From Bacteroidaceae bacterium (GTDB lineage: Bacteria > Bacteroidota > Bacteroidia > Bacteroidales > Bacteroidaceae), in contig JAGCNZ010000081.1 of assembly GCA_017645655.1 (NCBI GenBank), positions 1 to 43,326 of the forward strand: 43,326 nucleotides of DNA, in the 5' to 3' direction. Below the pieces are notes generated by a model. That model made no database searches. It was given only the letters and a program-made list of their open reading frames with translations, and was not told the DNA's origin. Shown here piece after piece: positions 1 through 43,326 of the stretch; position 1 is the stretch's first letter, and every line of letters begins with the position of its first letter. The position numbers and the translations under genes are program-made.

Positions 1-169
1 ACCTCTCAAGGCCGCCTCTCTTGATGACGGAAGGCTCATAGCCAAATGGCGGCTTGCCCATCGCCGTGAGTTCTTCGAAGAGCTGGCTTACCTTGGGATT
101 CACTTGACTTAGTGCCTCGGATGCTGCACATACGAGTGCAATCATCAGTAAAGATATTGTTCTGTTCAT
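1..169 (-). CDS. Partial secreted protein of unknown function (N-terminus only)
   Basis: The minus strand reads an open frame from ATG at 169 to the window edge, 56 codons, so the C-terminus is missing. The start MNRTISLLMIALVCAASEA is a typical Sec signal peptide, followed by a short soluble stretch. It starts 28 nt after the stop of the 198-1778 gene on the same strand, so it is probably the fourth gene of the sigma-factor operon. An A/G-rich leader (GAAAGAAGAA) precedes the ATG. I do not recognise the family from this fragment. Confidence 0.6.
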   Translation of the reverse strand, partial: MNRTISLLMIALVCAASEALSQVNPKVSQLFEELTAMGKPPFGYEPSVIKRGGLER

Positions 170-197
170 CGTATTCTTCTTTCTTCGTTCTTTACTT

Positions 198-1778
198 TTA
201 TGGCAGCTCGCCAACTCTTTCGAGGACAAAGTCGGTGGCTGAGAGCCAGCGGCCGGCGAAGTGTTTGCCGGTGAAGTCTTCGTCGCATGAGACGCCGTAG
301 GTCAGTGTTCCGTCGCGGACGATGATGTCGTCGATGACGACCTTGCTCCAGCCGTAGCCGATGCCGCCATTCGCCAAAGCGATTCGAACGTCCTGCGGCG
401 AGATTTGCTGCCCCTTTTCGTCAGCCTCCTTGACGCGCATCGCAGCCTGTTGCCAGATGTCTCCGTAGCGGTCGTCGTGCGCGGGAATCTCCTTCAGCAA
501 AGGCGTCTTCTCGTTCCCTTTCGTGTATGCGAAGATGAAGGCTCCCGTTTTCTCGCGGTAGGCGGTACGTCCTGCGGCAGTCAGCCTGTAGATACCCGGC
601 TTGAGGTCTGTCTCGACGTGTTCGGCATGATATTTCAACACGCCGTCCTCGTCGGCACATCCATCGAGGTAGGGTATCTCTTTGTTGCCCGTATAGTGTT
701 TGCCCCAGACGGCGAAGTACCAGCGTCCGCCCTCGTTCTTCGTCACGGTGAAGCCCCTGTCGCGAAGGTATTGCTGCCGTCTCGCCTCGTGATGGTCGAG
801 CCGCACCGACCCGTTGATCTTGCCTCGCAGGATGTTTTCCGACGCCGTGAAGTAGTCTTGCAGTTGTGGGTTGACGCGCTTCACGATGGCCTGCATCTTG
901 TAGAGTTCCTTCCAGATCATCGAGAAGAGCTCGGGCGAGATTAGTCCGTCGTAGCGTGCCGCCTCGCGTTTCAGGGCGAAACCGATTGAGGCGAGTTCCG
1001 CGCTGCTTGCTGTCTTGCAGAACTCTGCGAGCGTAGCCGCCGTGTTGTACAAGTCGGTGTTGTCGAGTCCCATTTCGCTGATGCGGTCCAGCGCCCTCAT
1101 TATCTCGCGGTGATACTTCGCGCTGACCGCCCACTTGCCGTCAATGTAAGTGGTGTCGATGTCCTGTCCGGGCTTGCTTTTCAACGTTTCGCCAATCTTG
1201 ATGGCAGTGCGGACGCTGTCCATCGTGACGCGGTCAACTTCCTGCTCAACCGTTACGATTTCCATGTCGTAACCCAGGCACTTGAAGATGAAGCCCTTTT
1301 TCTCGCCTTTTGGCAAGTCGGTCCATTGCAGCACGAAACCCAGTTGTAGCCCGTCTGCATCTATTTTATAGACAAGAACCCTCGTGTTGTGACAGAGATG
1401 GAGGTCGCAGCCGCCTCTTTCTCCCATTCCCTTCGGTCCTATATTTGCCATCAACAACAGTGTCGTTCCTCCTATAAAACCTTCGTAGCTTCGATAGAGA
1501 TCAGCCCAGTGTTCCTGCTCTTCGAAGGCTTTCACAAGCTGATTCAAAGGCTTTTCGCCCTTGCAGACAAACTCTGCTATCTGCATGCTGTCCTTCGGAA
1601 GGTCGGTAAAATAGTTTTTTGTAAATGCGTAATTGCTTTTCGTTATCGTCACGTGTTTGTCCTTCAGGAACTTTTCGATGAGTTCTTCCATTTCCTCATC
1701 CTCCCAGGATTGCGCTCGAAGCGGCCAGAACAGAAGCAGGCCGAGGAGCAGGATGCTGAGTTGTGTGAGTCTTTTCAT
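198..1778 (-). CDS. Exported protein of unknown function in ECF sigma operon
   Basis: A 526-residue protein with a clear signal peptide (residues 1-22, ending FWPLRAQ) and no later membrane segment, so it is exported. The N-terminal half is acidic and helical. The C-terminal third (about 370-520) has the look of a beta-sandwich binding domain: LKPGIYRLTAAGRTA followed by a closing strand with WSKVVIDDIIV, reminiscent of galactose-binding-like modules. That fold assignment is an inference from pattern only. It lies 23 nt downstream of the putative anti-sigma gene and upstream of another exported protein, which suggests a small regulon for an envelope function under the ECF sigma factor. No enzymatic motif is visible. 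Confidence 0.75.
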   Translation of the reverse strand: MKRLTQLSILLLGLLLFWPLRAQSWEDEEMEELIEKFLKDKHVTITKSNYAFTKNYFTDLPKDSMQIAEFVCKGEKPLNQLVKAFEEQEHWADLYRSYEGFIGGTTLLLMANIGPKGMGERGGCDLHLCHNTRVLVYKIDADGLQLGFVLQWTDLPKGEKKGFIFKCLGYDMEIVTVEQEVDRVTMDSVRTAIKIGETLKSKPGQDIDTTYIDGKWAVSAKYHREIMRALDRISEMGLDNTDLYNTAATLAEFCKTASSAELASIGFALKREAARYDGLISPELFSMIWKELYKMQAIVKRVNPQLQDYFTASENILRGKINGSVRLDHHEARRQQYLRDRGFTVTKNEGGRWYFAVWGKHYTGNKEIPYLDGCADEDGVLKYHAEHVETDLKPGIYRLTAAGRTAYREKTGAFIFAYTKGNEKTPLLKEIPAHDDRYGDIWQQAAMRVKEADEKGQQISPQDVRIALANGGIGYGWSKVVIDDIIVRDGTLTYGVSCDEDFTGKHFAGRWLSATDFVLERVGELP

Positions 1779-1801
1779 AGTTTTATGTGTTGTTTTGTGG
1801 T

Positions 1802-2515
1802 TTATAATGGGATGTATCTTGTTGTGGTGTCCACGAGGTATTCCTCTTGGTAGGCGGTTTCCACTTGCTTGTGTATGATCTTATTCACCAAGTCCTTGAT
1901 GCGTTCGTCGGCTTGCATGAGGCCCGTCAGCTCAGCCAGGCAGGTGCTGTCTCGGCAGTCGCCCATCTGATTCTCGAGTTGCGTGAGGTAGTAGTAGAGG
2001 CTGTCGGCGGCATTGGTAAGCACGGGCTCTGAAACCTCGACCTGTGGCTCTTCGACAGACGTCGGCTGTGATGACTTCAAACGTGGCACGTGAACTTTGG
2101 AAACTTCACGTGTCAAGTTGGCCAACTTCACGTGTGAAGTTTCCATTTTAACCACGTTATGTTTTGAAGTGTCACTCGCGACCTTTTCCGGCTTGACAGG
2201 TTCCTCCGTTTTTTCAGCGAGTTGCGGCTGGTCTTGAGGCTTGAAGTTCCACCAGGTGAAAAGGGCAACGGCAATCAATATGGCTGCGGCGGCCCAAAGC
2301 CTCATTCCAAACCTCCCCCAAGACCCTACCAGGCCTCCGCTCAAATGGGAGGTGAAGTCTCCCTTTAAGGGAGATTTAGAGGGTCTTTCGGCCAGCAGGG
2401 CGTCGTAGAGCGCCTCGTCGCGGTCGAGCTCGCTTTCAGTCGGCAGTTCCCACGAGTCTTGCTCTATGGGGTGTCTGCCTTGTAGGTAATCGTTTATGAA
2501 GTCGTGTTTATCCAT
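1802..2515 (-). CDS. Putative membrane-anchored anti-sigma factor
   Basis: A 237-residue protein overlapping the end of the ECF sigma gene by 8 nt, the usual arrangement for a cognate anti-sigma factor. The N-terminal part (1-65) is acidic and predicted cytoplasmic. One membrane helix follows (about 71-90, WAAAAILIAVALFTWW), then a Pro/Glu/Lys/Ser-rich linker, and a C-terminal segment (about 170-237) with two cysteines (MGDCRDSTC) that would lie in the periplasm. Two stretches of its DNA look like inserted repetitive elements: residues about 44-67 (SKSPLKGDF...GGLVGSWGR) and the HV-rich linker about 120-145 encoded over CACGTG repeats. The role comes from context; no family-specific motif was recognised. 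Confidence 0.72.
   Translation of the reverse strand: MDKHDFINDYLQGRHPIEQDSWELPTESELDRDEALYDALLAERPSKSPLKGDFTSHLSGGLVGSWGRFGMRLWAAAAILIAVALFTWWNFKPQDQPQLAEKTEEPVKPEKVASDTSKHNVVKMETSHVKLANLTREVSKVHVPRLKSSQPTSVEEPQVEVSEPVLTNAADSLYYYLTQLENQMGDCRDSTCLAELTGLMQADERIKDLVNKIIHKQVETAYQEEYLVDTTTRYIPL
2081..2180 (-). repeat. Probable decayed copy of the CACGTG array inside a coding region
   Basis: Inside the putative anti-sigma gene, CACGTG occurs at 2087, 2107 and 2129, with CACGTT at 2153 and CACTCG at 2173 (steps 20, 22, 24, 20). The flank is also element-like: AACGTGG at the left edge, and CATTTTAACCACGTTAT near the right resembles the unit edges in the intergenic copy at 39061-39209. It is read in frame as the HV/REV-rich linker. 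Spacing is less regular than in the intergenic copies, so common origin is likely but not proven. Confidence 0.5.
2304..2386 (-). repeat. Candidate intragenic palindromic repeat (SPLKGDF type)
   Basis: This 83-bp stretch of the putative anti-sigma gene contains the near-palindrome CTCCCTTTAAGGGAG (2359-2373) and GGAGG/CCTCC-rich arms, and it encodes a Gly/Ser-rich peptide just before the membrane helix. From memory, similar CCTTTAAGGGAG-type sequences are scattered in some Bacteroidetes genomes. Only one such copy is seen in this window, so the repetitive nature is an inference. Confidence 0.4.
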
Positions 2516-3041
2516 CTATGTATCCTCCTTCTTTTAATACATTATATACATGTCCGCGTGCGTGACTCAACATTGCACTGACCGTTCTGACGTTGATGCC
2601 CGTCGCAATCGCTATTTCGCGCGGCTGCATCTCCGCTTCTGCAAACATCCGCCAGAGCCGCTGCTCTGACTTGCGAAGCGTTTGGGTGGCATTGTGTAGG
2701 GCTGTTCTGAGTTCGTTTTCTTCGAGCGTTTGGTCTTCATTGGAAGCAGGAAGTGTGACTTCGTGGCTGCTGGTGAGCGATGAGTGAGGTCGCCGCTGCT
2801 CCCTCCTCCACACGTTGATGCACTCGTGTTTGGCTATGCGTATGGCGAGCCGCTCTGCCTCCAAAGGCGAGGACAAAGTGCCCCATGCCTTCCAGAGACG
2901 TATCATCGTCTCCTGCGCAACATCCTCGGCTTGCTCTTCCGAAGAGAAGAACTCTGCAGCGACGGCTTTTGCTTTAGTGCGCAAATAGGGGGCCAAATGC
3001 TCGAAGCTTATGCTCGACGAAGTCAACTCTGCGTGCTCCAT
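2508..3041 (-). CDS. ECF-type RNA polymerase sigma factor
   Basis: A 177-residue sigma-70 family protein of ECF size. Region 2 is visible at about residues 18-85 (EEQAEDVAQETMIRLWKAW, then the R/W-rich NVWRREQRR), and region 4 at about 115-170 (a helix-turn-helix with QPREIAIATGINVRTVSAML). No region 1 or 3 is present. The stop overlaps the start of the downstream putative anti-sigma gene, so the two are probably translationally coupled. Target genes cannot be read directly, but the three downstream genes on the same strand are likely part of its own operon. A weak -7-like box lies about 36 nt upstream. Confidence 0.93.
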   Translation of the reverse strand: MEHAELTSSSISFEHLAPYLRTKAKAVAAEFFSSEEQAEDVAQETMIRLWKAWGTLSSPLEAERLAIRIAKHECINVWRREQRRPHSSLTSSHEVTLPASNEDQTLEENELRTALHNATQTLRKSEQRLWRMFAEAEMQPREIAIATGINVRTVSAMLSHARGHVYNVLKEGGYIDG

Positions 3042-3076
3042 ACACCCTAATAACGTCAGAAAAAGCCAAATGTTAT

Positions 3077-3085
3077 GCGAAGTTA
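3077..3085 (-). promoter_or_regulatory. Weak candidate promoter of the ECF sigma operon
   Basis: On the minus strand TAACTTCGC is one base away from the Bacteroidetes -7 consensus TAnnTTTGC and lies about 36 nt before the sigma factor start. No TTG is seen at the right distance upstream, so it may instead be read by an ECF sigma or be coincidental. Confidence 0.28.
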
Positions 3086-3115
3086 AGGAATTTTAACAAG
3101 ATTTTTTCATTTTTC

Positions 3116-3147
3116 TTTGTTGTTTGGTTAAAAAAGTGTAACTTTGT
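3116..3147 (+). promoter_or_regulatory. Promoter of tRNA-Leu
   Basis: TTTG at 3116-3119 and TAACTTTGT at 3139-3147, separated by 19 nt, match the Bacteroidetes primary-sigma promoter (-33 TTTG, -7 TAnnTTTG). The tRNA 5' end follows 12 nt later. Confidence 0.7.
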
Positions 3148-3158
3148 GGCGACATAAT

Positions 3159-3240
3159 GCGCTTGTGGTGGAATTGGTAGACACGCCAGACTTAGGATCT
3201 GGTGCCGAGAGGCGTGTAAGTTCGAGTCTTATCAGGCGTA
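3159..3240 (+). tRNA. tRNA-Leu (anticodon UAG)
   Basis: The acceptor stem GCGCTTG pairs with CAGGCGT (with G-U pairs), and the discriminator base is A. The D arm contains TGGAATTGGTAGACA. The anticodon arm CCAGA-CTTAGGA-TCTGG gives anticodon TAG. A type II variable arm (TGCCGAGAGGCG) and a T arm with TTCGAGT follow. The length of about 82 nt with a long variable arm is typical of leucine tRNA. CCA is not encoded. A short stem (TGCCC/GGGCA, 3242-3256) follows the 3' end. Confidence 0.95.
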
Positions 3241-3302
3241 CTGCCCAAACGGGGCAAGGAAGCATATGTCTGGCGTTTAAGGTAAAAAAGATATGAGATA
3301 AA

Positions 3303-5390
3303 ATGACCGATATGAAGAAACTGTCATGTATATTCAGCCTATTGGCATTCCTGATGCTGGCTGCCTGCACCGAGGACATTGACACCTCGGCCAGGTATGT
3401 CTTCAGGGAACGTACGATAGCGGGCTACCTGGAAGACCATCCCCAGTTCAGCGAATATGTGCGACTCATGAAGGAGCAACCCGTGAGCGACATCAGCGAG
3501 ACAACCGTCTACCAACTCATGACGGCCTATGGCTACTACACATGTTTCGCTCCTACGAACGAAGCCATACAGCTCTACCTTGACTCGCTCGTCATAAAAG
3601 GCATTATTCCCGTGGCCGACTGGAGCGCCTTCCCAAATCAGAGAACACTCGACAGCATCCGCACTGTGCTGGTGCTGAACAGCATCCTGGACGGCACGAA
3701 GCAGGAAAAGAAGTTCTTCACCGCCGACTTCCCCAAGACCAACGAAGAGTTCTCCATCAATACGATGGCCGACCGAAAGATAAGCGTCACCTACTATCAG
3801 ACAGACCTCGACAGCATGTGCATCGACGGCATCTGCCCCGTCTCCAAGCGCAACCGTGACATCGAAGCGATAAATGGTTTCGTACACGAGGTGGGCTACG
3901 TCATCAATCCCAGCAACGAGACCCTTGGCAGCACACTCCATAAGTATACGCACGACTACGAAGCAGGCTTCAGTGTTATGGCAAAACTGGTGGAGGCATG
4001 CGGGTTGATAGACACCCTCACCAAGGTGAAGGACGAACGCTACGACCTCCTCTACCGCACGGGTGCTTTCCCGAAGTTCCACTGGAACCTCCTCAATACC
4101 GACGTCGAAGCGCCTGAACACCGCAAATACGGTTTCACGCTCTTTGCCGAAACAGACGAATTCTGGGAACAGGAACTGGGAAAAGACCGCAGGGACATCA
4201 CCAAGGAAGACATCATCGCTTGGGTGGAGGACAAAGGCTACTACCCTGACGCGGTCAACGACGACAACTATCGTGACGAAAACAACCTCCTCAACCTCTT
4301 TGTAACCTACCACCTCCTGCCCGAACGAGTGCCCGTGGATAAACTCGCTATACACTACAACGAAAAAGGCTACAACTATAAAAACAGGAATGCAGTGCCC
4401 ACGATACCCGTCTGGACACACTTCGTCACCTTCGGCAAGCGCCGTCTGCTGCGTGTCTGGGAGAGTGCCGAAAGCGGAGGACCCTACCTGAATCGCTTCC
4501 CCAAACTCAACAACGGACGTCGCGAGGACTATCACGAACGCGAATGCTCCGAGGAGAATCAAGGCGTGGAAATCAGAACGGACGAAAACTCGGGCATCGT
4601 CAAACTCATCAACGCTATTATCTATCCCATACACGAACCTATCGCATATACCGACCACGTGCGCAACGAACTCGCCAAAGTCCGCCTCCGCTATGATGCA
4701 TACGAGCTTCAACCCGAAGCCTGGAACAATGACATGCGCAACATGAGCTACTTCTGGCGATTCAAGTTCTCGAGCGATCCCGACAAGCAATACTTTACGA
4801 ATCTCATCGTAAACACTAAGGAAACGAACTTCATGCTGCTTAACGGTCGCGACCAGAACTGGCCTAACTATCAAGCCGACGAGGTGTTGGCAGAAGGTCT
4901 TTACGACATTACCATCACTCTGCCGCCGGTACCAAAGTTTGGCATCTACGAGATACGAATGGGCGTCTCGACCTTCAGCGGCACGCGCGGCATCTGTCAG
5001 GTCTATTGGGGATCGCGTAAAGACCAACTCGTGGCACAGGGCATCCCCGTCAATATGCAGCTTGGCGGACAAGATCCAATGCTCGGATGGGAACTCGATA
5101 CGGAAGACGACGACTACAACGCCGAGGTCGACAAGAAGATGCGTAACAATGGCTTCATGAAAGGACCTGAATATATCGTGGCTAACGCCGGCGGACGAGA
5201 GACGAACCGACTAAGCGCGACATCAACCCGACGCATTATCGTACGCGAACCTATGTCGCCAGACGTAACATATTACCTGCGCTTCAAGACTGTGCAGGAC
5301 TATCTCGAGAAGCAACTCTTCGTCGATTACCTGGAATGGTGCCCCAAGGAGATATATGACAATCCTGAGCATCCCGAAGATATTTGGTAA
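3303..5390 (+). CDS. Fasciclin-domain lipoprotein
   Basis: A 695-residue lipoprotein. The signal peptide ends in a lipobox (LMLAAC) with the lipidated cysteine at residue 22, or 19 if translation starts at the second ATG (3312, MKKLSC). Residues about 35-205 look like a FAS1 domain: AGYLEDHPQFSEYVRLM near the start, the H1-like YTCFAPTNEAIQLYLDSL, and a closing INGFVHEVGYVI. A second, weaker FAS1-like unit seems to follow (about 205-460, closing KLINAIIYPI). The last 230 residues are beta-rich and unassigned. In Bacteroidetes such proteins are surface or periplasmic lipoproteins often linked to adhesion or SusCD loci; no SusCD pair is present here. It follows tRNA-Leu by 62 nt. Confidence 0.8.
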   Translation: MTDMKKLSCIFSLLAFLMLAACTEDIDTSARYVFRERTIAGYLEDHPQFSEYVRLMKEQPVSDISETTVYQLMTAYGYYTCFAPTNEAIQLYLDSLVIKGIIPVADWSAFPNQRTLDSIRTVLVLNSILDGTKQEKKFFTADFPKTNEEFSINTMADRKISVTYYQTDLDSMCIDGICPVSKRNRDIEAINGFVHEVGYVINPSNETLGSTLHKYTHDYEAGFSVMAKLVEACGLIDTLTKVKDERYDLLYRTGAFPKFHWNLLNTDVEAPEHRKYGFTLFAETDEFWEQELGKDRRDITKEDIIAWVEDKGYYPDAVNDDNYRDENNLLNLFVTYHLLPERVPVDKLAIHYNEKGYNYKNRNAVPTIPVWTHFVTFGKRRLLRVWESAESGGPYLNRFPKLNNGRREDYHERECSEENQGVEIRTDENSGIVKLINAIIYPIHEPIAYTDHVRNELAKVRLRYDAYELQPEAWNNDMRNMSYFWRFKFSSDPDKQYFTNLIVNTKETNFMLLNGRDQNWPNYQADEVLAEGLYDITITLPPVPKFGIYEIRMGVSTFSGTRGICQVYWGSRKDQLVAQGIPVNMQLGGQDPMLGWELDTEDDDYNAEVDKKMRNNGFMKGPEYIVANAGGRETNRLSATSTRRIIVREPMSPDVTYYLRFKTVQDYLEKQLFVDYLEWCPKEIYDNPEHPEDIW

Positions 5391-5409
5391 GCTTCTCTTT
5401 AACGTATAA

Positions 5410-6165
5410 ATGAATATGTTGAGGGTTTTTGTGAGGAAAATACTCGCGGCCTTGAACAAAGTTTGCTATGGCATCTCGCGTGTATGGCTTCTTATTCCTG
5501 TCTTGTTTTTCTGGGCAACGAGGGGAGTGTGGCTGAACATGGAGGCGTCTCCAAGGTTGACTGATTCCTATTTAGGTGTTACCTTCTTGGCAGAGTTGCT
5601 CTTTGTCATTGCCATTGTTTATCTGTTCCTTAGAGATAAAATCCTTCAAGGATGCCTCGCGATATTCGTTGGCGTTCTCATGCTCTTTAGTTCCGGCGTC
5701 ACGGGACTTGCCCTTCAATCTGCTCCGACAAGTTTTGCTGAAGAGCACCCGATACCGAAAGGTTTGGTGTATGACAAACCAAAGAAGGAAGGTGAAGACC
5801 TCGAGATGGATGTCAATCCATCGGATTCTGCCACTTTTCTGCAAGTGCGGAATGGTTCCCAAGGCGGCATCTACGAATATTCATTCTTCTATCCCGAGCT
5901 TCCAGAGGGGACGATTTGGCTGGAATGCTACGAAGTGACGGAGAACTTGCTGCTTTCGGGAAGCAGGATTAAGAAGGCGTCGAGTCAAGAAGTGAACGGC
6001 ACGGAGCAATTCTCATGCCTTATAAAGAACAAAAGCTTCACGATTTACGAGGGCGATTGGGGTGACTGCTATGCTGTCAGGATAGAGGTCTGGTTCAAAG
6101 ACAAGCAGGGACAAAAGCGGAAACTCCTCGAGAAAGTTTATGGCGTGCAAGGCTGGATGCGCTGA
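5410..6165 (+). CDS. Membrane protein of unknown function
   Basis: A 251-residue protein with three hydrophobic segments in its first 105 residues (about 23-36, 53-72 and 80-100) and a soluble, beta-rich C-terminal domain of about 145 residues. The first two segments are separated by a short loop. It starts 19 nt after the fasciclin-like gene and is probably co-transcribed with it. A strong hairpin follows 33 nt after its stop. No recognised domain or catalytic motif. Confidence 0.7.
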   Translation: MNMLRVFVRKILAALNKVCYGISRVWLLIPVLFFWATRGVWLNMEASPRLTDSYLGVTFLAELLFVIAIVYLFLRDKILQGCLAIFVGVLMLFSSGVTGLALQSAPTSFAEEHPIPKGLVYDKPKKEGEDLEMDVNPSDSATFLQVRNGSQGGIYEYSFFYPELPEGTIWLECYEVTENLLLSGSRIKKASSQEVNGTEQFSCLIKNKSFTIYEGDWGDCYAVRIEVWFKDKQGQKRKLLEKVYGVQGWMR

Positions 6166-6198
6166 AGAAGCAAGGTAATACCTGTATGAAAACTAGTT

Positions 6199-6234
6199 AA
6201 GGCGGCAATCACTCCTTTGAGCGGTTGCCGCCTT
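6199..6234. terminator. Bidirectional intrinsic terminator
   Basis: AAGGCGGCAA (6199-6208) and TTGCCGCCTT (6225-6234) form a perfect 10-bp stem with a 16-nt loop. It lies between converging genes (ends at 6165 and 6263), and the TT/AA edges make it usable from both sides. Confidence 0.8.
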
Positions 6235-6262
6235 GATGTTTGTAAATATGAGAACAGAGCTG

Positions 6263-7360
6263 TTATTTCAGGCAACCAGCAATGAAAGCTTGCATCTCGG
6301 GATAGCTCTTCTCGATGCTCAAGAGGAGATGCAGCTGGTTGTTAGCGCGGACGAAGTTGTGGTCGGGGTATTGGCACTTCCAGTACTTGTCGCCGCTCAG
6401 GTAGTCCCAAAGGAAGCGGACGCACTGCATGTAGGGGAAGAGAGCAGTAGCATAGGGCAGGTTCTCTATCTCGACAGGCAGCAGGAAGCTCTTCGCGCTC
6501 TCGAGGTAGCCCTCGGTAAATGCCTTGAAGATGTCCATGCGGAACTTTACCTTGTCCATCTCCGGGCAGTCCTCTGCCACCTCGTTTGCTGCGGTGCGCA
6601 GGAAGTCGCCGTAGTCGGAGAAGATGAAGTTAGGCATCACGGTGTCGAGGTCGATGACGCAGAGCACGTTGTCCTGCTTGTCGAACATCATGTTGTTGAC
6701 CTTCGTGTCGCAGTGGCAGACGCGTTTCGGCAGCGTTCCCTCGCGGCCCATTCGCTCGGCCTTGCACATCTCGTCGGCACGTTTCTCTATTTCTGAGAGC
6801 ATCTTCTGCACGCGGTCCTCCTTCACACGACCTGCCGGGTCGCGCTTCACGACGTCGCGCAACTGCTCAAGCCTGAACTCCATGTTGTGGAAGTCCTTGA
6901 TGGTTTCGCCCAACTGAACCGGTATGTCGGCAAGCATCGCCTGGAAGTTACCGAAGGCTCGACCTGCAGCGCGACTGCTTTCGGGGTCAACCGCTTGCTT
7001 TGTAATGGCGTTGTCGATGAAGACCATCAAGCGCCAAAACGTGCCGTCGACTTTCACATAGAGTTTCCCGTCTTCTTTCGCAGGGATGAAGCGCAGCACG
7101 CGGCGGTCGAGGTCGGGTGTCCCTTCTGCTGCCAGCTTCTTTCGAATGTGGGAAGTTACCGCGTCGATGTTGCGCATCACCATGTCCACATCGGGGAAGA
7201 CAACATGGTTCACGCGCTGCAGCACGTAGTCGGGTTTGTCGGCTTCGGCAGTCTTTACTTTATACGTGTCGTTGATGAGTCCCTCGCCCAGCGGCTTAAT
7301 CTCGCTGACGGTTCCTTCGTAGGCAAAGCGTCCTACGATAGCTGTTAGTTTAGAGTCCAT
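6263..7360 (-). CDS. Aminoglycoside phosphotransferase-fold sugar kinase (NahK-like)
   Basis: A 365-residue kinase of the APH/choline kinase superfamily. The catalytic Brenner motif is intact at about residue 222 (HCDTKVNNMMFD, i.e. HxDxxxxN), followed by the metal-binding VIDLDTV. The N-terminal lobe begins with the nucleotide-loop-like IKPLGEGLINDTYKV. The closest group I know is the N-acetylhexosamine 1-kinase family, which makes sugar 1-phosphates for salvage of mucin or milk sugars. The exact sugar cannot be read from the sequence, and there are no neighbouring sugar genes. Monocistronic, with its own promoter divergent from the MG2 gene. Confidence 0.82.
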   Translation of the reverse strand: MDSKLTAIVGRFAYEGTVSEIKPLGEGLINDTYKVKTAEADKPDYVLQRVNHVVFPDVDMVMRNIDAVTSHIRKKLAAEGTPDLDRRVLRFIPAKEDGKLYVKVDGTFWRLMVFIDNAITKQAVDPESSRAAGRAFGNFQAMLADIPVQLGETIKDFHNMEFRLEQLRDVVKRDPAGRVKEDRVQKMLSEIEKRADEMCKAERMGREGTLPKRVCHCDTKVNNMMFDKQDNVLCVIDLDTVMPNFIFSDYGDFLRTAANEVAEDCPEMDKVKFRMDIFKAFTEGYLESAKSFLLPVEIENLPYATALFPYMQCVRFLWDYLSGDKYWKCQYPDHNFVRANNQLHLLLSIEKSYPEMQAFIAGCLK

Positions 7361-7389
7361 AATTTATCAGTTTATTAGATGTTTTGTGT

Positions 7390-7398
7390 GCAAAGATA
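7390..7398 (-). promoter_or_regulatory. -7 box of the sugar kinase gene
   Basis: TATCTTTGC on the minus strand is an exact TAnnTTTGC -7 box, 29 nt upstream of the kinase start codon at 7360. Confidence 0.65.
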
Positions 7399-7442
7399 CG
7401 AAGAAAATAAGAATTAAGAAAGAAGGATTAAGAATTATTTCG

Positions 7443-7451
7443 TATCTTTGC
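7443..7451 (+). promoter_or_regulatory. -7 box of the MG2 protein gene
   Basis: TATCTTTGC matches the Bacteroidetes -7 box exactly. Transcription would start near 7458, which rules out translation starts upstream of that point and supports the ATG at 7478. Confidence 0.65.
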
Positions 7452-7477
7452 ATGCGAAACTATATAAAAAGGATAAC

Positions 7478-10366
7478 ATGAAACGCCTTTTCTTTCTTTT
7501 AGCTCTTTTTCTGTCTTGTTCGTCACTTCTTTTGAGGGCACAGCAGGCAGCGGCACCCACGACGCTCGAGGGCTGGGCTGAGCGACTGGAGACTTTCGGC
7601 AAGTCTATTCCGCAGGAACAGGTCTTCGTGCACATGGACAACACGTGCTATTTCCTGGGCGACACCATTTACTACAAGGCATACGTGCGTCGCAGCGATA
7701 CCGGCACGCCGAGCCGTCTGAGTGGAGTCCTCTATGCAGAGTTGCTGAATCAGGACGGCTACCTCATGGAGCGGCAACAGCTCGAACTGCGGAACGGCCA
7801 GGTGCACGGCAGTTTTGTCCTTCTGGATACGCTCTACGGAGGCTATTACGAGTTGCGAGCCTATACGCGATGGCAGCTCAACTGGGGTATCACGGAGCAT
7901 GCCCACAACAAGGTCTCCGAGCAATGGTTCTTCAATAAGCGCATGGCGAGGGAGTACTATCAGGACTACGAGAAACTCTACAGCCGCGTCTTTCCTGTCT
8001 TCGACAAGCCAAAGGAACCCGGCGACTTCTTCCACGAGATGACGCTTCGCCCCCTGCGCCGGCAGTCGAAGATAGACGAGACGTCGCCCAAGCCCAGGCT
8101 TCAGCTGTTCCCCGAAGGTGGCAACCTCGTGGCTGGCGTCCCCAATCGGGTCGCTTTTGAGGCAACCAGCAACGAGGGTTTGCATCTGGACGGCAAGGTG
8201 ACTGTGACGGAGGGACAGAGCACGGTTGTTGCCGAGGCCAACGTGGAGCAACGCGGTCGCGGCTCGTTCACGTTTACGCCACAGAGCGGCAAGAGTTACA
8301 CCGTGACCTATACCGGCAAGAAAGGCACGACGAAGGAGACGCTGCCCAGTCCCGACCGGGATGGCGTGGCGCTGCAAGTCATCAATGATGGAGAGGGAAA
8401 GCGAAGAGTGGAAATCCTAAAGGCAGGCGCTGCGGCCAGTGAAGAGCTTGGCATGACCGTGATGCACGATGGCGTGATGCTCGACTTCCAGACCGTTCCC
8501 GCAGGTGCTTCTGCCACGCTCTCCCTGGACGAGGACAAATTGCAGACAGGCGTGTGCCAAGTCACTATATATAATAATGTAGGGCGCGTCTATGCTGACC
8601 GACTCTTTTTCTGTCGCAAGAGCGACTTCGCTCCCAGCAACCTCAGCATCAGCGGCATAGGTGGGAATCCGGTAGAACCTTTCGCACCTGTCAGCCTGTC
8701 GGTCGAGGGTGGCAAGCCCGGCGCGACGGTCAGCGTCTCGGTCTGCGATGCGACGCACAGCGAATACCTCTACGACAACGGCAACATCCTGACTGAGATG
8801 CTTCTGGCCAGCGAGATACGAGGCTTCGTGGAGAATCCTGCCTACTTCTTCGAGAAGGATGATGAGGAGCACAATCGTGCCCTCGACCTCTTGCTCATGA
8901 TTCAGGGGTGGCGTCGCTACGACTGGCACACGATGGCCACGCCCGGCGCGTTTGTCCTCAACCACAAGCCCGAGCAGACACCGCTCCTGGTGGGCGAGGT
9001 GAACAAGTACATGGCGTCGGAGCAAGCCTCGCTCTACGCCGACAATTTCCAGTCGGTGAGTGCGGGCGAGAATGCAACCGATGCTGTCAGCCTGACGGGC
9101 GAGCAGCAGATGACAACCAATGAGGAGAGCGACACGAAGGAGGCTGAGGATGGCGGCAGGGTGACCGAGGCGCGCACGCTTACTGAGACGACAGGTCCCG
9201 AGGTTACTACGGCTCGCGATGAGTTGGCACGCTTCAGCCAGACCGACAAGGAGCTGAAACGCGAGTTGCTCGTCAAGGCGCGCTTTGCCAAACCTGGCGC
9301 CGAGCAGGGAATAGACGGCGAGATGATGACGGAGAAACACCTTTTCTCCATTCCCTCGCCACGTTTCTACGAGGGCTGCATCTTCCATCTGGCGGCGAGT
9401 GACAGCACGAAGTGGAAGGGCAAGACACATGTCTGGGAATATCCCAGCACGGACCGCAACGACAAGCTCAACTACCCGGAGTTCTACGTTCGCCTGCGTC
9501 CCTACTTCCCGCGCTTCGTGAAGCCATATGACTGGTATCAGTGCCACCTCGCTGAAGCCCCGAAGGGATCGGTCATTGCGCCTGATTGGGTGATGGACGG
9601 TTCGCGTCTGCTCGACGAGGTGACCATTGGCATCAAGCGGGCACGCTTGGGCAGGTTCGACCCCACGAAACCCGCCTACGTCATAGATGCCTACCAGGCA
9701 TTCAACGAGACCTGCGATGCGGGCTTCTGTCCGGGCGTCTATTACGGCTACAATCGCTTTGCGCGCGACATTTCACGCACTTTCATCGGCGACATGAACC
9801 TGTCCCGCGACTACGTTCTCGAGCTGCGTATCGACGGCAAGAAGGAGTCCAGCATGTCTGCCGCAGAAGCAAGTCGAACCCACATTGGCGGGGCTTCTAC
9901 GGGTGGAATGCCTGTCGAGACATTCAACATCTCTGCCAACACGAAGCAGAAGTACAACCTGCTGAAGAACTTGGGCAAGGTTTATCTCTACACCGACTAC
10001 AGTCCGCGCCGCGAGGGCAACTCGCTCTACGACGGCGAGGACATCCCCGTCGTTACGGTCGACATACACCTCATCGATGATGTAGGCACGCATCGTGCCA
10101 CATCGCGCGACCGCCGATATATCCTCCCGGGCTATTCCGCGCCCGAGGAATTCTACCAGCCCGACTACTCGACTAAGCCGTTGCCGACCGTCAAGGACTA
10201 TCGTCGCACCCTCTACTGGAACCCGGATTTGCAACTCGACGACAGCGGGAAGGCCGAGTTCCGCTTCTACGGTAACGGCAAACAAACGCATCTCAGCGTC
10301 CGGGCCGAGGGCTTGGCGGGCGACGGAACGCTCCTCACAGGCAAGAGCATGCCGGAGGACAGATAA
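7478..10366 (+). CDS. Exported MG2 (alpha-2-macroglobulin-like) domain protein
   Basis: A 962-residue exported protein. The ATG at 7478 gives a clean signal peptide (MKRLFFLLALFLSCSSLLLRAQ). An MG2-type macroglobulin domain follows at about residues 35-140 (PQEQVFVHMDNTCYFLGDTIYYKAYV), with more immunoglobulin-like beta domains to about 470. The middle (about 500-590) is a low-complexity Thr/Glu-rich linker. The C-terminal region contains a TonB-plug-like stretch (LLDEVTIGIKRARLG) as seen in large Bacteroidetes MG2 proteins, and ends in a further beta domain. Such proteins are thought to be anchored in or near the outer membrane, but their function is not established. A CACGTG array begins at the last base of its stop codon. 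Confidence 0.78.
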   Translation: MKRLFFLLALFLSCSSLLLRAQQAAAPTTLEGWAERLETFGKSIPQEQVFVHMDNTCYFLGDTIYYKAYVRRSDTGTPSRLSGVLYAELLNQDGYLMERQQLELRNGQVHGSFVLLDTLYGGYYELRAYTRWQLNWGITEHAHNKVSEQWFFNKRMAREYYQDYEKLYSRVFPVFDKPKEPGDFFHEMTLRPLRRQSKIDETSPKPRLQLFPEGGNLVAGVPNRVAFEATSNEGLHLDGKVTVTEGQSTVVAEANVEQRGRGSFTFTPQSGKSYTVTYTGKKGTTKETLPSPDRDGVALQVINDGEGKRRVEILKAGAAASEELGMTVMHDGVMLDFQTVPAGASATLSLDEDKLQTGVCQVTIYNNVGRVYADRLFFCRKSDFAPSNLSISGIGGNPVEPFAPVSLSVEGGKPGATVSVSVCDATHSEYLYDNGNILTEMLLASEIRGFVENPAYFFEKDDEEHNRALDLLLMIQGWRRYDWHTMATPGAFVLNHKPEQTPLLVGEVNKYMASEQASLYADNFQSVSAGENATDAVSLTGEQQMTTNEESDTKEAEDGGRVTEARTLTETTGPEVTTARDELARFSQTDKELKRELLVKARFAKPGAEQGIDGEMMTEKHLFSIPSPRFYEGCIFHLAASDSTKWKGKTHVWEYPSTDRNDKLNYPEFYVRLRPYFPRFVKPYDWYQCHLAEAPKGSVIAPDWVMDGSRLLDEVTIGIKRARLGRFDPTKPAYVIDAYQAFNETCDAGFCPGVYYGYNRFARDISRTFIGDMNLSRDYVLELRIDGKKESSMSAAEASRTHIGGASTGGMPVETFNISANTKQKYNLLKNLGKVYLYTDYSPRREGNSLYDGEDIPVVTVDIHLIDDVGTHRATSRDRRYILPGYSAPEEFYQPDYSTKPLPTVKDYRRTLYWNPDLQLDDSGKAEFRFYGNGKQTHLSVRAEGLAGDGTLLTGKSMPEDR

Positions 10367-10492
10367 ACATGCCGAGGGATGATTCAAAACGTCACGTGGG
10401 TAAAATGAAATTATCACGTGTAATATTTCAAATATCACGTGGGTAAAATGAATTTATCACGTGGGTAAATTCCAATCATCCCCTGTGACGTT
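10366..10492 (+). repeat. CACGTG array element, copy A
   Basis: CACGTG boxes at 10393, 10415, 10436 and 10458, plus degenerate boxes GCCGAG at 10371 and CCCCTG at 10480. Steps are 22, 22, 21, 22, 22. Spacers are GGTAAAATGAAATTAT, TAATATTTCAAATAT (15 bp) and GGTAAAATGAATTTAT. The left inner edge AACGTCACG and right edge GTGACGTT are inverted copies. The element starts on the last base of the preceding stop codon and ends 17 bp before the next start codon. Confidence 0.9.
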
Positions 10493-10509
10493 CAAAAACG
10501 AGACTTGTA

Positions 10510-12702
10510 ATGCTGAAGAAGTTATCATTCTATATGCTGTCTGTCTTGCTGTCGTTGGCGGCGCTTCATGCGAAGTCGCCCACCTTCAGCAAGCCCCACG
10601 GCATCTATGATAGCCCGTTCGGCCTCTCCATCACCTCGCCCGTGCCCGGTGCCACGGTGTATTACACCATCGATGGCAGCGACCCGCGAGAGAAAGGGAA
10701 CCTCTACGACGGCGCAATTTGGATGAACACCACACGGGTGATTCGCTCGGCTGTGCTGGTCGGCGACACAGCCTGGACCGACGTCGCCACTGCCTCCTAC
10801 ATCTTCCCTCAAAGCCTCCTGACGCAGCGCAACAGTTATTTCGGATATCCCGCCATGTGGGGCAAGTTCTGCGAAATCTCGGGAACAGCACCCGCCGACT
10901 ACGAGATGGACCCCGAGATAACGGGCGACGAGACCTATGCTGCCTACGTTACCGAAGGCATCCGGACGCTGCCGATTGTCTCCCTCGTGACCGACAAGGG
11001 CAACCTCTTCAGCCAGGTGGCCGACTCGCTGACAGGCGGCATCTACATCTTCACCGGCTGCCCCGTGGGCAACGGCATAGGACGAGGGTGGGAGAGACCC
11101 GTCTGCTTCGAACTCATCGGCGGCGAGGCCCATCACGACCTCACGATAGACTGCTGCCTGAAACTGCATGGCGGACATGGCCGACTGCCCGAGAAGAACC
11201 CCAAGCACGCTTTCCGGCTGCACTTCAAGGCTGGCTACGGACCCAAGATACTCAAGTACAGCGTCTTCGGAGACCGCGCTCCGAATCGCTTCAACGCACT
11301 CGTCCTCCGCACTTTCTTCGGGTATTCATGGCAACATTGGGACAATGCCCAGCGCAACAAGGCACAGTATGCACGCGACCTTTGGACGCGAGAAACGCAG
11401 GCGAAAATGGGCGACCCAATCAGCACAGGGCAGTATGTCCACCTCTTCATCAATGGTCTCTACTGGGGCATGTACAATCTGTGCGAGCGCGTCACTGGCG
11501 ATTTCTGCGCCGAACACTTCGGAGGCACGGAAGAGGACTGGGACGTGACGGAGGTGGACGGCGGCGCCGGACAGTACCACGCCGCGATTCCAACCTGCGG
11601 CACCATCGATGCGTGGAACGAGATGGCCGACCTCATCTACACGCTTCCCAACCATTCGAGCTACATGCACCTCATCGGATGTGGCAGCGACGGCAAGCCA
11701 AACGCCAAATATCCGCCGCTCCTCGACGTGGACAACTACATCCACTATATGCTCATCAACCTTTACGGAGGCAACACAGACTGGGATCATCACAACTGGT
11801 ACGCCTACAGGAACCGCATCTGGGAAGACCAGGGCTTCCGCTTCATCTGCTGGGATTCGGAGAATGTGCTCGTCTCGACAACCGAAAACCTGACCACGAA
11901 AAACAATCGCGGCTGCCCAACAGGCTTCCTCAACCGCCTGATGAAGCAAGGCATCTTTGCCCATCATTTCCATGAAATAGCGCAGCAGATGCTCACACAC
12001 GGCGGACCGCTGACGCCCGAATCAGCCCTCGCCACCTGGGACAGCCTGTATAGCGTCATCGAACTGGCACTCTGGGATGAGGCCGCACGCTGGGGCGACT
12101 ACCGCCGCGACGTCCATCCCTACCAAACGCAAGGCACGCTCTACAAGCCCGACGGCGTCTTCGCAACTGAACGTCAGCGCTTGCGCAACCAGTACTTCCC
12201 AGTCCGCACGGCCAACGTCATTCAGCAACTACGCGACCGCGGCTGGTTCCCCAATACCCCGGCACCAGCCATCTATGTCGACGACATGGAGATTGGTTAC
12301 GGACTTCAGCCGTATTGCACCGAAAGCATGCTCACGATGACAGGCTCGAACATCTATTATACGCTCGACGGCAGCGCACCTGTCAACTGGTTCCAGAACG
12401 ACGAGGGAGCACTCTCGCCGACCGCCAAACCCTATACCGAAGGGGATAACGTGCTCGCCGGACTGCCCGAATCGACCCTCCCCGACACCATCACGCTGCG
12501 TGCCATCAGCAAGGAAGGCAGCGAATGGAGCCCCATCGTCAGCGTCCGCCTTGCCGTCGACAGCCCCGACCTCGTGTCTCTGCCGCGTGAGGAAAAGCCC
12601 AGGAAGGAAGGCATCTTCGACCTCTCCGGCCGCCGCATCACGGCCCGCGACCTCCAAAAGGGCATCTTCGTCGTCAACGGAAAGAAGAGAATCATGAGAT
12701 GA
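10510..12702 (+). CDS. Exported CotH-kinase-like protein with chitobiase C-terminal-type domains
   Basis: A 730-residue exported protein (signal peptide 1-21). Residues about 25-95 match a chitobiase/beta-hexosaminidase C-terminal-type domain (PVPGATVYYTIDGSDPRE). A CotH-kinase region occupies about 150-530: KLHGGHGRLPEKNPKHAFRL, a motif around FNALVLRTFFGYSW, and FINGLYWGMYNLCERV, then FICWDSENVL near the active site. A second chitobiase-type repeat follows (NIYYTLDGSAPV). The C-terminus (GIFDLSGRRI...KGIFVVNGKK) is the short beta-strand tail common on secreted Bacteroidales proteins, related to type IX secretion sorting tails. CotH proteins phosphorylate spore coat proteins in Bacilli; the substrate here is unknown. 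Confidence 0.85.
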   Translation: MLKKLSFYMLSVLLSLAALHAKSPTFSKPHGIYDSPFGLSITSPVPGATVYYTIDGSDPREKGNLYDGAIWMNTTRVIRSAVLVGDTAWTDVATASYIFPQSLLTQRNSYFGYPAMWGKFCEISGTAPADYEMDPEITGDETYAAYVTEGIRTLPIVSLVTDKGNLFSQVADSLTGGIYIFTGCPVGNGIGRGWERPVCFELIGGEAHHDLTIDCCLKLHGGHGRLPEKNPKHAFRLHFKAGYGPKILKYSVFGDRAPNRFNALVLRTFFGYSWQHWDNAQRNKAQYARDLWTRETQAKMGDPISTGQYVHLFINGLYWGMYNLCERVTGDFCAEHFGGTEEDWDVTEVDGGAGQYHAAIPTCGTIDAWNEMADLIYTLPNHSSYMHLIGCGSDGKPNAKYPPLLDVDNYIHYMLINLYGGNTDWDHHNWYAYRNRIWEDQGFRFICWDSENVLVSTTENLTTKNNRGCPTGFLNRLMKQGIFAHHFHEIAQQMLTHGGPLTPESALATWDSLYSVIELALWDEAARWGDYRRDVHPYQTQGTLYKPDGVFATERQRLRNQYFPVRTANVIQQLRDRGWFPNTPAPAIYVDDMEIGYGLQPYCTESMLTMTGSNIYYTLDGSAPVNWFQNDEGALSPTAKPYTEGDNVLAGLPESTLPDTITLRAISKEGSEWSPIVSVRLAVDSPDLVSLPREEKPRKEGIFDLSGRRITARDLQKGIFVVNGKKRIMR

Positions 12703-13526
12703 AAGAGATAGAAATCACATCGCTGGAACGTGACGAGTTGCAGGCATACAGCACGCTCACGGAAGCGCAACTGCGCAACCGCCTCGAGCCGGCCAAGGGC
12801 GTCTTCATCGCTGAAAGCCCGAAAGTCATCAAGGTGGCGCTCGACGCAGGCCTCGAACCAGTGTCTTTACTTTGCGAACGCAAGCATATCCAGGGCGATG
12901 CGCGTGATATCATCGCTCGCCTCCCCGAGGATGTGCCCGTCTATACCGGCAGTCGCGAACTCTTGGCCCGGCTGACAGGCTACACCCTGACGCGCGGCGT
13001 GCTCTGTGCCATGCGGCGGCCACAAGCGCTTTCGCCAGAAGAAGTATGTCGGGGTGCTCGCCGCATCGTCGTCCTTCATGGCGTGTGCGATACGACAAAC
13101 GTCGGCGCCATCTTCCGCTCGGCGGCAGCCCTCGGCATAGATGCCCTGCTGATGACGCGAGATTCGTGCGACCCGCTGAACCGTAGGGCTGTCCGCGTCT
13201 CAATGGGCAGCGTGTTCCTCGTGCCCTGGACATGGCTCGATGCAGAAGACGGAACTGCCGCCGGCACCGTTCACAAACTGCAGGAAATGGGCTTCACGAC
13301 AGCGGCGATGGCACTCAGAAAGGACGACATCAACATCAACGACCCGTTGCTCAGGCAAACGGAGCGTCTGGCGCTCATCATGGGAACAGAGGGCGACGGC
13401 TTGCCCGACGCCGTCATCGATGCTGCCAACCTGGTCGTGAAGATTCCCATGCATCATGGCGTTGACAGTCTCAACGTCGGCAATGCAGCCGCCATTGCTT
13501 TCTGGGAAATCTGCTCCTCACGCTGA
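12699..13526 (+). CDS. SpoU/TrmH-family RNA 2'-O-methyltransferase
   Basis: A 275-residue SPOUT methyltransferase. The N-terminal substrate-binding part (about 1-105) includes KGVFIAESPKVI. The C-terminal knot domain carries the three SpoU motifs: motif 1 DTTNVGAIFRSAAALGID, motif 2 LALIMGTEGDGLPD, and motif 3 IPMHHGVDSLNVGNAAAIAF. It should methylate a ribose 2'-OH in rRNA or tRNA; the target is not readable. Its ATG overlaps the stop of the CotH gene (ATGA), so the two are translationally coupled although functionally unrelated. Confidence 0.93.
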   Translation: MKEIEITSLERDELQAYSTLTEAQLRNRLEPAKGVFIAESPKVIKVALDAGLEPVSLLCERKHIQGDARDIIARLPEDVPVYTGSRELLARLTGYTLTRGVLCAMRRPQALSPEEVCRGARRIVVLHGVCDTTNVGAIFRSAAALGIDALLMTRDSCDPLNRRAVRVSMGSVFLVPWTWLDAEDGTAAGTVHKLQEMGFTTAAMALRKDDININDPLLRQTERLALIMGTEGDGLPDAVIDAANLVVKIPMHHGVDSLNVGNAAAIAFWEICSSR

Positions 13527-13561
13527 GTCCTTCCCCGAGGCGTAGAGGAGGTAAAAGAAAA

Positions 13562-13581
13562 CCCCTCTCCGCAGAGAAGGG
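13562..13581. terminator. Hairpin between converging genes
   Basis: CCCCTCTC-CGCA-GAGAAGGG forms a 7-8 bp stem with one mismatch between the ends of the converging methyltransferase and DUF4954 genes. G/C-rich sequence on both sides suggests a repetitive extragenic palindrome that may serve as terminator. There is no clear T tract. Confidence 0.45.
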
Positions 13582-13596
13582 TAGCTGGTGAGGCTT

Positions 13597-15387
13597 TTAC
13601 ATGTCATACTTCAGGTTCTCCCACTCGGTCTCCTGATCAAGCTGAGCCATGAAGTCGTCGAGCACGCCTTGGTCAATGTCGCCAAGCTCGAACTCCTTTT
13701 GCGCATCCTTGCGAATCTCGGCAATCCAGGCACGGCGGGCAGTCACGTAGTCCTCGTGAACCCGTGCCGCCGTCTCTTCCGTTATTTCGTCGATGCCATA
13801 ATACTCGCAGATGAGACGATAGCTCCAAGCCCATCTGTACTCGGCATAGTTGTCGTTAGCACGGACGAACTCTTCCCTGATGGCAGGAATGCTGTTGAGC
13901 GAGCCGTCCTTTATCGCGGCAACGATGCGCTTTTCCTCGCTCAGGGGAATCAGCAAGCCACTCAGGTCGCTCCATTTTCCCGTGCCTACGGACGAGACGG
14001 GACGTTCCAGGCGATGTCTCTTCATGACCGCTCCCATGTAAATCCGCAGGGCGATGTCGTAGTATTTAATGCCTTTCTTGAGCGACGAGTTCTTGATAAC
14101 GTAGTCGTGGAAGTTGTAGGTAGCGACGTCGCCCGACGCCTCTCTCAGCAACTCGAGCGTTCGCTTTGCCACCATAATGCCGCCTACCGAGAAAGGAGAA
14201 AGCCAGTCGAAGTTCACAATGGAGTTCTTGCCTTTGTCCTGTCGCTTGTCGCGCTTAGGCCATTTGCGTATGTCGCGATATAGGCCAACAGTCGTCAGGT
14301 TGCGTCCGGGCACGAGGTACATGTCGTCGCCGTATGCAATGAGATATGAGAAGGGCAGTTTGTGTGTGTCGGGATGATGCATGAGTTTGCCGAAGCAAAC
14401 GCTGAAAGTACCTATGCGGGCAGGCAGCAGGACATAACTTCCGCTGGCAGTCTTCGTGCCGCGCTCAAGCACGCCCCAATGCATCGGCCCCATCTTGTAG
14501 GCATGATTCGAGAAGTTCGTGCCCGAACCGGCATTGTAGAAGGAAAACATGCCACCGATGAGCAGCGAACTCTTATGGTGAGAAGCGGAGAAGGGACCGC
14601 AGAACGCAGCACACGCCTCGCCGTTGCTCATATAGCAGTTCGCGAAGAAAAGGCTGTTCTCGGCAGTAAAACCATCCGTAATATTACATGCTTCTCCCAC
14701 GAAACAGTTTTCAAGTTTGGAAGCATTGGTAATGCTCGAGCCATTGTAGACAACGGAGTTTTGGCAGATGACGCCCACGCCAATTGTGACGGCAGCACCC
14801 TGTATGCTCTTCAGCGTGCAGTCGCGAAGACGAAGTGCACCGTCGATGATACATCCGTCACTAATGTGACAATTGGTGATGTCGTGAGTCGAGGTGATGC
14901 GCACGTTGTTGCCTATCGTGGTGACGGCAAGGCTGTGATCGGCAATGTTCTTCGTGACGAGACGACGCACAATGTCGGTAAACGTCTTGTCCTGCTCGTA
15001 CTTGACCATGAGGGAAGCAAACTGGGAGTTTAGCCCGTCGAATATCATGACGTTACCATCCCCGACTTCATTGAGGACGGGAATCACTCTTCCTTCTCCA
15101 AAGGAAGCGTCCGGAGTCGTATTGATGCAGCCAACATCCTCGATAAGGCAGTCGTTGCCAATCACGCAGTTGCGCAACGTGGCACGACGGATGCCGCTGT
15201 GCTTAGTGAACCCTTGGCTGATTTCTATTGTTTTGTTGAACGAACCGAGCGTCACCTCGCCGTAAAAGTCTGTGTTTTGAATGTAGTCGGTGCAGAAGTC
15301 GTCTGCCACCGTTATGTCTTGCCAATCTTCAGCCGTACAACCCTGGCTCTTGAGAGCAGCAATCTCGCCTTCATCAAGTTTCCTCAT
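13597..15387 (-). CDS. DUF4954 family protein (nucleotidyltransferase-like beta-helix)
   Basis: A 596-residue cytoplasmic protein. The opening (MRKLDEGEIAALKSQGCTAEDW) and the repeating hexapeptide-like pattern over about 45-290 (KHSGIRRATLRNCVIGNDCLIEDV and similar I/V/C periodicity every five to six residues) indicate the left-handed beta-helix of the DUF4954 family, which is common in Bacteroidetes. Related folds occur in sugar-nucleotide acyl- and nucleotidyltransferases. The helical C-terminal 200 residues are specific to this family. No function is established. It has its own promoter, divergent from queD. Confidence 0.85.
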   Translation of the reverse strand: MRKLDEGEIAALKSQGCTAEDWQDITVADDFCTDYIQNTDFYGEVTLGSFNKTIEISQGFTKHSGIRRATLRNCVIGNDCLIEDVGCINTTPDASFGEGRVIPVLNEVGDGNVMIFDGLNSQFASLMVKYEQDKTFTDIVRRLVTKNIADHSLAVTTIGNNVRITSTHDITNCHISDGCIIDGALRLRDCTLKSIQGAAVTIGVGVICQNSVVYNGSSITNASKLENCFVGEACNITDGFTAENSLFFANCYMSNGEACAAFCGPFSASHHKSSLLIGGMFSFYNAGSGTNFSNHAYKMGPMHWGVLERGTKTASGSYVLLPARIGTFSVCFGKLMHHPDTHKLPFSYLIAYGDDMYLVPGRNLTTVGLYRDIRKWPKRDKRQDKGKNSIVNFDWLSPFSVGGIMVAKRTLELLREASGDVATYNFHDYVIKNSSLKKGIKYYDIALRIYMGAVMKRHRLERPVSSVGTGKWSDLSGLLIPLSEEKRIVAAIKDGSLNSIPAIREEFVRANDNYAEYRWAWSYRLICEYYGIDEITEETAARVHEDYVTARRAWIAEIRKDAQKEFELGDIDQGVLDDFMAQLDQETEWENLKYDM

Positions 15388-15424
15388 AATATAATCTTTT
15401 TACCTGTTTCTGTGCTTTCAGCGT

Positions 15425-15433
15425 GCAAAGATA
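15425..15433 (-). promoter_or_regulatory. -7 box of the DUF4954 gene
   Basis: TATCTTTGC on the minus strand is an exact -7 consensus, 37 nt upstream of the start codon at 15387. Confidence 0.6.
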
Positions 15434-15477
15434 CAAAGAAATTAGGAATTATGAATTACGAATTGAGAATTAATTCG

Positions 15478-15486
15478 TATCTTTGC
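15478..15486 (+). promoter_or_regulatory. -7 box of the queDE-cbi operon
   Basis: TATCTTTGC lies 15 nt upstream of the queD ATG. No other promoter-like sequence or riboswitch is visible before the cbi genes, so this may drive queD through the HAD gene at 23575. Confidence 0.6.
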
Positions 15487-15501
15487 AAAAACTTTTATAT
15501 C

Positions 15502-15834
15502 ATGTATTATATAAGTAAACGGCTGGTCATATCAGCCAGCCACCACTTGGAGCTGTCCTATCCCAGCAAGTGCAGTCAGCTGCACGGACACAATTGGACT
15601 ATTACCGTTCACTGCAAGGCTCGTGAACTCAATGCAGATGGAATGGTTGTTGACTTCAAACTAATCAAGCAGAAGATTGAGTCGCAACTGGATCATGCGA
15701 ATCTTAACGAGGTGCTTCCCTGCAACCCAACTGCCGAGAACATTGCGAAGTGGGTGTGCGACCAGCTGCCCGAATGCTATCGTGTCGACGTGCAAGAGAG
15801 CGAGGGCAACATGGCAACATATGAAGAGGAATGA
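15502..15834 (+). CDS. queD: 6-carboxy-5,6,7,8-tetrahydropterin synthase (QueD)
   Basis: A 110-residue protein of the PTPS/QueD family, which converts 7,8-dihydroneopterin triphosphate to 6-carboxytetrahydropterin in the queuosine/7-deazaguanine pathway. Zinc-binding histidines are seen in ISASHHL and LHGHNW, the catalytic cysteine in SKCSQLHGH, and the C-terminal ESEGNMATYEEE carries the conserved substrate glutamate. The ATG at 15502 is chosen because the promoter -7 box ends at 15486 and the N-terminal strand begins directly after it. It overlaps queE by 4 nt (ATGA). Confidence 0.93.
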   Translation: MYYISKRLVISASHHLELSYPSKCSQLHGHNWTITVHCKARELNADGMVVDFKLIKQKIESQLDHANLNEVLPCNPTAENIAKWVCDQLPECYRVDVQESEGNMATYEEE

Positions 15835-16391
15835 GGGTCAACGAGACTTTCCTGTCGCTTCAGGGTGAAGGACACTACACTGGAACACCTGCCTTCTTCC
15901 TTCGTCTCTCCGGTTGCAACCTGCAGTGTCCCTTTTGTGACACCAGTCATCAAACCTTCATGGAGATGAGCGAGGAAGCGATTGTCGTGGAAGCGAGTCG
16001 GCACGAATCTCGTCACATCGTCATCACGGGCGGCGAACCTGCCTTGCAACTCACGCAGTCTCTCATTGACCAGCTGCACGAAGCAGGCTTCTTCATACAG
16101 GTAGAGACGAACGGCACCATGCCTCTTCCGCAAGGCATAGACTGGGTGACATGCTCGCCAAAAGGTGAGGTCGTCATTCCTGTCGATGAGCTCAAGGTAC
16201 TTTATCATGGCGAGGGAACCGACCTGAGCATAGCCGAACGTCTTCAGGCAAAGGAGTATCGCCTGCAGCCCCTCGACACTGGCGACGAGATGCGCAACCG
16301 AATCATCCTGCGGGACACAATCGCATACGTCTTGCAGCATCCCAAGTGGTTGCTCTCACTGCAGACACATAAGATGCTCGGCATTAAATGA
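15831..16391 (+). CDS. queE: 7-carboxy-7-deazaguanine synthase (QueE), radical SAM
   Basis: A 186-residue radical SAM enzyme that converts 6-carboxytetrahydropterin to 7-carboxy-7-deazaguanine. The N-terminus has the QueE signature NETFLSLQGEGHYTGTPAFF, and the [4Fe-4S] cysteines are CNLQCPFC (CX3CX2C). The SAM-binding TGGEP follows at about 64. It is slightly short compared with many QueE proteins but complete in motifs. Start and stop are coupled to queD. The first cobalamin gene begins 28 nt downstream, so the two pathways may share a transcript. The queuosine reductase QueG needs cobalamin, which gives a plausible reason for linkage. Confidence 0.93.
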   Translation: MRVNETFLSLQGEGHYTGTPAFFLRLSGCNLQCPFCDTSHQTFMEMSEEAIVVEASRHESRHIVITGGEPALQLTQSLIDQLHEAGFFIQVETNGTMPLPQGIDWVTCSPKGEVVIPVDELKVLYHGEGTDLSIAERLQAKEYRLQPLDTGDEMRNRIILRDTIAYVLQHPKWLLSLQTHKMLGIK

Positions 16392-16419
16392 CGTTGCGTT
16401 CACAATAGAGAATAAATCA

Positions 16420-17820
16420 ATGGGAAAGATTATCGTAGCGGGCATCGGACCCGGCAACAAGGCGGACATCACGCCTGCTGTACTTGAGGCGGTTTGGGAA
16501 GCAGACGCCATCGTGGGCTACAAGTACTACTTCCAATTCGTAGAACCATACTTGAAGGATGGGTGCGAATGCATCGACACAGGCATGAAGAAGGAACGCG
16601 AGCGTGCAGAACAAGCCTTTTGCCTCGCCGAAGGAGGAAAGACGGTAGTGGTCATCTCGAGCGGTGACGCAGGGATCTATGGTATGGCTCCCTTGATTTA
16701 TGAAATGCGCAGACAGCGTGGCTCGGACATCGATATCGAGGTGTTGCCCGGCATCTCTGCCTTCCAGAAAGCAGCCTCTCTGCTTGGCGCACCTGTTGGG
16801 CACGACCTTTGTCTCATTTCGCTGTCCGACCTGATGACACCATGGGAGGTAATTGAACGCAGAATAAAGGCTGCGGCTGCTGGCGATTTTGTGACCGCCA
16901 TATATAATCCCAAGTCGCATGGTCGCTATTGGCAACTCTATCGATTGCTTGAACTGTTCCTGAAGTATCGCTCGGCAGACACGCCGGTGGGCTATGTGCG
17001 GCAGGCCGGACGCGAGGACCAAGTGGTGAAGACGGTGACGCTTGCCGCGTTTGACCCTGAGGACGTTGATATGTTCACCGTTATCATCATTGGTAATTCG
17101 CAATCGTATCTGGCCGAGGGGAAGATGATAACACCCCGAGGATACTATCGCGAAGAGGAGACCGAGGGAACGAAGGTCGGTCAGGACATTATGATACAGT
17201 CGTTCCGCACCATCGAAGGCGAGTTGAGAAGGAAGGATTGGCCTCTCGACCACAAGTGGGCGCTGCTTCACGCCATCCATACCACTGCAGACTTCGACAT
17301 GGAACGAATCCTCTACACAGACGACGGTGCTGTAGAGACACTATATAATAAGGTAAAGGATGGGACGCTGAAGACCATCGTGACAGACGTGACGATGGTG
17401 GCAAGCGGCATCCGCAAAGGGGCTCTCCAGCGCTTGGGCATCGAGGCGAAGTGTTACTTGAGCGATTGCAGAGTGCCTGATATCGCGTCAGAACGAGGCA
17501 TTACACGAACCCAGGCAGGCATTAGACTGGCCGTGGAGGAGCATCCCGACGCGCTCTTCGCTTTTGGCAATGCACCTACGGCACTGATGGAACTGTGCGA
17601 CCTGATACGTAAAGGCAAGGCATGTCCGGCTGGCATCATTGCTGCGCCAGTAGGTTTTGTGCATGTCAGGGAGTCTAAGCACATGGTGAAACCCTTCAAG
17701 GGAATCCCCAAGATTATCGTCGAGGGACGCAAAGGCGGTAGCAACCTCGCGGCAACTTTGTGCAATGCAGTCATGACATTCGACGACGCAGAGCAACTGA
17801 AACCAGGGCGTGACTTATGA
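16420..17820 (+). CDS. cbiH/cbiC: CbiH-CbiC fusion: precorrin-3B C17-methyltransferase / precorrin-8 methylmutase
   Basis: A 466-residue two-domain corrin enzyme. Residues 1-245 are a corrin SAM methyltransferase (GIGPGNKADITPAV, SSGDAGIYGMAPL, LPGISAFQKAASLLGAP), matching CbiH/CobJ, which methylates C17 with ring contraction. Residues about 258-466 are CbiC/CobH, which moves a methyl group from C11 to C12 to form cobyrinate. The catalytic histidine is H287 in IHTTADF, and the product end has NAPTALMELCDLI and APVGFVHVRESK. The fusion joins two non-consecutive steps. It overlaps the next gene by 4 nt. Confidence 0.94.
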   Translation: MGKIIVAGIGPGNKADITPAVLEAVWEADAIVGYKYYFQFVEPYLKDGCECIDTGMKKERERAEQAFCLAEGGKTVVVISSGDAGIYGMAPLIYEMRRQRGSDIDIEVLPGISAFQKAASLLGAPVGHDLCLISLSDLMTPWEVIERRIKAAAAGDFVTAIYNPKSHGRYWQLYRLLELFLKYRSADTPVGYVRQAGREDQVVKTVTLAAFDPEDVDMFTVIIIGNSQSYLAEGKMITPRGYYREEETEGTKVGQDIMIQSFRTIEGELRRKDWPLDHKWALLHAIHTTADFDMERILYTDDGAVETLYNKVKDGTLKTIVTDVTMVASGIRKGALQRLGIEAKCYLSDCRVPDIASERGITRTQAGIRLAVEEHPDALFAFGNAPTALMELCDLIRKGKACPAGIIAAPVGFVHVRESKHMVKPFKGIPKIIVEGRKGGSNLAATLCNAVMTFDDAEQLKPGRDL

Positions 17821-19016
17821 AGTTCATTGTAATAGGCATCACAGACAGTCCGCGACCTTGCTTTACGCAGGAGGTGTTGGCGGTCATAAAGGAGGGCAAG
17901 GTGTTCTCTGGCGGCAAGCGTCACCACGAGATAGTGGCGCCGTTGCTGCCTACGGGTGCCCGTTGGATTGACATCACTGTGCCCCTGGATGCTGTATTCG
18001 AGCAATATACGTATGACGAGATTGTTGTCTTTGCCAGCGGCGACCCCTTGTTCTTTGGCTTTGCCAATACCATCAGGCGCAAGATGCCTGATGCCGAGAT
18101 GGTCATCTGTCCGACGTTCAACTCTCTGCAGATGCTTGCTCACAAGTTAGTGATGCCATATCACGACATGCGCATTGTGTCGCTCACTGGCCGTCCATGG
18201 CAGGAACTCGACAGAGCGCTCATTGAGAGGGCAGGCAAGATAGGCATTCTAACCGATAAGGAGCATACGCCGGCTGCTATCGCACAGCGATTGATGACAT
18301 ATGGTTACACATATTATAATATGTATGTGGGAGAACAATTGGGCAATCCTGAGCTGGAACGCATAACGACGCTCAATCTGTCGGATGCTTCCCTGCATGA
18401 CTTCGCCATGCCCAATTGCGTCATTCTCGACTCGACACGTTTGCCTGCGCGGCCATATGGCATTGCCGATAAGGACTTTGCCCTGCTGGATGGTAGGGAG
18501 AAGATGATAACCAAGATGCCCATTCGCTTGCTTACGCTTCAAGCGCTTGAGCTGCCTAAGCGACACGTCTTTTGGGACGTCGGTTCCTGCACGGGCAGTG
18601 TGTCAATCGAAGCGCGTCTCCTGTTTCCGCACCTTCAAGTCGAGTCTTTCGAAATACGGCCCGAGTGCGAGGCAATCATCACGGAGAATGCGAAGACACA
18701 TGGTGCGCCTGGTATCAACGTGCACATCGGTGACTTCCTGACTTGCTGCGATGCTGTCGCAGCGGGTGGTGCGCCCGATGCGGTCTTCATCGGAGGACAT
18801 GGCGGACGCTTGCTGGAAGTCATGAAGAAAGTGCTGTCCGTCCTTTCGGACGATGGCGTGATAGTCTTCAACAGCGTCGTCGCGCCTAAAGTAACCACGG
18901 ACAGTCGCCTGTTGTGGGACGAGGCATGCCGTGCCTTAGGGCTTGTGCAGGAGCCGCCGCTCCACGTTGCAGTGAACGACCACCATCCCATAACGATATT
19001 GAAATGCAGAAGATAG
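17817..19016 (+). CDS. cbiE/cbiT: CbiE-CbiT fusion: precorrin-6Y C5,15-methyltransferase (decarboxylating)
   Basis: A 399-residue protein with the CobL layout. Residues about 1-205 are CbiE (C5 methylation; VFASGDPLFFGFANTI). Residues about 215-399 are CbiT (C15 methylation and decarboxylation of the C12 acetate). The CbiT SAM loop is D254-VGSCTGSVSIEA; most family members have GAGTGS, so the S-C pair is a mild variation. The catalytic region around FIGGHGGRLLEVM is normal. Start and end both overlap neighbouring genes (4 nt and 13 nt), showing tight coupling. Confidence 0.94.
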   Translation: MKFIVIGITDSPRPCFTQEVLAVIKEGKVFSGGKRHHEIVAPLLPTGARWIDITVPLDAVFEQYTYDEIVVFASGDPLFFGFANTIRRKMPDAEMVICPTFNSLQMLAHKLVMPYHDMRIVSLTGRPWQELDRALIERAGKIGILTDKEHTPAAIAQRLMTYGYTYYNMYVGEQLGNPELERITTLNLSDASLHDFAMPNCVILDSTRLPARPYGIADKDFALLDGREKMITKMPIRLLTLQALELPKRHVFWDVGSCTGSVSIEARLLFPHLQVESFEIRPECEAIITENAKTHGAPGINVHIGDFLTCCDAVAAGGAPDAVFIGGHGGRLLEVMKKVLSVLSDDGVIVFNSVVAPKVTTDSRLLWDEACRALGLVQEPPLHVAVNDHHPITILKCRR

Positions 19017-20860
19017 CCATCATACCTATTGGCGAGGCTGGCCGTGCCACTGCCTCTCGTCTGAGATCGGAGATTAAAGCGGCGTGGATGCCGAAGTGCT
19101 GGAAACGTCGCCGGCTCACGGTCCTCGCACGAGGACAGGTCGCTGTGCGATGGAAAGACTTTGATGCCTTCGTCTTCATCGGTGCGCTTGGAATATGCGT
19201 ACGCACTGTTGCGCCGCTCATCACGGACAAGCATACCGACCCTGCCGTCGTTTGTGTCGACAGTTTCGGAAAGCATGTGATAAGTGTCTTGAGCGGGCAC
19301 ATCGGCGGTGCCAACGAGTTGACGCAGGACATCAGTAACGTCCTGCGCAGCCACGCGGTGATTACCACGCAGAGTGATATGGCGGGTCTATGGGCTTTGG
19401 ACACGCTTGCGAAGCGTTTCGGCTGGTGCGAGTGGCTCTCCACCGGCGTGAGCCATTGCATCTTCCGTTTCGTGAACAAGCGTCTTACGGCGCTTTTCAT
19501 GGACATTCGCGACGAGGGGACTGACTATCTGGAGCGTACGTTGCCAGAGCACGTCACCATCGTCGAGAGTGTGGAGGACGCAGTCTATGGGGACTTCGAA
19601 CTCATCATCATGGTCTCCCCACGCTATCATGCTGCCATAGAAAACTGCGAAAAAGACTTCGTTCACTACGTTCCGCGATGCCTCTCGATAGGCTTCGGTT
19701 TGGCTCATCATGCGGTTCCGGCTGCTCCGATACTGCGCGAGATGCAGAGTGCCATTGCCCGAGCTGGGTTCACGTGGGACTTCCAGACGTGGTGTTCGAT
19801 TGATGTGAAGAGGGACGAACCAGTTTGCCGCTGCCTCAAGCGGGCAGGCATCGGGGCTCGCCTGAAGTTCTTCACGGCCCAGGAACTTGCTTCTGTCCAG
19901 GTTCCGAACCCCAGCGAGACAGTTGCCAAGCACGTAGGCACGCCCAGTGTCAGCGAGGCGGCAGCCATTCTGGGGGCAGGCGGAGGGCAGTTGCTCGTGC
20001 AGAAAATCAAGGGAGAGAACTGGACGCTCGCCATTGCAATCAACCCTTGCCACCTTCGTGCCGGCTGTTCCCTCAGTCCTCGGGATGCAGGTTGCAAACA
20101 GGGACACATCGAGATAGTGGGTGCCGGGCCTGGCGACCCCGACCTGGTTTCCGTGCGTGGACGCAAGATGCTGGAGAAGGCGGACCTCATCCTCTATGCC
20201 GGCTCGCTCGTTCCCAAGGCATTGACGGCGTGTCACAAGCCGGGAGCGGTAGTGCGTTCCTCTGCCGACATGGCTCTGGAGGAGCAGTGTGAACTGATGA
20301 AGACCTTCTACGACCGAGGCGCTTTCATAGTCCGCCTGCACACGGGCGACCCGTGTATCTTCGGAGCAATCCAGGAGCAGATGGCATTCTTCGACAGCCA
20401 CGGCATGTCCTATCACATCACGCCCGGCATCTCCTCCTTCCTCGCGGCGGCTGCCGAACTGCGGAGCCAGTTCACCATCCCCGAGCGAACGCAGACCATC
20501 ATCCTGACCAGAGGCGAAGGCAGGACGCCCATGCCCGAGCGGGAACAGCTGCATCTGCTGGCCAAGAGCCAAAGCACGATGTGCATCTTCCTCAGCGCCG
20601 CCATCGTCGACGACGTGCAGCGGGAACTGTTGCAGGAGTATCCCGAGGATACTCCCGTTGCCGCCTGCTATCATCTCACCTGGCCAGACCAGAAAATCTA
20701 TCGCGGCGTGCTGAAAGACCTCGCCAAGATGGTCCACGACAACCACCTGACGCTCACCACGATGCTTGTGGTCGGTGAAGCCATCGACAACCGTCGGGGG
20801 CTCTCGGAACTCTATAATAAACACTTCACGCACCTCTTCAGGAAGGGGAAGGAGGAGTGA
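19004..20860 (+). CDS. cbiG/cbiF: CbiG-CbiF fusion: cobalt-precorrin-5A hydrolase / precorrin-4 C11-methyltransferase
   Basis: A 618-residue two-domain protein. The ATG at 19004 starts the domain directly (MQKIAIIPIGEAGRATA) and overlaps cbiE/T by 13 nt. Residues 1-360 are CbiG, which opens the delta-lactone ring of cobalt-precorrin-5A (FVFIGALGICVRTVAPL, VLSGHIGGANELT). Residues 367-618 are CbiF/CobM, which methylates C11 (IEIVGAGPGDPDLVSVRG, RLHTGDPCIFGAI, TPGISSFLAAAAELRSQFTI). Consecutive pathway steps are joined in reverse order. CbiG marks the anaerobic, early-cobalt route. Confidence 0.94.
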   Translation: MQKIAIIPIGEAGRATASRLRSEIKAAWMPKCWKRRRLTVLARGQVAVRWKDFDAFVFIGALGICVRTVAPLITDKHTDPAVVCVDSFGKHVISVLSGHIGGANELTQDISNVLRSHAVITTQSDMAGLWALDTLAKRFGWCEWLSTGVSHCIFRFVNKRLTALFMDIRDEGTDYLERTLPEHVTIVESVEDAVYGDFELIIMVSPRYHAAIENCEKDFVHYVPRCLSIGFGLAHHAVPAAPILREMQSAIARAGFTWDFQTWCSIDVKRDEPVCRCLKRAGIGARLKFFTAQELASVQVPNPSETVAKHVGTPSVSEAAAILGAGGGQLLVQKIKGENWTLAIAINPCHLRAGCSLSPRDAGCKQGHIEIVGAGPGDPDLVSVRGRKMLEKADLILYAGSLVPKALTACHKPGAVVRSSADMALEEQCELMKTFYDRGAFIVRLHTGDPCIFGAIQEQMAFFDSHGMSYHITPGISSFLAAAAELRSQFTIPERTQTIILTRGEGRTPMPEREQLHLLAKSQSTMCIFLSAAIVDDVQRELLQEYPEDTPVAACYHLTWPDQKIYRGVLKDLAKMVHDNHLTLTTMLVVGEAIDNRRGLSELYNKHFTHLFRKGKEE

Positions 20861-20958
20861 CGGAACGTCTGGGAGAAGGTGGCGAGTCGGCTTCCCGGAC
20901 GGCGTTTGCCGGCAAGCGTGCCACAGGCTCAACGAAAGAGACAAACGGGGCGACTCCG

Positions 20959-21106
20959 AACACGCCACGCTTGGTTGCAAAACGTCACGTGGGTAAAACA
21001 AAATTATCACGTGGGTAAAATGAAAATATCACGTGGAATATTTCAAATATCACGTGGGTAAAATGAATTTATCACGTGGGTCGTTCAGAATCATCCCGTG
21101 CGACGC
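20959..21106 (+). repeat. CACGTG array element, copy B (one extra unit)
   Basis: Boxes at 20986, 21008, 21030, 21051 and 21073 are CACGTG; GCCACG at 20964 and CCCGTG at 21095 are degenerate. Steps are 22, 22, 22, 21, 22, 22. The 15-bp spacer is GAATATTTCAAATAT. It has one unit more than copies A and C. It occupies most of the 263-bp gap inside the cbi operon, between cbiG/F and cbiJ/D. Confidence 0.9.
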
Positions 21107-21123
21107 AGAAAACTTTAACTGAC

Positions 21124-22869
21124 ATGATACTCGTATTTGGCGGCACAACCGAGGGCCGCAAGGCTGCTGAGGTGCTCGAAGAGGCAGGTTCGCCCTACTT
21201 CTACAGCACGAAGACGGGAGAGCAGAATCTGGCTCTGCATCACGGCACGGTGCTGAGCGGTGCCATGGATGGCGCGGCTATGGAGGCGTTTTGCCGTGAG
21301 AAGGGGATTCGCCTCATTGTCGATGCAGCCCATCCCTTCGCTTCGCAACTGCATGCCACGATTGCTGCGGCCTGCTCCGACCTGCAGATACCCGCCGTCC
21401 GCTACGAGCGCATCTATCCGCCGCGCGACCCCGACATCACATGGATAGACAGCTACGACGACCTGCCCGGCGTGCTCCCCATCCCTGTCCAGGGAGCCGG
21501 AAAGCCCTTTACGCTGCTGGCTACGACCGGAGTGCAAAGCATCCGTCGGCTGAAGCCGCTCGAGCAGAAAGGCATCCAGGTGTACTATCGCATCCTGCCT
21601 CGCGAGTCGTCGGTGGCTTTGGCAAAGGCTCAGGGTGCAACTGTGGAACAACTTTGCTACTACGAAGACAGCAATGCCATCGACGTGGAGGCAGACGCCA
21701 TCCTGCTCAAGGAAAGCGGCATTTCCGGCGGCTTCGTGGAGAAAGTGGAGGCGGCAAGAGCCAAAGGCATGCGCATCATAGCCCTCAAGAGACCCGAACT
21801 CTCGCTGCGGCACTGCATCAACGGTCCCTACGGACTTCGCCGAGCCATAGAACATCTCCTTCCCGACTTCTTTCCCCTGCACAGCGGACTGACCACGGGA
21901 ACCTGCGCCACTGCCGCTGCCATGGCTCAGACCGCGCGTCTCCTCCACGGGGAACAGCCCGCAGAGGTAGCCGTGCTGTTGCCCGACGGAGAAACCATCA
22001 TGGTGCCCGTGGGATACTGCGACGGCTATGCATATTGCGTGAAGCAGGCCGGCGACGACCCCGACGTGACCGACGGCATCGAGGTGCGTGCATCGGTACA
22101 GCCCTCGGAATCGTTCCAAATACTTGGCGGCACAGGTGTCGGCACATTCACCCTGCCCGGGTTTGACTTCCCGCCGGGCGAGCCAGCCATCAACAAAGCG
22201 CCTCGCGAGATGATGCGCGCCAATATCCCAGAGAACGTGACGGTGACCATCAGCGTGCCCGACGGGGAAGAGATAGCCCGGCGAACCTTCAACCCGCGTC
22301 TCGGCATTGAGGGCGGCATCAGCATCATCGGCGTGTCGGGCATCGTGAAACCTTACAGCGAGGACGCTTTCATCGACTCCATCCGCAAATGCATGCAGGT
22401 GGCAAAGGCGAGTGGGGCAGAGAGGGTGGTCATCAACAGCGGCTTCAAGAGCGAGCAGTACCTGAAAAGCTACTATCCGGACCTGCCCGCTCAGGCATTC
22501 GTGCAATACGGCAACTACATCGGCGAAACGCTCCGCATGGCTCACGAACTCGCCATGCCCGCCGTCACGCTTGGCGTGATGCTCGGAAAAGCCGTCAAGC
22601 TCGCACAAGGACACCTCGACACGCATAGCCGCAAAACCATGATGGACAAGGGCTTTATCCAGCAATTGCTTGCCGAGGCAGGCTGCTCCGTCGGCATCGA
22701 TGACATTACGTTGGCACGAGAACTATGGGCCAAGATTCCTCCCCAACAGTTGCACGATTTCGCTCGTACCGTCGTCCGTCACTGTCTGGAACACTGCAAG
22801 CCGCTCCTCCCCGACGGCGAACTCACCATACTGCTCATTGATGACAACGGAAACATCTACTCCACATAG
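21124..22869 (+). CDS. cbiJ/cbiD: CbiJ-CbiD fusion: precorrin-6A reductase / cobalt-precorrin-5B C1-methyltransferase
   Basis: A 581-residue two-domain enzyme. The start at 21124 (MILVFGGTTEGRKAAEVL) is chosen because this is the family's N-terminus; an in-frame ATG at 21076 lies inside the repeat. Residues 1-245 are CbiJ, reducing the C18-C19 bond (VDAAHPFASQLH, LLATTGVQSI). Residues about 250-581 are CbiD, methylating C1 (HSGLTTGTCATAAAMAQ, EGGISIIGVSGIVKPYSEDAF). CbiD occurs in the anaerobic pathway and in some aerobic variants. The HAD gene starts 4 nt after the stop. Confidence 0.94.
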   Translation: MILVFGGTTEGRKAAEVLEEAGSPYFYSTKTGEQNLALHHGTVLSGAMDGAAMEAFCREKGIRLIVDAAHPFASQLHATIAAACSDLQIPAVRYERIYPPRDPDITWIDSYDDLPGVLPIPVQGAGKPFTLLATTGVQSIRRLKPLEQKGIQVYYRILPRESSVALAKAQGATVEQLCYYEDSNAIDVEADAILLKESGISGGFVEKVEAARAKGMRIIALKRPELSLRHCINGPYGLRRAIEHLLPDFFPLHSGLTTGTCATAAAMAQTARLLHGEQPAEVAVLLPDGETIMVPVGYCDGYAYCVKQAGDDPDVTDGIEVRASVQPSESFQILGGTGVGTFTLPGFDFPPGEPAINKAPREMMRANIPENVTVTISVPDGEEIARRTFNPRLGIEGGISIIGVSGIVKPYSEDAFIDSIRKCMQVAKASGAERVVINSGFKSEQYLKSYYPDLPAQAFVQYGNYIGETLRMAHELAMPAVTLGVMLGKAVKLAQGHLDTHSRKTMMDKGFIQQLLAEAGCSVGIDDITLARELWAKIPPQQLHDFARTVVRHCLEHCKPLLPDGELTILLIDDNGNIYST

Positions 22870-22873
22870 CCCA

Positions 22874-23575
22874 ATGAAACACTACCGAGACCTCTTCATC
22901 GACTTCGACGACACCCTCTACGACACTTATGGCAATGCCGTCATCGCCTTGCAAGAAACCTTCCAAGCGTTCCGGCTCGACCGCTATTTCCCGGAGCCAC
23001 AGGTGTTCTATGACGCTTATTGGCGTGCCAACATTGACCTCTGGAGCCGCTACGCCAAGGGAGAAATAGACCGGCCCTACCTCATCCTGGAACGCTTCCG
23101 ACGCCCACTCTCCGAAGGCAACGGCCTGGAACCGACCGAAGAACTCTGCCTGGAAATAAGCGACAAGTTCCTCGACTTCTGCTCAGGCAAGCCAGGTGTG
23201 GTCCCGGGCGCTCACGAGTTGATGGACTACCTTCGCCATAAAGGCTATCGGATGCATATGTGCAGCAATGGTTTCCACGAGGTGCAGTACAAGAAACTTG
23301 CCGCCTGCGGGCTGCGCAACTACTTTGATACGATTGTCTTGAGTGAAGATGTAGGCGCCAACAAACCCTCGAAAGAGTTCTTCGACTATGCGTTTCAGGT
23401 CACACAGGCGTGCCGCGACACCACTCTTATGATAGGAGATAACCTGCAGACGGACATCGTGGGAGCAAACGATGCAGGCCTCGACACCATCCTCTTCAAC
23501 CGATGGCAGGTCGAGCCGAGTGCCGTCCCGACCTACACGGTTGCCTCTCTTCTCGAAATAAAAACGCTGCTATAG
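22874..23575 (+). CDS. HAD-superfamily phosphatase, YjjG-like
   Basis: A 233-residue HAD hydrolase. Motif I is FIDFDDTLYDTY with the nucleophile and acid aspartates. A helical C1 cap follows (about 15-100). Motif II is MCSNGF (serine/asparagine pair), motif III the lysine in ANKPSKEFFDYA, and motif IV IGDNLQTDIVGANDAGLD. It is closest to the YjjG/nucleoside 5'-monophosphatase group. It is the last gene of the cbi operon, 4 nt after cbiJ/D. No CobC-type alpha-ribazole phosphatase is seen in the window, so a role in cobalamin synthesis is possible but only inferred from position. Its end overlaps the converging btuC stop by 6 nt. Confidence 0.88.
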   Translation: MKHYRDLFIDFDDTLYDTYGNAVIALQETFQAFRLDRYFPEPQVFYDAYWRANIDLWSRYAKGEIDRPYLILERFRRPLSEGNGLEPTEELCLEISDKFLDFCSGKPGVVPGAHELMDYLRHKGYRMHMCSNGFHEVQYKKLAACGLRNYFDTIVLSEDVGANKPSKEFFDYAFQVTQACRDTTLMIGDNLQTDIVGANDAGLDTILFNRWQVEPSAVPTYTVASLLEIKTLL

Positions 23576-24595
23576 CATCTCGCTCTTGCGACGACTGAAG
23601 AGCACCATCGCAATGACGGGTGCCCCGACGAGCGCCGTAACGCTGTTGACGGGCAACGCTCCCTCGAAACCCGGCATGCGGGCAATGAGGTTGCACAGCA
23701 AGGCAAGCGACGAACCGCAGAGCGCCGTCGCTGGCAACAGGGTGCGATGGTCGCTCGTGCGGAAGAAAGCACGTGCCAAATGCGGCACCGCCAGGCCAAG
23801 AAACATGATGGGACCGCAATAAGCGGTAACGATGGCAACAAGCACACCACTCGATATGATGACCAGCATGCGGGCGCGGCGGATGTTGAGGCCCAGGTTG
23901 GCAGCGTCGCGGTCGCCCAGCAGTAGCAGGTTCATCGGCTTTACCAACAGACTGGTCAACGGGAGCAACAGGCACATCAGCAGCACAAAAAGCATCATCT
24001 CATCGCCGCTAACGCGAGAGAAGGAGCCTAAACCCCATACCACGAAAGCCTTCACATCCTCTTCAGGCGATAGAAACTTGAGCACGCCTATGATGGCGTT
24101 GGCCAAGTAACCTATCATTACTCCGATGATTAACAACGTGACGCTGCCTCTCACTTTATGTGACACCCACAAAATAAGCATGAGTACTGCCAGCGCACCG
24201 GCAATGGCGGCAACACTCATGGCAGCCTCTCCGAGGTAACCAAGGCGGCTAAGTGCCACTCCGCCAATGCGTCCGGAAAGCAACACGACGAGCGCTACGC
24301 CGAGTGCTGACCCGTTGCTGATGCCAAGCACGGACGGTCCGGCCAGCGGATTGCGGAATACCGTTTGCATCTGCAGGCCGCTGACAGCCAGACCAGCACC
24401 TGCCACGATGGCAGTCAGGGCACTCGGCAAGCGGCTGCTGAAGATGATGTTCGTCCAGATTTCATTGCTGTCGTCGCCCAACAAGATGCGGCATACGTCC
24501 TCCACAGGAATGCCTACCGTCCCGATTAAAAGGTTTGCGATAAGCAATATGACAATGCTCGCAAACAAACATACAAAGACTGGCAACTTGTTCAT
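23570..24595 (-). CDS. btuC: FecCD/BtuC-type ABC transporter permease
   Basis: A 341-residue integral membrane protein with about ten hydrophobic segments, the size of BtuC/FecCD permeases. Family motifs include RLPSALTAIVAGAGLAVSGL near the N-terminus, RNPLAGPSVLGISNGSALG, the ATPase-contact region DAANLGLNIRRARML, and GPIMFLGLAVPHLAR. It follows the BtuF-like gene by 63 nt on the same strand. Given the surrounding cobalamin genes, corrinoid import is the likely role, but siderophore or heme permeases share the family. The partner ATPase is not adjacent: the next gene converges from the other strand. Confidence 0.87.
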   Translation of the reverse strand: MNKLPVFVCLFASIVILLIANLLIGTVGIPVEDVCRILLGDDSNEIWTNIIFSSRLPSALTAIVAGAGLAVSGLQMQTVFRNPLAGPSVLGISNGSALGVALVVLLSGRIGGVALSRLGYLGEAAMSVAAIAGALAVLMLILWVSHKVRGSVTLLIIGVMIGYLANAIIGVLKFLSPEEDVKAFVVWGLGSFSRVSGDEMMLFVLLMCLLLPLTSLLVKPMNLLLLGDRDAANLGLNIRRARMLVIISSGVLVAIVTAYCGPIMFLGLAVPHLARAFFRTSDHRTLLPATALCGSSLALLCNLIARMPGFEGALPVNSVTALVGAPVIAMVLFSRRKSEML

Positions 24596-24658
24596 TTACT
24601 TTAATATCGATGGGTTAGGCTGTCGTTACTATTATCCATTCATCCCCCTTGAAGTCGT

Positions 24659-25813
24659 TTAGGGTGTCGTCAGCAGTTTGTAGAAAGTAGGCACATAGTT
24701 ACTTTCCACAAGTTCGGGGTGGAAGACGGCAACCAAGTCTTTCAGTAGCATGTCCGGCATGACTGGAGATAACTCGTAATAAGGCGTCTGCTTCATGTTG
24801 CAGTAGATGACTTTCCTGTCCTTAAATGCCTTGAAGAGCGTGTTACGAGGCTCGGAGACCCTCAGTGCGTCGTATGAAAACTCACCGGGAAAACTGTTCA
24901 GTATGCGCCAGTAGTCGGCATTCGCAGCGAGTTCATACATCTTTTCAAACTCGAGGTTTTCGCCTGAGGTCTCTTCGTCGTCGATGACATACCTTGCCCC
25001 CGCGTCGTTGAATATCTGGGCGAGATAGTTCTTGCCGCCTACCGCGTGCCATGTCCCGTAGTGCATTTCGCCGCTGAAGACCGTGGGACGTTGGTCGTCG
25101 GAACTGGTTCCGTCGGCATTCTGAGCATGGCACAGGGCATTGACCTTCGCTTTAAGATTGTTGTAGCGGCGTTCGATGCCGGCAAACACATCGTTTGCTT
25201 CTTGCTCTTTACCTATGAATAAACCGACCAACTTCAGCCATTCCGCTTGCCCGAGCGGGTCGAGTTCTTTGTAACCGAGATGTGGTACAAGGGTGATTCC
25301 GGTTTCCTGTATCGCATCGTATCCGCCGCGTTTCGAGGGAGAGATGAATATGACGTCGGGGTTCGCGGCGAGAATCAATTCGGTATCGAACTCGCCTTCC
25401 ATGCCGATTTTCACTATCCTGCCGTCCTTTGCGCGCTGGTTGATATCTTTGTTGAAGAGGTTTTTCGTGCCCGTAATGCCTTTCACGATGTCATGGGCAT
25501 CGAGCGCCGTGAAGTTCGACAACTGCAGAGCTGTCATGCAGATGGTGCGTGCGATGGGCACTTTCACTTTTGTGTAGGCATCGGGCACCTGCACATCTTT
25601 GCTCTTGACCAATGCGAAGCGGTCGTTCCCTCCGATGCAGACGAGTCGTACGTCTGCGGAGTCTCGGACTGAGAACTCAGTCGCGTAGTGTATGCTGACC
25701 ATTGTGGATGAGTCTTCCGGCGTGTCGTCTTTAGTCTCTCGAGACGCGCTGTTTCCTCCCGAGCAAGCACAAAGCATGGCTGCCAGGACGAGGTAGAAGC
25801 AAGTTTTCTTCAT
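24659..25813 (-). CDS. btuF: BtuF-like periplasmic binding lipoprotein
   Basis: A 384-residue lipoprotein. The signal peptide ends in lipobox LCAC with lipidated Cys17, followed by a Ser/Asp/Glu linker. The rest is a type III periplasmic binding protein (PF01497 type): ARTICMTALQLSNFTALDA, a D/E-rich lobe, and LILAANPDVIFISPSKRG. It is probably a corrinoid-binding component feeding the BtuC permease, based on cluster context; a siderophore or other metal chelate cannot be excluded. Transcribed divergently from cobS. Confidence 0.84.
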   Translation of the reverse strand: MKKTCFYLVLAAMLCACSGGNSASRETKDDTPEDSSTMVSIHYATEFSVRDSADVRLVCIGGNDRFALVKSKDVQVPDAYTKVKVPIARTICMTALQLSNFTALDAHDIVKGITGTKNLFNKDINQRAKDGRIVKIGMEGEFDTELILAANPDVIFISPSKRGGYDAIQETGITLVPHLGYKELDPLGQAEWLKLVGLFIGKEQEANDVFAGIERRYNNLKAKVNALCHAQNADGTSSDDQRPTVFSGEMHYGTWHAVGGKNYLAQIFNDAGARYVIDDEETSGENLEFEKMYELAANADYWRILNSFPGEFSYDALRVSEPRNTLFKAFKDRKVIYCNMKQTPYYELSPVMPDMLLKDLVAVFHPELVESNYVPTFYKLLTTP

Positions 25814-25842
25814 TATCTTACGTTATTATTCACGTTACGTCT

Positions 25843-25851
25843 GCAAAAGTA
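25843..25851 (-). promoter_or_regulatory. -7 box of the btuFC operon
   Basis: TACTTTTGC on the minus strand fits TAnnTTTGC and lies 29 nt upstream of the btuF start. It is back-to-back with the cobS -7 box only 13 bp away, so the two promoters share upstream DNA and probably compete. Confidence 0.6.
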
Positions 25852-25864
25852 CAATTTTTTTCCG

Positions 25865-25873
25865 TAACTTTGC
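25865..25873 (+). promoter_or_regulatory. -7 box of the cobSUT operon
   Basis: TAACTTTGC fits TAnnTTTGC, 18 nt before the cobS ATG. No riboswitch fits in such a short leader. Confidence 0.6.
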
Positions 25874-25891
25874 AGTCAAATCGTAAAGAAT

Positions 25892-26668
25892 ATGCACACG
25901 GATAGTGAACAAAGTTCATATTTCGACCGTATTTGGGCAGCGTTCATCTTTTTTACGCGTCTGCCTTTGTGGCGATTGCATGAGCCGCAGAGGGAATCAT
26001 ACCGGACTGTCGTCGAGCACTGGCCACTCACGGGATGGCTCACGGGTGGGCTGATGGCGGCGACGCTCTATGCGGGCAGTTCGTTCCTTCCCTATATGGT
26101 TGCAGTGGTGCTGGCCATCGTGGTGCGAGTGCTCGCTACGGGTGCTTTGCACGAGGACGGGCTGGCGGATTTCTTCGACGCGTTCGGCGGCGGAGGTTCC
26201 GACCGAGGTCGCGTTCTGGCTATCATGAAGGATTCTCACATCGGCACGTATGGCGTGCTGGGTCTCATCCTGTATGTGATGCTGCTTGCCCTCACGCTGT
26301 TCTCGATGCCGCCGCGTGTGGCAGCATTGACCGTCCTTGCAGCCGATCCCTTTGCCAAAATGCTGTCATCGACGTTGATTACTTTGCCGTATGCTCGCAA
26401 CGAGGCCGAGGCGAAGGCGAAAATGGTGTATCGCAAGATAAGGTGGAGTGCCTGCATCGGTCTCATCCTGCAAGGCATGCTGCCGCTGGGGCTGCTCCTC
26501 TGGCAGATGGGACTCGGCTGGTGGCCCATCGTCGCCAGTCCTTGCCTCATGATGTGTTTCCTATATATGTTTATCCGCCGCAGGTTGCAGGGCTACACGG
26601 GCGATTGCTGTGGCGCCGTCTGCCTGTTGGTGGAGTTGACGACCTATTTGACGGCATGTGTTCTATGA
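25892..26668 (+). CDS. cobS: Adenosylcobinamide-GDP ribazoletransferase (CobS)
   Basis: A 258-residue membrane enzyme that joins adenosylcobinamide-GDP with alpha-ribazole (phosphate) to complete the nucleotide loop. Family signatures are complete: FFTRLPL near the N-terminus, TGALHEDGLADFFDAFGG with metal-binding acids, VLAIMKDSHIGTYGVLGL, and GYTGDCCGA near the C-terminus. Several membrane helices are visible (about 48-80, 122-145, 188-220, 235-256). The stop overlaps the cobU start (ATGA). Confidence 0.95.
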   Translation: MHTDSEQSSYFDRIWAAFIFFTRLPLWRLHEPQRESYRTVVEHWPLTGWLTGGLMAATLYAGSSFLPYMVAVVLAIVVRVLATGALHEDGLADFFDAFGGGGSDRGRVLAIMKDSHIGTYGVLGLILYVMLLALTLFSMPPRVAALTVLAADPFAKMLSSTLITLPYARNEAEAKAKMVYRKIRWSACIGLILQGMLPLGLLLWQMGLGWWPIVASPCLMMCFLYMFIRRRLQGYTGDCCGAVCLLVELTTYLTACVL

Positions 26669-27177
26669 GAAAGATAATCCTTATTACGGGTGGTCAGCGT
26701 TCCGGCAAGAGCAGGCGCGCTGAGGAACTTGCCTTGAGCCTGTCGCCCGAGCCGGTCTATATAGCGACTGCCCACATCTGGGACGACGAGTTCCGAGAGC
26801 GGGTGCGCAGGCATCGGGAGCGTAGGGGAGCGGCGTGGACGAACCTTGAAGAAGAGATGCACCTCAGCCGACACGACATGACGGGGCGCGTGGTGGTCAT
26901 CGACTGCGTGACCCTCTGGCTCACGAACTTCTTTTTTGCAAACGACTCGGATGCTGACGTGTCGCTACGCCTGGCACAGGAGGAGTTCGACGCATTCACG
27001 CGACCCGATGCCACATACATCTTCGTGACGAACGAGATAGGCTTGGGCGGTGTCTCGGACAATGCGCTCCAACGCAAATTCACCGACTTGCAGGGATGGA
27101 TGAACCAGTACATTGCCAGCAAGGCCGACGAGGTGATTCTCATGGTGAGCGGCATCGAAGTGGCAATCAAGAAATAA
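26665..27177 (+). CDS. cobU: Adenosylcobinamide kinase / guanylyltransferase (CobU)
   Basis: A 170-residue bifunctional enzyme that phosphorylates adenosylcobinamide and then attaches GMP. The P-loop is GGQRSGKS at about residues 9-16. The guanylylated histidine lies in the segment ERVRRHRERRGAAW. VVIDCVTLWLTN and FVTNEIGLGGV follow; many homologues have SNEVG here, so the loop is slightly different. The start at 26665 overlaps the cobS stop. The cobT start is 21 nt downstream. Confidence 0.95.
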   Translation: MRKIILITGGQRSGKSRRAEELALSLSPEPVYIATAHIWDDEFRERVRRHRERRGAAWTNLEEEMHLSRHDMTGRVVVIDCVTLWLTNFFFANDSDADVSLRLAQEEFDAFTRPDATYIFVTNEIGLGGVSDNALQRKFTDLQGWMNQYIASKADEVILMVSGIEVAIKK

Positions 27178-27198
27178 ATAAAAGAAAAAAAGAACAGG

Positions 27199-28281
27199 GT
27201 GAAAGCATTCGACATACAGCCCGTCTGCCGCGACATGGAGGCAGACATTCAGCAGAAGATTGATAATCTGAACAAGCCCAAGGGTTCGTTGGGACGTCTC
27301 GAGGAGTTGGCCATGCAGGTCTGCCTCGTGCAGCAGACGCTGTCGCCCAGTGTTGCGCATCCTTGCCACCTGCTTCTCGGTGGCGATCATGGCATTGAGA
27401 GAGAGGGCGTCAGCATCAGTCCCAGGGAGGTTACATGGCAACAGATGATTAACTTCACCCGTGGTGGGGGAGGCGTCAACATGTTCTGCCGTCAGCATGG
27501 CTTCAAGTTGCGGATTGTCGATGTGGGTGTCGACTACGACCTCACGGCAGTTCCCGGCATCATCGACCGCAAGATAGCGAGGGGCACACGCAACTTTCTG
27601 TTTGAGCCCGCCATGAGCGAAGAGGAGTTCGACCGCGCTATTGGTGTGGGCTGCGAACTGGTCGATGCGTGCCTCGCCGAGGGTTGCCACGTGCTGAGCA
27701 TCGGGGAGATGGGCATCGCCAACACTTCGCCGTCGAGCATCTGGATGAGTCTCTTCGGCGGTATCCCCTTGGAGGAATGCATCGGAGCGGGTGCCGGATT
27801 GGCCGCCGAGGGCATTCGTCACAAGCAGGATGTGCTGTCGCGGGCAGTGGCGAGGTTCGCCGAGGTTTATGGGAAGGGTTGTGATGATGGGGCTCATGGA
27901 GTGGATGGGCAGGCTCATACCGTTACGACAATCCGCTATTTTGGTGGTTTCGAGATGGTTGCAGCCATAGGTGCGATGCTTCGGGCCGCTGAACGGCACC
28001 TGCTGACGCTGGTGGACGGCTTCATCATGACTGCTTGTGCCATCGCCGCCATCCGCCTCTATCCGGCTGCGCAGGACTACATGCTGTTCGCTCATCAAGG
28101 CGACGAGTCCGGCCACAAGCGGATGCTCGACATCGTGGGGGCAAAGCCGTTGCTGCATCTCGGGCTTCGTCTCGGCGAAGGAACCGGCGCACTTTGTGCT
28201 TTCCCACTCGTCGACTCAGCCGTTCGCATGGTGAACGAGATGAACAACTTCCAGTCTGCAAAGATTACGAAATACTTCTGA
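27199..28281 (+). CDS. cobT: Nicotinate-nucleotide-dimethylbenzimidazole phosphoribosyltransferase (CobT)
   Basis: A 360-residue enzyme that activates the lower-ligand base to alpha-ribazole phosphate. Motifs: NKPKGSLGRLEELA, LGGDHGIEREGVS, a glycine-rich TRGGGGVNMFC, GEMGIANTSPSSIW and the catalytic glutamate in LRLGEGTGALCAFPLV. The most likely start is GTG at 27199, since the reading includes the normal N-terminal helix and is preceded by an A-rich leader with CAGG; the next in-frame ATG (27234) would shorten it by 12 residues. Which base it activates cannot be read from sequence. Confidence 0.94.
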   Translation: MKAFDIQPVCRDMEADIQQKIDNLNKPKGSLGRLEELAMQVCLVQQTLSPSVAHPCHLLLGGDHGIEREGVSISPREVTWQQMINFTRGGGGVNMFCRQHGFKLRIVDVGVDYDLTAVPGIIDRKIARGTRNFLFEPAMSEEEFDRAIGVGCELVDACLAEGCHVLSIGEMGIANTSPSSIWMSLFGGIPLEECIGAGAGLAAEGIRHKQDVLSRAVARFAEVYGKGCDDGAHGVDGQAHTVTTIRYFGGFEMVAAIGAMLRAAERHLLTLVDGFIMTACAIAAIRLYPAAQDYMLFAHQGDESGHKRMLDIVGAKPLLHLGLRLGEGTGALCAFPLVDSAVRMVNEMNNFQSAKITKYF

Positions 28282-28287
28282 TTTGTG

Positions 28288-28414
28288 ACCCCGGCATGGG
28301 ATGTCGTCGAACGTCACGTGGGTAAAATAAAATTATCACGTGTAATATTTCAAATATCACGTGGGTAAAATGATTTTATCACGTGGGTAAAATCCAGACA
28401 TCCCGTGCCACGTT
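28288..28414 (+). repeat. CACGTG array element, copy C
   Basis: CACGTG at 28315, 28337, 28358 and 28380, with degenerate boxes GGCATG at 28293 and CCCGTG at 28402. Steps are 22, 22, 21, 22, 22, identical to copy A. The 15-bp spacer is TAATATTTCAAATAT, as in copy A. It sits between the converging cobT and cbiB genes. Confidence 0.9.
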
Positions 28415-28435
28415 TTTTTACGTCCTGTGTCGCGT

Positions 28436-28454
28436 CGGCAAGAAAGGCTTGCCG
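28436..28454. terminator. Hairpin between cobT and cbiB
   Basis: CGGCAAG-AAAGG-CTTGCCG is a perfect 7-bp stem with a 5-nt loop between the converging genes. A TTTT follows 10 nt later on the plus strand. It is a plausible terminator but lacks an adjacent T tract. Confidence 0.5.
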
Positions 28455-28469
28455 TGCCTGCAGTTTTGC

Positions 28470-29429
28470 TTAGTGAAGGAGTGTCAGGACGAGCGCTGTG
28501 ATGACCACCGTCAGCACCTCTGCCGTGCGGTTCACGCGGACGGCTGTCAGCATGTCGGCAGTCGTGAGCGGTCGGTCGTTGTGCCCGATGAATGGTTTAT
28601 CGAAGATTTGTCCGAAGTAACTGTGCGGTCCGCCGAATCGGCAATCGAGGATGCCGGCCAGTGCCGCCTCGGGATAGCCGCTGTTGGGCGACGCATGCTT
28701 GCGTCCGTTCTCCAGCACGAACCGCAACAGCGAAAAGCGGCGCCTGAGCAGCATGTGTGGCAAAATCATCAGCAAGGCAGTGAGTCGGGCCGGCAGGAAA
28801 TTGGCAAAATCGTCGATGCGGGCAGCCAGGCAGCCAAACTCGCGATAGCGCTCCGTCCGATATCCTATCATTGAATCGAGCGTGTTCACCATCTTGTAGG
28901 CCAACATGCCTGGTGCGCCCAGCAGCATAAACCAGAAGAGTGGGGCAACGACGCCGTCGGAAAGGTTCTCCGCCAAAGTCTCAAGTGCTGCGGTTCGCAC
29001 TTCCTGCGCACTGAGTTCGGACGTGTCGCGACCTACGATGCGAGCCACCTGCCGTCGTCCTTCCACGAGAGAGCGGTCCACGGCAAAGAAGACCTCTCGC
29101 ACTTCTCGAATAAGTGTCGTGCCTGCCAGGCAGTAGAAGACGATGACGGTGCAAAGCATCTCTCGTAATATCGTCATAATGTCATGACGACCTGACGACA
29201 GACACTCAACGAGAATCGATGTCACCCCGTAAGTTGCAACGATGAGGAAAACCGCCAGGAACGCGCCTTTCGCCTTGCGGTGGCTGCCTCTGTTCAATCG
29301 CTTCTCACCGTACGCAATCACTTTTCCAAAGCCTACGATGGGATGCGGCAAGCCCGCGGGGTCGCCTATCAGCAGGTCGAGCAGCCATCCTGCCAGCAGA
29401 GGAACTATGACCAGCAAGCATTCAGGCAT
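28470..29429 (-). CDS. cbiB: Adenosylcobinamide-phosphate synthase (CbiB)
   Basis: A 319-residue membrane enzyme that attaches aminopropanol phosphate to adenosylcobyric acid. Family features: LLDLLIGDPAGLPHPIVGFG near the N-terminus, ETLAENLSDGVVAPLFW, NTLDSMIGYRTERYREFG, and GRKHASPNSGYPEAALAG in the C-terminal part. Four or five membrane helices are visible. Its start overlaps the cobD stop by 8 nt; CobD makes the aminopropanol phosphate that CbiB uses. Last gene of the long minus-strand operon. Confidence 0.95.
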   Translation of the reverse strand: MPECLLVIVPLLAGWLLDLLIGDPAGLPHPIVGFGKVIAYGEKRLNRGSHRKAKGAFLAVFLIVATYGVTSILVECLSSGRHDIMTILREMLCTVIVFYCLAGTTLIREVREVFFAVDRSLVEGRRQVARIVGRDTSELSAQEVRTAALETLAENLSDGVVAPLFWFMLLGAPGMLAYKMVNTLDSMIGYRTERYREFGCLAARIDDFANFLPARLTALLMILPHMLLRRRFSLLRFVLENGRKHASPNSGYPEAALAGILDCRFGGPHSYFGQIFDKPFIGHNDRPLTTADMLTAVRVNRTAEVLTVVITALVLTLLH

Positions 29430-30396
29430 GTCCGTCGGTCGTTACGAAGTCAGCAATAGCGTCGGCCAGAGCATCGTTCTCCGTGGCTGTCTGTGCTGCG
29501 ATACGGAAGTGCTGAGGCGTCAAACCCCTGAAGTTCGAGGCATCCCGAATGAGGATGTGATGCTCCTTGGCGAGGTATTCCTTCAGTTCTGACGCGTTGC
29601 GATGCTTGAGTTGGCACAGCATGAAGTTCGTCTGGGTTGGCATCACCTCAATCCCACCTATGCCACGAAGCCTCTCGCCAAGTCTTGCGGCCTCCTCCAA
29701 ATCAGGGCGGCAAAGGAGCTCATCATGCCCGAGGAGGTACTTCCCCGCCTCGATTGCCAGGGCCGAAACGCTCCAAGGATGCATGTGGCGACGTGCCTGG
29801 TCGAGCAGCGACGCATGCCCCGTGATGTATCCAAGCCGCAGTCCGGGCACGCCGTAGTTCTTTGTCATGGAATGTATTTGCAGGCAGTATGGCGTGCGGC
29901 ACCCCCAGCGCGGCGACATGACGGGTGCGTCGGTGTATAACTCGTAACTCTGATCGAGCACGACCAACTCGTGTTCAGCCATCATTCGGTCAATGAAGAG
30001 TTGGTCGTAGACCTTGCCCGTCGGGTTGTTTGGGTTGCAGAGCCAAAGGATGGAGGAGGGGAGATGGGAGAGAGAAGCGTGGCGATAAGCATCGGCATAC
30101 TCGCTGAATGTGGGCTCGGGAATCGTGGGGCGAAGAGGAAAGGCACGCGCAATGAGGTAGATAGCCTCAGTGGCACCGCTCGTGACGAGCACTTGCCCGG
30201 GCTCTATGCCATGCCGCTCCGCTATCATCTTCTCGAGAGACCATGCCTCGGGCTCAGGGTAGTGGTCTATCAACTCGGGGTGCGCCGCCAGGTGATTCAG
30301 CAGTCCCTGATGGCTGACATGAGCGCAGATGTTCGACGAGAAGTCGCTCGTTATGCCCTCATACTTGTATGCATCGTCGCCGTGACCTTCAATCAT
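29422..30396 (-). CDS. cobD: L-threonine-O-3-phosphate decarboxylase (CobD)
   Basis: A 324-residue PLP-dependent enzyme of the aspartate aminotransferase fold that makes (R)-1-amino-2-propanol phosphate. The start at 30396 (MIEGHGDDAYKYEGITSDFS) matches the family's N-terminal substrate segment. Motifs: SSNICAHVSH, TSGATEAIYLIA, LCNPNNPTGKVYD, the PLP lysine in SMTKNYGVPGLRLGY. The histidinol-phosphate aminotransferase HisC is a close relative, but position between cbiP and cbiB with 8-nt overlaps on both sides decides for CobD. Confidence 0.92.
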   Translation of the reverse strand: MIEGHGDDAYKYEGITSDFSSNICAHVSHQGLLNHLAAHPELIDHYPEPEAWSLEKMIAERHGIEPGQVLVTSGATEAIYLIARAFPLRPTIPEPTFSEYADAYRHASLSHLPSSILWLCNPNNPTGKVYDQLFIDRMMAEHELVVLDQSYELYTDAPVMSPRWGCRTPYCLQIHSMTKNYGVPGLRLGYITGHASLLDQARRHMHPWSVSALAIEAGKYLLGHDELLCRPDLEEAARLGERLRGIGGIEVMPTQTNFMLCQLKHRNASELKEYLAKEHHILIRDASNFRGLTPQHFRIAAQTATENDALADAIADFVTTDGHA

Positions 30397-31894
30397 GGTC
30401 CTTGTCCTGTAATATGTCGTATATCTTCTCCATGTCCACATGGCGGCGCACATGGTCGGCAAGTCTGTCGTACTGTTCCTCCTTGAATGCCGCATAGCTT
30501 TGCGTAGGCGCTGCCTCCTTGACCTTGTCCCTGAGCAGGAACTCGATGACGGGCGCGTTGTCGAGGAAGCCGTGGATGTACGTCCCGATGCAATGGCCTT
30601 CTTGGAATATGGCGCAGTCTGTGTCGCTGCGTCCCTGATGGATTTCATACCCTTTGCATGTCTTGCCCTCAAACTCGAAAGTGACTTGTTTCGTTGTCTT
30701 CTCCGGCGTCATCGTCGTGTTGATAGGCAAGAGACCAAGCCCCGGCAGACTCGTTATGCTGCCCTCTATGCCCTCGGGATCGCTGACGCATTGCCCCATC
30801 ATCTGGTAGCCGCCGCATATCCCGACCACCGTCTTTCCATCGCGATGCGCGCTGAGGATGGCTTGGGCACACCCGTTGCGACGCAACTCGAGCAGGTCGT
30901 CGAGGGTTGCTTTCGTGCCAGGCAGGATGATGATGTCAGCCTGCTTCAGGTCCGACGTGTTGTTCGTATAGAAGAGATTCACGCGAGGGTCGCGCTCCAA
31001 GGTGTCGAAGTCGGTAAAGTTGCTGATGTGTCTCAGCAGTACAACCGCGACGTTGAGTTTGCCTTCGGACAGCTGGCGACGTTTTTGCTCGAGGCTGACG
31101 CTGTCTTCCTCCTCGATGTAGATGTCTTTGTAATAGGGTATGACACCCAGCACGGGCACTCCGCATAGGTTTTCCAACATGCGACGACCTTCGTCGAATA
31201 GTCTCATGTCACCCCGAAACTTATTGATGAGAATGCCTTTGATTAGTGCTCTGTCTTCCGGCGTCTGCAGCATGATGCTGCCATAGAGCGAGGCAAAAAC
31301 GCCGCCGCGGTCAATGTCGCCTACAAGTATGACGTCCGCCTTTGCATGTCGTGCCATGGGTAGGTTCACGAGGTCGGTGCTTCGCAAATTGATTTCAGAG
31401 ATGCTGCCCGCACCTTCCATCACTATTGGGTTGTATCGCGAGGCAAGCCTGTCGAAGGCTGCACACACTTCGTGTCGGAAATCGATGTGTGGCGCGTCGG
31501 CTTTTTCGGGCTGGCGCGTTGTGCCGGGGGGCATGTTGGAATGGGCATCGATGGCCGCTGGTTCTTGTTTCCAATAGTCGAATGCATTGCGGTTGCCAAT
31601 GGGTCGGCCTCCGAGCACTACTTGGCTGGTATGGTCGCTTTGCGGTTTGAGCAATAACGGGTTCATGTCTGTGTGGCAGGGAATGCCTGCGGCTTCTGCC
31701 TGCACAGCCTGTGCGCGTCCGATTTCCAGCCCGTCTGGGGTAGCGTAGCTATTGAGGGCCATGTTCTGCGCCTTGAATGGTGCTGGGCTAAACCCGTCCT
31801 GTCGGAAGATGCGACAAAAGGCGGCGGCTACGATGCTTTTGCCTACATCGCTGCCGGTGCCTGCGAACATGATGGGATGGAGACGTTGCTTCAT
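30389..31894 (-). CDS. cbiP: Cobyric acid synthase (CbiP/CobQ)
   Basis: A 501-residue glutamine-dependent amidotransferase that amidates side chains b, d, e and g. The ATG at 31894 overlaps the stop of the cbiA C-terminal part (ATGA). The N-terminal dethiobiotin-synthetase-like ATPase has FAGTGSDVGKSIVAAAFCR and KAQNMALNSYATPDGLEIG. The C-terminal GATase domain has the nucleophile in VGICGGYQMMG, YEIHQGRSD, and the catalytic histidine in TYIHGFLDN. An intact, full-length member of the family. Confidence 0.95.
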   Translation of the reverse strand: MKQRLHPIMFAGTGSDVGKSIVAAAFCRIFRQDGFSPAPFKAQNMALNSYATPDGLEIGRAQAVQAEAAGIPCHTDMNPLLLKPQSDHTSQVVLGGRPIGNRNAFDYWKQEPAAIDAHSNMPPGTTRQPEKADAPHIDFRHEVCAAFDRLASRYNPIVMEGAGSISEINLRSTDLVNLPMARHAKADVILVGDIDRGGVFASLYGSIMLQTPEDRALIKGILINKFRGDMRLFDEGRRMLENLCGVPVLGVIPYYKDIYIEEEDSVSLEQKRRQLSEGKLNVAVVLLRHISNFTDFDTLERDPRVNLFYTNNTSDLKQADIIILPGTKATLDDLLELRRNGCAQAILSAHRDGKTVVGICGGYQMMGQCVSDPEGIEGSITSLPGLGLLPINTTMTPEKTTKQVTFEFEGKTCKGYEIHQGRSDTDCAIFQEGHCIGTYIHGFLDNAPVIEFLLRDKVKEAAPTQSYAAFKEEQYDRLADHVRRHVDMEKIYDILQDKDHD

Positions 31895-32448
31895 ATTGTG
31901 TAGAGGTGGGTGTAGCTTGCCAAGACGTTTTTGTATCGGATGACGGGCGTGTCGACGGGTTCGCCTTTGGCATTGAAGACTTGTGCTGCGGACTGTGGCG
32001 GTGTGCCGAGGAACTGGGTGTAGTGGAATTCGTGGCCTCGGTACTCTTTGCCTTCGAGCAGGAATCTGCGGTATCCCAGCGAGAGCCTGCGGTCGGCTTT
32101 CCGTGCTGTGATTGTGTACGGAAGCAGGCCGCACATTGGGTATTCGCCGTCGTCGGTGACGATGCTGCGGCAGAGGTACATCATTCCGCCGCATTCCGCC
32201 ACGATTCGTCCGCCGTGCTCAGCATATTCGCGTATGGCCTTGCGGCATGCTTGGTTGGCAACCAATGCCTCGAGATGCTTTTCCGGATAGCCGCCGGGAA
32301 GGTAGAGCAGGTTGATGTTGCTGAGGTCCGGCACGTCTTGCTCCGGGTCGAAGAAGGCGACGTCGCCAAGGTTGTCGGTTGTCTCCTGATAGAGAAACGA
32401 GAATGATTCCCTGTTGTGAGCTATCAAAGTCTGAGCAGTCGTTCCCAT
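31891..32448 (-). CDS. cbiA: CbiA, C-terminal glutamine amidotransferase part (split gene)
   Basis: From ATG at 32448 this frame reads 185 residues: MGTTAQTLIAHNRESFSF, NLLYLPGGYPEKHLEAL, the GATase nucleophile in VAECGGMMYLC, and the histidine region GHEFHYTQF. This is the second half of cobyrinate a,c-diamide synthase; the ATPase half is in a different frame upstream. The two frames overlap at 32424-32448. A single extra base near the junction would join them into one protein of about 394 residues. Either the enzyme works as two polypeptides, or there is a one-base deletion or sequencing error. No clear ribosome-binding sequence precedes the internal ATG. Confidence 0.8.
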   Translation of the reverse strand: MGTTAQTLIAHNRESFSFLYQETTDNLGDVAFFDPEQDVPDLSNINLLYLPGGYPEKHLEALVANQACRKAIREYAEHGGRIVAECGGMMYLCRSIVTDDGEYPMCGLLPYTITARKADRRLSLGYRRFLLEGKEYRGHEFHYTQFLGTPPQSAAQVFNAKGEPVDTPVIRYKNVLASYTHLYTI

Positions 32449-33074
32449 GCGACGTGTTTTTCTAGGAGTTGTATTGCTGCGTTGTCGTCCGCTTCTGCCG
32501 AGAAGTCGAGTCCGAGATAGCGTGTGTCTTGTTCCAGCGACGCTGCCTTTGGCAGGCAACCCAGGCACTCGACGCCGACATCTTCGCTGACCTGTGCGAG
32601 CATTTGTGAGTGCCTGTCCGACCCGACTTTATTGTAGATGACACCTGCTATACGGACGTCGCGCCGGAAGCCGACGAAGCCCGAGATGAGTGCTGCCATT
32701 GAGTAGGCGGCGCTTTTTGCATCGACTACGAGGACGACGGGGATGCCGAGCTCGCGTGCTATTTCGTAGGACGAGCCGCGCTCTCGGTCGTAGCCATCGT
32801 AGAAGCCCATCATGCCTTCCACGATGCAGACGTCTGCCTCTGCCCCATATCGCGTGTAGAGTTCCCTGACGTGCTGTGGCGTGGCCATAAACGTGTCGAG
32901 GTTGATGCTCGGACGGCCGCACACTGCGGTGTGGAACTTGGTGTCGATATAGTCCGGTCCGCACTTGAAGGGCTGGACGCGATATCCTTTTCTAACGAGC
33001 AGTCCCATCAGTCCCCGGGCAATTGTAGTCTTGCCTGAGCCGCTGGTGGGTGCTGCTATCATGAGTCCTGTCAC
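32424..33074 (-). CDS. cbiA: CbiA, N-terminal ATPase part (split gene)
   Basis: A 216-residue protein corresponding to the ATP-binding half of cobyrinate a,c-diamide synthase, which amidates the a and c side chains. P-loop APTSGSGKTTIARGL is at about 8-22, then FKCGPDYIDTKFH, SINLDTFM, and VEGMMGFYDGYD. It ends HVAWERLLRL followed by TGA, where family members normally continue into the GATase half. The rest lies in the -1 frame. A CACGTG array and no clear promoter lie upstream, so it is probably read from the riboswitch operon. Confidence 0.85.
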   Translation of the reverse strand: MTGLMIAAPTSGSGKTTIARGLMGLLVRKGYRVQPFKCGPDYIDTKFHTAVCGRPSINLDTFMATPQHVRELYTRYGAEADVCIVEGMMGFYDGYDRERGSSYEIARELGIPVVLVVDAKSAAYSMAALISGFVGFRRDVRIAGVIYNKVGSDRHSQMLAQVSEDVGVECLGCLPKAASLEQDTRYLGLDFSAEADDNAAIQLLEKHVAWERLLRL

Positions 33075-33132
33075 GGTGTTTTCTTCTCTTTTCGGTCGGT
33101 GTCGGTTGCTGCCTCCTCAGGGTTGTCTTGCC

Positions 33133-33281
33133 GACGAGGCAGGGGGTGCCTGAAAGCATCACGTGGGTAAGTTGAATTTATCACGTGGGTAAAATGAATT
33201 TATCACGTGTAATATTTTAAATATCACGTGTAATATTTTCAATTTACCCGTGTGATGTTTTCAGTCATCCCGTGTTGCGTT
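33133..33281 (+). repeat. CACGTG array element, copy D
   Basis: CACGTG at 33160, 33182, 33204 and 33225, then CCCGTG at 33247 and 33269. Steps are 22, 22, 21, 22, 22. The 15-bp spacer is TAATATTTTAAATAT. It lies in the 272-bp gap between cbiK and cbiA on the minus-strand operon, and is oriented against transcription, unlike copies A, B, E and F. Between it and cbiA, a GC-rich stretch has CTGCCTC and GAGGCAG (7-bp stem). Confidence 0.88.
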
Positions 33282-33346
33282 GCCGGCATCTTCGTGGAGC
33301 ACCTGCTGATGTCCCGCGGAGATGCCGATGAGATGCTGCAGGAAGA

Positions 33347-34486
33347 TTACTCTTCCGGGTACATGCTGTGGTAAGCGTCCTCGAGGAACTCAGCATCCTT
33401 TGTGTGCTGAATCCATACGTTCCGGATGCCGGGGAGCTCGAGCAAGCCTTGGGGATGGAGACCTGCCTTGACCACGATGGGGCTGTAGCCCTTGTGACTG
33501 AAGAACTCGAACCAGCTGTTGTCCTCCGATTCCTCGTCCTCTGCATCCCAGTATTCCTCGCCTTCGCCGGCCATGTCGTTGTGAGCGTGGTCGCCTGCAA
33601 TAGACATGAGAGCGTGCAGGTACACCTTACCTTCGGTAACGCCCTTCTCCTGCATACGGGCCAGAACGTCCTGCTTGTAGTTGTCAGGCATGTCGACTGT
33701 GCCTACGAAGTAATTGTTGCTGAACAACTGCAGCGCGTCTTCGAGCTGAGTGTAACGCACGTTGGCTTTGAACGTGTCGTAGGTGTCGGGGTTGCCATGC
33801 CCCATGAAAGCGACCGCGCCCTGCTCAGCCTCGTTGGCATAGATGGCGTTCAGTTGCTTGGCAACCTCGGGAACATCCACTTCGGGGTTGTTCAGAAGAG
33901 GCATGCCAAGGAAGATGGATTTGTTCTCCTCCAGCGATGCCAGGTAAGCGTCGTCCAGGTGAGCGCTGGCAATGTAACCGTTGTTCATGAACTTCTTCAC
34001 GCTGGCTACAACAGCGGCAAACTCCTCGCCGGGAATCACCTGCAGCGACTGCACGTAAATCTTGCTGTACTTAGCGGCACCGATGGCGTGCAGGAGATAG
34101 CGAGGTTCGTAGTAATTGCGTTTCACAAGGTTGCCGTTGTCGTCGGTATTCTCGCCCACGCTGGCACGGTTGATGCAGATGTCGCTCGAGAAGCTCACGT
34201 AGATGTCGGCCTCGGGGAACGCCTGCTGATAAGCCGCCTTAGTGATGTCGAAAGCCTTGAACGCGTTGTCCCAAGTGGAACCGAATGCGACAAGCAGCAC
34301 TGCAACGTCCTTGCCGGACTGTTTCTTCTGGTTTGCCACCATCTCGTCGTTGACGGTGTACTCCGACACAATGTTGTTGATGGTCGTCTTGTCGTCGTTG
34401 TCATCACTGTTGCTGCAGGATGTGAACACTGGAGCTGCCAGGGCAAATGCCATGGCGGCAATGATAAATGAACTAATCTTCTTCAT
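33347..34486 (-). CDS. cbiK: CbiK-like sirohydrochlorin cobaltochelatase, outer-membrane lipoprotein form
   Basis: A 379-residue chelatase with an N-terminal lipoprotein signal: MKKISSFIIAAMAFALAAP then FTSC with lipidated Cys24, followed by SNSDDNDD. Such an Asp-rich tail after the cysteine resembles the Bacteroidetes surface-export signal. The CbiK fold is clear: VLLVAFGSTWDNAF, the metal-ligand histidines H230 (FMGHGN) and H300 (GDHAHNDMAG), and KAGLHPQGLLELPGI. CbiK normally inserts cobalt into sirohydrochlorin in the cytoplasm; Desulfovibrio has a periplasmic CbiK. Here the start overlaps the end of a TonB-dependent receptor by 14 nt, suggesting a role in tetrapyrrole or metal handling at the envelope rather than, or besides, de novo synthesis. 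Confidence 0.9.
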   Translation of the reverse strand: MKKISSFIIAAMAFALAAPVFTSCSNSDDNDDKTTINNIVSEYTVNDEMVANQKKQSGKDVAVLLVAFGSTWDNAFKAFDITKAAYQQAFPEADIYVSFSSDICINRASVGENTDDNGNLVKRNYYEPRYLLHAIGAAKYSKIYVQSLQVIPGEEFAAVVASVKKFMNNGYIASAHLDDAYLASLEENKSIFLGMPLLNNPEVDVPEVAKQLNAIYANEAEQGAVAFMGHGNPDTYDTFKANVRYTQLEDALQLFSNNYFVGTVDMPDNYKQDVLARMQEKGVTEGKVYLHALMSIAGDHAHNDMAGEGEEYWDAEDEESEDNSWFEFFSHKGYSPIVVKAGLHPQGLLELPGIRNVWIQHTKDAEFLEDAYHSMYPEE

Positions 34487-36638
34487 CGTTAGATTTTAGT
34501 TTGGTTGTTGAAATATTGTTTTTAACTCTCTTTCCATAATTGAACTTAATGCAAAACGAACCGAACACCGTAGTGCCGGGCGTGTTGTTGCCAAGGTGAT
34601 AAGGGTGCATCGTGCGGTCTACGTAATTGAATATGTTGTCCACGCCAAGCTCCAACCTGTATGCCAGCATCCCCGCAGGCTTGCCAAAGTCGTGCGAAGT
34701 ATTGAGGCGCCAAATCTGGAACGGCTTGCCGTTACGGTTGTTCTGGTAGAAGCGTGTGCTGCTGCCGCGCGTCGTGAGGTTGATGCCAAGCTTGTAGAAC
34801 GAGCCGAACGCATGGCTGTACATGGCCGAAGCACTCCATTTGTGGTGAGCCGTCCCATCGATGGTGACAGACATCATGCGGTCTTTGCCGGCATCGTAAA
34901 GGTTCGCTTCAGTATTCAGCCAGCTGTACGCCGACGTGAACGTCAAGTCCCGGAAGACGCAGGACAGCGACACATCCACACCATACGTGCGGGCATCGTC
35001 CATATTCCTGTACATGCGAGCCTGCACATTGCTGCTGCCGTCACCGAGGTACGCAGTAGTAATCCCCGCGGGAATCGCCCCGACAGGCACGTTCACCAGC
35101 GCAATCATGTCGTCCAGCTTGTTCAGATAACCGCCGACGGAAGCCGTGAACCTCTTTCCGCGATACTCCAAACCCGTAGAATAGTAGTTGCTCCTCTGAG
35201 GGTCAAGCCCCGTGTTGCCTATGTTGAAGAACGTGCTGCTCCCCATCACGTGCAGGTAACGGTAATGCAGCTCCTTGACGGTAGGCGTCTTGAAACCCTG
35301 ACTCCATCCCAGCCTAAAGCGAAAGTCGCCGGCGGAGAACATCGCGCTCACCTTCGGCGTCAGCCTGACGCCAAAGTTCCGGTTGCCAACCAAGCGCAGC
35401 CCGGCAGTCAGGTTGAACCACTTCAGCAGGTCGAACTCGTCTTGCACATAGAGAGCAGATGTCCAGTCGCTCGCCGTTCCACCCTCCGTGCGGTCGGGTG
35501 CGTTCAGATAATCATACCTGTATTCAGCGCCGGCATGCAGCGTGTTCTCATACGGCAAGTAGAGGATGCCCTTCAGCTGCGTCATGAAACGTTGCTGGTC
35601 GCTCTGCAATTTGCTTTGCCCAGGCAGGTATGGCACGGAGTACCACTCGCCGTCGAGGTCGCCGTACCCTTCTCCTTCCAGCAATATGTACTCGTAAGTT
35701 CGGGCAGTATAGTCATAGGAATAGGCATGTTTGTTCCAGTCGGCATCAAGCGAGACGCTGTTCCTCTTCTCCTTTCCCCAGTTCCATTTGCCGCCCAAGG
35801 ACGCCGAGGCATTGTTGTAGCGCAGGTCGTATGTATAGACATCGCAGCTTGGATGATTGCCGTTGCGTGGCCGCATGATGTTCTTCTTGTAGTACGACCC
35901 GTCGGCATAAAGTTCGACGTCACGTGTCGGACGATACGTCAACCGCTGTGCTAACTGCCAGTTACGGAACTCGTTCACTGTCTTGTTCTTGCTGTCGGTG
36001 AGTACCATCCCCTCGGCAAACTCTTCTGCCGTGTTCTGCCAGCCGTCGTTGCGCTGCATTTGGAAATTGGTCTGGCTGCCGAACTTGCCTATGTTGAAGG
36101 CAATCGTGTTGTGCTGTCGCAGGTCGTTATGCATGCCGTAACGAGTCGTGTTGTCAGCGTAAACGCCTGCCTCAGGGTGTTTCTTCGTGATGATATTGAT
36201 GACGCCTGCCATCGCGTCGCTGCCATAGAGAGCACTTTGCGCGCCTTTCACTATTTCTATTCGCTCGATGTTTTGTGGGTCAATCAGACCCAAGTCGTTC
36301 TCACCGCCCACGTCTCCATGCAAGCGTTTGCCGTCCACCAACACCAGGATGTACGAGTTGCCAAGTCCGCCAAGCTGCATCTGGCTGCCCATGTCGCCTT
36401 CGTTGAATGCGAACGACGCTGTCAGCGAACCCAATATCTCCTCGATGCTCTTGCCGCCAAAGCTGTCCAGCATCTTTCTGTTGATGACTTCCGTTTGCAC
36501 GGGAACGTCTTTCAGCGTGTGCTGTGTCCCGGTGGCGGTAACGACGATTTCCTTCATTGCTGTCTCCTTCTCCTCGTTTTGTGCGAGAAGCAGCAATGGG
36601 AAGCACGTTAATATAATATATAATGTATGGCGCGTCAT
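34473..36638 (-). CDS. TonB-dependent receptor, corrinoid/tetrapyrrole type
   Basis: A 721-residue outer-membrane receptor. Signal peptide 1-19, a TonB-box-like MKEIVVTATGT, a plug domain at about 40-150 (LVLVDGKRLHG, IERIEIVKGAQSALYGSDA, GVINIITKK), then a 22-stranded-type beta barrel ending in an amphipathic strand KFNYGKRV. It starts one base after the stop of the first receptor and overlaps cbiK by 14 nt, so all three are one translation-coupled unit behind the cobalamin riboswitch. It lacks the N-terminal carboxypeptidase-like domain of SusC proteins, like BtuB. Its ligand could be cobalamin, a corrinoid precursor, or the tetrapyrrole handled by the CbiK lipoprotein. Confidence 0.88.
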   Translation of the reverse strand: MTRHTLYIILTCFPLLLLAQNEEKETAMKEIVVTATGTQHTLKDVPVQTEVINRKMLDSFGGKSIEEILGSLTASFAFNEGDMGSQMQLGGLGNSYILVLVDGKRLHGDVGGENDLGLIDPQNIERIEIVKGAQSALYGSDAMAGVINIITKKHPEAGVYADNTTRYGMHNDLRQHNTIAFNIGKFGSQTNFQMQRNDGWQNTAEEFAEGMVLTDSKNKTVNEFRNWQLAQRLTYRPTRDVELYADGSYYKKNIMRPRNGNHPSCDVYTYDLRYNNASASLGGKWNWGKEKRNSVSLDADWNKHAYSYDYTARTYEYILLEGEGYGDLDGEWYSVPYLPGQSKLQSDQQRFMTQLKGILYLPYENTLHAGAEYRYDYLNAPDRTEGGTASDWTSALYVQDEFDLLKWFNLTAGLRLVGNRNFGVRLTPKVSAMFSAGDFRFRLGWSQGFKTPTVKELHYRYLHVMGSSTFFNIGNTGLDPQRSNYYSTGLEYRGKRFTASVGGYLNKLDDMIALVNVPVGAIPAGITTAYLGDGSSNVQARMYRNMDDARTYGVDVSLSCVFRDLTFTSAYSWLNTEANLYDAGKDRMMSVTIDGTAHHKWSASAMYSHAFGSFYKLGINLTTRGSSTRFYQNNRNGKPFQIWRLNTSHDFGKPAGMLAYRLELGVDNIFNYVDRTMHPYHLGNNTPGTTVFGSFCIKFNYGKRVKNNISTTKLKSNDEED

Positions 36639-36639
36639 G

Positions 36640-38721
36640 CTATTTTACGTGTACGGCAAACGAGGCGAAGACGCATCTTCCGGGATGCAGGGTAGAGAAG
36701 TTGCTGTTCCAGGGACGTGTGTCGCGCTTGTTGAAGATGTTCTCGATGCCGATGCCGGGCATCAACTGAACTTTCTTCAGGTAGAATGTATGTGTGGTAT
36801 GGAGGTCGAATTGGGTGTAGCCGGGTGCATATCCGTAGCTTGTGCTCCATCTTTGACCTTGCAGATGGCCGTTAATGTCGATGTTGAGGCGATAGTTTCT
36901 CCATGTATGTTCCCATCCCGCAAACACTCGTCCCGTGTGTCTGATGCTTTTGTCGGTCGGTTCCGTCGTGGTCTCATACTGCTGGGTCTGGGTGTTTAGC
37001 TCTATTGTTTTTGCTTCTGTATCTGTGAAGGTATAGGCTCCACCCAGGCGTATGTTAAGTGGCAGATAGAATGTGGCACCCAGGTGGAGTCCCTTAACCT
37101 TCGCTTTATCTATGTTATCTCGTTGTTGATACTTGGTTGCGGTAGGATACTTCGTGTCCAGGCCTGATTCGGCAATCTCGTCGTCGGTGAGTACGCGATA
37201 GGATATCATGTCTCGCACGTCGTTGAAGAAGCCGCCGAGCTTCAGGCTTAGCCAGTTGTTGTTGTATTCTGCGCTGACGTTGTAGTAGTTGCTTTTCTCC
37301 GGTTTCAGCTCTTGATTGCCGATGGTGACGTTCTTCGTCTCGTCGTTCTCGTAGTGCATCTGCAGCAGGGTAGGAGTGCGATAGCCGGTGCTGTAGCCTG
37401 CGCGGAAGCGGAACTTGCCTGGCGCATACATCAGTGCGACGCTTGGTGTGGCGTAACTGCCAAAGTAGCGATTGTAGATGTAGCGCACGCCGAGGACGCC
37501 TTGAAGGTTCTTGCAGAGTTGCATCTCGTCTTGTGCGAACAGAGATAGTGTGTACATGGTGCGGAAGTCGAAGTTGTAGCTTTTGTACGTTTCGTGGACG
37601 TATTCTGCTCCTGCCGAGAGTTTGTTCCAGGTGCCGAGTCGGAAGATGCCTTTCAGCGTGCCGTTGTAGTAGTGTGTTTTCTTGGTGAGTTGTGTGCCGC
37701 CGGGGCGGAAGGTGTCGAACGAGTCGCGCCTGCTTATCAGATTGTCGCTGTAGAAGTCGGCTTCGAGGTAGGTCTTGCTGCTGATTTTCCATGTGGCTCC
37801 TGCTCCGTACATATAGTCGCGGTGGTGCAGGTCGTAGGTGTAGGCGGCGGTTTCCGTGTAGACTGTTTCGCCTTTCTTGGTGGAGCCTTTGTAGTAGCGA
37901 GCCGTCTGCGGACGGTCTGTATGGTAGTCATAGAAGCTTCCTTTCAGGTATAGTGTCACGCCGTGGCCTGCGTCCCAGGTGAACCTCTGGTTGAGCTGGT
38001 TGCTGTGGAACCCTTGGCTCATGACTCTGCCGGTGGGCATGAGCTTGCCCGTCACTTCCTCCGTCTTGTTCACCTGCCAGTTGCCAGCCTGTTTGTGCTG
38101 GAAGGCGGAGCTGCTGCTGAAGCGTCCCTTTTGCGCATTCACCGCGATGGATTCGGTGAGGCGGCCTTTGCTGGTGTACGACGTCGTGTTGTTGATGTCC
38201 ACTTCAGGCTCGTCGTGTTTCTCTGCGGAGGGTGCTGTGGTGGATGGTGCAGTCGTGATGATATTGATGACGCCGCCTATTGCCTCGCTGCCGTAGAGCG
38301 CCGAGCTGGCTCCGGATAGCACTTCTATTCGCTTCACGTTGGCCATGTTGATGCGTGTGTAGCGGTCGTCGCCCGTCAGTCGCTTGCCGTTCTCCAGGAT
38401 GAGTATATAGTCCTCGCCCAGTCCGTTCAGCATCATCGTCGAGCCCATACCATTGGTCATCATGGTGACGCTTGATGTGAGGCGAGTCAGCGCGTCCTCA
38501 AGGCTTGTGACGTGCATCCTTTGTAGTTCCTCGGAGGTTATGACCTGGACGGGTACTGCGGTGTTTTGAGCTTTGTTGTGCGTGCCGGTGCCGGTCACGA
38601 CGACCTGTGTCAGCTCGGTGTTGCGCATAGTGCTGTCTGCTGCTGCCTTCTGGGCAAAAGCGGTGATGGGACACAGCAAGCCCGTCAACAGGGCAAGCAG
38701 CACCCGATGGGAATGTTGCAT
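36640..38721 (-). CDS. btuB: TonB-dependent receptor, BtuB-like
   Basis: A 693-residue receptor. Start at 38721 (MQHSHRVLLALLTGLLCPITAFAQ) gives the best signal peptide; in-frame ATGs at 38745 and 38754 are possible. TonB-box-like LTQVVVTGTGT, plug domain with VPVQVITSEELQRM, LILENGKRLTGDD, VKRIEVLSGASSALYGSEA and GVINIITTA, then the barrel, ending CVFASFAVHVK. The cobalamin riboswitch in its leader argues that the ligand is cobalamin or another corrinoid. It resembles the second receptor in length and layout, but the sequences differ enough that they are old paralogues. Confidence 0.9.
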   Translation of the reverse strand: MQHSHRVLLALLTGLLCPITAFAQKAAADSTMRNTELTQVVVTGTGTHNKAQNTAVPVQVITSEELQRMHVTSLEDALTRLTSSVTMMTNGMGSTMMLNGLGEDYILILENGKRLTGDDRYTRINMANVKRIEVLSGASSALYGSEAIGGVINIITTAPSTTAPSAEKHDEPEVDINNTTSYTSKGRLTESIAVNAQKGRFSSSSAFQHKQAGNWQVNKTEEVTGKLMPTGRVMSQGFHSNQLNQRFTWDAGHGVTLYLKGSFYDYHTDRPQTARYYKGSTKKGETVYTETAAYTYDLHHRDYMYGAGATWKISSKTYLEADFYSDNLISRRDSFDTFRPGGTQLTKKTHYYNGTLKGIFRLGTWNKLSAGAEYVHETYKSYNFDFRTMYTLSLFAQDEMQLCKNLQGVLGVRYIYNRYFGSYATPSVALMYAPGKFRFRAGYSTGYRTPTLLQMHYENDETKNVTIGNQELKPEKSNYYNVSAEYNNNWLSLKLGGFFNDVRDMISYRVLTDDEIAESGLDTKYPTATKYQQRDNIDKAKVKGLHLGATFYLPLNIRLGGAYTFTDTEAKTIELNTQTQQYETTTEPTDKSIRHTGRVFAGWEHTWRNYRLNIDINGHLQGQRWSTSYGYAPGYTQFDLHTTHTFYLKKVQLMPGIGIENIFNKRDTRPWNSNFSTLHPGRCVFASFAVHVK

Positions 38722-38789
38722 GATGTGTAAGTTTTTTAGAGTCATGTCCGCCATAATCCCGCAGCAGAACTGGTGTTATTTAGTTTCGC

Positions 38790-38963
38790 ATTCAGGCAGG
38801 TTTCCTGACTTTGCCCCCGAACATGCACCTTCCCATCGGTTTAGCAACCCGACAGTGGCTTTCTCGGCATGTGCGATAATGGGCATCTACAGTAGCGGGT
38901 ACTGTTCCGGATTCACACCGGATTCCCTCTCTGCCAATGGTTGCAGACCAATGGCATCACCTT
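38790..38963 (-). ncRNA. Cobalamin (AdoCbl-type) riboswitch
   Basis: On the minus strand the leader carries the B12-riboswitch landmarks in order: AAGGTGATGCC, a hairpin (TGCCATTGG/CCATTGGCA), AGAGGGAATCCGGTGTGAA, CAGTACCCGCTACTGT, AGCCACTG, GGGAAGG, and the B12 box AGTCAGGAAACCTGCCTG (38793-38810). It ends about 70 nt before the btuB start, so it can control translation or early termination of the receptor-cbiK operon, and probably cbiA onward by read-through. It is the only such element seen in the window. Confidence 0.96.
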
Positions 38964-38972
38964 AAATGCGCT

Positions 38973-39004
38973 GCAAAATTACACATTATTTATAATATAA
39001 GCAA
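38973..39004 (-). promoter_or_regulatory. Promoter of the riboswitch-btuB operon
   Basis: On the minus strand TTG (39002-39004), 20 nt, then TAATTTTGC (38973-38981) fits the Bacteroidetes promoter. Transcription would start just before the riboswitch, near 38967. Confidence 0.75.
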
Positions 39005-39060
39005 GGATTTCACTCAAAAAAAGAGTGATAAAGTGCGGTATGCTCTGTGTCTGGATTTCT

Positions 39061-39209
39061 AACGCGGCACAGGGGGATTGAAAACGCGGCACGTGATAAA
39101 TGAAATTAACCCACGTTATATTTTAATTTTAACACGTGATAAATTCATTTTACCCATGTTAGAATTTCAATTAACCCACGTGACGTTTTGAACTGCCCCG
39201 CGTGGCGTT
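39061..39209 (-). repeat. CACGTG array element, copy E
   Basis: Boxes at 39068 (CACAGG), 39090 (CACGTG), 39112 (CACGTT), 39133 (CACGTG), 39155 (CATGTT), 39177 (CACGTG) and 39199 (CGCGTG). Steps are 22, 22, 21, 22, 22, 22. The 15-bp spacer reads TTAAAATTAAAATAT on the minus strand. Both ends keep the inverted AACGC(C/G)... edges. More decayed than the other copies. It begins 8 bp after the purF stop and lies upstream of the btuB promoter. Confidence 0.85.
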
Positions 39210-39217
39210 TGGAAATC

Positions 39218-40645
39218 TCACTTGTTTTCTTCCTCGAGGGAATAGAAGGAACTGCCGTCGAAACAGTGCGTGCAGATACGTTCCTTCGGCAGACCGATGG
39301 CCTTGACGAGTGTCTCGAGCTTCGAGAAGCGCAGGGAGTCGAGGTTCAGGCGGCGGGCTATCTCATCGACCATGCGTTTGTACTCGGGGCTGTCAGTACG
39401 GGTGTAGGCTTCGAGGTTCTTGTTGTCGTCGCCCTCGAAGTCTTTGATGATGCGGCGGGTGAGCAGTTCCAAATCGCTCTTGCTCGCGCTGTAGTTGACG
39501 AAGGGACAGCTGTAAACAAGCGGCGGACAACCTATTCGCATGTGAACCTCCTTGGCGCCGAGGTCGTGGAGCACTTTCGTGTTGTCCCTCAACTGCGTGC
39601 CTCTCACGATACTATCATCGCAGAAGAGCACGCGTTTGCCTTCCAGGACGTCCTTGTTGGCGATGAGCTTCATCTTGGCAACAAGGTTTCGCATCTCCTG
39701 ATTGCTGGGCGTAAAGGAGCGCGGCCAAGTGGGTGTGTACTTACTTATAGCGCGCATATAGGGACAGCCGTGCCCCTGAGCATAGCCCACAGCCATGCCT
39801 ACGCCGCTGTCCGGAATGCCGCAAGCGCAATCCACCTCTGTCTGGTCTTCCTTTCCCATTACCCGTCCGCATTCGTTTCGCACCATTTCCGTGTTCCTGC
39901 CCTCATAGTTGCTGGTAGGGAAACCGTAGTAAACCCACAGGAATGAGCAGATTTGCATACGAGGATTGGGCTTCCTGATAACCGTCATCTCGTCCGAAGT
40001 GATGCGTACAATCTCGCCGGGACCGACGAAATAACTGGTCTCGAAGCCCAGATTGGGGAAGGCCGACGTCTCGCTCGTCACGGCAAGCGCCCCTTCTTTC
40101 TTGCCCACCACGATTGGCGTCCTGCCCCACGAGTCGCGCGCAGCAATGATGCCGTTCTCGGTGAGGAGCAGCATGGAGCACGAGCCCTTGATGTGCTTGA
40201 AGACAATCTCAATGCCGTCCACGAAGTCCTTACCTTTTATAATAAGCAGGGCGACGAGTTCCGTCGGGTTGATTTTGCCGCTGCTGAACTCGCTGAGGTG
40301 TCCTCCTTCGTCGAGCAACTGCTGTGCCAAGTCCTCCTGATTCGTTATCTTCGCCACGGTGACGAGTGCGAAGCGACCCAAATGACTGTTCATAAGCATC
40401 GGTTGAGCATCGGTATCGCTGATGACGCCAATGCCCGAGCGACCCACAAACTTGTCGAGCTCGGGCTCGAAACGCGAGCGGAAGTAGGTGTTCTCGAGGT
40501 TGTGTATGCTCCTTAGGAACTCGCCTGAATCGCTTAGAGTGGCCATGCCGCCACGCTTCGTGCCAAGATGTGATTGATAGTCTGTGCCGTAAAAAAGGTC
40601 AGCAGTGCACTTCTGCTTCTGTACCGTACCGAAGAATCCACCCAT
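39218..40645 (-). CDS. PurF-like amidophosphoribosyltransferase lacking the N-terminal cysteine
   Basis: A 475-residue protein with the two PurF domains. The N-terminal Ntn-hydrolase-like domain starts MGGFFGTVQKQKC, whereas active PurF starts MCGI/MCG with the glutaminase nucleophile directly after Met. The first cysteine here is at residue 13. Downstream motifs are retained: RGGMATL, HNLEN, RDSWGRTPIVVG. The PRPP loop is intact (VLFCDDSIVRGTQLRD), and iron-sulfur-type cysteines occur (GCPPLVYSCPF and RICTHCFDGS). It may use free ammonia, or be a regulatory or differently acting paralogue. I recall similar MGGFFG-type paralogues in Bacteroidetes. Start chosen at the first ATG after the promoter leader. 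Confidence 0.88.
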   Translation of the reverse strand: MGGFFGTVQKQKCTADLFYGTDYQSHLGTKRGGMATLSDSGEFLRSIHNLENTYFRSRFEPELDKFVGRSGIGVISDTDAQPMLMNSHLGRFALVTVAKITNQEDLAQQLLDEGGHLSEFSSGKINPTELVALLIIKGKDFVDGIEIVFKHIKGSCSMLLLTENGIIAARDSWGRTPIVVGKKEGALAVTSETSAFPNLGFETSYFVGPGEIVRITSDEMTVIRKPNPRMQICSFLWVYYGFPTSNYEGRNTEMVRNECGRVMGKEDQTEVDCACGIPDSGVGMAVGYAQGHGCPYMRAISKYTPTWPRSFTPSNQEMRNLVAKMKLIANKDVLEGKRVLFCDDSIVRGTQLRDNTKVLHDLGAKEVHMRIGCPPLVYSCPFVNYSASKSDLELLTRRIIKDFEGDDNKNLEAYTRTDSPEYKRMVDEIARRLNLDSLRFSKLETLVKAIGLPKERICTHCFDGSSFYSLEEENK

Positions 40646-40722
40646 TCTTTTCTAAATTAAGAGTTAAGAATGAAGAGTGAAGAATGAGAGTTACCTCACT
40701 CTTGCCCATCATTTTTTCGAGT

Positions 40723-40754
40723 GCAAAAGTACTGCGTTTCCTGCTTTTCTGCAA
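40723..40754 (-). promoter_or_regulatory. Promoter of the purF-like gene
   Basis: On the minus strand TTG (40752-40754), 20 nt, then TACTTTTGC (40723-40731). The leader of about 70 nt contains tandem AAGAATG/AAGAGTG-like words (40655-40690) of unknown meaning. Confidence 0.65.
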
Positions 40755-40809
40755 GAAATCTTTGCCCTTTTTTCTTGATATAAAGCAAAAAAGTTTTAAG
40801 GCGGCTTGG

Positions 40810-43035
40810 TTAGTTGGGATACACGAGCTTGAAGTCGAGCTGCTTACGGTAGAGATCGGCATGCGCAACCTGTACCTTGACGCTGTCTCCGAGGTTGTAG
40901 CAATGGTGGTAACGCCTGCCTTTCAGGCAATAGTTCTGTTCGTCGAAGTCATAGTAATCACCCTCCAAGTCGCGAAGCGGTATCATGCCTTCGCATTTAT
41001 TCTCGTCTATCTCGACGTAGATGCCGAACTCCGTGACGCCGGATATCGTGCCTTGGAAGGTTTCGCCCAAGTGGTCGCTCATGAACTCGACCTGTTTGTA
41101 CTTGATGCTCGCCCTTTCTGCCGAGGCCGCAGTCTGTTCCATGTCGCTGCAATGCTCACAGAATTCCTCGTATTTATCCTGCCCTACATTGCGTCCGCCC
41201 TCAGCGTAGCGAGTCAGCAACCTGTGTACCATGAGGTCGGGATAGCGGCGAATCGGGGAGGTGAAGTGTGTGTAGTAGTCGAACGCGAGGCCGTAATGTC
41301 CGCAATTGAACGTGCTGTACTTGGCCTTCATCATCGCTCTGAGCGTAATCATCTCGATGACATTTTGCTCGCGCTTGCCTTTGACGTCGTCGAGGAGGCG
41401 GTTCAAGTTGCGACTTATCTCGTTCCGATTGCCCGTCGTCTTCAGCCTGTGGCCGAATTTACGGACAAAGTCGGCGAGGTTCAAGAGCTTTTGCGGATCG
41501 GGATTTTCGTGGATACGATAGGGCAGGACCTTGGGCTTCTGGTTCTTCGGAACCTTGCCTATGCTCTCGGCAACCGTTCTGTTCGCCAAAAGCATGAACT
41601 CCTCGATGAGTTTGTTGGCGTCCTTCGCCACCTTGAAGTACACGCCAGTCGGGTGTCCGTCGGCATCGATGTTGAAGCGCACCTCACACCTGTCGAAGTC
41701 CACAGCCCCGGCTGCGAAGCGCTTTTGACGCAGTATCTTTGCCATGCGATTGAGGATGATGAGCGGCTCGGCCAAGTCCTCCGCAGGTTTTGCCCCGTTA
41801 CAGCCTGGAGCAGGCAATGGAGCGGCATCTCCGGGAGCCTTATAATCCTCCTCGCTTGCCTCGTGATGGTCCTCGAGGACCTTCTGCACCTCTTCATACG
41901 TGAAGCGCCTATCGCTCCGAGTTACCGTGTGAGCCAGCTTCCAATACTTCACCTCGGCCTTCTCGTTCATGTGGAAGATGACCGAATATGTCAGCTTGTC
42001 CTCGTCGGGACGGAGCGAGCAAATGAAGTTGCAAAGGCGTTCCGGCAGCATTGGAATCGTGCGGTCCACGAGATAGACACTCGTTGCGCGCTTGTAGGCT
42101 TCCTTGTCGATGATGGAGCCCTCCTTGACGTAGTGGCTGACGTCGGCAATGTGGACGCCCACTTCCCACAGCCCCTTCTTGATTTCACGGATGCTGAGCG
42201 CGTCGTCGAAGTCTTTCGCGTCGTACGGGTCGATGGTGAAAGTCAGGACATCTCGCATGTCGAGTCGGCGGGCAATCTCTTCCTCGGTGATGCCTGGAAC
42301 GAGCTTCTCGGCAGCTTTCTCCACGGCGGCGGGATAGACATAGGGCAGTCCGTACTCGGCCAAGATAGCGTGCATCTCGGCATTATTCTCGCCTGTCTTG
42401 CCAAGTATGTCAACCACCTTGCCAATCGGGTTCTTCGCTCTGTCCGGCCATTCCACGATACGGACCACGGCTTTGTCGCCCGTCTTGCCTTTTTTGAGGT
42501 TGTCTTTCGGGATGAAGATATCGTTTGCAAGGGTTCTGTCCTCAGTCAAGAGGTATGCGTAGCCCTTCTGAACCTGCAAGGTTCCCACGAAGGTCTTGTC
42601 GCTTCGCTTGATGATGTCGGTCACCGAAGCCTCGCGAACATGGTGTTTACGGCGGGCAAGCAGCGTGACTTGGACTGTGTCGCCATCCATCGCATGCAGG
42701 CTGTTTCGCTCGGCCACAAGGATAGGTTCGCCGCCGTCGGCAGGTTCGAAGGTGTTTTTGCCGTTAGCCTTTCGGTGGAAGATGCCGGTCATCACCTGCG
42801 AAGGCATGTTCAAAGTGTAGTACCCACGCGGTTGCTCCTTGACGAAATCGTCCATGAGAAGGCCCTCGAGCACGTCGATGAGGAGCATCTTTGCCTGGCT
42901 CGTCCGCAGATGAAGCTGCTTGCAGATGCTCTTCAGGGGAAACGTGACGGCTGGGTTCTCTTGGAAAAAGTCGATGACAACGCGTTCTAAGTCGTTCTTT
43001 CGCAGTCCGTGGCTGCCGGTTTTCTTCTTGCTCAT
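40810..43035 (-). CDS. rnr: Ribonuclease R
   Basis: A 741-residue 3'-5' exoribonuclease of the RNB family. Layout: N-terminal winged-helix (about 10-75), cold-shock domains (about 80-235), catalytic RNB domain (about 250-590), and a C-terminal S1 domain (about 640-735, FQGTISGVTEFGIYVEI). The active-site acids are in FTIDPYDAKDFDDALS; HYTHFTSPIRRYPDLMVHR is the family signature. An insert of about 20 residues (EDYKAPGDAAPLPAPGCNG) breaks the RNB domain near 410 and looks like a surface loop. Single gene with its own promoter. Confidence 0.96.
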   Translation of the reverse strand: MSKKKTGSHGLRKNDLERVVIDFFQENPAVTFPLKSICKQLHLRTSQAKMLLIDVLEGLLMDDFVKEQPRGYYTLNMPSQVMTGIFHRKANGKNTFEPADGGEPILVAERNSLHAMDGDTVQVTLLARRKHHVREASVTDIIKRSDKTFVGTLQVQKGYAYLLTEDRTLANDIFIPKDNLKKGKTGDKAVVRIVEWPDRAKNPIGKVVDILGKTGENNAEMHAILAEYGLPYVYPAAVEKAAEKLVPGITEEEIARRLDMRDVLTFTIDPYDAKDFDDALSIREIKKGLWEVGVHIADVSHYVKEGSIIDKEAYKRATSVYLVDRTIPMLPERLCNFICSLRPDEDKLTYSVIFHMNEKAEVKYWKLAHTVTRSDRRFTYEEVQKVLEDHHEASEEDYKAPGDAAPLPAPGCNGAKPAEDLAEPLIILNRMAKILRQKRFAAGAVDFDRCEVRFNIDADGHPTGVYFKVAKDANKLIEEFMLLANRTVAESIGKVPKNQKPKVLPYRIHENPDPQKLLNLADFVRKFGHRLKTTGNRNEISRNLNRLLDDVKGKREQNVIEMITLRAMMKAKYSTFNCGHYGLAFDYYTHFTSPIRRYPDLMVHRLLTRYAEGGRNVGQDKYEEFCEHCSDMEQTAASAERASIKYKQVEFMSDHLGETFQGTISGVTEFGIYVEIDENKCEGMIPLRDLEGDYYDFDEQNYCLKGRRYHHCYNLGDSVKVQVAHADLYRKQLDFKLVYPN

Positions 43036-43051
43036 AACACAAATGTTTTGG

Positions 43052-43060
43052 GCAAATTTA
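43052..43060 (-). promoter_or_regulatory. -7 box of rnr
   Basis: TAAATTTGC on the minus strand fits TAnnTTTGC, 16 nt upstream of the rnr start codon. No good TTG is seen at -33. Confidence 0.55.
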
Positions 43061-43152
43061 CGAAATTTCTGTGATATGTCGGCTACTTCGGCGAGGAAAA
43101 TTTCAAAATTTCTATTGTTTGCCGACTCGACTTGTCAGGCAAGGGTTTTCGG

Positions 43153-43277
43153 CGACCCACGTGATAAATTAAATTTACCCACGTGATAAATTGATTTTAC
43201 CCACGTGATATTTGAAATATTCCACGTGATAATTTCATTTTACCCACGTGAAGTTTTTCATCGTCGCACGCCGCGTT
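43153..43277 (-). repeat. CACGTG array element, copy F
   Basis: CACGTG at 43158, 43180, 43202, 43223 and 43245, then CACGCC at 43267. Steps are 22, 22, 21, 22, 22. On the minus strand the 15-bp spacer is GAATATTTCAAATAT, identical to copy B. Upstream of rnr and near the window end; apart from the rnr promoter nothing else is seen in 43036-43326. Confidence 0.9.
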
Positions 43278-43326
43278 TGTCAACTCCACTTGTCAGAGTC
43301 GGTAAGTTTGCGCCCCAAAACTCCCG

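Follow-up and report, generated by a model that had tools for sequence, protein, structure and literature searches.

The window, meaning the whole 43,326-nucleotide stretch of Bacteroidaceae DNA that was analysed, carries six intergenic arrays of the palindrome CACGTG and a small seventh one. Genes were called with a codon-usage script and no curated annotation. The arrays and their neighbours are as follows.

10366..10492, plus strand: array 1; boxes at 10393, 10415, 10436 and 10458, steps 22, 21 and 22 bp; between co-directional genes, one with a weak MG2 match (below cut-off), the other CotH-like.
20959..21106, plus strand: array 2; boxes at 20986, 21008, 21030, 21051, 21073 and 21095 (the last CCCGTG), steps 22, 22, 21, 22 and 22 bp; between a CbiG/TP_methylase gene and a CbiJ/CbiD gene.
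28288..28414, plus strand: array 3; boxes at 28315, 28337, 28358, 28380 and 28402 (the last CCCGTG), steps 22, 21, 22 and 22 bp; between convergent CobT-like (DBI_PRT) and CobD/CbiB genes.
33133..33281, plus strand: array 4; boxes at 33160, 33182, 33204, 33225, 33247 and 33269 (the final two CCCGTG), steps 22, 22, 21, 22 and 22 bp; between CbiA-like and CbiK genes, both on the minus strand.
39061..39209, minus strand (reversed): array 5, more diverged; boxes at 39090, 39112, 39133, 39155, 39177 and 39199, steps 22, 21, 22, 22 and 22 bp, with a mismatch in several boxes (39090-39204); between a cobalamin riboswitch and a GATase_7 gene.
43153..43277, minus strand (reversed): array 6; boxes at 43158, 43180, 43202, 43223 and 43245, steps 22, 22, 21 and 22 bp; upstream of an RNB-domain (RNase R-like) gene.
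2087..2134, no strand: array 7; three boxes, steps 20 and 22 bp, spacers unlike those of the other arrays; overlaps a weakly scoring ORF (1802-2515).

An earlier note on this DNA had described the six larger arrays as intergenic rows with steps of 22 bp and one 21-bp step per copy. All six were recovered at the coordinates it gave, each has exactly one 21-bp step, and all six are intergenic by our gene calls; array 7 was absent from its list. CACGTG occurs 36 times in the window, against a mean of 15.05 (sd, 3.91; maximum, 26) in 100 dinucleotide shuffles. An Rfam scan of the window gave no match above the gathering score at the arrays, finding only the cobalamin riboswitch and a tRNA, and a blastn search of phage records with one array as the query likewise found no match at the arrays.

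The genome search that the earlier note called for gave a result far above chance: the host genome (G000; assembly 84% complete) holds 502 pairs of CACGTG boxes at this spacing versus 2 for a reversed-pattern control, which makes the boxes a high-copy extragenic palindromic repeat in the sense used for REP/BIME elements. The number of arrays is roughly 150-200 (about 205 copies from the pair count and about 146 from blind contigs). These were studied in 484 kb of the 2,738-kb genome, a sample made up of places already known to carry arrays (the window and loci L020-L029) and of contigs taken blind (L196-L210). Among the 40 arrays with at least three boxes, 124 steps measure 22 bp, 39 measure 21 bp, and 2 measure 20 bp, given that chaining admitted steps of 20-23 bp only, and 37 of the 40 have exactly one 21-bp step. 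Nearly all lie outside genes: 42/44 overlap a predicted gene by 20 bp at most or not at all.

Alignment of 36 host copies revealed a dispersed core with position-specific spacers, around which conservation declines outward through increasingly degenerate units that keep the 22-bp register. The inverted ends proposed by the earlier note are common as motifs (AACGT-CACGTG on the left, ACGTT on the right), but information fades smoothly in the alignment, and sharp terminal inverted repeats are absent. The spacers are homogeneous as well, and the core has consistently different neighbours on its left and on its right; both features point toward copying and not to selection on the boxes alone. Units are also duplicated locally: adjacent 16-nt spacers are identical in 10/50 pairs, compared with 3.4% between arrays, and many arrays contain runs of identical units. 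About one position in four differs between adjacent spacers. The expansion of CACGTG arrays in the host looks recent, since the nearest congeners by RecR have only 15 (G005), 9 (G035), and 14 (G008) box pairs. Order-wide, such pairs are rare and patchy. In scans of 295 genomes each, in which the host was the sole member of its genus, they occurred in seven genomes (390 in the host and 1 to 6 in the other six), while a control spacing gave one pair each in nine.

CACGTG is, moreover, one sequence among many, and what is conserved is the pitch and the place. Among noncoding tandem arrays of the sampled congeners, no period is as frequent as 22 bp, which accounts for 73 of 184 arrays and occurs in 18 of 25 congeners; a period of 21 bp accounts for 8 of the 184, and 23 bp is absent from the 20 periods listed. 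Among 135 coding arrays, 22 bp falls outside the 12 commonest periods, and in other families it is the period of only 2 of 28 noncoding tandem arrays. These counts come from a nonrandom sample, which began with first contigs and continued through contig extension (array-bearing G012, G016, G022, G025, G032, and G035; array-less G004, G011, G013, G017, G023, and G031) or through choice by a genomic cobT or CACGTG hit (G001, G002, G010, G015, G016, G018, G021, G027, G029, and G033). In the first contigs alone, lag 22 leads in 7 of 19 genomes. Seven of the 25 sampled congeners showed no 22-bp array, including G005, from which 3.4 kb was sampled. The unit sequences of the 22-bp arrays differ between species, and G035 by itself carries several unrelated units, with AACACGTTAA, CCCTATAGGG, ACATGTATGT, and GGGACACGTCCC arrays. 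A period of 22 bp also leads, with different sequences, in RUG13783, with 5/12 noncoding arrays, and in Nocardioides acrostichi, an actinobacterium (6/15 noncoding arrays, in a sample of which three of five stretches were picked for CACGTG), so inheritance from a single origin is insufficient as an explanation.

Comparison of orthologous gaps provides evidence that array positions are shared. Between the host and G012, an array with unrelated units recurs at 5/5 array gaps versus 0/8 array-less gaps (Fisher p 0.0008). The region downstream of recR holds an array in six of eight genomes, with four different units among them, and the arrays of four species stand in a common register relative to the next gene. 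In a test of four genes, arrays occupy 13/25 gaps of relatives, against a background of 65 arrays per 351 gaps; the relatives were best protein matches rather than a random draw, and G012 contributes its S24 gene to both tests. For two of seven host array gaps, the relatives (G002 and G029) have abutting genes and were dropped from the count, which used gaps of at least 80 bp. Conservation is uneven, as the response-regulator gene is followed by an array in 3/9 relatives and the luxS gap in 0/3 (G005, G035, and G028, two of them close). The array-less luxS gaps are too diverged for target duplications to be measured, and the arrays have no defined end; target duplications were sought by eye only. 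The cobalamin cluster proved to be rearranged in G018, G029, and G021, with no orthologous arrays, and a candidate array in G029 turned out to be a 7-bp repeat.

The units also tend toward dyad symmetry. Consensus units of congener arrays form 7.07 pairs compared with 5.66 in shuffles, and 24 of the 73 reach p <0.05, the other 49 not being significantly palindromic. Across ten sets of units, there is little or no compensatory base-pair change between the dyad halves: pairing equals the column expectation in four sets, falls below it in G012 (0.60 versus 0.64) and G025 (0.56 versus 0.62), and exceeds it by 0.03 to 0.07 in the other four, each a small set (13 to 31 units). Conserved half-sites are distinct from variable spacers in 12/15 arrays of G012 and 10/10 of G025. 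Dyad sites are found at integral helical turns, as in phased arrays of sites for dimeric proteins.

We tentatively favor the view that the arrays are rows of dyad sites, pitched at 22 bp, on which a dimeric DNA-binding protein, or a small set of related ones, acts to structure the chromosome. The candidate dimers would sit side by side and touch on one face of the helix, with the sites locked 22 bp apart, the length of two helical turns inside the cell. The protein body would set this pitch, while the reading head and the site sequence could vary by species. Arrays at gene borders are often retained from one species to another, and replacement of their units would come about through drift in specificity and tandem duplication of units inside the array; in the host, additionally, one core (CACGTG with GGTAAAATGAATTTAT spacers) would have been copied to many places. 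The likeliest output may be local chromosome structure, with a bound patch separating transcription units or organizing the nucleoid. The earlier note had also read the arrays as dimeric protein sites on one helix face, and the pitch, the dyads with little or no covariation, and the conserved positions agree with it, although the protein itself, its cooperativity, and the function of the arrays are inferred. Several observations pull the other way. The several unrelated units of G035 would be unreadable by one sequence-specific protein, two-thirds of the congener units (49/73) lack significant symmetry, spacer homogeneity in the host points to copying, an array is missing from most relatives at two of the four genes, the four small sets pair slightly above column expectation, and a fixed period may be inherited.

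The main rival, possible though doubtful, is that the arrays are a lineage-specific minisatellite without host function. Old 22-bp arrays would drift by substitution and by gain or loss of whole units, with an inherited period, occasional copying, and a recent CACGTG burst. The arrays do consist of tandem units, for which a fixed period is inheritable through unit duplication; the identical adjacent spacers and unit runs, the recent-looking host expansion, the luxS array confined to the host, and neighboring proteins that share no class all agree with such an origin. However, a minisatellite would not readily explain why the period does not vary freely between loci, why 22 bp leads in two further genomes with other sequences, why indels are scarce (2/165 steps of 20 bp, within the 20-23 bp chained) despite diverged spacers, or why dyad symmetry exceeds that of shuffles.

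An unlikely alternative is that the arrays act as rows of RNA hairpins at gene 3' ends, terminating transcription or protecting mRNA in the manner of BIMEs or tandem terminators. The 36 host arrays are predicted to fold more strongly than their shuffles, whichever strand is taken (mean z, -3.2 for one and -3.1 for the other; z below -2 for 27 and 28 of 36), and strong folding is seen on either strand in 52/73 congener arrays compared with 1/36 random window stretches. This also counts against the dimeric-protein view. Folding by itself cannot tell a dyad bound by protein from a hairpin. Gene context was counted for the arrays flanked by genes on both sides (39/44 and 65/73). Host gaps hold 11 arrays per 24 convergent gaps versus 5 per 45 divergent ones, and in tandem gaps the array lies closer to the stop codon in 16/23 and 27/38 cases. 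Yet the congeners show no convergent-over-divergent bias (p 0.35), the host arrays have no strand preference (12 versus 8), and hairpins leave the fixed pitch unexplained. Nor was a loss of terminator-like hairpins seen at array-bearing 3' ends (11/42 versus 25/134 and 14/42 versus 70/333). At the response-regulator gene, the one traced in detail, a strong hairpin lies past the array in G000, G005, and G008, and in array-less relatives a hairpin comes directly after the gene. Replacement of terminators by arrays is therefore unsupported, and the transcript-end control suggested by the earlier note is weakened. Dyads with little or no covariation, together with a terminator-like hairpin kept by one array-bearing gene, make sites for dimeric proteins a better fit than hairpins in RNA.

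A nonautonomous MITE- or REP-like element spread by a transposase, the 22-bp spacing of its subterminal sites being coincidental, is quite improbable: the dispersed, position-specific host core and the luxS array seen only there fit the mobile repeat that the earlier note listed, but there are no sharp ends or conserved termini, unrelated arrays occupy the same places elsewhere, and the REP transposase domain PF01797 had no match in the 84% complete assembly of G000 or in G005, G008, G012, G016, or G018; it was found in 6 of 22 congeners searched (G024, G025, G027, and G035 lay outside the search).

Bacterial repeat families are recognized by sequence. A 22-bp pitch and gene-border position that outlive the sequence would make a class missed by sequence searches, and searches of open-access papers turned up no description of 22-bp-pitch intergenic arrays. 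Iterons and multisite operator arrays also have direct repeats about two helical turns apart, with dimers on one face, and are usually confined to one or a few loci and a single sequence, unlike the arrays here, which occupy about 150-200 places with species-specific sequences. REP/BIME elements are described as high-copy extragenic palindromes, sometimes in regularly spaced clusters, and are reported to be bound by proteins (PMC2817692, PMC3733652). The present arrays resemble them, as described, in being high-copy extragenic palindromes and differ from the REP/BIME and RAYT system in being direct repeats at 22 bp whose sequence at each place is species-specific, in a host where PF01797 was not found. 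PINSR, a 188-bp repeat of Prevotella intermedia and Prevotella nigrescens, is reported as intergenic, at 177 copies in one strain and 184 in another, and as having no terminal inverted repeats (PMC4755523); it shares the intergenic location and the restriction to one Bacteroidales lineage and is set apart by its description, as one 188-bp sequence and not a period. The Wolbachia VNTR-105 and VNTR-141 loci are described as intergenic tandem units with palindromic parts, unit gain and loss, and proposed concerted evolution (PMC3287509), but by that account their periods are long (105 and 141 bp) and their units near-identical, whereas one short period here spans many unrelated units across a genus.

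A broader proposal, which we regard as possible and less secure than the dimeric-protein reading, is that geometry and place define a class of element. Mirror-symmetric 22-bp arrays would persist at gene borders while their sequence is swapped per species, like eukaryotic satellites, as the landing platform of a cooperative chromosome-organizing protein with fast-evolving DNA reading; similar arrays would have arisen in other phyla, or spread there, as in Nocardioides. If the rows are read by a protein, they offer a natural series for the co-change of a DNA-binding protein and its many sites, as well as a possible new mode of bacterial chromosome partitioning. If they are instead a functionless minisatellite, the coordinated replacement of sequence in dispersed DNA is still striking and raises the question of what sets the 22-bp ruler.

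A scan of 20 of the 23 small proteins encoded beside arrays showed mostly enzymes and housekeeping proteins, which form no common class. Regulator or DNA-binding domains occur in three of them, namely, a sigma-70-type factor, an OmpR-type response regulator, and an S24 peptidase that weakly matches YdaS; nothing ties these three to the arrays. Separately, the arrays in 42 viral stretches are mixed, some with a 21-bp and some with a 22-bp period, and several include long perfect hairpins.

All six rows of CACGTG boxes described in the earlier note were recovered with the architecture it claimed, each with one box-to-box step of 21 bp and its remaining steps of 22 bp. CACGTG occurs 36 times in the window, against a shuffle mean of 15.05 (100 shuffles, maximum 26). 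Pfam analysis of ten array-flanking proteins indicates that the window contains a cobalamin-biosynthesis cluster, with arrays in convergent and codirectional gaps:

2087-2134, a seventh, short array
10366-10492, array 1
20959-21106, array 2
28288-28414, array 3
33133-33281, array 4
38779-38979, minus strand, cobalamin riboswitch sharing its gap with array 5
39061-39209, array 5
43153-43277, array 6
7388-7452 and 15423-15487, copies (85% identical) of a 65-nt repeat, GTGCAAAGATACGAAG...TTCGTATCTTTGCA, whose ends are inverted; the longest ORF starts, at 7448, within the first copy

The arrays belong to a genome-wide family. In the host genome (G000; 84% complete, 2.74 Mb in 130 contigs), CACGTG-N15/16-CACGTG pairs number 502, against 2 for the reversed pattern, and arrays are estimated at ~146 from blind-taken contigs or ~205 from the pair count. 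Across 484 kb, only 2 of 44 arrays overlap predicted genes. Where an array has three or more boxes (40 arrays), the step is 22 bp in 124 cases, 21 bp in 39, and 20 bp in 2, and 37 of these arrays contain a single 21-bp step. In 23 of 39 cases, the 15-nt spacer of this step, which we call the core, reads TAATATTTCAAATAT or GAATATTTCAAATAT, and the commonest flanking spacers are GGTAAAATGAAATTAT on the left and GGTAAAATCAATTTAT and GGTAAAATGAATTTAT on the right. Because left and right spacers differ, the copies seem to descend from one ancestor. Units also duplicate in place, as in minisatellites, since adjacent spacers are often identical (10 of 50 adjacent pairs, versus 3.4% between arrays), and the homogeneity of spacers as well as boxes indicates that copying contributes to the family. 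CACGTG pairs are few in the genomes nearest by RecR (97, 96, and 94%), and so the window's CACGTG form appears to have expanded locally and recently.

Because high pair counts are confined to some congeners (G027, 44; G012, 29; G018, 24; G005, 15; G008, 14; G035, 9; G024, 8; and 0 to 4 in the rest of the 36), noncoding tandem periods were surveyed without any motif. In 25 congeners (200,520 noncoding bp, from contigs in part chosen nonrandomly), period 22 accounts for 73 of 184 noncoding arrays and period 21 for 8; 18 of the 25 have at least one 22-bp array, and lag 22 leads in 7 of 19 genomes when first contigs alone are counted. Period 22 is absent from the 12 commonest periods of 135 coding arrays in the congeners, and 20 genomes from other families (57,577 noncoding bp) have it in 2 of 28 noncoding arrays. 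Period 14 ranks second among the congeners, with 30 of the 184 arrays, and some of these are AT-rich 7-mers.

Unit sequences differ between species:

G012, AGGTTAACCATTATG, 12 of 15 arrays
G025, CGCACC-NN-GGTGCG, 10 of 10 arrays
G022, CTGCAGCAGAAAC
G033, TTCCCAGCCTGGGAA
G035, GGGACGCGTCCC

Several unrelated units coexist within G035 and within G027, which would require several proteins or loose reading, and 49 of 73 consensus units have no significant palindrome; both points, like the homogeneous spacers of G000, weigh against a protein-site reading.

Place is shared where sequence is not. Where two neighboring genes are conserved as a pair and lie 80 bp or more apart in each genome, arrays occur in both genomes in 5 gaps, in neither in 11, and in one alone in 0. 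All five shared cases pair G000 with G012, which are both array-less in 8 (Fisher p 0.0008); there, G012 has GGTTAACC-like units and G000 has CACGTG, and the longest common words are 6 to 11 bp, except for a 25-bp word outside the array. With short gaps added, arrays are shared in 5, present in G000 alone in 2, and in neither in 77, the G000-alone cases involving relatives (G002 and G029) whose genes abut. Downstream of recR, five of seven relatives have an array, and none was found in G013 or G012:

G005, G035, and G008, AACACGTTAA
G027, CACACGAGGATTTTACAAACAC
G020, weaker, 25/40 matches at lag 22

Here, boxes in G000, G005, G035, and G008 sit in one common register relative to the following start codon, and G000 and G005 recognizably share their outermost unit. 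Downstream of an S24-peptidase gene, five of six relatives have arrays of four different units (G027, G035, and G008; G024 and G012 with GGTTAACC); G013 (L360) has another repeat, with best lags of 18 and 27 bp, in the gap that contains a 22-bp array in six other species. In G005 (contig C33, 148-813), the S24-peptidase gene is matched as two overlapping pieces, as if out of frame. Downstream of a response-regulator gene, three of nine relatives have an array (G005, G008, and G025), the one in G025 being of that genome's particular GTCGCA..GGTGCGA type. Behind luxS, none of three relatives has one, and so it was gained in G000 or lost in the others. Pooled, 13 of 25 relative gaps bear arrays; for the genus sample, the figure is 65 arrays per 351 gaps. 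The binomial p of 0.00017 is only a guide, since nearest relatives were compared and their gaps are nonindependent.

Relaxed B-DNA makes two turns in 21 bp, and negatively supercoiled DNA in cells in ~22. A ruler on DNA would give unrelated units one common 22-bp pitch. Inheritance of the period through unit duplication would explain the pitch within the genus; however, 22 is also the leading noncoding period, with different sequences, in RUG13783 (5 of 12 arrays) and Nocardioides acrostichi (6 of 15 arrays, with 3 of 5 stretches selected by CACGTG matches). The latter, an actinobacterium (CBS4Y-1; L070, L340, L342, L343, and L344), has exact 22-bp arrays between predicted genes, built of several units (e.g., GTGAAAACTGGCGACGGGTCAC and CGCGAAATGTCCCGCGAGGGGT), two of which run into one another. 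Small samples gave 22-bp arrays in 2/4 for Porphyromonas, 3/7 for Mediterranea, 0/3 for Phocaeicola, and 0/1 for RUG12460.

Arrays might instead act as RNA hairpins, and they do fold better than shuffles on both strands, a property that every row of palindromes must have. Covariation of the two halves is what tells the two readings apart. Half-to-half pairing matches column expectation in the two G000 spacer types (0.47 versus 0.48 and 0.54 versus 0.53), the G000 core (0.93 versus 0.92), and TTTGCAAA-type spacers of other genomes (0.53 versus 0.52). It falls below expectation in G012 (0.60 versus 0.64) and G025 (0.56 versus 0.62) and lies slightly above it in G016 (0.51 versus 0.47), G027 (0.56 versus 0.53), G035 (0.61 versus 0.54), and G022 (0.62 versus 0.58), sets of only 13 to 31 units each, in which within-array likeness can alone raise the values. 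Thus, most changes in one half go unanswered in the other, and the halves mostly behave, by this comparison, as half-sites of a putative dimer. Replacement of terminators by arrays is not supported across array-bearing genes. At the response-regulator gene, the arrays of G000, G005, and G008 are followed by a strong hairpin, and relatives that lack the array (G020, G027, G035, and G012 among them) have a hairpin immediately after the gene. G000 has 11 arrays per 24 convergent gaps versus 5 per 45 divergent gaps (p 0.002), congeners have 11 per 37 versus 16 per 76 (p 0.35), and in codirectional gaps the array is closer to the stop in 43 of 61; these preferences suit promoter avoidance and a border role alike.

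A mobile element fares worst: the inverted ends described earlier are only partly borne out, since 36 core-aligned G000 copies have no sharp ends, which speaks against a MITE, and the transposase test speaks against REP/RAYT, as no such gene was found in the 84% complete G000 assembly. Information falls smoothly outwards in these copies, and the outer units are degenerate yet still in 22-bp register. The arrays match no known RNA family. We file them among bacterial intergenic repeats, as a new variant; that pitch and place define a new class is a tentative idea, with a fair but less than even chance.

Pair counts in other genomes reached via CACGTG loci range from 2 to 181 and mostly lie far over the reversed control, but do not exceed it in G086 (2 versus 11) or G088 (5 versus 7). 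CACGTG arrays with steps mostly of 21 bp, not 22, occur in L041, L064, L099, L124, L139, L042, and L082, in hosts that include Verrucomicrobiales, Planctomycetaceae, and Chitinophagaceae MAGs, and several of these arrays have AAAACGATTTT-like spacers. In viral contigs L177, L189, L161, L165, L152, and L188, ~22-bp tandem units are long hairpins, and CACGTG is created at the junction of adjoining hairpins.
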